From assembly GCA_026874595.1 (NCBI GenBank), contig CM049316.1:29931339-29995338 (forward strand): DNA of 64,000 nucleotides. The letters run 5' to 3'. The stretch is from Sipunculus nudus (Eukaryota > Annelida > Sipuncula > Golfingiida > Sipunculidae). The notes under the pieces are model-generated. The model made no database searches and was not told where the DNA came from. It saw nothing but the letters and a program-made list of their open reading frames with translations. The translations under genes were made by a program, and so were the position numbers. Every line of letters starts with the position of its first letter. Position 1 is the first letter of the stretch. Below, in pieces: positions 1 to 64,000 of this stretch.

Positions 1-2618
1 AATCGAACAGATCAAATTCCGGCCGCCCCAGGCGAGCGAAAACACTCCGAACAACCGGGAGCGGAAGGAGCGGCGGGGAAGGAGGAGACCCTGGATGACG
101 GGAGGATGGTCGACACGCCCGGAAGAGGGGATGCACGAACCGACGCTCGGAGAGAGATGCATAGATCGAACCAAAGGGAAGTCACCGGCAGGAGCGAGGG
201 AGAGCGAGCACGGCCCTGCCTGTGGATATATGCCACCACCGTGGGATTGTCGGTCCGGACGAGAATGTGACGTCCGATCAAGCGGGGAGACCAGTGGGAG
301 ATCACGCGATGGACGGCACGCAGTCCGAGGATAATGATATGGAGCAGACGGTCCGACGGGGACCATATCCCCGAAGCGCGAAGATCGGCAAGATGGGCCC
401 CTCAACCGAGGAGAGACGCATCCGTATAGATGGTGCATTGACATCCATGGAAAAATGAACGCCGCGCAGGAGAAAGGAAAGGTCCATCCAGGGACGAAGG
501 GACCGCCAGGTGAGCCGAAACGGAGGACGAACCGAGGTGAAACGGAGAAGGCCGTGACGGCGCAGGAGAGACTGAAACAGACGGAGGTACAGTCGGCCGA
601 ACGGGATAAAGGACGCGGCCCAGATGAGAGCACTGTGGAGAGAAGCCGCTGGGCGCGAGTCTACACGGTGCCGCGTGAGAAAAGAACGAATATGCTGGCG
701 GAGCTTGAGAACAAGATCGCGCGGGAGCGACGCCGTGCAAGACGCAAAATCGAGCGTGACATCCAGAATTTGGAAGGACTGGGCGGGAGTGAGAAGAGAT
801 ATCTCCTCATCGACCAGAAAGCCAAGGTTCCGAAGTAAGTTGAGAACCCGGGAGCGATGTGACAGTAAGAGGGAGCGATCGGCCGCATGGACCAGCCATC
901 GTCCAGAGAAGGGAGCACAGAAATGCCTGGTGAACGGAGATAACTCGGGACCGTGTGAACAAGGATGGTAAAATCCAGGGGGCCACGTGGATCCCGAACG
1001 GATGGACCCGGAATGGAAACGTGAAATTAGGCATCCGTAAGGTCTATATGGGGACGCCCAATCCATCAGCCGAACAATGCGGAGCACAGCATGGATAAAG
1101 AACATCCGAAACGGGGGCGGCCTGATGAGGCGCTTCAGGTCTATGATCGGGCGCCCAAGGCCGTGCGGTACGGGAACAAGAAAAGCGAGAGTAAAACCCC
1201 AGGGTGGATGGGGAAACCTCGAAAATTGCCCGTTTTTTCGACCATAGATTGAATGGCCTCCGCCAAGCGAGGCGGTTTGCCGGATCGGACGGAGGCGGAG
1301 TGTGCTAAACGTAAGACGGAACCCGAACTGTAGGGTGCTGAGAATTAACCGCTGTGAGGTGAAACCCGCCCACGCGGGAAATGGGCGCTGGTCTGGTGCC
1401 AGGGCGGGATCGGCTGACTGAGCAGGCGGGGACCCTGGAGAACCCTGTGTAGGGGGAGCCAGAGAGACCCGCTGAGCCGGAGCCACCGGAGGCTGGAAAC
1501 AGGAAGCCTGGGAACGAGCAGCAGCAGGAACCATCCGGGAAGGCACAGGAACCGGAGCCGCAGGCCGCACAGCAGATGGTCACCGAAATAAAGAGCCGGC
1601 CGGCCGGTAAGTAACGACGGCAGACAGAGGAACCGGAGGCGAGGCCTGCAGCCCCGAATGGAGGCAGGAGGGACAGACGCACTTACCTGCACACCAGGAA
1701 GGTCCGGGCGATCCAGCGGGACGGCTCCAGCCGGCCCCGGGGATAAGGAAGGAAACCGTCGAGGAGCCAGGTGACGAGAACGGCCGGGGACAAATTACCG
1801 GGGCGCCCGCGAGGGCGCCGGGCGGACTGAATCGGGTCTAGACGAATCGTCGAGATCCGACATAAGTGATTAACAAACCCGGGACAAAATATGTAATATG
1901 GAATAGGCAGATGTGCTGGCAGAACGGGAGGCCGCGGGAACGGGGGAAGAATGCCGTTTCCGTGAATGAGAAATCAATGATTTAACTGTCTAAACCACTG
2001 GAGAGGTGACAGGACCGGCGGGAACGGACGGTGAACGCAGCACGGCCGTGGTGCGGTCAACCAGGGTAGGCCCCCCCCCCACCCCCTCGGAGACAACAAC
2101 GGGGCCAGACAATGAAATATAGGAGGGTGAACCCCCAAGTACCGGGGAATGAGCCCAATCCTGGAAAGGGCCCACTGGTCAGACGTCCAAGTCTGGCAGT
2201 GAAAACAAGGATCAGCCGGAACACGGCAGGAGTCATTGTTGGAGCGGCAACGAAACAAGTGGGGTGGGAGTCCCAACCGGGATTAAGAAGACAAGAGCCA
2301 CAATAAGTGGGGTTCGCCATGGCGGGCAAGGGAAAAAAGAAGACAACTTACAGTTCAGTTGGCAAACTCATTAGTACAAACCCAACAGTGGACGAATCTC
2401 GCAGAGCGGGATCACACGTCCATCATGGCGAACGCCAGAAGAAAATGTGATTATGGGTAACAGAAGTGTGACCTAGATACACGGGAACGAGGCGGGATGG
2501 GCGATAATAGGCCCAATAAGGGAAAATTTTCGGTTGGCTTACTCTGGCGTATAAACTTTAACAGAGAAAATTCTCATTAATACAGAAACAGCTCACAATT
2601 ATGTTTACGTAATAAAAC
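1..2618 (-). mobile_element. Second DIRS-like copy, degraded and truncated by the window edge
   Basis: Colinear with 31591-35347 of the intact copy, ending in the same right ITR and terminal GTAATAAAAC at 2618. About 1.03 kb is missing at 1392-1393 (equivalent to 33108-34141: the end of gag and start of RT). The active-site region reads SLDDGW instead of YLDDWL, with a one-base deletion (about 885-900). RT and RNase H are in several frames. It lies downstream of, or in an intron after, the last visible CEP72-like exon, in the same orientation as the gene. The left portion (YR, ICR) would lie beyond position 1. Confidence 0.9.
302..1570 (-). pseudogene. Remnant RT/RNase H of the second DIRS copy
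   Basis: Recognisable in pieces: [38 protein letters not shown] and ASCTASLPRDLVLKLRQHI align in order with the intact ORF, but frames switch repeatedly. The tyrosine of the YLDD box is replaced and the box is followed by a frameshift. Non-functional. Confidence 0.85.
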
Positions 2619-3618
2619 CTATGGTTTCCAACAACTGACCAGGTTATGAAATTAAATGATGATCTGACTTTGAAATTCTATGGCAATGATTGATTAAACA
2701 ATGTCTGCCTAGAGGAAATGAACATTTGCACAAACAAAAAATGATCCTGTACAAATGTTTACTGACAACAAATGAATCAATTTACAACAAAATTCAAATA
2801 CAATATCAAAACCGAGACTGGCATGGCCAATTAAGAACACTGAAATTAATGTAATTACTAATGATGATGATACCTCATCTGGTATACATATAACTAAAAT
2901 TATTTTAATTTTTTATTTTAGGATAAAACTGCTGAGTGTTTTTTTTTTAGTTTTCATGATTATACAGAGTTTACCTTCTGCATTTATCATTCATCTGTCT
3001 TTGAAGAGTAAATTCAAAGAAAATTTCAATTATGAACATCTCACTCCCGAGTGCCTCTGTTTAAATGAAGTACAGCAGAGCATCATTTATCCAAAAAGCT
3101 CAGGGGAGGGGTTTTGTTTGGATAAAGGAACGTTCAGATAAACAATTTCACATGATTAACCATGATTGCTATCCTGCCATGGAGCAGCAGAGTTCACTGG
3201 AGACAGACAGACATAAACTAATAAAGATAGTCCAAAATAAATGTTGGAAACAGCATTTTTGTTAGGTTTTCCATCTATTTAATCAATTTATCATGCAATA
3301 TATATTGGAATTATTGCTATTGTCCCTGGAAAATCAGAATTCAATTCACTGTTGAATATTTTTTTCTTTTTTTTGTATTTTGGATAAACAGTCAAAAATT
3401 CGGTTTTCAGTTTTCAATTTCAAATTGATGATTTTTCAGATAAAGGGTTTTTGAATTAATGATGCTTAAATGTAACTACCAATGTCACTGATAACCAATT
3501 GAGGTACTACTATAAAAAAGTTAAAAATAATTTTTTTAAATTACAACACTCTGATTAATCTTACAGTAATTGATTTAATTAATTTTTTTCACTAAATTGA
3601 TTATTTTGTTGAGCTTAC
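2619..3618. other. AT-rich DNA between DIRS copy and CEP72-like exon 9
   Basis: No exon-like ORF with splice borders found. Contains T-runs and a short open frame at 2956-3141 that lacks coding character. Presumably intron or 3' flank of the CEP72-like gene. Confidence 0.4.
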
Positions 3619-3745
3619 CTATGGTTTTTCTTCATTAATGTCCCCTGTGCCATGTTTGACTTCACTGGTTGTCCATTTGTCTCTGCGCTGTGGTCAGCAG
3701 CCAGTGCTGCTATGTTTGGATATCTGCTGGCAAGGTCTTCTGAAG
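3619..3745 (-). CDS. CEP72-like exon 9 (last visible)
   Basis: Encodes SEDLASRYPNIAALAADHSA and then a polar segment ending LMKKNHR, with a GTAAGC donor, so at least one more exon must follow to the left. Its acceptor lies only 12 bases from a MITE (3758-4094) whose T-rich end supplies the polypyrimidine tract. Confidence 0.75.
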
Positions 3746-6700
3746 CTGGCAAAATAAGGCCAAAATAAAAAAAAAGGATGGGTCTCAGGCACTTTTTTTC
3801 AGGAATCAATGCGGGCGGGCGCTTTTTTTATTTTAAATTTTTCGGTATTTTTCGATAGAAATGTCAAATGATAAAGGAAAAGCAAGAATATAACAGTTTT
3901 ATTTTGTTAAATAAGTAAAAGCACTACAAAACAAAGGAAATTGTATGGTTTTATCTTCTTGAAAGAAATGTCGGAGCGGTAGCAGCTCAAAATTGGAAAG
4001 TTTTTATTGAAAATCAAAATAAAAATTTTTGATGCGGGGGTTTAAAATTGATGCAGGCGGTGCCTGAGAACCATACCTTTAATTTTTTTTGGCCTAATAT
4101 TTATTTTTTTTTTTTTGCTGTCAAATCAAAATAAATATCAGTAGTCTTAGTACTGTTAAGAACTCATTGCGGCTATGTCTGGTATTTACATACAGAATAA
4201 CTATCATTTTGGTGTAAAGGAAAAACAAATTACGGTCATCCTGGTATTACTGAGAGTGTACAGGCCATATGTGGAGGAAGGGTGAATACAATCAATGCTT
4301 GGAGGCCACAGAAACTCCTTACTCAACTACAGTATGTTGATTAGGAAGGAACATCCCTCCATATTCAACACTATTTTTGAATATGTAATGCAAACAATAT
4401 CTTATCTGTGACTGGCATAATGTTATAACAATACATCATCTCAAAACAGGATATGTAACACACTACATAAACACATCTCATTAAATGATTATATGGTGCT
4501 CAGAAACTACAAATGTCAGAGGGTGCTTTCATTCAACGATCAAATGGTGTCAATGTATTAATACTGGAACATCTAATGATAACAATACAATGTCTTACCA
4601 TGAATCATGATATATAATTAGTCAATTAGCATATTATTATAGACTTAGACCGGAACTCTTATGTTTACTCCAGGTATATATTTCTGTATAAGTAGATTAA
4701 ATGAATAATATCATCTTCTGAATGACAGTTACAATACACATTGTTGCCCTCATACCTGTATAATCTTTCACTGGCTGTGATTCACTCTGCGTTTTACTGT
4801 AAGGGTCATCCAGCTTTGAGAGATCTAGAGGTGGCACCTGGACATAAATATGAAGAAAAATTATAAGTATATGTAGAAAATATGATAAAAAAATAAAACA
4901 GGCAAGTCAAATGAAATATTACTGGTGTCATAGATTTCTCTTTGGAGTTAACAAAATAGTCTTAAATACAAAATTTTGTCAGCATTTTCTTAAAATACCA
5001 AATAAAGAGCATATTGTCTTTGCTTTCAAGTTAGCATCATTTATTTTATATTTTCATTACTCCTTGACAAAAATTATATAACTATCTTACATTTAACCCT
5101 TTCTTTACTGGTCAGGGGGCCATGCAGGATTACTTGAAATCAACACCATAATACCCTAATTTACCTATATTTCTATAGGTCAAAAATAAAGCATATTCAT
5201 TTTCAGTTCTAAAAAGATTTTCTATAGCCTAAGGGCACCTTCTCTGTATTAATTAATTTTTTTGTTGAAAATTTGGTAGGACAATGAATACTAAGTCTGA
5301 TACAGCCTGTAATGAAAATATAAAATGTTTCAAAATTTGTTTTGAATTTAACATAAGAAAAGAAATGGTTAATTTTGTGAATGTGTACTTACAATTCTGA
5401 TTTATAATATTAATAATAATAATTATAATAATAATAATCACAATAATAATAATAAAATAATAATAATAATAACAATTATTATAATTACAATATTAATTAA
5501 TGTATTAAATATATTTCAGCAGTTCATATTTATTGTGCACAATGGCATGTAATATATTTGTATATTTGTGTTCTTATGCTTTCTGTAAATGTATAGAAAT
5601 ATACAGTTATATTGGTCATAAGCTTGTGCAAGATAAATATATATATATATATAAATTAGTTAATACATGTGCACATACCAAATGTACCATTTGTCATCTC
5701 TAATGTACCATAGAACAGTAAATGAGTGCATACTACCCTACTGAAACATTAAATAGACTGGTTTCATGCTCAATGGTGCAACTCTTAAGTATGGTTCATG
5801 TGGATTACACATTTGTATTTTTGTGTGCTGAGTTAAAATATGCAGATTTTAGGCAAAGCCTCAGTGAATTCAGAATTGAGCAGGGAACCAGCCTACACTG
5901 AAAAATGCAACTGAATAAACAGCCACAGCCACAGTGAACCTGTTAAATGATGAAGGCAATAAATAAAATGAATCCCAGGCCCCATAAAGAACAAAACTAT
6001 TAACAAATGTTAATAACACAGACATGCACCAGCAGATACTCACAAAAGCATGTCTAAATTTGTTGTTTCCTTTAAGTTCAAGGACTTTTCTTTGGAACCA
6101 TGTCTATATATCAATACCATAAATAACATTACTAGGATATGAAAGGTACATTTAACACAAAGCACATTATTTAAAATCAGGTACAGAATGAATGAGGCCC
6201 TAAAAACTATAAATTTAATTCACAATAATTTTTCTTCGATGTCTGATAATTATTTCTTTGAAAATAAAATTTTAAAGACAAAAAAAAAAAATAGGTCATT
6301 GATATGTCAAGAACCTCCATATATTTTAAGTACCATTTTGGTTTCAATAAAATAAAAACAAAATTGTTTACTGCAGGCACACAAGGTGGCGCTGATAATC
6401 AATCAAGGTGCACTGTACCATGCACTGATAAGGAGGTTGTATTTTACTTTTTTTTTCCATTGGGAAGGAGAATTTAAAAGGTAAATATAAATGCACTTAC
6501 CAGTGGCTGAGCAAAGGTACCTGATTCTGTGTGAGCTGCTGCTTTGTCCATTTCATGCACATCTGTAAAGGTAATTACCACATGATATCAATACATTTTT
6601 AACTCAAATATAACTGGTTATAATAATAATAATGGTAATTTTAAATAATACAGTGATAATTCTGTGACATAACTGGTTTACAAATGCCACTTGGCCATCA

Positions 6701-9700
6701 ACCATACAAAATCATGAACTAAACAGATTAGCACAAACGTCTGCCAAGGAAAGCAATCCTACTAGATCAGACAATTTGTCCACATTTGCACCAAATTTTA
6801 ATGGCTCTTTCCTCAGCCAATTTCCAACAGCTCCAAACGTTTTGTGGAAATTAGTATAGTAGGTTTATTTGTAATCTTGCTGACAGACCTACAAACCAAC
6901 ACAGGCGAAAACATTACCTCCTTGACAGATGAAATTAACATACATTAAATTACTTGTGGTCTCTGATTCTATTAAAGAAATGTAATGATAAAACAGTGAT
7001 TCAAATTCATAGCTCTCAGCCATGATGAAATATAAGCTGAATTAGGATACTAATGAGATAAAAAAAAGTTCAGTATGATATCAAGTATATGAGCAATGTT
7101 TCACAAGATAATTATTAATGATTGGAATTGGTTGTAAACTCATGTTCGCCAATTAAAAGAAAAATTACCAACAATCGATTATTAATCAGTTATTTTTCTG
7201 TACCATCTATATTTAAGCGAAAATCTGCTGTAAAGAATTATATCTAAACTATTGACAAATTAAATTCAGTCAAGGTAACGACCAAGTTATTGAAACTTTC
7301 TTGCTGCATTAGATCCAGTTTCAATGCTACTCGTTACATTGTGTGCTGTCTTTCTTTTTCCTTTTACAGGATTAGAATATTTTTTTTCTGGTAAATATGA
7401 CTTCTTTATATGTGCATACATAATCTTTGTGATCAGTTATGCAAAAGTACAACCAATTCAATCGATTATAAAAGAAAGTGACCAATCATTGATTTAATCA
7501 ATTAATTGGAACAACACTAATAATTTTCAAAAGTAAAAGAACAGCACTTACATTGTGTAGGGTAGTCTTCCACTGCTGGTTGCTTCATCGTAGAGCCAGT
7601 TATCATCTCAGAGCTGGCTGGCAGCTTGTGTCCCGCCCGGGCAATCAGGTCCAGCACTTCCATGTCATCTGCTTCAAGAACTGTTGAAATGTGAAGAAAA
7701 AGAGTCGATCATTCCCATTTCTCAGTTACACTTCATTAAACATCGCATATGATAAGGTGCAAATGTTTGAGACATTAGAGACATTATTTATATCTGATTT
7801 CAGACCTGACAAAAGGTTTTGAAATTTCACATTCTATAACAGGGTTAAAACAGGTTTATAACAGGGTTATCTACTAACAAACAGCATACAGTACAACACT
7901 GTCAGACACTTGCAACAGGAAGTCTGAATAAGATCTTTACAAATATAACTGAAGATAACTGAACACATTCTTCTTCAGCAAGATTAGATAACTGACATTT
8001 ATTGCCAAAATGTCAAATCTTCAAGAACTTTTATTCACTTGTCTAAAGCTGAATTCACCATTTGTTCAGTGTCCTTTTTTTAAATTTTCCATGAAGAACT
8101 TTACTTTATCCTGATATATACCATCATCTTTAGGAAAAGAATGTAGCCTGGTTGTTAACTAAGGTGTAAAACTAGAGGTCTGAGGGTCCAAATTACAAAC
8201 CCCATCAGTGCCTCAACGTGAAATGGTGGAATCTTAATAAAACCTTAGAGATTCAGCCTTATGTTATAAAGACATCTTCTGGTATATTCATACACAAGTA
8301 TTTATTAAACTGCATTCAATATCAGTTATAGAGACTAAATGTCATTTTTTCAAATAAATTAGCAAAATGTTGCTGTGGTTACCTCCAGGTCTGCCCATTT
8401 TGCGGATGTGTTCTGCTCGTGGGTTCGGGATCTGTGGTTGAGGTTCTGGCTCTGACAGGTGTTCTGTCATGGCAGCAGCCTGGTCCGTCGTAAAATGCAT
8501 CAGGGCTGCCCGCCTCTCACTGTCTCGAACTGCCCGGTCATCTGAAAAATCATTTCAATAGTACAAATATATATAATGCTGCATACAGTTTGGATAGAGA
8601 GCCATTCTTGGGAACACTGTGCAGTAACAGAAATTTTCCTGCCATGCCTCCCTAAATGTACATTTTTATCATTACACAATTAATCATAATAAGTCTCCTA
8701 TATAATCAAAATAAAAAAAAGAAAATGTTATTAATCATAAATGACACTGGAGGAGGGGGAGGGGCATTATTTTGCAATTTTGGCATTTACAAGCACATTT
8801 AAATTAACCCTAAATTAATTGTAAAATTAAATAAATATTCTCACTTGTATTCACATCTATAGCTGTTTAATGATGAACATTAAAATGAAATATTTCAACC
8901 TGTCAAATTTCAATATCTGGTTACCCAGTAACAGCTATGTGTTACCAACAGAAATCTCAGAATATTAACATGCCTATCAGTTGCCATCTTTCACAAACAG
9001 TTGAACTAATTCAGTTAATCCCACATCACTGACAAGAACACATGGCCAGGAGATAAAGCAACAACTCGCAAGCGCCCTATCACTCCAGATCAGATCACAT
9101 GACCTGCCAACACAGAGAACCAGGCAGTTCCTATCACAATGGCTTCCTCTGTCTCCAGGTTGTTACTCAATTGTTTATTACATATACATGACATTGTAAA
9201 CTTGAGAGAGTCGGCTGGTAAATGCACGGTTGTTAAATACCAGGAGTAAACACAGGCATTTATTTGCATGGCAAATACCCTTACTGGCAAATAAATTGAC
9301 AAAATGTGAAAATACAAATTAAATGTATTCTATTTACAAGTTAACTCCATTAAACTACAAACAGTATACTAATTGCAGACTTTATACTTAGAACAATTAT
9401 AGGATGGTAAGAATAATTAAAAAATTATAAAGGGCATAATTAAGATTTATTTTGTATAAAATGTATCTCTTTCATGTGTCATCTTCAGTACATGATCAAC
9501 AGTGGATTAATTACAGATCTTAAATTTCCAACAATAAGAGCATGTTAAGAATTAATTACTAAAATATTACAATGAACATAATGCACTGTGAAATTTTCAG
9601 CAATCTCCTATCTCAAATATCTGAAGTGGTTCAATTTTACATTTAACAGTAACTTTAACCACACACATTCTCAGGGTTCTTTCAAGTTCACCTATGCATG

Positions 9701-12700
9701 CTTTCAACAAACAAATGCTTCCAAAGACAAAAGTAGCATGGCATATCAGTGGCGCATATAACATTTATGAAACATGGGGCTGATCCTCATTCAAAATATA
9801 CCAGAACCAGTAATTCTTTAGGAGACGTACATGTTGTATAACTGAACTTGTATTGAATAAAAATATCAATCTACTGGACTTGTATTTCTTCAAACCTATT
9901 TACCTGGGCTGAAAGCAGATATATATTTTGTACTCATTTACCTTAACCTGTAAACACCACTTCACACAACTCACTTCCTTAATAACAGTGTGGAGTATTA
10001 TTGGGCCATAAGCTGTAATAAGTTCTTCTATAATATTTGTATCCAAATCAACAGATTTTTTATTCATCTGTTCATTTTGTTTTGGTGGTTGAATATTAAT
10101 AACTCCCACACAAACAACACATAAAGTAGAAATGAAACTGATAAAGGAATTTGTGCCTGAATAAGTATCTTAATATATGAATCTGAAACCATGTAAATAA
10201 GATATTAAGATATTGTAATTAATACTATATTTTATTCAGATTTACCCATAATCATATATTTGCATATCTGTAAAAATGTATTTTAATTATATATTCATAA
10301 TTATTTTAGCAGATTAATATATGTAAAATTAAAATGCTGTGAAGTTTAAGCATTTCTCAGGGGCACCTATACTGGATACTATGGTACACATAGTTTTGCT
10401 GGACACACCCACACAAGCTATCTGTGTATATTTATTATCTATGCACACCTGTGTTTTGGCCAACTGGACTTCCTCAGGTACAATGTATACTATGTGCCCA
10501 ATTTATTTTGACCCTTGACTGTTACAGTTAACCACTGCTATACACAGTTCAATCAATCACTGCTGCTATAATATCCCCAGGTATTGGTATTTACACATTT
10601 GTTTGGGACCCCAGCGTACTCACAAGGGGCTTGTATACATGTGTACAGCAATGTAAACCAGCCACCAGAAGACTATTCAAATAACCTCAAGGCATGGAGC
10701 ATTGTGTGCATGTCCAGGGTACCCAGCTCAACCCTTGTACACCTATAACAATGGTACAATGGCCATTCTTCTCATGTGGTCAGATTTCTTTATTGTTAGT
10801 AACAGGATTAATTTAACAGTCAAACATCTGACTGTTATATTCTATTTTACTCTGCACTCACAGATTTCTATCTTCATCTTTCTTAGCCTGATCTACAACT
10901 ACCGGTATGTGATAAAAACTCTTCCAGATTCCATGCTTATTTGGTTCACTTAAAACTTCTGCATTAATTGAAATTCATTTCACAATAAGTCTGTTTTTAC
11001 AATACTAAAAGGACTCTCTCTCTCTTTTACATTTATAATCTATGAGGAACTCTGTTTCTCAGAAATACCATTAAAATAATAAACAAAGAAACCAGTCATA
11101 GACTGAGGGAAACTGAGAGAGAGAGAGAGAGTGAGAGTGTGAGAGACAGAAAGAGAGAGAGAGGGTTCATTGTTTCATCTATGCATCATAACAAGATTGT
11201 TATAAGCAAGAACAAAATACAGTTAATAAACATCTGCAATATTTGTAAAGAATGCTTCAGAGATAAAACAAAATTATTATATAATCAAACACAGGCCAGT
11301 GGGATTTAACACTCATAATAAAGTTTGAAATACACAGGCTATCAGCACTACAAAATATAAGCTGATCACTTGTAATCCATTTCCAAACTCTCTGTTAAAT
11401 ACACATTCAAAGGATATCATTTTAAACCTAAAAGAAAATACTTTGAGATAGATTGTTTGACAAATTTAGACAATTAAACTTACCAAGTCTTCTTAAGTTC
11501 GGCAACATATGGATCAAGTACAGTCGGTAATCTGGTTCATTCCTGGCTACCGGATTCAGCCGCAGATCAAGCTCCTGTAACCTGGGATTGTGGCGTAACC
11601 GTGACAACTCACTCAGATTTCCAATATTATTATAATACCTGATTATTTATGTCAAGGATCTTATGTCTACTCACAGATATAAAAGATATGTATCTTTCAT
11701 GAGTCATATATGTTAACCATCACCATGAATGCAGCAACATAATAATAACTTCTGAGTAAAACACTGAAGATTTCATTTTTTAGCAAAAAATTGAGAATTT
11801 GAAATATTAAAATGATTTAACAATAAAATATTCAGTGGATAGAAAAATACTCCAAAAGAATATCTAGTTATACAACAGTAGGGTAACCCCACATATCAAA
11901 CTGTGCATGTTACTGAGTATGGATATAATTAACCCTGCACCAAGCGAGGGTTATTGTTTTCACTCAATTCTGTGAGTGTGTGTGTGTGTTTACATGTATG
12001 TCTGGATGATATCTGGAGATGGTATAAAGAATGTTAATGAAATTTATCATATACTCTGGTTGTGTGAAAGTGTTGATGAAGTTCAATTTTGGTGTAAATT
12101 GAAGCATAAATAACCCCAGAATGAGTGTTTTATGGGTTTTTATAGGACATTTTACCACTTGCACTTGTTGCATGTGACCATATGGCCATCTGTCGAGCAT
12201 GATCTGTTATGTCACAGACCACAATGACGTCATGCCATGTGCAGTTTCCCCTGAAAGGCGCCTGTAATCCAACGACGTACATCATTGAGGATGGGGATGG
12301 GGGGGGGGGGGGGGGGCATGGTTGTTGTTTGTTATGTTTATAGTAAAGTAGTAAAGTAAAGCAATACCACAATGTCCAGGGTGATTTTAAAAATTTTCAG
12401 TTAAAAAGTTCCCAGGAATGACACAGGGTTAATTAATATTACATATCAATATCTTCTGCGCAGGGTTTGCGTCCCCACATTTTAATTCAGGTTCAGTTTT
12501 ACCATATCATTGTATGAGTATATATACTGATAATAGCTGATTCCAAAACATTATTATCTAAATGGCCAATACTACAAATTAAACACAAGTGTAACAGCAT
12601 TGTGTGAAAAAGGATACAGGTTCAGTTTCTCCAGCAACTTCAAATGCTGCAAACCCTACAAAAGAGATATTAAATGCATATTACAACTAAATTACATATT

Positions 12701-15700
12701 GCTGCTTTTTATATTCTTTGCAACTACAGAATACTTGGGAAGAGGGGTATAACCCTTTAAGCTTGTGAATAAAAGTAAATTCCAGTGCTATTAAATATTC
12801 ATTTCACACTATTTGCAGGTCATATCACATTGCTTCTGAAGCAGACCATTTATTTGGGAACACACCATAAATCAGTTATCTTAAGTTTGATTACATGTAA
12901 AAATGCATCACTTAAAGCAGTCAGCCATTATTGAATACAGCTAAAATTCACTGTACATGATACCTGTCCTGCATATACTCATTCATCAGAAGATGCATGG
13001 GAAAGTAATTTTGAGTGCGAATCAAAAAAACATATTTTCCACCTTGGGTGGTATGGAACCATTCAACCTAGAGACTGAAACTATCGCCAGGTCCTAAACA
13101 GGTTGGTTCAAATGCCTGAACAAGCAAGCTTTTGACTAAAAACCAGATCATGTACAATGGAAGAGACCTATAAAAACAAGTTTTCACTCACCTCCAGAAG
13201 TTCTATGTTGTTCCTGGAGAGGTCCAGGTTTTTGAGCCGGTTGAAGTTCTTTAAGGCATTGTTGATGCTGGAAATCTTCTCATGGTAAGTACCAGGTAAG
13301 GCCAGGGATCTAACATCCTCTGTCAGAGTATTAAAGCCATGGTAATAAGTAATAATTAAAGTATTGCCTATCAGAGAAAGAGTCAATGCACCAAACTGTA
13401 TTAGATCATTCCATCCAAGTATTAACAGGACGTATATTGTCAATTATAAGTGCTTTTTATCTGTTAAATAAATGCAAATTGTATGACACAATATGGTAAT
13501 CTAATAGTGTGAATATTTAATAAACAATTCAATATTAATGTCACTATCAATTTAAGATAACATCTGTACCTTTTCACTATACTGTCCCCAACCTCCAAAA
13601 CAAACAGGAAGAATATGAGTAGTTTATAATTTTCATAACTGTAATCTGAAAATCATACCTAATCAAAATTGGAAAGACAATTTTCTCTAAATTTAAAATA
13701 TTCACTTCTTATTTTTTACAGTAACACGTACACCTGCTATTCAGAATAAAAGACACCATAATACATTAAATCACTTAATTAATATAAGATTTTTTCTTTT
13801 TTAATTTTGAATTTATTCTGCAAATTAAGTACACTTAACTTGTAGGAAAAAATAAACGACTATGATTCAATATGGCTAATATATCTAAAAACAAAGAATG
13901 ATTAGACATTAAAAAAATGTCTCTTGATATTTGGTCAATGCTATCTAATACTTACACACAAAGTAATTATGTGGTAGTGGTATACATTTTGGAAAATTCC
14001 TGTAAAATATCATGATTAGGTAAGCCCGACAAGAATTTTGTTTCATTTCAATACAAGGAAACTAATTTTAATATTGAATATCTTATTACAATCATATCTA
14101 TAGGACCAAATATATAACTTTTTGAGTTACCAAGTAACTTTCTAAATTATGATAAAAAAACAAAGTAAATGTCAAACAAGCAATGGTTTCCCTGTAAATA
14201 CTACTGTCACTATTAAATAGATAGGTTAAATGGAACATAAGTTTGAAGTCTGTTATTCTCAGAAATTGAACAGTTTAGGGGTATTTATGTTTAGTCTGGG
14301 AATAAAGTCCCTGCTATTCTCATAAATAAAACAGTATTGGGAAATAAATTTAGTTTTCAGAATAAACCAAGTTAATTAAAAAAGGTTTTAAAATGAAACT
14401 GAAAGTAATAAATTTAATTATTTCACCAAATTAAACACAAGACAGATTTACCACTTAATAAAAGAAAGTAGTGATCAACTGATTTATTTAATCCTATCAA
14501 TATTCCTAGACACACTCAGATTAACAAAAATAACCAAACTTTGTGACCAAAGTAGACCAAAGTATTTTAGCCAAAATGTATAATGGACAGGTAAGTAAAC
14601 AGCAGCCCTGTTCAACTTATGGTTGATGGTCTCACAGTTTAATGTTATACTTATTCATGCATTATATGATTTGGCAAGGGCTGCCTTAGTAATTCAGAAT
14701 GAATGTATTCAAGATCAGCAAGTTAATCATTTGGTAGAATGGTAAACAGAGGGCCACTCCAATACAGAACTTCATCACATTTTTTTCAATATACTGCTGT
14801 TTGGAGTATTTGTGACATTAAAATTCTAAAGGTACCAAATGCAGTCAAATAAACCTAAATGGGTATAAGAGACTATCTGAATTCTGGTGATGTACCGTAA
14901 AATCTGTGAAATTTCGTACCTCGATGAATTTTGTACATGGTCTTTCTTCAGTAACCATAATTATTAAAATGACATGTTAAATTTCGAACTGCCGATGGTC
15001 TGTTACGCCATATTTGACGTTAGCAGGACTGCCGTGAATGTAACACTGACTTAACCTCACCCTGTTATCTGGTTTTGAACAAGCCTACTGGTCCGATCGA
15101 TGTGAATGCCATGCTATTGATAATTAATATGAATTATATCTACATCATATAGAATGTAATTTGACTGTAAACTAAGATTTTTGTTTCAGCGACAATAGAA
15201 AAGCTTAAAATATCTCTTATGTGAGTTGCTTAATTGTCCGGGGTGCGAGCGACACGCCGTGAATAACTGACAGATGTCCATGAAGTTTGATGGAGGTTGG
15301 AAATTGGATAATCATGATTAACTCCGTAAATGATCTCAAGAACACTAGCTTTACGTGCATCGTAAAGGGGGATTTCCGTGTGTAAGCCAGGTTCAAATTG
15401 GTCTCTTTCAAGCAAGCTCAGCGCTCTGGTGTATGTAATAGCAATGTTAATCAGTTTGAAAATTAATGCTAATTTCCATAAAAACATTTAAAATAAATAT
15501 CTTGAATGTCACACCAGAACGACCCAGTTTCGAGTACCCGGGTACCATATCACCCAACAATCAAGTCACACGAGATCAAACGGTACATCAAAGAGCTGGC
15601 AGACGTTCATGAAGTTTAACGGAGGTTGGATATTTGATATTGGAAAATCAGGATCGATTAACTCTTTAAGTGATCAAAAGACCTCTAGTTTTTTGTGCCC

Positions 15701-18478
15701 CATTAGTGGGGATTTCCATGCGTAAGCCAACTGAAAAACGATGTCCCCGGGCAAAGCCCCGGATGTCACGCAAGCATGTACGGGTGTCGAGCTTCATGAC
15801 AGGATTAAATCCTTCAGATATACTTTTTAAGATTACTTTTCCAAAGTGATTTAATATAAAATAAACAACACAAGTATAGAAAATAATGTTTTTATTCATG
15901 ATGAATGCAAAATCGGCAAGTGAATACTTGAGGCTCCTATTATCGCCCACTGCCGACGAGGCATCTCAACTTGTCAAGACCATAATTTTAAAACTGCTGA
16001 AATGGATTGTTAAATTTCGGACTTCCACAAATTTAATTATTTTTTTCTGTACGAAATTTCACAGATTTTACGGTAGTTGATCATGCAAGGTTCTGCTTGA
16101 TAGGCTAGAATTTCGCTGGGTAATTTTGTGTCTCAGCAAACCTTCCTCTTCCCCCCCCCCCAAGTTCAAACATTTTCATGAGGTTTCAGCCAAGTGCTTC
16201 AAATAAAACAATAAAAGTTACTGATTTATCTACTATTTTCAGCCTACATGCATGACATCAAGTATAAGAAAACTTAAAAAAACTTACTTTTGTAAATTTT
16301 ATATATAACGCGTCTAGGTTCACAGTGTACAAAATACTTTTTTATGGTAAGGTGCACCTGTGCACCACAGCTTATACCACTGGGTGCACAAATTAATTTC
16401 AAGATGGGCAAATACATTAATGTCATAACAGTTATTTTATTACAGCAAAATTATATTTTACACACGTATTTCAGTTCAGTAAAATTATAAGCTAAGGGTT
16501 TAAACCTGAACAAAATGGGACCTTGAATAATATCCATCTAAAGAAAAGCTGTGATCACTGGATCTATATACATGTATTGTCTAGTTTGATGTCATGTTTT
16601 AGTTTATTTGTCCTTGTCTGATCATCTGGACTGTCAGATGTGCATGTGCCTTAAGAACGATCCTGCATATCTGTCCTAGTTGACGGCCTCAGGTGCACAC
16701 TGTGCACCTTGCAGTGATACAGTGGGTGCACAAAATGGTTTTTTGGTTCATCTGTGCACCTAGGCACCCAGTATTTCAAACACATAACATCCACCATTCA
16801 ATCATTTATCTTTGTGCAGTGCCAGTGGTGTGTTGCTGATTTCTTCTAATATACTATTTGCATCCTACTGAATAGTGATGATTGCAGGTGTCCCAGGCAT
16901 AATAAATGATGTGCACCAGAGCACTATACCAGACTACCAGGCAACTCTTTGGATAGAAGAGAACCTTAATGTGAAAACTCTTTTGAGTTTCACATGAACA
17001 AAGGAATGTAATGTGATATTTTATGCTTCAGTTCTTTTGTGGTGGAGCATCTTTATATCTATGAAAAGAGTGCACCAGGTAAGCATATTATCAAAAATAA
17101 TAATGATACAAGCACTACACGGGAGATAAGAGACCATGTCTAAAAGTATGCGTTGTAATGTTCCATGGAATACACTACTCAGGTTTTCTGTTGATCAGGA
17201 ACTGCTTAATTATTCCTGTGTCTTTGTCACACTTTTTTATAGTGCTCATAGCCTCTAACAGATATGCACTAAAGTACATATATACTGGTATATTAGGTAT
17301 ATTTCTTACCTGCATTTATATCCACTGTTTGGTCAACAATACAAGGAAATAAAATGAGCATTATAAAATATTGAAAGGGCATCAATTAAGTTCATTTTGA
17401 GTTATAAAAGTTAAAATGTCAACATTCAAATGTACAGATACATTATACAACACATTTAATTTTATTATACAAGGACACTGTGAATGGTACGTTGGTACAA
17501 TTACAGAACAGGTGCCTACAGCTAATGGATTTACTCCAAAGATAATGCTGAAGAGTGCATATATGACGAAAAATTGTTACTTTTTGATTTATATATCATC
17601 ACAATATATACTAATAAATCTGTGTTGCTGCCAAAATATTGTCCTCTGTAGTATGTAAATTAACTAATCCCTTCATACATATAAAATTATATTAATTTTA
17701 TGTTAGGTACCTGTACTGAGCGAGTTCGGAATTCTGTCTAGGGCTTGGGTTAGCTCGACATGGTAAGGGCGATATATTTGATGGGCTATGAGAAAAAGTG
17801 TGTTTGATACTTGTAATAACATATGAATACTAAAATTCCAGTATAGTTTGACCTATTTTCATGGTAATAATCAGTATACTAAATCTGAATATCCAACCTC
17901 CATCTTCCAGTTTAAGTGTCTAGGTTCATTGGCGTTTTCATAACATCCACCACCTGTTCATAATGGGGGTGCAGACAGATCTCCGAACTCATGCTAACTA
18001 TTCTATAATCATTCACTGTGACAAGTATGAGCTACTGATGAAAAAGTTATTGCAAATGAAGAATAACAAATTATAATTTAAAATATTAATAATTTAAATA
18101 TAAATTAGTACACAAATTTATATAAATAAACATTTATACATGACGAAGAAATATAATATATTTTGACTGAGCTATTAAGCCTGTTGTGTTTGAATTAAAA
18201 CCATATAAAGTGAGGAATTTCTACTGGAAACGTGTTGCATTAAGTCATAAACTGCAACTGAACAAGTCTGCACAGTGACACTGACAGCGAGCGATAATAG
18301 AGGAATCGTCACATGTTCTGTTCAGTAAGTCACCATTTTCCAACATCAACGGTTTTGGTGACTGTATAATACACGGAGCAACCAGAGACTACAATAGCAG
18401 TAGTTTTTACTCACCTAAGTTGTTGTGCTTGAGTTGCACTCTCTCCCGTATCCACTGTTCTGAGATGGTCAGCGCCAT
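3619..18478 (-). CDS. CEP72/LRRC36-like leucine-rich-repeat protein, 5' part, nine exons
   Basis: Gene-level entry. Joining exons 18415-18478, 13192-13319, 12618-12655, 11484-11638, 8383-8541, 7552-7680, 6501-6562, 4756-4837 and 3619-3745 gives about 314 codons with matching phases and GT/AG borders. The start (MALTISEQWI) is an ATG in AAAATGG context. Residues 22-128 hold leucine-rich repeats (LPGTYHEKI, LKNLDLSRNNIELLE, LEKLNLYYNNI, LQELDLRLNPV) ending in the LRR cap EPDYRLYLIHMLPNLRRLDD, which is characteristic of CEP72 and its paralogue LRRC36. In vertebrates CEP72 is a centrosomal/centriolar-satellite protein that helps recruit gamma-tubulin complexes. After the LRRs comes a polar, probably disordered region. 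The C-terminal coiled-coil expected of CEP72 is not found, so the 3' end is outside the window or displaced by the retroelement at 1-2618. Assignment between CEP72 and LRRC36 is not settled. Confidence 0.85.
3758..4094. mobile_element. PIF/Harbinger-like MITE, copy 1 (337 bp)
   Basis: Begins TAA|GGCCAAAA and ends TTTTGGCC|TAA, i.e. a TAA target duplication with terminal inverted repeats that continue into GGTATGGTTCTCAGGC-type sequence (slightly mutated at the left end). Same length as, and reverse complement of, 60475-60811. A 3-bp TWA duplication is characteristic of PIF/Harbinger. No coding capacity. It lies 12 bases upstream of the exon 9 acceptor. Confidence 0.8.
4756..4837 (-). CDS. CEP72-like exon 8
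   Basis: 82-base exon starting VPPLDLSKLDDPYSKTQSES after TCCAG and ending at a GTATGA donor. In phase with exons 7 and 9. No domain recognised. Confidence 0.78.
5403..5475. repeat. (TAA)n microsatellite
   Basis: Imperfect TAA/ATA trinucleotide repeat in intron 8 of the CEP72-like gene. The short Ile-rich ORF here is its translation. Confidence 0.9.
6501..6562 (-). CDS. CEP72-like exon 7
   Basis: 62-base exon encoding VHEMDKAAAHTESGTFAQPL, between TTTACAG and GTAAGT, in phase with both neighbours. Low-complexity polar sequence. Confidence 0.75.
7552..7680 (-). CDS. CEP72-like exon 6
   Basis: Phase-consistent 129-base exon encoding VLEADDMEVLDLIARAGHK and then a polar stretch ending VEDYPTQ. 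Acceptor ACAG, donor GTAAGT. No known domain. Confidence 0.8.
8383..8541 (-). CDS. CEP72-like exon 5
   Basis: Starts DDRAVRDSERRAALMHFTTD, directly after the LRR cap as in CEP72/LRRC36 (LDDRPV-type continuation), then a Pro/Glu-rich stretch ending AEHIRKMGRPG. Acceptor CAG, donor GTAACC. Confidence 0.9.
11116..11163. repeat. (GA)n microsatellite
   Basis: GAGAGA repeats with small interruptions in the intron between the exons ending at 8541 and 11484. Confidence 0.9.
11484..11638 (-). CDS. CEP72-like exon 4 (LRR and LRR cap)
   Basis: Encodes YYNNIGNLSELSRLRHN, the LRR LQELDLRLNPVARNEPD and the cap YRLYLIHMLPNLRRL. Acceptor CAG at 11641-11639, donor GTAAGT. This is the strongest family signature in the gene. 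Confidence 0.95.
12299..12317. repeat. Poly-G tract
   Basis: About 18 uninterrupted G on the + strand (poly-C on the gene's sense strand), in the intron between exons 3 and 4 of the CEP72-like gene. Confidence 0.9.
12618..12655 (-). CDS. CEP72-like exon 3 (38-bp LRR microexon)
   Basis: A 38-base exon between TAG and GTATCC. It encodes GLQHLKLLEKLNL and joins in frame to the YYNNIGNL start of the next exon, completing an LRR. Confidence 0.85.
13192..13319 (-). CDS. CEP72-like exon 2 (LRR start)
   Basis: Acceptor CAG at 13322-13320 and donor GTGAGT. Encodes EDVRSLALPGTYHEKIS, then an LRR with the LKNLDLSRNNIELLE core. The LPGTYHEKI signature is typical of the CEP72/LRRC36 family. Confidence 0.92.
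13320..14892. other. CEP72-like intron 1, left part
   Basis: AT-rich, no supported feature. The apparent ORF around 13168-13443 is exon 2 extended into intron. Confidence 0.5.
14893..16075. mobile_element. 1.18-kb element with perfect 27-bp terminal inverted repeats
   Basis: The left end 14893-14919 (TACCGTAAAATCTGTG...) is the exact reverse complement of 16049-16075. If the outermost TA is the target duplication, this is the Tc1/mariner pattern, with ends CCGTAAAATC. The inside contains a diverged direct repeat: 15262-15425 and 15598-15770 share ATGAAGTTTRAYGGAGGTTGG and GGGGATTTCCRTGYGTAAGCC. No transposase ORF. It lies in intron 1 of the CEP72-like gene. Confidence 0.8.
16340..16790. repeat. 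GTGCAC-palindrome repeat pair
   Basis: Clusters of GGTGCAC/GTGCACC at 16352-16395 and 16690-16775: GGTGCACCTGTGCACC followed by a CACTGGGTGCACAAA-type motif, then the same arrangement about 340 bases later. Possible ends of, or a duplication within, a diverged repeat. Confidence 0.45.
17722..17990. mobile_element. Small MITE-like element with 18-bp inverted ends
   Basis: GAGTTCGGAATTCTGTCT at 17722-17739 and AGACAGATCTCCGAACTC at 17973-17990 are inverted repeats with two mismatches, bounding ~270 bp without coding capacity. Family unknown. Confidence 0.5.
18415..18478 (-). CDS. CEP72-like exon 1
   Basis: Start codon at 18478-18476; encodes MALTISEQWIRERV followed by QLKHNNL and ends in phase 1 at a GTGAGT donor. 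The junction to exon 2 restores a glutamate (NNL-E-DVRSL). The first 21 residues lead straight into the first LRR-like strand, as in CEP72. Confidence 0.85.
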
Positions 18479-19639
18479 TTTCCAAGCGTGCACTGGCGGC
18501 CAGGGCAACACGAGCAGGCAGCAACCCGGCCTGCTGATTGGTCAAAAATATAGGTCAACGTGACCTGCATTTGAGGTTGTAAACAAATGCACGTGTGCGC
18601 ACCTCTGACATGTGCCACAAACAAATCTTGTGTCGTGATGAGAGGCATGTTGATGTCGTTTTCGTTGAATAACATAAAATTTTCAAACTTAATATATACA
18701 GTAAACATTTATAAGTCTGAGGGAAACGTCATAACTTAACTGAATTAATTGAAGTGTATAAAAATGTTTGCAATATCAACCATATTGAAAATGGTTCATT
18801 ATTAAATTCAGCTGGTCTTGATTTATATACTGTCTTGGGCAAATATGTCTGGTCATGTATATAAATAGTCAATGGCCCAGCTTTGCTTAGATTCAGTATT
18901 TGTCAGCATATGACACATTAGTATATATGATAAATTATGACTTAATTTATTTCAATATGCTTTTAATGTAAAATCAAATTAATATATATTAATATATAAT
19001 ATATATTATTTTATATTTTATTTTATATATATATTTAACTTTAAAATTTCTTCTACCTAGTTTAAACAGACCACATCATTAATTTAAACACTAATATTTT
19101 TTGGCACTCAAATTTCCAATCATAATTTTAGTATTAAGGATAAACTTAAGACAGGAGCTTTATTATAATTAAAAACACATTTTAAAATATTATTTGAACA
19201 TTTAGACTAGTTTCATCCTCAGGTGAATTTCAGAAAGTACTTTCACAAGAACTGTCCTCATGGATAAATATTAAATTTCATATAAAATTTTTATTAATTT
19301 AAACTGTTAAATGTCCAGCAATAACTGATCAGACAATGTCAGACATTCTAGTTTGAGGCTGCTGACAAATTATTTCAGATTCCAAATTCAATTTATATTT
19401 GAAATCACTTAAGTCTCTGAAACATAATTATATGGAAGATTTATTAGAGAAAAGCTTATATATGCATTATTAAGATTTCTACTATTATTTCATTTGGACT
19501 TTTGTGAATAACTAATGTTTTTCCAAAAACAAACTGGTTTCATGTTTAGATAGTAAATGTAAATAGAAAATAATCAGTACCAGATCAAAAAAAAGTTTCT
19601 CAAACTTGCTTTCACATAGAAGCCAACTTACTTGTAGAA

Positions 19640-20310
19640 TCGCCTCAATGTTACCAGGTCCTGTGTCTCTTTGTTTGTTGGTGTCCTTTTCTTTCTCCCT
19701 TTCTTGTCTCTCACTTTCTTTCCCTCCCTCCCTATCTTAGTCTGACCATTTTTCTCTCTCTGCATCTCTGTTGTTTTTTACTTGCTTTCTCCATGTGTGT
19801 ATCTGTCTGTCTGTCTGATTATTGCTGTCCCTGTCACTCTGTTCTTTTTACTGATCTCTTTATTTCTCTCTCTCTGTCTCACTACTTCTGCATCTCTATC
19901 TCTCTCTTTCTCTCTGATTTCTGTCTCTCTGTCTGTCTCAGTCTCTCTTCCTCGCTCTCTCTTGTCTCTCTGAGTCTGTCCTTTTCTCTCTCTCCTTGTC
20001 TCTCAGTTTCTGATGTCTGTGTCTGTGTTTCTCTCTATTTCTTTCTCACTCCCCCTCAATCAATTTCACTTACTCAATGGCTTTGTTTGTATGCCCCTCT
20101 GTCTTTTTCTGCCTGCCTCTGTTTCTCAGTCTGTTTCTCTCTCTTCACCTATGCTTCTCTCATGTCTTTTTGTGTCTCTTCAATTCTGTCTCTACCTGTC
20201 TTTATATCAATCTCCCTCACTTTTTCATGGTCTCAATCTGTCTTTCTCTCCATTTGTATCTTCCTCTCTCTCACTCCTTCACTACACTTGCTCTCCCTCT
20301 CTCCAAGCGT
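19640..20310. repeat. ~670-bp pyrimidine-rich (TCTC/TGTC) microsatellite tract
   Basis: Dominated by TCTC, TCTG and TTTC on the + strand. Long Ser/Leu/Cys-rich ORFs here (e.g. 19793-20329) reflect the repeat. Confidence 0.9.
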
Positions 20311-20714
20311 GTGGAAAAAATTTGAATGATAGTTTTTAGCACAGACCAAAGCAGCTGTTTTGATAGAGCAACTACTGGAGTTTTTCCTTTATTCATCACA
20401 GATTCTTGAAGTCTGTCACAAATCCCTTATCAATCTCAGGCTACATCCATGAATATGGGATACAGAAGATCTTTCAGGACCTTGAATGATTACAGGCCAG
20501 TGATCTATGGCTCAAACATGTACTCAAGAACTTGTTAACAGACACATACATGTCAAAATTTACCAGGTAATAATTCAGTGGATTTATATTTTTTTGTATT
20601 GCAAATTGTAACATCCTCTATTAATGACCTTTATGCTGCTCATGTACTAGGAGATAGAATGCTTCTACTGGAAATTTCTGCTGAAAATTTATGTGAATTC
20701 ACTGCACCAGTCAG

Positions 20715-20746
20715 CAAATTTTATTTACATAGGTAAATAAAATTTG
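20715..20746. other. Perfect 14-bp-stem hairpin
   Basis: CAAATTTTATTTAC, loop ATAG, then GTAAATAAAATTTG: a perfect inverted repeat in the intergenic region about 1 kb past the fusion-gene stop. Confidence 0.7.
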
Positions 20747-21709
20747 ATTTATATGCATTATTAATAACAACATCTCAGTAAATCCTGGAATGCCTAAAAA
20801 TGCAGACCTACATGGGTACTCAGCTCTTTTCAGCACAAACTGATCTGTGGAGAGCTGATACACCTCTATATTTACACTGCCTGCACAGAGCTTTCCATGT
20901 AGGGAATAAATTGAGGCGCACAATAAAATACAGATTTGGAAAGGAGACACAAGAATTTGCATTGACAGGATCAAAATTGGAGACAACACTCAAATTGAAA
21001 TGAAGATTAATCAGTAAATATAATCATCCAAAGGATAATGTTCTGACAAACACTTTTAACAAGAAACCAAAACATACATGTTGAATAATATGAAATATTT
21101 ATTGTAAGGCTATGTATTAGTATATACATAGGTATACCATGTACAGGCAATGAAGTATAAGTATACTAGTACCTCCAAAATCAATCAGCCTTAAGTTTCC
21201 ATCAATATGGGTAGGGTGAAAACAATTGAGAATTTTCTTTACATTATGTGAATCATTAGCATAACTTAATAACCAATATCTGGTCATGATCCATCCTAAA
21301 ATATATGTAAAGAGATAGTATATATGAAAGCAGCTGGCTCAACAAAATATGTGAAAGAGACTGACATAATCATAAATATAACATTCATGAATATCTACCA
21401 GATATTAATACTCAAGTGATCTGTGATAGCAACATTTTATGAAAGTATGCAGGTCTTGAATGAGCCAAACAGAAGAGATACTACATAAATCTTGGCAATT
21501 ATTCAGATATTTCAATACTCTATGTAACATATTACAATATGAACAAATGGACACTGGCAGCTGCAGGGCCATCATAATATGGACACCTGTATTTAAACAG
21601 ACTGAGAAGATGCAGCCTCTGATGCTGCCATCTGAAGGAAAGTTGTGGTACTACCATAAGAGATAAAGGAAGTAATATTTTTTTATAAAATTAGACATGT
21701 TACATACAC

Positions 21710-21715
21710 TTTATT
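21710..21715 (-). terminator. Poly(A) signal of the fusion gene
   Basis: AATAAA on the minus strand (TTTATT on +), about 60 bases after the stop codon. It implies a very short 3' UTR. Confidence 0.6.
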
Positions 21716-21775
21716 GACAAATCAACTTTAGGAGACCCAGTCTTAGGTTTTTGATATCTAAATCTTGTCTATTCC

Positions 21776-22000
21776 TTATTCTTCTTCCTCTTCTTGTTTT
21801 AGTTTATTTTTTGACACCATAGTCTTCATGTTAACACCTGTTTCACTGATAGCCATGATGGGTTTCATCGCGGCCAGCAGACTGTTGTACAATGTGGGGA
21901 ACATGATCTCCTGATTGGCCAGCAGCTGTTTCATCCGGTGACGTTCCTTTGGAGCCTCAAAGCAGGCTGGGCAATTCTCTGCTATGACTGGTAAGTGCTT
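21776..22000 (-). CDS. Fusion gene exon v (last exon, stop)
   Basis: Begins [20 protein letters not shown], then a helical segment ([20 protein letters not shown]) and a Glu-rich tail KQEEEEE before TAA at 21778-21776. NCPAC is at the position of the third cluster cysteine of TtcA (CNLC in bacterial proteins). Acceptor TTGTAG. Confidence 0.93.
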   Translation of the reverse strand, partial: KHLPVIAENCPACFEAPKERHRMKQLLANQEIMFPTLYNSLLAAMKPIMAISETGVNMKTMVSKNKLKQEEEEE

Positions 22001-25000
22001 CTACAAATACATGTGTAAAATTTAGATTTTCTCTCCAAGACAAGTAACTATAGGTGTAACAAAGCCACATGTGCAAACAGCTCAGGTTTACAACTTTTGT
22101 CTGTTATGAAACAAGTGACCCAGGGGTCATGGCGCTCAGCTGATGTCTGAAACTGACAAATTCTATCAACTTGGACTGCTGTCATTTTAGTATTTTTGCA
22201 ATTTTGTCTGTGGTAGTTGTGAAGAATCTATTGAATGGATTTCTTCAAATTTTATATGGTGAGTGCAAAATTTTTCTTTACTAGAACTGAACAATAATCA
22301 AGTCTGATTTTTTTGTGCTAAACACACATAAGTGTGCATTACTCAAAGAAAATGCATGAAAATTGAGAAAATGTGGATTTCACCACCATGGATGACAGAA
22401 AGTGGTTGATCGCTATAGCTCAGATGACATGGTCAGCTGAGCTAAATGAAGAAAGTATACTACATTTAGACATGTGTGACTGGGTATTAAATCATCCTTA
22501 AATTAACCATTCCAGAAGAAATGTCTCTAATACTGATGTGATAGGTAAATTACTACAAAATTATTAAAACAGCTGGGTTATAACTGGGGTACACACAACA
22601 AAATCATATTTAATGAAATTGATGCTAATGCATATCAAGTGCCCTCTGGTGAGAAAGTGGTTGACAAAACAGCCCAAAACTAAAGCCATGCACTCGGGGT
22701 TGCTTTTACTCATACTAGATGTGTCGGAACAACACGAAAGCCCCCGCCTGGGGCAAAATAGAAACATTTGTTAAATTTTGTCAAATTTTTTAAGTTCAGG
22801 AGGTGTTGTATGGTCAAAAGTAGGTCAACAAGGGCAAAATGCAACTCGATCTGTAACGGGTCATTATCAAGCAACACACCAAAAATCAGGCCAGTATCTG
22901 CAGGCATTGTGAAAAAGGTCCATATATGTGCATTTTTCATAAAAATTCTGTCTTTCATGAAATTTTCTATGTTCAGGATCTGTCATATGGTCAAAAACAG
23001 GTTAAATGGGACGAAACGCGACTAGATCTGTAAGTGGTCATTATGCGCCCACAGACCAAACATTAGGCCAGTATCTGTAAGCATTGCATTGCGAAACTAG
23101 GATATTAGCAAAAGCTGATAATCAGTTATAAATTTAAATTGGAGAGGTATGTACCATGTTTCATAACAATTCACCAAATGCTTCCTGAGAAATAAGCTCC
23201 TAAGTTTTTTTTCTATACCAAGCTCTGTGACCTTGAAAAGTAGGTCAAGACCACCCATCTCTGAACTTGACCAAGATTTTGTAAATATAATGCAGTAGCA
23301 CTGAAGTAACCTGTGTTGAATACCTTTGGAGATATCCTGCATAAAAGGCCAAAATTGAAAAATCTGATAAAATTTCATTAAAAAAATCAGAAATTGCAGG
23401 TGGCGCCACCAAAATTGTGCAGCACGTACAGACCATCAGTCCCAATGATCATAGTAAGTTTTGTGAAAATCCACACAATGGTTCCTGAGATATAAGCTTC
23501 TGAGTGTTTTTCTATAATCAGCTCTAAAATGTAGAAAAATGGGTCAAGGTCACCCATCTTTGAACTTAATCTCGATTTTATCGATATACATCTTCACTGA
23601 CGAAATAAAATTCCAATAGTGAATCCTTTTATAGATATCCCCCTCACAAGGTAAAAGTTAAGACGCGGAACAGACAGACGGACGGACACCGGACAGACAG
23701 ATGGATGGACAGATAGACAGACAGCTTGGGTGACGACAATAGCCAATCAGCCTATGAGCTGAGGGCTAAAAACGGCTGTACATGTACATTTGTCATGAAA
23801 ATTTATATTTTTCATGAAATTTTCTATGTTTAGGAGCCGTAAAACAATCAAAAGTAGGACAACCAGAACGAAACGAGAACTCGATCTGTAACTGATCATT
23901 ATCTGCCCACACACCAAAAATCAGGCCAATATCTGCAGGCATTGCGAACAAAAGTCCGTACATGTGTATTTGTCATGAAAATTTCTATTTTTCATGAAAT
24001 TTTCTATGTTAAGGAGCCATAAAACGGTCAAAAGTAGGTCAACCGGGAAGAAATGCGAACTCGATCTGTAACTAGTCAATATCTGCATACACAAAAAAAA
24101 TCAGGCCAATATCTGCAGGCATTGCGAACAAAAAAACGTACATGTGTATTTGTCATGAAAATTTCTATTTTTCTTGAAATTTTCTATGTTTAGGAGCCGT
24201 AAAAGGGTCAAAAGTAGGTCAACTGGGATGAAACGCGAACTCCATCTGTAACTAGTCAATATCTGCAAACACACCAAAAATCAGGCCAATATCTACAGGC
24301 ATTACGAACAAAAGTCAGTACATGTGTATTTGTCATGAAAATTTCTATTTTTCATGAAATTTTCTAAGTGAAGGAGCCGTAAAACGGTCAAAAATAGGTC
24401 AACCGGGACGAAATGCAAACTCAATCTGTAACTGGTCATTATCTGCCAAAACACCAAAAATCAGGCCAATATCTGCAGGCATTGCGAAAAAAAGTCCGTA
24501 CATGTGTATTTGTCATGCAAATTTCTATTTTTCATGAAATTTTCTAAGTTTAGGAGCCATAAAACGGTCAAAAGTAGGTCAACCGGGACGAAACGCGAAC
24601 TGGATCACAAAGTGGCGGGGGCATAAAAATGCATAAATCAATCCTCTGTGTCAATTTTCATGAAATACGATGAAACTCTTCTTCAAAGATCTTACATACA
24701 CACACACATCCAGATATTAGCAAACACGATAATCCTGTTTTTCATTATATTTTCTACCAATGATGAAAGATAACAATATATGTAATAAGATAAGTTTTTT
24801 ATTAATACCCCAACTTCTCCTAAACTTCTCTGAAAACCAACAACTGATCACATCAAAATATCAAATAATCTGATTTAAGAAATATCAAATAATTGACATG
24901 ACCAAATAATTGCCGAGATTAAAGTATTATTTTTTCCTGTGATGAGAGCTATGAGAAAACAAAACAAACTTACCTCCTCTGCAAACTGCCGTAAGTCTTT

Positions 25001-28000
25001 CTCCCTGACATATACAAATGGTCTTATCACCCTCAGTTCTCCACCACTGTAAATGAAAAGAATAATTTCATTTTGTCCAGTTTCTGTAAGTTCTTCTATG
25101 ACTGGGTGCACATTGGATATGGTGATATTTTTTATAGAAAGTGCTCAGATTAATGACCAGCATGTGACAATCAGGGGAGTATAAGCAGCAGAGTAAGAGA
25201 ATCAAATACCTATTGCCTAAGTCAGGAGGGTATGTATTCACCTGTGTTCATGTTTGAGTTTGTGTATGTTTGTTCACAACATATATCACAGAATCAAGAA
25301 TGGGATCTCAACAAACTTTCAGAGCATTTCAGGAATGGGCCAATGAAGAAACAATCAGATTTTTGTTGGGATCCGGCACATGATCCTGATTCAGGAACAT
25401 CAATGAAGATTTATAAATGTATATCCACTCATATAGGAAGGACATGGTGGATGCTTGCACTCATTAAAATGCAGATCTCCAGTCTAAAATATAATCATTT
25501 TATTTGTTCAATTTTCTTGATTCATCTTACTTTAAAGTGAAAGTGTTGGCTTGAGTCTTTCAGCTGAAGATAACTTTATAATATGAATGGCTCCAACATC
25601 CAATCAATATTATAAGTGATTGTTTCTGTCTTGAAATGATGTCCATGAATGTGTCAATTCAGTTGACTGATTGACATATAAGTTATTAATAGAGAAACAA
25701 TATCTGAATATCATTATATATGATGTAATTCTGTGAATCTGAAAAATACTACATTTTTCATGCATGAAACATTACAAAAACATTTGACTGTATAATGTGG
25801 TACTAAATACTATGTTATGTTACACCAATAATATAAATTCAAAGTCAAATTAAGCATTTGATAAAAAAATCCTTCATCCAAGAAATAACAATAACAAACT
25901 ACACAAGCAAAATTTGTTACCACACTAGAAATTGATAACTGATATTTAAGTTATTCTTTAAACTATTTAGGCCTATTCATTCAGTATGAAGCCACTGTGT
26001 TTGGAAGAATCAATGCATGGCATTTTTAATTCAACATGCAAGGAAAAATACATACCTGACTTTGTAATGAGCTTTCATTGTTCTCAGTAGACCATTGTGG
26101 AATATAGACATCAGAAAGCTAGAAATAAATGTTGTATGTTTTAATAACTACGGATTACATTAAACAATTACATCATACATAATTTGTAATACATGTAGGC
26201 CTACTCAGGGTAAGAATTGGATTGATTTCATATGGGAAATCTTAGCACACTTTATAATAGTGTCCATTATTCTTGCCGTGACAAACATGACTCAGTTAAG
26301 GTCCTCCTACTGAAGAGCAGGGTTCTGGCCGTAATGTCAGAGGGCCGATCTGGTGCTACCATTATTTACACTCACTGTATGTACAGTCGAGCCCACTTTG
26401 TGTCATATCAGTTAATAGAAAATCCTGTTTATTGTCACATAAATCTGAAATCCCAAACCATTTCCTATATAATCAATGGTAAATCTGACCGTTTAATATC
26501 ATGGAATATTGTCATAATCCCGTTTATTGTCATGCTTCTAACCCTTGGCAAAGATACCAGTTGGCAGTTAATATCACATCAAACGTCGACAAGGCGATGA
26601 ACGAGGCCAAGAGCCTGTAATCGATCAGGCGTATCAAACAATCGCTCAGGCGTATCAAACGATTGCATCTCCCACCTGTGTGCGGCAGTTTAGTGCAGTA
26701 ATGCATGCGGGTCACTCCCCGTTAATTAGCTAATTAACGTCTTAAGATACCATGGTAATCAAAATCATTGCGTTTTTTTCGTACGTTAACAAAGGCGATG
26801 TTTGCGGTCACATATCATACATAATGAACTCCTGGCCTTTGAAAGGCCGCAGTTTACACTTCAGTTACGTTTCGCCGAGATGATATGAAGCACGAGCTCT
26901 AAACGTTGCTTACGACTGAAAATCCCCTTTAAGGGCCCGCGAAAAGGTGGAGGTTTTGTGAGCACTGGAGGAGATACCCGGTGCAAAACCTTAATCACGG
27001 CAAAACTTTAGAAAGTTGACAATGGCATGACGATGCCCCCTCCCCGAACAGTCCTGTCATAAAGACGATCATGGAAGTTTGAGTCATGAAAAAGATATCC
27101 AGAAAATAAGGCGCAATAGTCGGGGAAAGAATTATCTAGTAAAACAGTTTGCCTACGCATTACGTTATTACTGTGCCGCATATTTCCAGACATTTGACCT
27201 CATGACCCAGAAGCTACGTCTCCTTCTGTTTGCAAGTCAGATTTTAAGTCAGTTACTGTGGAATGCGGCACAAAACCTACAGGAAATAAATTATCAAGTG
27301 CACATAAACATAATTTGATATGCCGTTGTGCAATAAAATATTCATAAACATTTCTGTTTCCTTTTTTATTGACGATTTATTTAATATCATTTGAGATATA
27401 TCGCTTCTTCTATGACTCAAAAGGACATCGATGTCGAAGCCCGCATAATGTCACATCCCGGTTATTATCATAATTTATGTATGCACCACCAATAAGCGGG
27501 CTTGACTGTATATTCATAATATACACAAATCTTGGTTGAGAAGTTTTGTTGAGAGTTGGTTTGAGAAGGGCTAGCAAAGGTATACCAGTAGTTTAGTCTG
27601 GTTTACCTTTATTTTGTATCTGTCAGTTTTAAGTCAGTTTCAATGTGGTTAGGAGACATTACAAATAATGAAAAAGGTGGACCTCAAATTATGACTGCAT
27701 GGTATCATAACTTATGAAATCCATTTTGTCAGAAAATTGTCAATTCACCTTTCAGACAGGTCATCTAAGTGCTGGCCCAGAGCTAGGACATTATAACCTT
27801 GCCTCCTGGCCGCAGCATATATCCTTCCTCGCTTCATCCTGCTGCAGAAACTACATATACTGGCCACCTCATATGAGAGATTCTGGGCTGTCTCCAAGAT
27901 ACCTGGGATATAAGAATACTAACTGTTAAATCAAGATATGTCTTAAAACAAAGGTTACCTTAGCATTCTGATCGACTGTACCCCATGATTTATCTGTTCT

Positions 28001-31000
28001 ATCATCTTTTGCATTATCTTTATCACTAACTAAAAAAAGAACAGTTTTTGACAGGTGAACAATTTTAACAAGACTGTAAACATATAAATGAGAGAGGAAA
28101 CAGCCTGTATTGGCTTGATCATGATCACATCCTTAATTTGAAATGAACTGGTCTACTTTCGAAGTACCAGTTATAATAAAGTTAATCATTTTTTATGAAT
28201 GGCATAAAATTTTATAGGAATTACAGATCTAAGGATGTCTATGTGCAAGGTGTTTAAGGCAATCTACGCTCTTTACACAGTGCTTTAACTATAGGTCTAC
28301 TTCCTACATGGTAAGCCCTGTTTGTTATGACCTCTTATCCTGAATTGCTACACCAGAGGGGAGCACTGTATTTTTGCCCAATCAGATGAGACCTTGTGCT
28401 GGAAGACACGGCCAAACGAGGAATACACTGAGCCAATCATGTTGATTTCATTTTGAGTGACAGCTCATCGCCCCGGTGCCTGTATGAACAGGCCACAGGC
28501 TCAGAGAGAATTGCCACAGACGTGGTTTACTTTGGGCCTTGGGCACATAGGATGCCCTGCTGGTGAGCTGTAATTCAAACGAAACGTAACAACAAAGGCT
28601 GCGTGCACACCTCGGCTAGTTTCAGTTCTGCAGACACAAGACCCATGGCTACGCTAACACAGTCATACTGTCAGAATCGAATCTGTCGATGATGGGAGAA
28701 TACAGAGGAAGCAATTAAAATTCGAACGTAAACTTGTCTTCAAACGGCGCTTGAAATGCAGCTATGGGCGGAGCCAGGATGCCTGTCGCGTGTTTGTTTA
28801 TTGGCATCTTGTTGGCTGCTTGTCACATCATACGTTTTGTTCCGCAGACAACGAAACCACCATCTGGTGTCTAAATATATCATAAAAGGTCAAAGCTGGC
28901 AGCGTGAAAATCAGTTGCTTCTTTAGAAGCGTAAGATTTCCGCTGCCTCGGGAGCGTAAAGGCAATTGGGTTCTTGTATGTAAAATTAAAATAAACATTT
29001 TTTTATTATTTCACTTGCATCTTTCCCTGGTATGAGATAATGTGAACAGCATCTTGGAAGATTATAAATTAAGAGTAAATTTTTCATTGTGTTTGTATAA
29101 ATTACTTGCCCATTTTTATTATTGATCTGAAACCATACACCAATGGCCTGATTTGTTCTTGCATAAAGTTCTCATTCCACTCATACACATCATCCTGAAC
29201 TACTCACATTGTTCTTCATAGAAGTAAGGCACACCCAGACCAGCCAGGTACTTTTTTAATGGACTTGGATCATAGGAACTTGTCTGTGGATCAACGGTCA
29301 CTGCTCCAAACTCAAAGTTTAATCCCTGAAACAAGACAGACCATGAGAGGATACATGTGGAGAAGTGCACAAAAGAAATCCAGATTAAAGGTGTAGCACT
29401 ATCTTAAGAACAAGACTACATTAAACGAAAATGAATACAAAATATATTGCAAAGGATACTGATAATAATGCTATCAAGACAAATGTCTTTCTTCCGATGC
29501 TAAAACTAAATGTTTATATTAAGAAACATAATATATGTCACAACAGTAATCCAGATGTTTCCTTGATCTAGAAAATGCATCACATATTATATCACCTTTT
29601 CTGAAAATAAATATTTTTAATTTAAATGATTCTGAATTGCAATTTACAATGTATCATCAATGTAAAATTCCTCTTCTTTTTTTATTTGAGGATGTAAGCA
29701 TTATGTGTAATATAGCCCCCAAAACCCCCCCATTCCCTCCCTGTGAATGGTGGTTTTGTTAGTTAACTGTTGTGAGCTTTTCTGTATTAATGAGAATTTT
29801 CTCTGTTAAAGTTTATACGCCAGAGTAAGCCAACCGAAAATTTTCCCTTATTGGGCCTATTATCGCCCATCCCGCCTCGTTCCCGTGTATCTAGGTCACA
29901 CTTCCGTTACCCATAATCACATTTTCGAAGGCGTAAGGAAGAGGACTGGGAGGGAGCGATGTTTGTAATACAGAAAAGCTCACAACAGTTTACTAACAAA
30001 ACCACCATTCACAGGGAGGGAATGGGGGGTTTTATTACGTAAACATAATTGTGAGCTGTTTCTGTATTAATGAGAAAAAAACAGACATGCCTTGGGGAGG
30101 GAGCACCTACCTGTAACGCTGGAACGAGGAATCTCAGTGCGGTGATGGAGCAGCAGTCGACGTCGGTGGCGGAACCGACGGAGAGGAAGAAGACGGCCGG
30201 GAAAATTGTAGGACCTCACCAGACGCGATCACAGGGCCCATGGAGTAGAGGCCCGAAGCCTGGAGCTGAACATCTTTCAGATAGAAGCGTGTGAACGTAG
30301 ATGGGGATTTCAAGTATCCCTTCTTGACCAACTGATTGGGTGAAATCCCGGAGAAATGGGCCAAGGAAGTCGAAATTGCCCGAATGTCATGGGCCTTGAT
30401 GTGAAATTGGTCCAATGTGGATTGAGAAGCTGATTCATATGCGGCGACGATAGTAGCTTTGAGCCACGAACTAATTGTGATAGGGCTAATCTTCTTATTG
30501 GAAGATGTGACTTTTGTAGAAATAAACAACTTCTTGCGCCCCCCCGTAAAGGATGAGTAGCCTTTAGATAATAACGCAACGCATGAACCGGGCAATTGGT
30601 AGCCCCATAACGGTACTGACCGTTAGGGAGGGCCGGAACGTGCCAAGCAGACGGAGGGTCATCGAAATTTTGATTTTTCCTATAAAAATCCGGTGGAAAA
30701 TGTAGGGTGGCCAACGAACCGTCGGCCGCAATTTGCGTGAATTTCGAATCAGCCACGAGGGCATAAGCTCAGAACGGCGACCAGCCGAGGCAAGAGCTAG
30801 GAGGAAAACCGTTTTCCGAGACAAATGGAGAAGATGGGCCGAACGCAACGGCTCATAAGGGGGTTCCCGGAGGTGACTTAAGATGACGTCCAGGCGCCAG
30901 GAAGGCGCAACGTACCAAGGACGAGACGCACGGGCATGAACCCCCTTGAGAAAGTCCGACACCAACGGGTGATGAAGGACACGATTGTGACCCAGCGGAC

Positions 31001-34000
31001 GTAGCCCCGACAGCAGGGCGGCGCGATAGCCACGCAGAGAGGGATAGGATAAATGTTTATCCTGCAGTAAGAACACGAAAAAATCCAAAACAGCCGCAAG
31101 CGACGGATCTAAAGGGGAGATTCCGCGGGAAGTCGCCCACTCCGTGAAGAGACGCCACCGGGAGTCGTAGATGCGGTCCGAAGAACGGCGACGGGGAGCC
31201 CAGGCAAGGAGAGCAGCCGGGCTTGAAATGCCCTGATCCTTGAGGTGTCCAATAAGAGCACGCATGCGCATAGAGGGCACGACCGAAATGGGCGACGCGC
31301 TTGAGGGAACGACGGGAGCGCGATGCGGAGCGGTAGTATAAGCGGGGGGCGAGAGAGAAGCGAGCGCCACAGAGGAAACCATGGAGCCGCAGGATGAAAC
31401 GGAAGGATGAGAAGCAGGGTAGTCTGGTCCGCGCGGGACAAGCGGAGAAGGACATGGCGGATGAGAGGAGGCGCCGGAAACGCAAAGAGAAACCGGTGAG
31501 ACCACCCGGACGGCGGCGTGTCGGGGAGACGGTTGCGAGGGAGACGTAGACGCGTCTCGGAAGGCACAAGAACGGGGGGGGGGGGGACGGAAAATCGAAC
31601 AGATAGAATTCCGGCCGCCCCAGGCGAGCGAAAACACTCCGAATAACCGGGAGCGGAAGGAGCGGCGGGGAAGGAAGAGACGCCGGATGACGGGAAAGGG
31701 CGTCCGCTAGGATGTTCAACACGCCCGGAAGATGGGATGCACGAACTGAAGCCCGGAGAGAGAGGCATAGATCGAACAAAAGGTAAGTCTCCTGTATGAG
31801 CGAGGGAGACCGAGTACCGCCCTGCTTGTTGATATATGCCACAACCGTGGTATTGTCGGTCCGGATGAGAATGTGACGTCCGGTCAAGCGGGGAGACCAG
31901 TGGGAGATCGCGCGACGGACGGCACGCAGTTCTAGGATATTGATATGGAGCAGACGTTCCGACTGGGACCACATCCCGGAAGCGCGAAGATCGGCGAGAT
32001 GGGCCCCCAAACCGAGGAGAGACGCATCGGTATAGATGGTGCAATCGACATCCCGGGAAAAAGGAACGCCGCGCAGGAGAAAGGAAAGGTCCATCCAGGG
32101 ACGAAGCGACCGCCAGGTGCTCCGAAACGGGAGGATCGTAGGACAAACCGAGGTTAACCGGAGAAGGCCGTAACGGCGCAAGATAGACTGAATCGGACGG
32201 AGGTACAGACAGCCGAACGGGATGAAAGACGCGGCCCAGTTGAGAGCACCGTGGAGAGAAGCCGCAGTGCGCGAGTCTACACGGCGCTGCGTGAGAAAGG
32301 AACGAATTAGGCGGCGGAGTTTGAGAGCAAAATCGCGCGGGAGCGACGCTGTGCCGGACGCAAAATCGAGCGTGACACCCAGAAATTGGAGGGACTGGGT
32401 GGGAGTGAGAAGATACTTCTCCGCATTGACCAGGAAGCCGAGGTTCCGAAGTAAGATGAGAACCCGGGAGCGATGCGACAGTAGGAGGGAGCGATCGGCC
32501 ACATGGACCAGCCAATCGTCCAGATAAGGGAGCACAGAAATGCCCTGGGAACGGCGATAACTCGTGACCGTGTGAACCAACATGGTAAAAATCCAGGGGG
32601 CCATGTTGATCCCGAACGGAAGGGCCCGGAATTGATAAACCCGGTTCTGATACGCGAAGCGAAGAAACGGTTGAGACGAGGGATGGATGGGAACGTGAAA
32701 ATAGGCATCTGTAAGGTATATCTTGAACGCCCAATCCATCCGCCGAACAATGCGGAGCACAGCATGGATATTGAACATCCGAAACGGGGGCGGACGGATG
32801 AACGAATTGAGGCGCTTCAGGTCTATGATCGGGCGCCAACGGCTGTGCGGTTTGGGAACAAGAAAAAGGCGAGAGTAAAACCCCACGGTGGAAGGGGAAA
32901 CCTCGAAAATGGCCCGTTTGTCTAACATCGATTGAATGGCCTCCTCCAAAGCGAGGCATTTTGCCGGATCGGGCGGAGGCGGAGTGAAGAACGGGTGCAA
33001 TGTGACGGGAGGTGCGTGCAAAAACGTAAGACGGAACCCGAACTTGACGGTGCTGAGAATTAAACGCTGTGAGGTGATACCCGCCCACGCGGGAAAATGG
33101 GCGCTGAGATGAGCACCGACCAGAGCGATAGAGTCATTTCTTGGTCGAACCTCGTTTAGAGGAGCGACCACGAAAAGGCTGAGAACTGCCGGAACGCCCG
33201 GAAGACGTAGCAGACGCGCGCCGTGGCTGAGTGGAAGCCACAACCGGAGGCCGAGGGCGGGGAACGCGGAAGGAGGGCCGAGGCGCAAGAGAGGCCGAAC
33301 GGAGGCGGGCCTGACGATCGGAGCGCTCTAAGGCGCGGTCAAAGAGAGGCCGTAAGTGGCCGCCAAACAGCAGGGAACCGGTAAAAGGTTGACAATAAAG
33401 TTCGGTTAACTCCGCCTGAGTAAGCTCCGGCTTGAAGTGTTTTAACGACTGAATGCAAGCCGTGCAAGCAATTTTCCACCAGGCGCCAAACGACCTGATT
33501 TAACTCCACGCAAGTATGGGCAGAAGCCTGCCAGATGTCGTTGAGAGTGAGCGTGTCCGGAGAAACGGCGAGCAAGCTAGTGACAGCCTGCAAGTCGTTA
33601 ACCATGCCGGCCACTTGCCGGATGAGCCCCTCCAGATCAGACAAGTGACGATCGGAAAGGTGGACAGAGGACGGAAATAAAGACTTTCCGTCCGCAAACG
33701 GCTGTTCCAGGCCGGACTCGAGTCGCATGGGAGCCGACGGAATATCTGGGTTATCAGGAAAAGGGAGCAAGCGATCGAAACAGGTAGCCCGGTACCCACA
33801 GGAATTCCATAGGGTACCGGGGGACCAAGGTTTCTCCGAACCCGGCGAAAGAGGGGCCCCAGTAGCAGTGGAGCGAGACCCCGAGACCACCGCGTGGTGC
33901 TCACGTAAGAAAGCCCCCGTGTGTTCGGAAAACTCCATACACACGGCGGGCGCGGCCAAGGGCGACTGCAGGGCGGCAGGATTCAAAAATGAACCGGCCG

Positions 34001-37000
34001 CCGACGCCGAGGAAGTCCAATTGTAACCGACGGAACTTCGGACCAGAAGGGTTAGCCTCCTGGGTGGAGGTAGCCACTAGGTCCAGAAGCGCAGATTTGC
34101 GAGTACGCCAAGCCTGGCGTTGCAGCGCGATCTCCGACCACTGGTCAGGCGCCAGGGCGGGATCGGCTGACTGAGAAGACGGGGACCCTGGAGAACCCCG
34201 AATAGGGGGAGCGAGAGAGACCCGCTGAGCCGGAACAACCGGAGGCTGGAACCGGAAGCCGGGGAACGAGCAGCAGCAGGACCCATCCTGGAAGGAGCCG
34301 GAACGGGATCCGCCGGCCGCACAGCAGACGGCGTCTGAAATAAAGAGCCGGCCAGCCGGGTAGTAACGGCGGGAGACGGAGGAACCGGCCGCCCTGAAAC
34401 GGAGGCAGGAGGGATCGACGCACTTACCTGCACCCCAGGAAGGGCCGGGCGATCCAGCGGGACGGCTCCAGCCGACCCCGGCGACAATGATGGAATTCGG
34501 TGAGGAGCCGGGGGCGACGAGAATGGCCGGGGAGAAAGGACCGGGGGCGCCGGGGAGGGCGCCGGGCATACAGCTGCGGGTCTAGACGAATCGTCTAGAT
34601 CCGACATCAGTGATGAACAAAACTGGGACAATTTATGTGAAATGGAATATGCAGATGAGCTGTCAGAACGGGAGGCCGTGGGAACGGGGGAAGATTTCCG
34701 TTTCCGGGAATGAGAAAGCAACAATTTTACTGTCGAAACCACAGGAGAGGTGACAGACGGTGAACGCAGCACGGCCGTGGTGCGGTCAACCAGGGTAGGC
34801 TCCCCCCCCTCCCCCCCGGAGACAACCACGGGGCCAGACAAGGGAAGAGCGGAGGGGGAACCCCCAGTAACCGGAATGAACCCAATCCTGGAATAAGGCC
34901 CACTTGTCAGTGGACCACGTCTGGCAATGGAAACAAGGATCAGCCGGACCACGGCAGGAGTCATTGTTGGTACCGCAACCAAAACAAGTAGGGTGGGAGT
35001 CCCATACCGGGATTAAAGTGCCACAAGCGACACAATAAGTGGGGTTCTCCATGGCGGGCAAGGGAAAATAAGAAGAACTTACAATGAGTTGGCAAACTCA
35101 AAACGACAAACCCAACAGTGGACGAATCTCGCAGCGCGGGATCACACGTCCATCATGGCGTACGCCAGAAGAAAATGTGATTATGGGTAACGGAAGTGTG
35201 ACCTAGATACACGGGAACGAGGCAGGATGGGCGATAATAGGCCCAATAAGGGAAAATTTTCGGTTGGCTTACTCTGGCGTATAAACTTTAACAGAGAAAA
35301 TTCTCATTAATACAGAAACAGCTCACAATTATGTTTACGTAATAAAACACGTTTTTCTATTTTTTTATTTGAGGATGTCAGCAACATGTGTAAAATAGCC
35401 TATCGACTTTGTTCATTAAGGCAAAAGTAATTTTTTTCTCATGTGTTATGTTTAATAAATAGATGGGTGTTTATCAAAACCAATCATGATGTTTGCATTA
35501 AGACGCAATACATACCTTTCTCTTACACAAGAACTGGTACTGTCTGATCATGTGTAGGAGAGACAAGGAGTCTTTGCCACCCGAGAGACACACCAGGACA
35601 CGGTCACCATTCTTGATCATATCATATTCCTCAAGAGCCTGACCGCAAAAGATAAACAAATTATATAGCCACTGCCACTCACAGGGAAATTTGAAGTGTA
35701 AAAATAACAAGGATGTAAAGAATAACATTTAAAACAGAAAAATAAGTAATAATATTGGTCTTTGATAGTAGACACATGAACAAAATAAATGAGCGTTAAA
35801 TCTTGGGTATGAAGTTTTGCTGTGCTGGTGAGAAAAGGGATGGCTCAGTGAGTAGCTTCAGTATTATACTGTAATCATTAATCAGTAAAGTTATAAACAC
35901 ACAGCATCTATAATTAATCTTTGTATGTGTTGTGTAGTTTACAAAAAATAATGATGCTACCCAGTTCACATATTTTTCACCCAAATGGCTAACATTTATG
36001 CATCCAATAATGCTGGACCTGATACCCAAGTCAGCCAAGGTTTCTGAAACTACTGTGACAGTAGATATGCAAAACACAGTTCTCTCTTCCCTTATTTGAG
36101 AGTAAAGGCATTAATGTTTATAAGACCATATTTGTAAGATGTTAAGTATTTTAATTTGCCTTTATCATAACAGTTTCCTTACCCTCATTGTGGGTTTGAA
36201 TATAGATCTGGGAGGGGCATGCCACTGGTACTGTGCTGCTGTCAGCTTACTGGTTGGTAGTTTTGTTTTCAGTTTCAACTGACACGTCTTCCCATCCTCT
36301 GAGTCTGCAGTCTCAGAACTGTTCTTCCCGGATCCCACTTTTACTATCCCAGCATCTGCTTCCAGAGTGATGCCAAAGATGCCCGAGTCTCCATCAGACT
36401 CGGAAGCTGTATTAGTGTTCAGTGGATTCTTTGAGTTTATATCCTGAGCTTCTAAGGCATCATTTGAGAGCTCATTTCCCTTATTAATAACACAGTTGTT
36501 ATCTGTCTTAGATTTTAATGATGTCTGTGTATTAGCTAACATTACTTGTTCTTCCTCAACATTTCCAGTTCTGATTGATGATGTAATTGGGTTTGTATGA
36601 GATTTGTCTTCTGATGTGTCAGATTTAATTTCAGCAGTTCTTCCATGATCACAAGGACAAACTGAAGTAACCTCAGGTTCCTTATCTTTCATTTTACATG
36701 AATTATTCAAGCGCTCTTTATTGCTGTCACATACAGTGTCATTGAGGCACTTAGTAGAGTTAGCAGACTTTGGCTTACACATAAAATTACAACTGATTGG
36801 TTGATTTTGAGACCCTGTCTCTGTTGTCAAAGCACCAGAGACCAAATCAGTATCACTGGACAGTGCCTTTCTAGGCAATACACATGTCCTGCAAGGTTCC
36901 ACTGCCTGTACATATGAGTTGTTGCCATGGTAACCTGTAGACTGGCCTGTTCCAATAAAATCTGGTTTTTCTGGTAATTTTATATTTCTTGGGATGACCT

Positions 37001-40000
37001 TTTCTTTTGGGTAAGATGGTGGTGAAAATGGTGGTTTGAGTCTCTGCATTCCTCCTGGGTGTTTGAGACAAACAGCAGCTTCACTAGGCAACAGAAACCA
37101 CCGTAATTTGGATGCAGGACCATCAAACATGGCCCTCTGGTCTTGTACAGCAACTGGTCTCTGAAATAACATACTGAATGATGATCAAATATGCAACATT
37201 ACAACATCATGTAGAAACTAGAATGACACTCATGTGCACAAACTTCCACCAAGGCAAACAATGGATCCACCCAAACATTTAATAGATATAATTTTTTTTG
37301 CATTTTTTGTAAACCTGCTTGAGAATAAACAGACAGCTCTTAAATTATAACTGAATTGGTGGAGGTAATACGCTTGAAAATCGAGACCCATGTCTTTTTT
37401 ATATTCCATTAATTTGCTGAAACAATTGGACTAGAACTTTAAGACTGTCTTGATGATCAGGAACAGCTAGGCCAGAAATTCATATATCCAATTATTTTTT
37501 TGGAATCCATATATTCTTTTAAATTATATTTGGTCTATCTCATTTTATTAAGCTTACTACAGTGATTATTTCTATTTTCTCACCAATATTGACATACCAG
37601 TATTAGGATTATATAAAAGGTACTTGTACCAACAACTTCTGTTCTCTACATTTTAAAAACATAATAATACAATTTTAAACCCTGAGATAGGTGATTATTT
37701 AAATGGAAAATTTACCACACAGAGACATGTTAACTAATATAAACAGAGCTTAGAAAATGAATGTGGTTACCTTTTCTGCCTGTTTGACAAGTTTTACTGC
37801 TTCTTCTAGACACTCCTGAAATTGGTGATAACCAGAACTAAAAATAAGATCCTTCTTAAACAAACACAAGGCATTACACAAGCTGTATAAATTTAAAATA
37901 TCAAATCTCATTAAACAATTGTCTAGTGTGTAATTTTTTTTATTAGGAAGATTCATTCTTAACATTGTACTATCAAACAATGTATAATGATATCAATATT
38001 ACATATTCATAATCAGCATTTCATTAACTATGTATACCCATGATTTAGACATGCGGCCTGTGACATCTGGGATTTGTGTGTTCGCAAAGTGGCAGGCTCA
38101 ATGAGTGGTATCCAGAATAAGGGAAAATAAACTAGTCAGCTAGGATTCAATAAGGAGATGTGAATGTGACACGAAAGTACTCTAAGGACAGTGGCAAGAA
38201 GATGAGCATCTGCAAAGGCTAAAGCAGAATAGCACTTTTTTGGACCCCACCCAAATCCTCAAGTCATAGTAGGATCAATAAATTCTTCATTAGTTTTCAG
38301 CAAATGAGCTTATATAATAGGAGAAATATGTATTTCTAATGAGATAAAGCCCATGAAATGAAAATTAGCATTTTACCTTGAAGCTTGGTGCCACCTGACC
38401 TGTTTGTGCAGCCTTTGATTCTTGGAAGACCATTCCTTTGTCAGTGTATGATATATTACCAAGCCACTTTCTGTCTTTGTATGTCTGAAATTTTGTAGAG
38501 AAAGAATATGCTAAGATAACTAAATGAACCATGAAAAAAAAATAAATTGGGCCTGTCAAAAAATACTTATATGACTTATATGACTGGAATAGTATGAACA
38601 CTAAAATTTACATAGTATCTATTTCTGTTAAAAAATGCGACTTTTCTTGGCATCTGCATAATGTCCTCAGACAGCCTCCTCCCCTTCCCCTTCAAAAGTA
38701 GGTCCCCATCTTCAGAAGCAAATACTGACACTTTGGAATCCATCAGGGTTTCTTCAGGTGTGACCTCAAAACCAAGGTCAAGGGCATTAGCATCTTTCAA
38801 CAAATTATCATCTGACATCATTCATTTTGATTTTCAGATACATACCTCTATTGGCTGTTTTTCTCCAAATACTGTAGATTCAGATAATATAGTGGGCTTA
38901 GAATTTTGTGGTTTTTGTACAAAACACATATCATGGGGTATATGAATTCTTGAGACAATGAAAATTTAAAATCACATGGTTAATAACATCTCCATGTGCG
39001 CAAGGAAAACGAGAACACATGTACACAGGTAGTACACCGGTGGCTCGGCTAAGATGCTTATAATACCATGCGCCTGTACTGAGGTCAATCGGGTCAGTGT
39101 TGAGCAAACAAGCTTAGCCTGAATCAAGCCTATCAAAGGAATTAAATCACCCCCAACCGACACAGGCCGGACAATATATCGGCTATTAGTTGTGACACCA
39201 GATACATCGACTATTAGTTATAACACAATATCACACCACGTTCACGGAAATTGTAAACCTTCACTTGTTTTTGGGGAAAAATGAAACGTCGACATGAATT
39301 GAAGGTGTTTAATTTTTTTTAATATATTCGATAGTCACATGTGGCACCTGTAAATCCCAGATGGGGCGGTGACACAAAAGACACGGCATTAAACATGTCA
39401 ACTATTTAGAGATTGAAAAAAAAAAAAAACAACAGAAATCGGTGTAAAGGGTTGATTAGACAGGAATTGATTCATCTGAAAATTAGCGGGGCTTAATTTG
39501 CATACTAATACTACTTATGCCTCCCGCGGTAATGCAAAATAGTTAACAATGCCTTTTTCTTTTAAGCCAATAGTAAGCGTGTCTCATTCTTTCTGTATTG
39601 AAAGAAGGTAGAAAAGGCCTGTTTAAAAGAAAAGCCGTGCTTCGGTAGCTGTGGAAACAAACTTTGGTAGAATGTGTATCGTTCTTTTTCGTGTCGGAGC
39701 TGTCGCTTTGCGCATTAGAAATGTGGTATTGTTCTTGAATATTTCACCAGAAATGTTGATAAGAGGAACTGTGAGGATATATTTTCAGTTTAAAGTAAAG
39801 TTTTATATTGTTTTATTGTAAACATTTCAGAGGGCCGTATTTGTGCAAAATTAAGGGAAATAATGGAATTTACAATATTTATTAATCACATATTTTGTTA
39901 TAGTAATTTACAGGAAAAGCAATTCAGTACATTAATTATGTGTATGAATGACAATCATATAATAGTAATAAACAATTCTTCTAACTTTATTGAAAATTTT

Positions 40001-43000
40001 GCCAGTGATAACTATATATAGATGAAGTCAACCACAAGCTGCCATTAAGATATTATCTGACCGTTTGATTTTTTTATCGTTGGAATCTTGAATTCGTGGA
40101 TTACCTTGATCCACGAAAACCATGAAAATAAAATCCCAGCTACTATTTCTGAATCTACAGTATTGAAATATTCAAGGTCAAGGCCACTCTCACAGGAGAG
40201 TTCATGACCCCAGTTAAATTATAAATCATCCAATAACCCATATCTATGTATATGCAAAATATGAAAGCAATCTGTCCATTAGTTTTTTACTTATAATGCT
40301 TACAGTACTGTCAATTGTCAATGATGGGGGTTTTAAAAGGCGCAAAAACAAGCTAAGTATAATAGGTGGTACCGTCAATTTCCGTTATAAGACAACACTA
40401 TCCAAGATCTTCAGTTAACTTAATTTTTATATCAATCCATGCAAGATTTCTTGAGATTTTAAAGAAACTGCATGATTTTCCCCCAAAAATAGACATATTT
40501 AAAGTCAAGGTCACTCTCTAAGCAAGGGTTATGACCCCATTTTTAATAGGCGTCGTCCTCTCACCCATATCTATGCACATGTCAAGTTTGGTAAAGATCT
40601 GTGAAGTATTTTTTGAGTTATTGTGTAAAAAAAATTTACCTGCGGCAAACTGTCGCACCATCATGAACCCATAGTATGCCCCCCCCCCCGGACTTTGTCT
40701 GGGGATACAATTAAGTGCTTCAGTGAACCTTTCTATGATGAAACTCAATTTTTTACAAAAAAGGTAGTTTTACTGTTAATATACTAATTTACATGCATTA
40801 CTTGAATTTGTCACCATAATTTAGGAAAGAGAGAATTATATATCTAATATAGGCACTACCTGGAAGTCCTTATGCCTCCACTCTCCTGTCTCTGGATTGA
40901 ACAGGTACTGAAATGAAAATGATTCCTAATGTATTAACAAAACAAGTACATACGTAAACCAAGACAAACAACCCAGCTGGATCTATTCCTCTGGATCCAC
41001 ACTAAAATTTAACAGAGTCCTCCCTATGCAACACACAACACCAAAGTTTTATGTAAAATTGGTGCAATCACTTATTATGTAATCCTGCTAATTGGCAAAA
41101 AAGGAGAATTGGTTGAAACTCTAAATTTCTTGCAGAAGGCTTTTCCACATTTACTGTATGTAGCTGAGATGATACATTACCCTAAAAATCTCTAAGAAAA
41201 ACAGTGCTGTCTTGTCCAACTCATAAAAAACATATTTGCATAAAATTGCATAAGATGATCAATAAGGAACTAAATGTATATAAATAAATATATATTTTAA
41301 ACATTTTCACAGTGTTACTGAAATTTTAAAAAATTTAAAAAGTATCCAGTTAGCCACTTCTAGTGGGCTAATATCAATCTACAAGGCAATATTTTAAATC
41401 TGTCCCCCCCCCCCAAAAAAAAAACACACTCTACTCTATTTTTCTTTCATTTAAATGAAATTTGATTTTTTTTTAACAGTCTGCTAAATCTGATGGAACA
41501 TGTCATGATCAATATGTATGCCAAAAATCATGAGCATCAGTGTTGTAGTTATTGAGATACTGGAGTTTTTGTATCAAATTTTTCATTATTCTGGGGGAGA
41601 CCTAATTTCAGGTTTCCATGGAGATTTTTCATGGGTCTCCCTGTGTGTAAAGAATGAAGATTCTAGGTCCAGTTGTTATGATTTGTGCCATGTTAACAGA
41701 TGTTCATATCTTTAAAGGTCTCAAAAATAGAGAAAAAAAATTCGAAAAAAAGCCCCAACAAATATATGTGGTGCCACCAGGCTGCAGAAACTGATGAAAC
41801 ACTCCATGATCAATATCCATACAAACAATTATGGTGATCTCTGCATTAGTTGTTCAGATACTTCAGCTTTTGTATCAAATTTTCCATTATTCTGAGCTGT
41901 ACTTGTAGCTCAAAGGATATGGGTAACAGAGACCTAATTTCAGGTTTCCATGGAGACTTTTCATAGATCTCCCTGTGTGTCAAGAATGAAGATTCTAGGT
42001 CCAATCTGAACCCTGTTGACAGATAACTACATCCATAAAGGTCTCAAAAATAGAGAAAAAAAAATTGTAAAACTAATTTTATAGGTGGTGCCACCAGTCT
42101 GCAGAAACTGGTGAAACATCTCGTGATCAATATGTATGCCAAAATTCATGACTATCAGTGATGTAATAAATCAGATATTGAAGTTTTTGTATGAAATTTT
42201 TGACTATTCTGGGTGGTACTTTGGGGCCCCATAGCTCAAAGGATATGGGTAACAGACCTCATTTCTGGTTTCCATGGAGACTTTTTATAGGTTTCTCAGA
42301 ATGTCAAGAATGAAGATTCTAGGTCCAGTCTTTACGATTTGTGCCCTGTTAACAGATGTTCACATTTTTTAAGGTCTCAAAAATAGAGAAAACAATTCAT
42401 AACAAGTGACCCATGGGTCATGACGCTCAGCTGACTGGGAAGAGATTTGCAAAAGGAAATTTTATCATCTGAATGGTAGTATATACCCATTCAACTGAAG
42501 CATCAAACAGATTAACCAACAGGCTGAGATTGTGTCTGTATTAATATATCTAAAAATTAGAAAAAAAAAATTAAAAAAATACAAAATTAAAAAAAAAAAA
42601 TACAGGTGGCTGCAGAAACTAATAAAACACTTAATGTTCAATATCCATGCAAAGAAGCATGGTGGTCTCTGGATTAGTTGTTCAGATATTTCAGCTTTCA
42701 TATCAATTTTTCCATTATTCTGAGGGATACTTTGCAGTCCTATAGCTTGGAGGATATGGGTAACAGAGACCTAATTTCAGGTTTCCACAGACACTTTTCT
42801 TGGGCCTCCTTGCATGACAAGAATGAAGATTCTAGGTCCAGTTGTTACAATTTGTACCCCGTTGACAGATAACCACATCTTAAAAGGTCTCAAAAATAAA
42901 GAAAAAAATTGGTAAAAATTTGAAAAAAAAAATAGAGGTGGCGCACCCAGTCTGCTGAAATTGATGGAACATGTCATGATCAATATGTATGCCAAAAATC

Positions 43001-44577
43001 ATGAGCATCAGTGTTGTAGTTATTGAGATACTGGAGTTTTTGTATCAATTTTTCATTTTCCGGGGGGGGGGGGGGGGGGGTACTTTTGGAGCCATACAAC
43101 TTAATGGATATGGGTAACGGAGACCTAATTTCAGGTTTCCATGGAGATTTTTCATGGGTCTCCCTGTGTGTAAAGAATGAAGATTCTAGGTCCAGTTGTT
43201 ATGATATGTGCCCTGTTAACAGATGTTCATATCTTAAAAGGTCTCAAAAATTGAGAAAAAAATTCGTAAAAAATGGAAAAATACAGGTGGCGCCACCAGT
43301 CTGCAGAAACTGATGAAGCATCTCATGATCAATATGCATGCCAAAAATCATGACCATCAGTGATGTAGTTAATGAGATATTGAAGTTTTTGTATGAAATT
43401 TTTTAATATTCTGGGGGGTACTTTTGGGCCCGATAGCTCACAGGATATGGGTAACAGAGACCTAATTTCTGGTTTCCAAGGAGATTTTTCATGGACCTTT
43501 CAGAAAGTCAAGTTACAAGATTCTAGGTCCAACGGTTACGATTTGTGCCTGGTTAACGGACAGACAGACGGACAAAAGACAAAGAGTGATCGCTATAGCT
43601 CAGCATGACTGAAAGTCAGCTGAGCTAAAAAATACAGGTGGCGCCACCAGAATGCAGAAACTGATGAAACATTTCATGATCAATATCCATGCAAAGAATC
43701 ATGGTGATCAATATAATAATTGTTCAGATACTTGAGCTTTTGTATCAAATTTTCCATTATTCCGGGGGATACTTCGGAGCCCCATAGCTCAGAGGTTATG
43801 GGTAACAGAGACCTAATTTCAAGTGTTTAAGGAGACTTTTCATGGGCCTCTCAGCATATCAAGAGAGAAGATTCTAGGTCCAGTTGTTACGATTTGTGCC
43901 ATGTTAACAGATGACCACATCTTATGAGGTCTCAAAAATAGAGAAAAAAATTCATAAAAATAAAAAAAATACAGGTGGCGCCACCAGATTGCAGAAACTG
44001 ATGAAACATTCCATGATCAATATCCATGCAAAGAATCATGGTGATCAATGCAATAGTTGTTCAGATACTGGAGCTTTTGTATTAAATTTTGCATTATTCT
44101 GGGGGGTATTTCAGAGCCCCATAGCTCAGAGGTTATGGGTAACAGAGACTTAATTTCAGGTTTCCAAAGAGACTTTTCATGGGCCTCCCGGAATTTCAAG
44201 AGAGAAGATTCTAGGTCCAGTCATTACAATTTGTGCCCTGTTAACAGATGACCACATCAAGAGGTCTCAAAAATAAAGAAAAAAATTCGTAAAAATCAAA
44301 AAATATAGGTGGCGCCACCAGACTGCAGAAACTGATGAAACATTCCATGATCAATATCCATGCACAGAATCATGGTGATCAATGCAATAGTTGTTGAGCT
44401 TTTGTATCAAATTTTCCATTTTTCTGGGGGGGTACTTCGGAGCCCCATAGCTCAGAGGTTATGGGTAACAGAGACCTTATTTCAGGTTTCCAAGGAGATT
44501 TTTCATGGTACTCCCTGGATGTCAAGTTAGAAGATTCCAGGTCAAGTGGTTACGATTTGTGCCTGGTTAACGGACAG

Positions 44578-44626
<49 letters not shown>

Positions 44627-47600
44627 AAAGAGTGATCGCTATAGCTCAGATGACTTTCAGTCAGCTGAGCTAAAAACTTTAACAAACTTTTAACACTTGG
44701 ACTACTGATGGACAGACAGACGGACAGACATACAGCGATGAACAGGTGCAGGATGTGAAAGCCGATGTCCTAAGGAAGAGATCTCTTAAATATTAGATGC
44801 ATACCTGTATGCATTCTCAATGTACAAGGCCCCAGCAAAACTTTCCCATAAGCTTTAACATTCTGTGATGGACTACTGATGGACAGGTGGACCGACGGAC
44901 AGACATACAGTAATGAACCAATGATAAATTTATGTATCAATTTGAGGACAAAATGTGAAATACTTCTTAATTATGGGGTTCCCAAAATTTTCACACTTGG
45001 GCAGATTTGACCTTGAATAGGGAGGTGAAGGTCAGTGGATCTCAAATTTGTCCAAAATTGGTGGAAAACAGTTTGTTTCAATTTTAGGGGAAAATGTGCA
45101 GCCCATCAAACATCACATTCACAAGAAAAGTATGATTAAACTGTTTTCACCTTGAAAATCCTGCAAAAAAGTCACCTGTTTTCAAACCCGTCAAAGAACA
45201 TGATACAAAGAATCAGTGTAACAAATTTGAGACAACTGTCTTATATATCAAAAGTTATTTTGGAGGGGGGGAGGGGTACATAATAAAAGCACTGCCACAT
45301 CCATAATATGCTGTTGTGGATCTTCTGTTGACCTCATTCAATATGGATGAATTCTGATGAGAATGTAATTCAGGTGTAAAAATATATATATATATATGAG
45401 CTTCATGAAAACCATAAAGTTCCCATTGCATCACCAAACTTTTTGGACCTCCCACCTTATTAAATATGTGGATTTTGATGGAAACTTAGAATCGATATTA
45501 TATTTATAACTATTTCTGCTGGGTTTACAAAATGAATCTTGTTACTGAGAAGTTATTGCAGTGATACCACAAAGTAGCCTAGTCACAGCTGACTTTATAA
45601 ATATGTATAGTGTGCTTCTATTATTGAAATCTGACGAGGTAATCTTTTTGTGGGTAGCAGTTGCAAGTTTTGTGAAACTAGATGAAAATGTTTATAGCTA
45701 TATGCCCCAAAGGAACCAATGTCCTAAGGAAGGTGTATACCAAATATGAGAGGCATAACTGTAACCATGCATTCTCATCTTAAACGGCCCTAGCAAAAAC
45801 TTTAACCTAAACTTCAACATTTGTGACGGACCGACTGATGAAAAGAATATCACTTAATGCCCCCCAAAAAATAAGCAATCCTTTTCACATAAAAATCTGA
45901 AGGGGAAATTCTATATTAGAAGTGATCTGAGGGTACCTATGCTCACTCAATAAACAGAAAGCTGTGATTGTGAAACAAATTGGGGATAATTCCAACATCA
46001 GTCACCTTAACACTAAGTTGTATAAGACTACATCCACCTTGTTTAGAAAAGAAAAAAAAAAAACGTGTTAAGACTCACCAAGGTGGCCATCAATTTTTTT
46101 TACATTATTAATTTGCGAATTCAGTTGCTGGTAATTATTTTCACGGAAAACGATCCTATAAGTATAATAACGTGTAAACTTGAGTGAAGCAATTATTCTT
46201 GTCACAACATAAACAGTGAAATGACAATATTTATAAACATCTACATTGTTATTCCTTACACGGCCAAAGTACAAAAATTACTTCACCCAATAAAATAAAC
46301 GGGTGCCCGTGACGTGGTTCTAGATTTATTAAAAAAAGTAGATCTAATAATTCCACGGGCCAGATTCTTGGGTCATTTATAATCCTTTTACGTTTAACTG
46401 CTTTAACCGGCATTGACACGGTCTGTAGCTGATCACACGTTATTCATTTATTTTTGTGTAATGAACGGTCACCTAACGGTACATTTTTACTGTTTGCAAG
46501 AGCAAGTTCGTACCCGAAAAGCACTGCAATTATCAATTTGCGCGGAACGCCTGAAATCTCTTGCGATCCAAGCAATAATGGCCGTTCCTTGACTTCCGAT
46601 TTCTTTGCGGAAGTGGTCTAAAATCCGGATGTCGCAGCCGAAAAACGAGACACTTGTCCAGCCTACTGGTAAAACACGACACTGTTCACATTGAAACCTA
46701 TAAATCCCACAAAAATTTTCATAAAAATTAAAAAAATAATAAATTGGTGAAATTATGTCCAAATTTTATGAATTAACTCGTCAGGGTATGCTTGGTATTT
46801 GCCAGAGACCCACGGTAAATATGCATGTGTAAGGGAGACTAATTACTAAATCGATGACTAAAACCACGATGGCAAAGATACAAAGTCGGCAAATTGTCAC
46901 GATAAAACAACCAAGGAGAGGACAACTGTTACACTGTGTAGTCTCAAATATATCAGCCCTCATATAGACCCCCTTATGAATGTACACAAAATGCTAAAAA
47001 CACCCACTTCACCTTAAATCTTATCTGAAGAAACACATCATGACATATAATGATAAATATTGCACTGATATCCAGAAGAATCTGATTTTAAGGAAATATA
47101 TGCTCCCCTGCAAAAAAAATAAATAAATAAATAAATAAATAAAATAAAATTAAATAATGCAACAAGTCAGCTACAAGACTGAGCTTGTGTACCTGGTAGT
47201 AGCAAAACAAGAAAAACAACAAATGATTTTATTATTTTTGCTGTTGTTTTGAATAAATATTATGACCATATAATATGTTTCTTAAAAGGTCTAAAAAAAT
47301 AAAGTGAAAAATGTAAAAATAACAAAAAATACAAGTGGTGCCACTAGTCTGCAGAAACTTATGAAACACTCCATGATCAATATCGGTGCAAAGAATCATG
47401 GGGGAAAATGCATCAGTTGTTTGGATACTTTAGCTTTTGTATTAAATTTTGCATTATTCTGGGGGGTAATTTCAGATTTCCAAAGAGACTTTTCAAAGGC
47501 CTCCCTGCATGTCAAGAAAGAAGATTCTAGGTCCAGTCATTATGATTTGTGCCCTGTTAATATATGACCAAATCTTTATTCTGGGGGGTACTTCAGAGCC

Positions 47601-50600
47601 ATATAGCTCACAGAATATGGGTAACAGGGACCTTATTTCGGGTTTCCATGTAGACCTTTTATCGGCTTCCCTGGAGGTGAGGACAGAAGATTCTTGGTCC
47701 AGTCATTATGATTTGTGCCCTGTTTACAGATGACCAAATGTTTAAAAATCACAAAAGTAGAGTAAAAAAATGTAAAAAATAAAAAAAATATAGGTGGCGC
47801 CACCAATCTCCAGAAATTGATGAAACACTCCATGATCAATATCCATGCAAAGAATCATGGTGATTAATGCATTAGTTGTTCAGATACTTGAGCTTTTGTA
47901 TTAAATTTTGCATTATTCTGGGGGGTACTTCAGAACCCCATAGCTCGGAGAATATAGGTCACAGTGACCTAATTTCAGGTTTAAAAGGAGAATTTCCATA
48001 GACCTCCCAGGATGTCAAGTATGAAGATTCCAGGTCTAGCGGTTACGATTTGTGCCCTGTTAACAGACAGACGCCTGGATGGCCGGACGGACGGCAGACG
48101 AAAGGTGATCCCTATAGCTCAGATGACTTTCAGTCAGCTGAGCTAAAAAATTGAAAAATACAGGTGGCGCCACTAGTCTGCAGCAACTAATGAAACATCT
48201 CATGATCAATATGTATGCCAAAAATCATGACCATCAGTGATGTAGTTAATAAGATATTGAAGTTTTTGTATGAAATTTTTTACTATTCTGGGGGGTACTT
48301 TGGGGCCCCATAGCTCAAAGGATATGGGTAACAGAGACCTAATTCCAGGTTTCCAAGGAGATTTTTCATGGACTTTCTTGATGTAAAGTAAGAAGATTCC
48401 AGGTCCAGTGGTTAGGATTTGTGCCTTGTTAACAGATGTCCACATTTTTAAAGGTCTCAAAAATAGAGAAAAAAATTCGTAAAAAATAAAAAATTACAGG
48501 TGGCGCCACCAGTCTGCAGGAACTGATGGATCATCTCATGATCAATATGTATGCCAAAAGTCATGACCATCAGTGATGTAGTTAATGAGATATTGAAGTT
48601 TTTGTATGAAATTTTTTACTATTCTGGGGGTACTTTGGGGCCCCATAGCTCGAAGAATATGGGTAACAGAGACCTAATTCCAGGTTTCCAAGGAGATTTT
48701 TCATGGACTTTCTGGATGTAAAGTAAGAAGATTCCAGGTCCAGTGGTTACGATTTGTGCCTTGTTAACGGACAGACGGCCGGATGGCCGGACGGACAAAG
48801 AGTGATCGCTATAGCTCAGATGACTTACAGTCAGCTGAGCTATAAAAATTTGTAACTTTCAGATTCAAGCTGGATATAATCTTGAAAGAAGAAAGGCAAA
48901 ACACAGTTTTGAAATATTGTGATATAGTTTAATATCAGTCCAATTAAAAGTTGCTATAATTATAGCTGTTACTGAATACTCATTTTAAGTTGGTTTCGCT
49001 GGTGGCCTTCCATATTTAATTTAGCCTGAAAGTAAAATTTAGTCAAACAAAAAGATTACTCATGATAAGGTTTGGCTTACCTGTGGTAGCAGTTTCCACC
49101 CTTGCTGTGCCACAAACTTGACCGCCCTGAGGACATAATCTATTTCTTCATCACTCAGAAAGTAGGGTAGGTTCAGTCGAGAAAACCCTGGCCTGAACAA
49201 TCAAATAGAACTGTTATATAACTTTGACAGTAATATAGCTGGAAAATGTGCTTTGTAATTCCTTCGTTCAATTCGCACTAACAGTGACAAAAGATCTTGC
49301 TTGAATTAAACCAATATATAAAATTTAATTGTAGATGGATAATGAAAAGTCCAAGGTAATGTGAGATATTGTAAAATTGTGGTCAATAGCTACATTATAC
49401 CTGGAACATTGCCCATATCGGACTTTAAACATGACAAGTTATCATCCATGCAATACACATTATATTCAAATAGAAACAGTCAGCATAGTGAGGAACCCTG
49501 GAATCTTCAATTTATTGGGATTAATTGCTACAGCTTTTTTTACATCAAAGGTGGAAAAAAGCTCAATATTTTTTATTTCTAAAAAATGGAAGGGGTATAA
49601 CTCACCTGCATCAAAAAGGTACCTTTTGTTCATGTTCTTCATTTTGTGTAACCAGATAACTTTTCATACAATTTTTATCAAAACTGTAAAACAAACTTAA
49701 AAAAAAACAAGTTACTGCACAGCTTAAAAATCATCATAATATCATTAACAGATTTGCCACCAACCTCAATATTTCCTTGTCTGAGTACTCTCCGTATCTC
49801 CTAAGGTGTGTCCTGTCTAATCTCCTGCAATGATAAATGTCATTTTTAAAATCTAAATACATTTTCAACTTAAATATTTATATCTTATATTTTTAACATT
49901 TAGGCAGTAAGCTATACATCAACATACATTTTTCAAACTATTCATTATGCTATTCAATGGTGATAACAAAACAGATATATTCCCAACTGGTGTTGTCTTT
50001 TTGGTGATATTAGTTTTGAAAACCATTTTATTTATTATTTCTTATGAGCAGGGTTATAGCTCGACAAATTTGAGTGCCATCAAAATTAACAGACATTATC
50101 GAAGCAGAGGTGGTTCAATCACAGATTCCGGAGTATTCCCTTTTTCATTACGCATAAATTATGATAATGTCAGGTATTAACACTAAGTGCACACACTCAG
50201 TTTAGGAATATGTAAGCTTCATTTTTGCTATGTCTGTGTGTTGTAACTATTTTTTTAATGATTATTTTGGCTCTCGATTGATTCATTTTTGCAAATAAAT
50301 ATACTTATGAGGTACAATTTAATGCAGTTCTGGGTAATAAATGACCAAAGTTTCATTGCAGGTACCTGGATATTGAAGATGTTTTAGATCTTTTGTGCCT
50401 GTCGGTGGGTTGGAAAATAAAGTTTTGTGCCCGCTGGTAGAAGCCCATCTTGGCTACCCAAGACCAGCGCCAACCAGTGTGGCTATAACCCTGCTTATAA
50501 ACAATGGCATCTTAGAGGAAAACACATACCATGGCTCTTTCTATACTTTAAAACAAGGGACCTATGGGCCACTGTGCTCAGCTGAAGTTGACCTTGAAGG

Positions 50601-53600
50601 TAAAAATCTAAAATAATATCAAATGGAGATCAAGTGTAAGAGGAAGAGGTAATAAAGGCCATGGTTGGTTCATATGATTGGTTTGTATTGATGAGCAAGA
50701 AATTGTTGCAAATAATATTTTGTGACCTGACCATGTGTTTCCTAATGTTGAAACTGAAGCATGTGAGCAGTTTGTGAACAAATGATCTGTACTATTACCA
50801 TGATCATCAGTTGGCTTTTTGATTAACTGATGACATTTCAGTAGTTCAATTGAATCTATTTTTTTGTATAATATATATTATTAAATATATATGTATTTTT
50901 TATGATATGTATACAGATGAAATATAACTAATTAACAACATAAAACAGGGTAAACAAAGCCTGATATCAAATTCTGCTGTGGCAGGAAAATAATGAACAA
51001 ATGTTTTTATTAAATCCTAATTTTTTTATCACATCAATTTTTTTAAAATTTAAGTTTATAATTCTATACATTTCCAATAAAACAGATACATCTGAATATA
51101 AAAGTTGATTCATAATTCTCAATTGCATCATCATAAATCTCAATCTTGTCATATAACACCACACCATGCATACAAATGTTTATTTATTTTTTACCACAAA
51201 AATATATCTTTTAAATCTGCAAAACAATAAATATCTAAAAAATAATACTTGATTTAGATTTCACAATTTTTAATTGTGTCTTTATTTATCCATAATGTGC
51301 TTCATATTTTATAAATTTAAGCATACTGATGGGTTCAATTATATCTGTTAAAATCATTTAAAAGAAAATTAATTTCTTTAAAAATGCTACATTAACACAA
51401 CATGGCATCTTCTGGATTACACTTGAATTACTTTTTTAAGGAAAGTTTTTGTATATTGGAGTGGAAACAGCGTTACAATTAAGGAAATACATTGAAAACA
51501 ATAAATATTACTGCATTACACTTAGTGGGTTGAGTTTGCCGGGGGGGGGGGGGATTGGGGTGGTGATATTAGAATAACTGTACACCTGTCACAGCAGGGG
51601 GTCTCCCCCAGTGACTGTAACAAATCAGAAACCTTGGCATAGCCCGACTTCCAGTGACCTGGAGTGGGACCCTGCATCTGTAATCTGTTATCGAAGCAAA
51701 TGACTACAGTAGAGCCTCAAGAAAAAAAATCAATAACTAGCTTAATTTTCAAGCTTTTATTTTCAAATTTCGGATTTAAACAAATTTAATATTTATGTTT
51801 ACATGCTGTGAAAATTATATCAATGGTACATACAGGAGAAAAACGTGCCATGGTCAAAGTTGGGCTAAATTTAAGGTATTAATTTTATTTTTATGCTAAT
51901 AACTTAAAAAATTTACAAAATTCAGATCTAATTTTGGGTAAACAATTAAATCTTAATTAAACATAGTTATATACTTGGGAAAATAGACTCTAGTTTCAAA
52001 ATTTTTCATGTTAAGTGAGTAAATATTTTTCCTGATTTTTTACAAAGTCTATTATGTTCGGGCCCATAACTTAAAGAATTTATACTTAACAGACTTAATT
52101 TCTGGCATGTAAATAAGAACTATATAGATGAATATTTATGGTAAATATGAGGAAAAACAGATGAGTGGTTTTGATATTAGGCAGTCCTGAAGAGTGAAAA
52201 TAGGTTTTTAATAAAAATTTGAGGTTTTTCCTTAATTTCTCAAAGGAACGAAGTCGCAAAGACCCAGTTTTCGGCTTGGTAGGAGTTCTTGGGGACATCT
52301 AACATTATGCTGGATTTTGGATTCCTAAGTCTCACGGTTTCAAAACGTGCCACATCTACGGACGGACGGACGGACGGACAGACGGACGGACGACGGACAA
52401 TGGACCACGACTATAGCTCAGATGACTTATAGTCAGCTGAGCTAATAATTACAAAGAAGTTTAAGAATATTTTCACACACAAGGTCATGACTTTATAAGG
52501 CCAGTTGTGTCTTGCAAGAGATTCCTATGACAAAAGGACTGGTACTTAAATTTTAAAGCTGTACCTTCCCTGCATTATGTCTAATTTCAATATGATTGGT
52601 TGTTTCCTTAAATCAAACAGCCAGGGAGTGTAACTGATTTAATAAGCAGCAGATGACTTACTCATCTTCCAACAGAAGTTGTTCATATTCCAAGGAAAGC
52701 TTTTCATCTATTCCCAAGAGATCCTAAAAAAATATAAATTAGAATTATTCTCAAATAAATGCTTGATAACAATGTAGTTCACAATAAACAACACTAACAG
52801 TGAATTGAAGTGATTTCTTTTTAAAGAAGAAAACATGTTCAAAATTTCTTAGAATATGGGTAGTCAACAAGCAAATACGTGTATCCGCCAAAATCAGAGT
52901 AGGACGGGTGAAGTAAGGCATGGATTGAGTAGCAAGGGGAAATAGAGTTACATGTGTTACATATAAGCATGGATGTCTGCCACATAAAAACATGATTGTA
53001 GGTGGCGCCATCTGTAATTTGAACAAGAAACTATCCAAGATGTATACACATGCAAAATTTCAGGTGGAAAAGTCAAACCACTGCCGAGATATGAGTGATT
53101 TTATCCCACAGCAGACAAACAGATGGATGCTGTGCAAAAATGGTTGCAGGTGGCGCCACCAGTTTCTTGTAAGATAAAGAGCTATGTGAGAATCAAACAC
53201 ATGCAAAACATCAGGAAGATACGTCAAACCAGTCTGGAGATATTAGCTTGGATATCTGCAGCATGAATGTGGATGTAGGTGGCGCCACCTGTCATAAAAT
53301 CAAGAAAGTTATCCAGGATGTATACACATGCCAGATTTCAGGTGTATAAGTCAAACCACTGCCAAGATATAAGTGATTTTAACCCAAGTCAAACAAACTG
53401 ATGAATGCTGTGCTAAAATAATTGCAGGTGGCGCCACCAGTTTCTTGTATGATAAAGAGCTATGTATGATCTAAACATATGCAAATTTTCAGGAAGATAC
53501 GTCAAACCAGTCTGGAGATATAAGCATGGATGTCTGCAGCGAGAACGTGAATAAAGGTGGCCCCACCTGTCATAAAATCAAGAAAGCTATCCAGGATGTA

Positions 53601-56600
53601 TACACATGCCAAATTTCAGGTGAACAATTCAAACCACTGCCGAGATATGAGTTATTTTAGCCCAAGTCAAATGAATAGGTGGACACTGTGCAAAAATTGT
53701 TGCAGGTGGCGCCACCAGTTTCTTGTATGATAAAGAGCTATTTGAGACCTTAACACATGCAAATTTTCAGAAAGATACATCAAACCAGTCCGGAGATATA
53801 AGCATGGATGTCTGCAGCGTGAACGTGAATGTAGGTGCGCCACCTGTCATAAAATCAAGAAAGCTATCCAGGATGTATGCGCATGCCGAATTTCAGGTGA
53901 ATCAGTCAAACCACTGCAGAGATATGAGTGATTTTAAGGCAGACAAATGCGGCAGCGGCAGCGGAACCTGGTCAAAAACATAGTATCCGCAAAACTTTGT
54001 TTTGGCGGATACAATTAATATCTTATTAAGCAAAAAAGGTATGGTTCTCAGGCGCATTTTTTTTTTTAAAATCAGTGCAGGCGGGCAATTTTTTTTTTAA
54101 CTTTTTTTGTATGTTTGAATAGAAATGTCAACTAAATAGGTAAAAGCACTAGAAATCAAAGGAAATCTTATAAAAATTGTATTATTTTATCTTCTTGGAA
54201 GATGAAAATCAAAATAAAAATTTTTGATGTAGGGGGTTAAATTTTATGCGGGCCATGCCTGAGAACCATACCTTTTTCTTTTGGCCTTAGTATGCAAAAG
54301 TAAACAATTAAAAGTATAAAAAAAAAATGTCATGAACTGTAAAGTTCCAGCATATCCAGCCCTGCCTCACTTATTCTGTCATTACAGAACCTTCAATGTA
54401 ACTGTCAAGTATCAGCCCAGTGTTGGAGTTAACCTAATGATAAAGTAAGGTCTGGTTATCAATATAAATGTTAAAACTGATTATTGGCCATCCAATGTCT
54501 ATAAAACATTTATATTTAAATAACAAAATTTCAGTATATTTGCTTTTATAACCATACCTGACAACAACATATCCACAAGTGAGATATAAAATTAAAAGAC
54601 TTGCCTTTCAAACCACTTACTTAGCCTTAAATATTGTAATAAATTGTCCCTGGCGTTATCGTAAACCCACCTGAGCATAAGGTCCAGCGCAGGCACATCC
54701 TCCTCTGGCCTGTATACCAAACAGATCATTGAGTAAGGCACACACCAAGTTATGATGAAGGAACAGACCAGACGAACCATGTTGTATGAGAAATGAGAAA
54801 ACGGGAAGCCTTGATGCTGCGGTGTTACCCAGCAGGACCAGACCATCTACATTCTTCCAGTATTCAACAGCCTTCCTGTTACGGAAAAGAAGCGAAGCAC
54901 AAGTTCAGCATAGGTACTGTTCCTTTATTTAAAGACAGAGAACTCCTCAGGTTTATTCCTAAAATAAAGGTTAGATTCAAGCTGTAAACGCCCACTTCAG
55001 TAATGACAAATTTATCACTATACTTGTCAACAGGATGTTTTACAGAGTCTATATCACTTGAGTTATCTGGTGAATTGACTTTCTCTGAGAATGGCGGTGG
55101 CAACGATCATTATTTATTGTAAATTAATCCTAATCTTGTTAACAAATATGCCAAATTAAAAAAAAAACCTATAATATAAGCATTCATAGATTTTAATACA
55201 TATAAAGGTACAAAATGATATATTTTTGTATAAACAATAATTCTTTCAACAGTCAATTCACTTCTACAAATTTTTAATTTTTATCAATTCAACACATCTG
55301 TCATGCTCTCTCTCGCTCTCTTTCTCTCTCATATATATCTATTGTAAAAGGTGTAAAATATTACCAATGTAATTTTGGCAACCATGAAGGAAAATGATAA
55401 AATCCTGCACTCAAACCATGAGGAATAATATTATCAATGGATCACATTCATACACTATGAGCAAGCAGTGTCATCTACAGGGTATATAAGAAAGCTACCT
55501 GTAGAGCTGGTGTTCTCTGTCCATGATGGCTGCTGCAGTCACTGATTCCTTCAGCTGGAACACAAGGCCTGCTCTGATTGTCTCCACGATGGCAGGTGTC
55601 CCACCCTCCTCCCTCATCTCAATCTCCTTCAGGTAACGATGGCTGTCTCTTCTCACCTGTCAGGTAAAAGAAATATTTACTTTAGTTGCATGATATGGTA
55701 TCTGCAAATACTGTTTGTTGAAGGTCAAAATCAGTACATATTTTCACAAAGTTTGTCACTTTGCATGTCTTCTTGTTTGAAAATATTTCCTTATATCTGA
55801 AAGATATGATTATAAGCCATTACAAGGTTTAAATGAAAGTTATGTAACACAGAATGAAAGTTTTAAATATCTGGTGACATGAACTGTATTTTATTTGATG
55901 ATACTCAGCTGTTGAAAGACTAAATTGCATTTAAAAATAAACAATGCAGACAGAATAGACAAGAAAAGCTCAACTTTTGAGGTTCCAATGAAAGACTCAA
56001 AGACCATTTTATTAAGGGAATCAATCTATTTCTGGCAAAACAAAGATGATTAAAGTTGTCTTGGAGGCTTCACTCTACATGTATATGTAAATTCCATTTT
56101 GATTATAAAGTGTTTACAGATTAAATGTCACATGAAAATACAGTTGTATAAGTTTATAAGTTTGAATTTTATAATAAAAATGTATTAATTATTCTTACAA
56201 AAAAGACTGATCCTCCTCCACCTAAAGATGGCACCAAATTCCTGAACAATTTCTTCTTGGCAACCAGAATACCTGAAATAAATACCAAAAAAATACATAC
56301 TGACCACAAGGACACAGATATTATCTGATATTCCAGAGAAAACATTTGTCTCATGAAAACATTTGTTGAAATAATAAATTATAAATAAACATCTCTCAAG
56401 ACTCAAGATATATATCCTGATTCAAGCTTCAACAGACTCAGCTGCCACCTGGTGTGATTATGCTGAACTATCTTTGCCAGGTATGTGACACAGGCCCACC
56501 AGTGACTAAAGTCACTGTCAAGTATAAACGGGTATCTTCTAATTAGTTTGTTAGGGTATCATAGGAATTAATATTATAAACTTACCTGGAGTTTGCACAC

Positions 56601-59600
56601 CACCCACAAACTTGTGTGCTGATATAAATATGGCATCTTTGTAGGCCAAGCTTGCTAGATTCCTGAAACGACACAAATGTAGATATTATAATAAATTTCT
56701 CCAACTGCAAGGTAAAATAGTTGAAAACATGAAATTATTAAATGAAAACCTTTTCTGTTCTAAAATAAATAACTTTTTGTTATTTCCTTTGTAGTGTAAC
56801 TGTTTACCTTCATATCACATATAATCTCTGCATTTCAACAAAACAATCTCTGAAATGTCTGTTTAAGCAGAACTGGTTTAACAAACAGGTCTTTGAAGCA
56901 AAGAAAAAGCCAGGGGCACTTTTGTGCATATTATCCTGATAAACAAAAATCTTATTGAATTTGTCAGTCACACTTTAAGGTATATGGAATACCTCTGTCG
57001 TTTTAAATGCAATTTATCCCTAATTTATGACCATGGTCTTGATCTGACACTCTTACTATCATTATCATCATCAGATAAGCCCTTCTGATTTGACCATAGT
57101 GGCTACATCAGAAACAAAGCTCAAGGAGCTATTATTTATTTTCAGTAAATATAATCAAGATCCAAGTGATCATATATGACACACCCTTCCGCAACTGGAT
57201 TCATATCAATCTCAACATAAGGTCCAGCGGTTGCATAGTCCCACAGTGCCAGTGCCCCATGTGTGTGTAACATGACAGAGATAGCGTCCACGTCAGCCAG
57301 GTGGCCTGTCACATTAGATGCGGCTGAGAAACATCCCACCATCTCACGACCAGTAGAGGACCAGGCCTGGAAAATAATCATGCATCTAAATGAAGATCTA
57401 CCTAACAATACTGTAATACCATTCTTAAAGTTACTTCTAAAATATACTTAATAATGTTCAACCTCGTAAAGTTTTGAAATGCTGTGCTAGTCTGTTACTT
57501 ACAAAAAGTAATGTAAATGGTTGACACCTTTTAAACAAGACTAGATGCCTGTAGATTCTTTTGCACACGCTTTCGGTTGCTCGGCCCCCTTCCTCAGGAG
57601 TAAATGGAGCTGTTCCTCATGTAGCTGTTCAGCTGCTGAATCTGCTGAAATCTAGGACCATTGGTACCCCAAAACTTTTGAAATTCTGAAGATTTTTCCC
57701 TCAAATTTCACATACATGTTGTTTGCACCAGGTTCTCAGAGAATGAAAACTGGTGACATTTGCCTAGATCTTAAGGGCTCAATATGTCTAATTGTAGTAT
57801 TATTATGACAACAATTCTTTTTAAGTGCTACTATGTTTTCTTCAAATTTGATGTTGAAGTTCTGTCCATCACATTCTCAGAGAGTCTGAAAACTGGTAAC
57901 ACTGATTTTCAAAGTTTAATCTTTGGAAATCTAGGATCATTGTGAGCCATTTACTTAGGAAGTTCTGAAGATATTTCCCTCACATTTAATGAACAAGTTG
58001 TTTCCAACAGATTCTTGAAGGAGTCTGAAAACTGGTGACCTTCGCCTTGATCTTCAAGATCAAATTGCAGATATATGTTTTCTTTTAGTGCCGTAACTTT
58101 TGAGATCATGCATATTTTTTCCTCATATTTAGGGACAGGGGAGCCCATTGGGGGTGGGGGAGGGGAGATATAGTTGCAAAGACAAAGCCATTTTAGTTAT
58201 TTAATTCAATAAAGTGACACAGCTTGTAAAATATCTTACAATCAACAAAATATATCAATTTGTACCAATCTACTGATATGCTGGTCCAGCTCTAGTGCTA
58301 AATCATGTTATCATGATAACATATCCCATAGAACTAACCTTCAGAGACTGTTCTAGATGTTCTAAATCAACATTTCCTTCTCCATCTTCTTTTATTCTGA
58401 TAACAGTAGCATCTATATCTCGCCATGGCAACATATTGGAGTGGTGTTCCCAAGGCCCACAGAATACAACCTGGAGAAAAAATTATGAGATTTTTTTTCC
58501 AAAGTTCAGATCACTCAAGATGGATGTGATATTAAATGATATGACTTTTGTTTATAGGGTTTTAGTGATGTACACTGGTAAGTCCACGGATAGTGATATA
58601 TGCTGATAAAACACATGATCAGAATATAAAGATTAAATATTGTATTGTTATGATCCAATGTCTTCCTTGATGGACAGACAAACGTTATCACCCTGTAGAC
58701 AGCAACAAACAGATATTAGATTAGTTCAAACATAAAAATATGAGGCATGTTAAATGAAATTCCATTGGGAAAAACTGGACACACAATCAAAACAAAAGTG
58801 GAGTTATTTCAGATGCATTACCAATTATTCCTTTAATGTATATAGACCAAAGCATGGCAAAAAAAAAATTTTTTTTCCCTAAGGAAATAAATTTTAATTT
58901 TTCATCAGGAAACATAATTTATAAGAGGAAGTTTAATTATCTAAACCATAATATGCCATACATGTATGTATTTTGTATTGTATAATGAGCAAATTTTGTT
59001 ATACTGGTACATATCAGATGATACTTACCGGTGGTTGCTTGAAGTTCAGAGCATGTATGATTTTATGTACAGCTGCTGTGCACCCACTTCCAGTAAAAAC
59101 AATCGCATCATGTTCACTGGCATTCACCGCGTTCCTTACTATGTCCCTGCAAGAGGAATTATAAAATCAAATTTAAATATACAGTTATTTTTAAGCTTTA
59201 AGTATAGCAGGTTATGTATGAAAGGGCCTAGAAACTACCCAGAAGTAAATATGACATTAACGCAAATCTTTGGGGGTCCACTAAGATTTCACAATTTTCC
59301 TTTAAAGCTCTGACAAAGATCAAATCAAATACATTCAGCTCTGGTTCTTTTGAAATAAACAATTATGGAATTACATCCATGACAGTGATATAAAATATTA
59401 CTAGGACCCGGGCTATACTTTCATGTTTAGTACATGAAATATAAGCGTAGAGAAATTGTGTCATTGGTCATCAACTCAATGATTACATCATAGGTCAGTT
59501 CAGCCCACAAGCAAAGTCGCTGACATAAGGTGATGTCCATCGACACTGTGGACACTTTCACCCAGATGCAGATATTAACACTTTCAGGTTTCTAGGGAAT

Positions 59601-60384
59601 GTTATAAGTAATTTTTGCCCTATCCCAATATAGTAGAGAATCAATCAACAAAAGCATATAATGGAGAGATCCAGAAAACCTAATACATTCTGTGGATCAT
59701 TCTGCCTCCAAAAATATTAATACAATCTTTTCATATCATCTTGAGTACAACTGCCAATGTACAAACTAACCAATAGTGATAAAAAATATCACCTTTTGAT
59801 GAAGGTATGATAAAGTTACCTGGCTTCATGTCTGAACATGGTGGTCTGTCTTGCTGTGAGGGTGGTGGTGGTGTGTGTGTTACCGTATTCAGGCAGTACA
59901 TTCTGTTGTATGAAGTCTTCAAGGAACTTCAAAGACCTTTATAAAGAAAGCAGGACATTTAAATTTTCACAGATAAAATATTCTACATATCAACATAATG
60001 GGGAACAAGGTGGGGCCTGTCGGCTGCAAGAAACACAAATATAAGACTGACGTGATTTTTTTTCAAATGACTGTGGTTTTCAACATCAGCTCATATAGTC
60101 AAACTCAGATTGAACTGCATAGGGCAATATTTACATGCATCCTTGAAAGATTTTCCCAAAGCAGTTTAAACATATAGGTATCTTTTACTGTCACTGATAC
60201 TATTAAAATTACTAATTTTTAACTTTGCCCAAGGTGCAATAGCACAAAAACAGCAATGGTAATATGCATACATAAAAGAATTTAAGAAACAAACTCAGGT
60301 AAATTTTTCAGCAAAAGTAATTTTAATTAATTTAAATTAAACTTGATGCTCACCTGCCTGAGGCTATGTAGTCACAGTAGGAAA
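21776..60384 (-). CDS. Fused cysteine-desulfurase-like (aminotransferase class V) and TtcA-like PP-loop tRNA-thiolation protein
   Basis: Gene-level entry. Twenty-two exons, listed separately, join with perfect phase agreement into about 1086 residues; the N-terminal few dozen residues lie right of 60384. Order: PLP-dependent class-V aminotransferase domain (visible residues ~1-380; LWDYA aspartate, SAHK lysine, [17 protein letters not shown]); helical extension (~380-510); long linker with about a dozen cysteines (~510-836); PP-loop domain (SGGKDS at ~855, CSFC at ~930, NCPAC near the C-terminus). Known: bacterial TtcA puts 2-thiocytidine in tRNA using an Fe-S cluster held by such cysteines, with sulfur from a cysteine desulfurase. 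Inferred: this protein couples both steps. The DIRS element, pogo-like element, MITEs and pearl-like arrays all sit in its introns. The substrate is a prediction only. Confidence 0.88.
22109..22445. mobile_element. Minimal modular element (337 bp) with conserved end signatures
   Basis: Left end AAACAAGTGACC, imperfect palindrome GACCCAGGGGTC, then GCGCTCAGCTGA. Right end ATCGCTATAGCTCAGATGAC...GTCAGCTGAGCTAA forms a terminal hairpin. GCTCAGCTGA and TCAGCTGAGC are inverted. It lacks the tandem core and GACA microsatellite of its larger relatives, so the ends define the family. Located in the last intron of the fusion gene. Confidence 0.65.
22715..24630. repeat. 180-bp tandem array with a nested repeat element
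   Basis: Starts CTAGATGTGTCGGAACAACA with GCCCCCGCC and ends with the inverted GGCGGGGGCATA at 24613-24623. Units carry CATGAAATTTTCTATGTT, GGTCAAAAGTAGGTCAAC and ATCAGGCCAATATCTGCAGG; the last motif recurs every 180 bases (about 23923, 24103, 24283, 24463). The array is interrupted at 23093-23770 by two ~300-bp units holding GGTGGCGCCACC (23399-23410), a GGACAGAC microsatellite and an end-like GCCAATCAGCCTATGAGCTGAGGGCTAAAAA region, i.e. a nested second element. Pearl-like nonautonomous element by layout. Confidence 0.7.
24974..25046 (-). CDS. Fusion gene exon u (PP-loop domain)
   Basis: Encodes [20 protein letters not shown] then FAEE, matching the TtcA-type 'xIRPLxYxREKDLxxYAE' segment. 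Acceptor TTTACAG, donor GTAAGT. Confidence 0.95.
26056..26118 (-). CDS. Fusion gene exon t (PP-loop domain)
   Basis: Encodes [20 protein letters not shown], completing the SE-S-FLM helix of TtcA-like proteins (ETxLMNLxxxG in bacterial members). Acceptor TCTAG, donor GTATGT. Confidence 0.92.
26384..27508. mobile_element. Pogo-like nonautonomous DNA transposon (~1.1 kb)
   Basis: Ends CAGTCGAGCCCACTT and AAGCGGGCTTGACTG are inverted repeats (13/15 match), flanked on both sides by TA. CAGT-starting TIRs with a TA duplication are typical of pogo/Tigger. GC-richer than flanking intron; no transposase recognised. Sits between fusion-gene exons s and t. Confidence 0.7.
27749..27902 (-). CDS. Fusion gene exon s (CxxC and HLDD)
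   Basis: Encodes [20 protein letters not shown], then [20 protein letters not shown] and [21 protein letters not shown] matches the CxxCxxxRRG cluster-ligand motif of TtcA/TtuA, and GQHLDD matches the GHHxDD motif of PP-loop thiolases. Confidence 0.95.
27903..29207. other. Fusion-gene intron r-s
   Basis: 1.3 kb. The part 28370-28950 is less AT-rich than its surroundings and contains two CCAAT-type motifs, but no exon or inverted-repeat boundary could be supported. Confidence 0.4.
29208..29325 (-). CDS. Fusion gene exon r (PP-loop domain)
   Basis: Encodes [20 protein letters not shown] then [19 protein letters not shown], typical of the TtcA-like fold (AVTVDPQ...L..YL..LGVPYF). It follows exon q across the DIRS insertion, and the phases match. 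Confidence 0.93.
29674..29716. repeat. Direct repeat flanking the DIRS element (left copy)
   Basis: TTTTTTTATTTGAGGATGTA... through ATATAGCC, matching 35357-35399 in direct orientation with about 10% mismatch. It abuts the outer left end of the element. Confidence 0.75.
29771..29927. repeat. DIRS left inverted terminal repeat
   Basis: Starts TGTGAGCTTTTCTGTATTAA and ends ATAATCACATTTT. Inverted match to the right ITR. Outward of it, 29719-29770 is unique to this end and is copied inverted inside the element. Confidence 0.9.
29969..30073. repeat. DIRS internal complementary region
   Basis: Two abutting parts. 29969-30034 is the reverse complement of the left outer end (29719-29785). About 30028-30073 is the reverse complement of the right outer end (35303-35347). 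They meet at GGTTTTATTACG, i.e. a copy of the junction expected when the two termini are joined in a circle, as known for DIRS1. Confidence 0.85.
30134..31637 (-). pseudogene. DIRS tyrosine recombinase, two frameshifts
   Basis: First frame (31637 to ~30764): [32 protein letters not shown] and the box-I arginine in [14 protein letters not shown] one-base loss near 30763 shifts to the frame holding [20 protein letters not shown] second shift near the C7 run at 30540 leads to the frame with the H-x-x-R motif [15 protein letters not shown] and the tyrosine in [13 protein letters not shown], HxxR and Y are all present but never in one frame, so the enzyme is broken in this copy. The reading frame starts inside the 3' part of the RT ORF. 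Confidence 0.85.
31057..33288 (-). CDS. DIRS reverse transcriptase / RNase H ORF
   Basis: Open for 743 codons. RT motifs: [20 protein letters not shown] (about residues 120-140), [24 protein letters not shown] and the catalytic [11 protein letters not shown] (about 265). RNase H motifs: [15 protein letters not shown] (about 435), the glutamate in [25 protein letters not shown] and ADALSR (about 530). All catalytic acidic residues are visible. The last ~190 codons overlap the recombinase ORF in another frame and are probably not conserved coding beyond GRPEFYLF. This is the only element ORF that looks intact. Confidence 0.9.
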   Translation of the reverse strand: MRLGPPSAFPALGLRLWLPLSHGARLLRLPGVPAVLSLFVVAPLNEVRPRNDSIALVGAHLSAHFPAWAGITSQRLILSTVKFGFRLTFLHAPPVTLHPFFTPPPPDPAKCLALEEAIQSMLDKRAIFEVSPSTVGFYSRLFLVPKPHSRWRPIIDLKRLNSFIRPPPFRMFNIHAVLRIVRRMDWAFKIYLTDAYFHVPIHPSSQPFLRFAYQNRVYQFRALPFGINMAPWIFTMLVHTVTSYRRSQGISVLPYLDDWLVHVADRSLLLSHRSRVLILLRNLGFLVNAEKYLLTPTQSLQFLGVTLDFASGTASLPRDFALKLRRLIRSFLTQRRVDSRTAASLHGALNWAASFIPFGCLYLRPIQSILRRYGLLRLTSVCPTILPFRSTWRSLRPWMDLSFLLRGVPFSRDVDCTIYTDASLLGLGAHLADLRASGMWSQSERLLHINILELRAVRRAISHWSPRLTGRHILIRTDNTTVVAYINKQGGTRSPSLIQETYLLFDLCLSLRASVRASHLPGVLNILADALSRHPASLPSPPLLPLPVIRSVFARLGRPEFYLFDFPSPPPPFLCLPRRVYVSLATVSPTRRRPGGLTGFSLRFRRLLSSAMSFSACPARTRLPCFSSFRFILRLHGFLCGARFSLAPRLYYRSASRSRRSLKRVAHFGRALYAHACSYWTPQGSGHFKPGCSPCLGSPSPFFGPHLRLPVASLHGVGDFPRNLPFRSVACGCFGFFRVLTAG
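33339..35052 (-). pseudogene. DIRS gag-like region with Cys-rich knuckles, frameshifted
   Basis: Best start is the ATG at 35052-35050 ([18 protein letters not shown]). The N-terminus has C-x2-C, C-x2-C and C-x2-C/H pairs (CVAC, CFGC, CFHC). Coding continues in other frames after shifts near 34.87, 34.1 and 34.0 kb, through a Pro/Ser-rich middle to a helical segment ([18 protein letters not shown]; then [18 protein letters not shown]). It is the first ORF of the element by position. The knuckle is N-terminal, unlike typical retroviral gag. Product inferred from position, not homology. Confidence 0.6.
35172..35327. repeat. DIRS right inverted terminal repeat
   Basis: Reverse complement of 29771-29927 with only a few differences. 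The outermost 20 bases (TGTTTACGTAATAAAAC end, to 35347) have no counterpart in the left ITR and reappear in the internal complementary region. Confidence 0.9.
35357..35399. repeat. Direct repeat flanking the DIRS element (right copy)
   Basis: TTTTTTTATTTGAGGATGTC... through AAATAGCC, ten bases outside the right end of the element. Same orientation as 29674-29716. Confidence 0.75.
35516..35638 (-). CDS. Fusion gene exon q (PP-loop)
   Basis: Encodes [20 protein letters not shown] then [19 protein letters not shown] is the PP-loop ATP-pyrophosphatase signature; the surrounding '[19 protein letters not shown]' is TtcA/TtuA-like. The donor GTATGT lies 168 bases from the right end of the DIRS element. 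Confidence 0.96.
36183..37160 (-). CDS. Fusion gene exon p (978-bp linker exon)
   Basis: A single phase-0 exon of 326 codons. It begins [20 protein letters not shown] and ends [17 protein letters not shown] at a GTAAGG donor. The first ~35 residues look folded ([17 protein letters not shown]). The rest is Ser/Thr/Asp/Asn-rich and probably disordered, with about a dozen cysteines including CRTC, CNFMC and CPCDH. No known domain is recognised. It links the desulfurase-like half to the PP-loop half. Confidence 0.9.
37771..37815 (-). CDS. Fusion gene exon o (45-bp microexon)
   Basis: Encodes [15 protein letters not shown], an amphipathic helix, between TTTCAG and GTAACC; phase 0 at both ends. 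Confidence 0.82.
38377..38484 (-). CDS. Fusion gene exon n
   Basis: 108-base phase-0 exon: [20 protein letters not shown] then [16 protein letters not shown]. Continues smoothly from HKDFQ of exon m; acceptor CTGAAA-complement TTTCAG, donor GTAAAA. Confidence 0.88.
38485..40859. other. Fusion-gene intron m-n
   Basis: Contains an 81-codon minus-strand ORF at 38576-38821 of protein-like composition but uncertain status, a slightly CpG-richer stretch at 38990-39700, and repeat-derived DNA at 40120-40712 (two diverged GTCAAGG(C/T)CACTCTC units, ending GGGGATACAATTA, which resembles the right end of the 52880-54013 element). Confidence 0.45.
40860..40907 (-). CDS. Fusion gene exon m
   Basis: 48-base phase-0 exon encoding [16 protein letters not shown], flanked by TTTCAG and GTAGTG. 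Separated from exon l by a repeat-filled 8-kb intron. Confidence 0.88.
41480..44670. repeat. Tandem array of ~340-bp units (nine units) with internal element ends
   Basis: Units recur with GATCAATATSYATGC near 41509, 41807, 42125, 42640, 42979, 43329, 43679, 44016 and 44350. Each carries TTCTGGGGGGTACTT, ATAGCTCANAGGATATGGGT, AACAGAGACCTAATTTC, GATTCTAGGTCCAG, TTTGTGCCCTGTTAACAGAT and GGTGGCGCCACCAG. The left-end signature AACAAGTGACCCATGGGTCA is embedded at 42401. GACA-type microsatellite plus terminal hairpin occur at 43555-43628 and again at 44574-44674. Nested or concatenated pearl-like elements in intron l-m of the fusion gene. Confidence 0.85.
44671..47280. other. Intron with degenerate repeats
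   Basis: 44690-45190 and 45690-45850 carry diverged repeats (CCTAAGGAAG, GGCCCYAGCAAAAACTTTAAC, GACGGACAGACATACAG). 46300-46700 is slightly CpG-richer with an uninterpreted minus-strand ORF (46487-46762). (AAAT)n lies at 47111-47140. No exon supported. Confidence 0.45.
47281..48846. repeat. Second array of ~340-bp units (four units) with two terminal hairpins
   Basis: Same units as 41480-44670 (GATCAATAT at about 47372, 47838, 48204 and 48540). End signatures GTGATCCCTATAGCTCAGATGA...TCAGCTGAGCTA at 48104-48147 and 48802-48843. After the first hairpin the sequence runs directly into another core unit. Confidence 0.85.
49081..49192 (-). CDS. Fusion gene exon l
   Basis: Encodes [20 protein letters not shown], then [17 protein letters not shown]. 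The '[20 protein letters not shown]' helix is the usual C-terminal lobe of this aminotransferase subgroup. Confidence 0.92.
49765..49824 (-). CDS. Fusion gene exon k
   Basis: Encodes [19 protein letters not shown]; acceptor TTGCAG, donor GTTGGT. Phase 2 at its end is completed by exon l to give [10 protein letters not shown], a class-V aminotransferase C-terminal lobe segment. Confidence 0.85.
49825..50551. other. Fusion-gene intron j-k, right of exon k
   Basis: No feature supported before the modular element that begins at 50552. Confidence 0.4.
50552..52445. mobile_element. Modular element with conserved left end and 3' terminal hairpin (~1.9 kb)
   Basis: Left end AAACAAGGGACCTATGGGCC...GTGCTCAGCTGAA at 50552. 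Right end: (GGAC)n/ACGG microsatellite at 52358-52394, then CTATAGCTCAGATGAC and the inverted GTCAGCTGAGCTAA at 52445. The last ~600 bp (from about 51835: CGTGCCATGGTCAAAGTTGG ... ACGTGCCACATC) is homologous to 63262-63780. Interior AT-rich with a poly-G at 51541-51553. No ORF supported. Confidence 0.65.
52662..52723 (-). CDS. Fusion gene exon j
   Basis: Encodes [20 protein letters not shown], leading from the aminotransferase core into the C-terminal extension. Donor GTAAGT splits the next Glu codon, restored by exon k. Confidence 0.85.
52880..54013. mobile_element. TIR-bounded element with dimeric tandem repeats (~1.13 kb)
   Basis: Perfect 14-bp inverted ends TGTATCCGCCAAAA (52880-52893) and TTTTGGCGGATACA (54000-54013). 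The interior is an alternating dimer of ~278 bp: A half GGTGGCGCCACCAGTTTCTT, B half GGTGGCGCCACCTGTCATAA, with boundaries near 53006, 53149, 53278, 53427, 53554, 53705 and 53835. Near the right end, GTATCCGC...GGCGGATAC also makes a hairpin. Apparent ORFs (e.g. 52992-53177) are repeat translations. In fusion-gene intron i-j. Confidence 0.75.
54030..54286. mobile_element. PIF/Harbinger-like MITE, copy 2 (deleted, ~257 bp)
   Basis: Inverted AAAGGTATGGTTCTCAGGC and GCCTGAGAACCATACCTTT ends with the same interior AAAATCAAAATAAAAATTTTTGATG; shorter than the other copies by an internal deletion. The right end GGCC|TTA is intact, the left GGCC is eroded. Confidence 0.75.
54671..54875 (-). CDS. Fusion gene exon i (desulfurase cysteine loop)
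   Basis: Sixty-eight codons; includes [20 protein letters not shown], then [20 protein letters not shown] and [12 protein letters not shown]. The RGGCxCAGPY loop holds the cysteine pair sitting where SufS/CsdA-type enzymes carry their persulfide cysteine (RxGxxCA). Confidence 0.95.
55499..55656 (-). CDS. Fusion gene exon h (aminotransferase)
   Basis: Encodes [20 protein letters not shown] followed by LVFQLKESV. The E-x-GTP segment corresponds to the EAGTPN/S motif of cysteine desulfurases. Acceptor GACAG, donor GTAGCT. Confidence 0.93.
56199..56272 (-). CDS. Fusion gene exon g (aminotransferase)
   Basis: Encodes [20 protein letters not shown] then GSVFF, the segment that follows the PLP lysine in class-V enzymes (GxLxxxxxL...P...GGG). 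Confidence 0.9.
56586..56662 (-). CDS. Fusion gene exon f (PLP lysine)
   Basis: Encodes [20 protein letters not shown] then GVQTP. The lysine in SAHKFVGG is the expected Schiff-base lysine of the S-x-H-K motif. Acceptor TTTCAG, donor GTAAGT. Confidence 0.95.
57185..57366 (-). CDS. Fusion gene exon e (cofactor-binding aspartate)
   Basis: Sixty codons including [20 protein letters not shown] and [20 protein letters not shown]. The aspartate in LWDYA is placed to pair with the pyridine nitrogen of PLP. Ends at a GTGTGT donor; the split glycine codon is completed by exon f. Confidence 0.93.
57536..58150. repeat. ~140-bp tandem repeat block
   Basis: GAGAATGAAAACTGGTGACA, GAGAGTCTGAAAACTGGTAA and GGAGTCTGAAAACTGGTGAC recur at about 57742, 57880 and 58021. 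CTGAAGATTTTTCCCTCA and ATCTAGGACCATTG-type motifs recur every second unit (~275 bases). Diverged array in fusion-gene intron d-e. Confidence 0.65.
58339..58470 (-). CDS. Fusion gene exon d (aminotransferase)
   Basis: Encodes [18 protein letters not shown], then [19 protein letters not shown]. The EHHSNMLPW motif is the class-V aminotransferase equivalent of the EHHA/SN cofactor-stacking histidine region. Confidence 0.93.
59029..59146 (-). CDS. Fusion gene exon c (PLP phosphate-binding turn)
   Basis: Encodes [20 protein letters not shown] then GCTAAVHKI. The FTGSGCTAA turn occupies the place of the TSGTTEA-type cofactor phosphate-binding loop of cysteine desulfurases. Confidence 0.92.
59820..59936 (-). 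CDS. Fusion gene exon b (aminotransferase)
   Basis: Encodes [20 protein letters not shown] followed by [18 protein letters not shown]. The GNTHT segment and RHEAR helix are typical of class-V aminotransferases of this subgroup. Phases match exons a and c. Confidence 0.9.
60354..60384 (-). CDS. Fusion gene exon a (first visible)
   Basis: 31-base exon encoding SYCDYIASG, matching the Y-x-D-x-x-A/S-G segment found near the N-terminus of class-V aminotransferases. Acceptor TTTACAG, donor GTGAGC. It must be preceded by a further exon, which I could not find up to 64000. Confidence 0.8.
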
Positions 60385-60474
60385 CTGTAAAAATAAAATC
60401 AAACTGTTACCGAAGGAATGATACAACAAAAGCTTGTGTGCAATATAAAGCTCAAGTTGTAACTATAGCTATAA

Positions 60475-60811
60475 GGCCAAAAAAATTAAAGGTATGGTTC
60501 TCAGGCCCCGACCGCATCAATTTTAAACCCTCGCATCAAAACTTTTTATTTTGATATTCAACAAAAACTTTCCAATTTTGAGCTGCTGCCGCTCCCATAT
60601 TTCTTTCAAGAAGATAAAACCATACAATTTCTTTAGTTTTGAAGTGCTTTCACTTATTTATCAAAATGAAACTGTTATTTCCATGCTTTTCCCTTATCAT
60701 TTGACATTTTTTATCGAAACATACCAAAAAATTTAAAATAAAAAAAGCGCCCGCCCGCATTAATTTCTGAAAAAAGGTGCCTGAGAACCATACCTTTTTT
60801 TTATTTTGGCC
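60475..60811. mobile_element. PIF/Harbinger-like MITE, copy 3 (337 bp)
   Basis: Starts TAA|GGCCAAAA and ends TTTTGGCC|TAA. Terminal inverted repeats of about 30 bp (AAAGGTATGGTTCTCAGGC). Reverse complement of copy 1 along its length. Located 90 bases upstream of fusion-gene exon a. Confidence 0.82.
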
Positions 60812-61129
60812 TAATAAAACAACAGAAGATTCTGAACATGTATTGGGTAAAAATATTCACTTTTACTGAAACTTAATGTGTACATTAGGGCTGTAAAACA
60901 ATTCCACTGAAACTGGCTGAATCAATTGCACCAGCTCAGTGGGACAGAGTTAAAAAAGTGCTGCCGGCATTTTGCATGCGCTCTGTTCACCAGATAAATG
61001 TAGTCGGAGATCTGTGGCTCTGTATACACTACAGAGCCCCAGCAAGGCATAGCCCCATATATAAGCAGTTAGACAACTAAACAATGAGAAGAACATGAAA
61101 GAAGAAAAACAAGTTGGAAGCTTGATAAA

Positions 61130-61375
61130 TCTCTATGTGAAGTTGTGTGGCATGGCCACCAGGTGGCATGCACTATATTTACATCTGCACCACTTATCAC
61201 ACCTGGCGACCCGGGTTCGATCCCTGGAGTCGCCATCAGAGTGAGTTGTAGTGAACATTTTGTTCCTGCAGGCAGCTAGTCAGGCTCCAGCTCTCAAGGG
61301 CAACTGGGGCAGCTGCAGGCTGAACTTCATCAGAGGAAGGGGTCTGCTTCATGCAAACAGGGATCAGTTATCATA
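61130..61375. repeat. Possible tRNA-derived SINE fragment
   Basis: GGTTCGATCCC at 61214-61224 fits a Pol III B box. It sits in a hairpin in which TGGCGAC (61204-61210) pairs with GTCGCCA (61229-61235) and CCGGG with CCTGG around TTCGATC. No matching acceptor, D-arm or anticodon arm of a functional tRNA is seen upstream, so a SINE or tRNA relic is more likely. The boundaries are guesses. Confidence 0.35.
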
Positions 61376-61581
61376 GTTAATTAACACTAATCACTGTACA
61401 TTGATCACAGGGGTTAGGAACCAGTGGAGTGATAATATTCACATGAAACGCATTATAATTCTTATATATCATAAGAAAACATTTGGTAGTTCTTTTTTGT
61501 TTGAATGTCACACAGTATAAGTCAGTAGCAGCAAACAGTTTGTCCACTCTAACTGCACAAATCCACAAATAAATAATTAAA

Positions 61582-63843
61582 CAAGGGACCCATGGGTTAC
61601 GGCACACAGCTGTCATATATATGATCACAAAATATGATTTGGAAGAGGAGGTAGGCAAATGTTGGTTTTGTGTGGTAATATAAGCCGTATTATGATTTGG
61701 TGTTTAACTCAAGTTATGTAAGATCCTTGGAGACATGGAAGAGGATTGATGTAATTTATATTATTTGCAGTTGGAAATGGTGTGCTATTGTCACATAGGT
61801 TTTCACTTTATATATATAAACTCTGTTTTGGCGGATACAATTATGCTGGGGGGTGCTTATAAGCTTCATAGCTGAAGAGAATATGGGTAACAGAGACCTA
61901 ATTTCAAGTTTCCAAGGAGACTTTTCATGGACCTCACCAGATTTTAAGTTAGAAGATTCCAGGTCAAACAGTTATGAATTGTGCCCTGTTAACAGATGAC
62001 CTTTTCTTTAAAGGTCTCAAAAACAGAGAAAAAATTAGGTAACTAGATGTGTCCGAACAACACGTATGCCCCCGCCTGGGGCAAATTAGAAACATTTGTA
62101 AAAATTTGAAAAATTTTTTAAGTTCAGGAGGTGTCGTATGGTCAAAAGTAGGTCAACAAGGGCAAAATGCAAACTTGATCTGTAACGGGTCATTATCAAG
62201 CAACACACCAAAAATCATGCCAGTATATGCAGGCATTGTGAAAAAAAGTCCATACACGTGCATTTTCCATAAAAATTTCTGTCTTTCATGAAATTTTCTA
62301 TGTTTAGGAGCCGTAAAAGAATCAAAAGTAGGTCAACTGGGATGAAACGCGAACTCGATCTATAACTGTCATTATCTGCCCACACATAAAAAATCAGGGT
62401 GGTATCTGCAGGCATTGAGGAAAAAAAGTCAGTACATATGCATTTGTTATGAAAATTTCTATTTTTCATGAAACTTTCTATGTTCAGGAGCAGTCAAATG
62501 GTCAAAAGTAGGTCAACTGGGACAAAACAAGAACTCGATCTGTAACTGGTCATTATCTGCCACACACCAAAAATCAGGCCCGTATCTGCAGGCACTGTGA
62601 AAAAAAGTCCATACATGTGCACTTTTTTATGAAATTTTCTATGTTAGAGCAGCGTCAAATGGTCAAAAGTAGGTCAACTGAGACAAAACGCTAACTCAAT
62701 CTGAAACTGGTCAATATCTGCCCACACACCAAAAATCAGGCCAATATCTGCAGGCATTGCGAAAAAAAGTCTGTACATGTGTATTTGTCATGATATTTCA
62801 TATTTTTCATGAAATTTTCTATGTTCAGGAGCCGTAAAACGGTCAAATGTGGGTCAACGGAGAAGAAATGCGAACTCAATCTGTAACTGGTCTATATCTG
62901 CCCACACACCAAAAATCAGGCCAATATCTGCAGGCACTGCAAAACAAAGTCTGTACATGTGTATCTGTCATGAATATTTCTATTTTTCATGAAATTTAAG
63001 GAGTTAAGGAGGCGTAAAACGTTCAAAAGTAGGTCAACTGGGATGAAACGGGAACTCAATCTGTAACTGGTCATTATCTGCCCACACACAAAAAATCAGG
63101 CCAATATCTGCAGGCATTGCGAAAAAAAGTCTGTACATGTGTATTTGTCATGAAAATTTCTATTTTTCATGAAATTTTCTAAGTTTAGGAGCCGTAAAAC
63201 AGTCAAAAGTAGGTCAACTGGGACAAAACGCGAACTTGAAAAATAAATTAAATATACTTATGACAAAAAAATTTGCCATGGTCAAATTTGGGCAAAATTT
63301 AAAGTACGAATTTTATATTTTTACTAATATTTCTAAAAAATTAAAAGATTTCGATCTAATTTTGGGTATACAATTAAATTTTGATTAATTAAAGTTATAT
63401 TACTGAAAAAAGTCCTTAGCTAGCTTTAACATGTTTTGTGTTGAGTGATCAAATATTTTTCCTGATTATTTACAAAGTGCAATATGTTTCAGCCCATAAC
63501 TTTTTTAAATTATATATTACAGACCTAATTTCTGGCATGTACATAGGAACTATATAGAGGAAAATTTATGGTAAATATGAGGAAAAATAGATGAGTGGTT
63601 TTGATATTAGGCAGTCCTAAAGTGTGAAAATAGGTTTTTAATAAAAAATTGAGGTTTTTCCTTAATTTCTCAAAGACCTAGTTTTTGGCTTGGTAGGAGA
63701 TCTTTGGGAATTCTAACATCATGCCAAATTTTGGAATCCTAGGTCTTACGGTTCCAAAACGTGCCACATCGACAGACGGACAGATGGACGACGGAGAATG
63801 GACGACGACTATAGCTCAGATGACTTATAGTCAGCTGAGCTAA
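61582..63843. mobile_element. Composite modular element (~2.26 kb)
   Basis: Left end AAACAAGGGACCCATGGGTT with CACAGCTG at 61582. Modules in order: a GGCGGATACAATTA fragment (61829-61842), one partial ~340-bp core unit (61843-62040), a CTAGATGTGTCCGAACAACA-started array of ~180-bp units (62044-63240; ATCAGGCCAATATCTGCAGG near 62739, 62919 and 63099), the ~600-bp 3' module shared with 50552-52445, a GACA/GACG microsatellite (63770-63797) and the terminal hairpin CTATAGCTCAGATGAC...GTCAGCTGAGCTAA. It combines pieces seen separately elsewhere in the window. Confidence 0.7.
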
Positions 63844-64000
63844 AAAAAAGTGTGGTACTAATTTAGAAAACGGGCTTCAGCCCAACAACCATAGGATTTG
63901 CATGAAGTCATACTGCTGCTTGATTTTGCCACTTATTTTTATCTGCCATTTACACTCCTCCATCCTAAACATCATTATACGTCCCTCCGTATAAAAACTC
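63844..64000. other. Right edge
   Basis: No exon of the fusion gene or other feature recognised; the 5' exons of the fusion gene presumably lie further right. Confidence 0.4.

Follow-up and report, generated by a model that had tools for sequence, protein, structure and literature searches.

A gene of Sipunculus nudus that encodes a cysteine desulfurase-like domain and a TtcA-like PP-loop domain in one predicted polypeptide

Introduction

Does an animal gene carry, in a single open frame, both a putative sulfur donor and the tRNA thiolase that it would supply? The question arises from a first-pass annotation of a 64,000 nt stretch of the Sipunculus nudus genome (GCA_026874595.1, contig CM049316.1, 29,931,339 to 29,995,338; hereafter the window), in which a cysteine desulfurase-like enzyme was proposed to be fused to a TtcA-like enzyme. 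Published TtcA is described as requiring IscS together with a [4Fe-4S] cluster whose ligands are three of the cysteines in two CxxC motifs, with the reaction mechanism termed unclear in the sections drawn on here (PMC5372745, PMC5372739), and the available part of a review lists its product, 2-thiocytidine (s2C), for archaeal and bacterial tRNA only (PMC7694415). Our search of the open-licence literature, conducted partly on titles and the beginnings of abstracts, found no animal or fused TtcA. Proteins that combine the two domains may be present among the automatic annotations of other invertebrate genomes.

Results

A 23-exon gene encodes both halves

We refined the exon borders by hand and joined exons 2 to 23 (60384 to 21776, minus strand) into 3263 nt, or 1087 codons, interrupted by no stop before the terminal one. 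AG precedes all 22 of these exons and GT follows 21 of them, the last closing with the stop, and the phases are compatible, in agreement with the earlier reading of 22 phase-compatible exons forming one ORF. The gene is longer than that reading had it, however, since the exon with the start codon lies beyond the window. This exon 1 has an in-frame stop upstream of its ATG, a GTAAGA donor in the correct phase and a stretch ending in GPYGRRL and similar to the N-terminal sequence in the bacterial family related to the N-terminal half of the protein (N-half). Adding it raised the score against a profile of that family from 568 to 602 bits. The full model of 23 exons, with GT-AG borders at 22 of 22 introns, encodes a 1145-residue protein whose sole stop is terminal, and an AATAAA is found downstream of this stop at 21715.

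The exons were also compared with profile HMMs built from bacterial relatives alone (56 N-family and 14 C-family sequences, animal sequence excluded), searched against every window ORF of at least 12 aa on both strands at i-E <= 0.01. Nine N-family and six C-family matches were obtained, all of them minus-strand exon pieces in profile order, and nothing outside the model reached this threshold among the window ORFs. The 11 other matches listed were weaker than 0.1; three of these are model exons and eight lie elsewhere. Exons 12, 15, 16 and 17 gave no match of their own. The exons, with i-E values for single-exon matches, are as follows.

64500-64326 (window-equivalent, outside the window; contig 29995838-29995664), minus: exon 1; ATG, donor and phase
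60354..60384, minus: exon 2; AG/GT borders and phase; alone i-E 0.14
59820..59936, minus: exon 3, N-half; i-E 1.1e-8
59029..59146, minus: exon 4, N-half; i-E 1.3e-8
58339..58470, minus: exon 5, N-half, EHHSN; i-E 9.6e-16
57185..57366, minus: exon 6, N-half, LWDYA; i-E 2e-24
56586..56662, minus: exon 7, N-half, predicted PLP lysine in SAHK; i-E 2.7e-6
56199..56272, minus: exon 8, N-half; i-E 0.002, borders
55499..55656, minus: exon 9, N-half, EEGGTP; i-E 4.6e-16
54671..54875, minus: exon 10, N-half, predicted catalytic-cysteine loop (10 residues); i-E 8.4e-23
52662..52723, minus: exon 11, N-half; alone i-E 8, within the joined-protein HMM match, borders
49765..49824, minus: exon 12, insertion compared with the bacterial family; borders and phase only, profile gap, the least certain exon
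49081..49192, minus: exon 13, N-half; i-E 2.4e-11
40860..40907, minus: exon 14, N-half; alone i-E 0.28, within the joined-protein HMM match, borders
38377..38484, minus: exon 15, C-terminal region of the N-half; no match alone; borders, phase, joined-protein HMM match
37771..37815, minus: exon 16, C-terminal region of the N-half; no match alone; borders, phase, joined-protein HMM match
36183..37160, minus: exon 17, bridging exon with the N-half end (11-residue tail), a linker of ~280 residues and the start of the C-terminal half (C-half), APPRSIFKP; joined-protein matches
35516..35638, minus: exon 18, PP-loop SGGKDS; i-E 2.9e-14
29208..29325, minus: exon 19, C-half; i-E 1.1e-14
27749..27902, minus: exon 20, first CxxC (CSFC) and GQHLDD; i-E 1.8e-19
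26056..26118, minus: exon 21, C-half; i-E 6.9e-8
24974..25046, minus: exon 22, C-half, 10-residue stretch; i-E 1.5e-7
21776..22000, minus: exon 23, second CxxC (CPAC) and terminal stop; i-E 2.2e-19

All nine motifs quoted in the first-pass annotation were located on the minus strand, at the positions below. The short ones among them recur by chance, SAHK at four further places and CSFC at one.

57246-57232, minus: LWDYA, N-half
56622-56611, minus: SAHK, N-half
55611-55594, minus: EEGGTP, N-half
54706-54689, minus: RGGCAC, N-half
35584-35567, minus: SGGKDS, C-half
27855-27844, minus: CSFC, C-half
27840-27826, minus: RMKRG, C-half
27777-27760, minus: GQHLDD, C-half
21976-21962, minus: NCPAC, C-half

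Three exon candidates proposed by the gene finder (61265-61203, 40698-40640 and 20880-20812) were left out of the model by hand, as were retroelement frames in the automatic exon chain. A decayed gene was ruled out by the single stop at the very end, and bacterial contamination by the 22 introns and the 79 Mb contig that hosts the gene (the assembly comprises 1.43 Gb in 153 contigs).

A bridging exon joins the two halves

In the joined protein, the N-profile matches residues 26-596 (602 bits) and the C-profile residues 877-1123 (359 bits). Exon 17, which is 978 nt long and encodes residues 569-894, contains both the end of the N-family match and the beginning of the C-family match. Its N-half tail is the counterpart of the LRWFPMP-like sequence with which the closest bacterial N-proteins end, and its APPRSIFKP that of the PPKSLLR-like starts of bacterial C-proteins; the intervening linker, probably flexible, has 12 cysteines in ~280 residues. 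Since this one exon carries the last block of the N-half and the first block of the C-half, a false join of two genes was rejected. Both halves are encoded as one intact gene, for which exon 17 is the strongest evidence, and the proposal of a single-polypeptide fusion is borne out by the intact start-to-stop model together with this exon. The accompanying statement that no stop, poly(A) signal or plausible start separates the halves does not hold to the letter for poly(A) signals and starts: AATAAA occurs at 37944, 37549 and 36722, and there are several ATG codons. Given that a single 978 nt exon bridges both halves, these signals matter little.

The N-half is related to SufS-like desulfurases

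The N-half was assigned to Pfam Aminotran_5 (E 2.4e-40), and a sequence search of the PDB gave 43 matches at E <= 1e-3: 42 desulfurases, selenocysteine lyases or CsdA-type proteins, including one entered simply as Aminotransferase, and a sulfurtransferase. Among curated NCBIfam models, its best desulfurase score was 125.2 bits against a SufS cut-off of 475.1, and it fell below every cut-off listed (SufS, CsdA, NifS, IscS). As no curated desulfurase cut-off was reached, we call the family desulfurase-like, not a proven desulfurase.

When bacterial and archaeal genomes were scanned, 98 relatives were obtained, the best 80 of which were retained. The query held both halves and the best 80 of 98 all matched the N-half, so that they are not a fair sample of C-half relatives. 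Stop-to-stop frames measured 560-650 aa at 65 of the 80 loci; four exceeded 900 aa, all labelled Planctomycetota, and four were shorter than 500 aa, of which two are truncated at the edge of a contig. From these loci, 56 (>38% identity, ORF >450 aa, L023 left out) were used for the family HMM, 30 for the structure alignment and 26 for the tree. EHHSN, the lysine of SxHK (Lys269) and both cysteines of RxGCxCAGPY (Cys415 and Cys417) are invariant in all 56 aligned bacterial relatives. In alignments to the B. subtilis and S. aureus SufS proteins, the N-half keeps the PLP lysine, the histidine over PLP and the catalytic cysteine; the counterpart of animal Cys417 in B. subtilis SufS (5j8q) is Cys361, the catalytic cysteine of that enzyme. 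The predicted structure of a Sandaracinus relative (L001; pLDDT 86.1), computed for this relative rather than for the animal protein, matched SufS-type desulfurases or selenocysteine lyases in the 50 matches listed of 1544 (E <= 0.001).

Like SufS-type desulfurases, the N-half thus has the PLP lysine, the histidine, the catalytic cysteine and, judged from the bacterial relative, the fold. It differs in scoring below the listed cut-offs and in being fused, and its relatives are longer. We conclude that the N-half is, by sequence, a full-length relative of a bacterial SufS-like (type II) family with predicted desulfurase activity, and the original desulfurase-like assignment stands on the family, the fold of the bacterial relative and the conserved catalytic residues.

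In the N tree, the animal N-half forms a long branch that meets another long branch within a bacterial clade. L003, a record that carries the title Klebsiella pneumoniae MAG, clusters in this tree with sequences of Sandaracinus and Nanopelagicales, and its organism label may be wrong. The planctomycete members L004, L005, L006 and L045 have frames of 967-1047 aa; by eye, the upstream part of L004 looks like cyclic-nucleotide-binding domains, which may mark a further fusion of the desulfurase-like family.

The C-half belongs to a TtcA-like subfamily

The C-half was assigned to Pfam ATP_bind_3 (E 3.9e-15), and its best NCBIfam model is TtcA, at 199.5 bits against a cut-off of 272; by the same model, a bacterial member of its subfamily scored 217 bits and a canonical control 490. 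Because the curated equivalog cut-off was missed, we file the C-half as TtcA-like and not as TtcA. SGGKDS, at residues 913-918, is the same in 14 of 14 subfamily sequences. Two CxxC pairs, Cys991/994 and Cys1081/1084, fit the sequence pattern of a cluster site, for which iron-sulfur binding is predicted; neither these four cysteines nor SGGKDS varies in any of 33 bacterial sequences, 14 from the subfamily and 19 canonical. In a tree for which a duplicate was removed from the 35 bacterial sequences to leave 34, the animal C-half lies inside the subfamily, which is split from canonical TtcA at 100/100.

A structure model of a bacterial C-half relative matched the TtuA and NcsA thiolases best, with TilS and LarE also listed. 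The C-half resembles the group II thiolases (TtuA, NcsA, Ncs6/Ctu1) in its PP-loop and, on the evidence of the relative's model, in its [4Fe-4S] thiolase fold. The group II enzymes are described as carrying five CxxC(H) motifs in the part of the literature consulted (PMC3980101), whereas the C-half has two CxxC pairs within the C-family match, with the linker cysteines outside it, and its sequence match to group II is weaker than that to TtcA. With TtcA it shares SGGKDS and both CxxC pairs, and TtcA is its best curated model; it differs in its separate subfamily, its score, its fusion to a putative donor and its presence in an animal. By sequence comparison, then, the C-half is a member of a bacterial TtcA-like subfamily that is distinct from canonical TtcA. 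The first-pass label of TtcA-like thiolase is upheld for family, catalytic residues and the fold of the bacterial relative, though it does not extend to canonical TtcA. A scan of a viral collection with the C-half found no relative.

Close bacterial relatives of the halves are not paired in the genomes tested, and the C-subfamily nearly excludes canonical TtcA

In one bacterial phylum, 115 of 299 genomes had C-half matches at 1e-20, only two of them close (56% and 48% identity) and the rest at 29-38%. Within the class of one of these close matches, a close subfamily member was found in 118 of 369 genomes at 1e-50 (42-61% identity) and canonical TtcA in 168 at 1e-60. Both were present in a single genome versus 53.7 expected, and neither in 84 (Fisher p 1.7e-39, with kinship among the 369 genomes uncorrected). 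This near exclusion is the pattern expected when one enzyme takes over another's job and suggests that bacteria possess a second, unnamed family of s2C enzymes; it may reflect few replacement events. Close subfamily members were found in 0 of 235 Myxococcota genomes, in a search run without a positive control.

The flanks of the 80 N-family loci (up to 8 kb, often shorter) contained no C-half match at 1e-5, and E <= 10 gave scraps. A close C-subfamily member was present in 0 of 50 N-family genomes tested, corresponding to 50 of the 80 loci, 17 of which hold 1e-15 matches of 30-37% identity. Reciprocally, the N-family was found in 0 of 40 C-subfamily genomes (from the 118), seven of which hold distant matches of 28-31%. 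N-family neighborhoods also showed no recurrent partner, the largest cluster of neighbors being present at 10 of 80 loci. With flank and co-occurrence searches both negative, direct descent from a bacterial operon or fusion was rejected within these samples, where an operon does not explain the pairing; as close relatives of the halves did not occur together in the genomes tested, nothing found in these prokaryotes indicates that the two families cooperate.

Discussion

The explanation we favor, and regard as rather probable, is that the gene encodes a one-chain, self-supplying tRNA thiolase, whose expression, activities, internal transfer and RNA target we infer. Residues ~26-596 would be a SufS-type (type II) cysteine desulfurase-like domain and residues ~877-1123 a group-I TtcA-like PP-loop thiolase. 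The N-half would move the sulfur of cysteine onto Cys417 as a persulfide, with PLP on Lys269, and the persulfide would travel directly or via linker cysteines, which could, speculatively, act as a relay, to an iron-sulfur cluster on the C-half held by Cys991/994 and Cys1081/1084. The PP-loop would then adenylate the C2 carbonyl of a pyrimidine in tRNA, with cytidine 32 as the likeliest site, and the oxygen would be exchanged for sulfur. Counted against this scheme are the missed TtcA and SufS cut-offs, the separation of the halves' close relatives and the listing of s2C for prokaryotes only.

Known systems offer partial parallels. The B. subtilis pairs YrvO-MnmA and NifZ-ThiI, dedicated desulfurase-thiolase pairs, are described as sufficient without further carriers (PMC5372745, in the part consulted). 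They are like the animal protein in dedicating a desulfurase to one PP-loop tRNA thiolase and unlike it in being separate bacterial proteins, of other enzyme families, encoded by neighboring genes. A natural cysteine desulfurase-rhodanese fusion of Pseudorhodoferax, reported as bifunctional in the section of the source seen (PMC8931425), likewise joins a desulfurase to a sulfur acceptor, but this acceptor is a rhodanese rather than a tRNA thiolase, and the protein is bacterial. By analogy with these systems, the animal protein should be its own donor-acceptor pair.

A possible reason for fusing lies in where the main desulfurase of animals is active: NFS1 does most of its work in mitochondria, so a thiolase outside them may gain from a donor of its own. 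Counting against this reason, cytosolic NFS1 has been reported in humans, according to the excerpted source (PMC3625234).

The fusion could also be real and have another target, with the N-half as donor and the C-half thiolating a different tRNA base or another molecule. We regard this as unlikely, if the strongest of the alternatives: it would fit the separate subfamily and sub-threshold TtcA score of the C-half, the many substrates of PP-loop enzymes (TilS and LarE being among the structural matches) and the restriction of s2C to archaea and bacteria in the review passages cited above, but the sharing of only one in 369 genomes by the subfamily and canonical TtcA is as expected for enzymes with the same job, and neither the PP-loop nor any of the four CxxC cysteines varies among the 33 sequences of the two groups. 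Considerably less probable is that the N-half is not the donor and carries out some other PLP reaction, such as that of a selenocysteine lyase or a general persulfide supply, the C-half obtaining its sulfur from elsewhere. The lack of a recurrent neighbor of the bacterial N-family and of a close C-half in its 50 genomes would agree with this, while the retained catalytic cysteine and lysine, and the physical linkage of the halves in one open frame, argue for a donor. That two genes, or a chimeric assembly, gave separate transcripts that we wrongly joined is scarcely credible: the AATAAA sequences between the halves and the lack of a standalone HMM match for exon 17 could be read that way, but this exon, within the 79 Mb contig, holds the end and the start of the two family matches in a frame whose probability of staying open by chance, from base composition, is ~4e-11.

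On the self-supplying reading, the fusion of a desulfurase-like to a TtcA-like domain points to direct persulfide transfer between the halves and predicts a thionucleoside in the tRNA of the animal. It is possible, though we hold it with some doubt, that the animal makes s2C or a like thionucleoside with a one-chain enzyme derived from two bacterial-type genes that are apart in the genomes tested. If true, this would be the first eukaryotic s2C system by those parts of the review literature considered here, thiolation would no longer depend on sulfur routes shared across the cell, and there would be a single protein on which the whole thiolation reaction becomes testable.

Other sequences in the window and the assembly

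One element within the gene is not part of it.

30313..35012 (approximate), minus: GC-rich retroelement in the intron between exons 18 and 19; RVT_1 E 2.6e-19 in 31060-33327

The element has reverse transcriptase and RNase H domains and is DIRS-like by eye; a Pfam scan of three frames neighboring it gave nothing. Another GC-rich block with long overlapping frames occupies positions 1-2400 of the window, and a 425 aa frame in it (305-1579, minus strand) had no Pfam match.

A search of the S. nudus assembly with the C-half found the exons of the gene and bacterial-looking matches on other contigs, the best at 34% identity. Ten bacterial-looking loci (L135-L144) were noted on contigs C61, C62, C72, C74, C77, C79, C80, C83, C89 and C90, with 97.5-100% identity among the best 30 pairs listed. 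In two of them, L135 and L136, frames that by eye look L25-like, peptidyl-tRNA hydrolase-like and FtsH-like lie close to a TilS-like frame, an arrangement known from Borrelia-like spirochaetes. Several strains of a single bacterium, perhaps one similar to the bivalve guest Cristispira, seem to be present in the assembly. Contig C123 (48119-48793, L131) carries an unspliced canonical-TtcA-like frame of 54% GC that seems to derive from a different bacterium in the sample.
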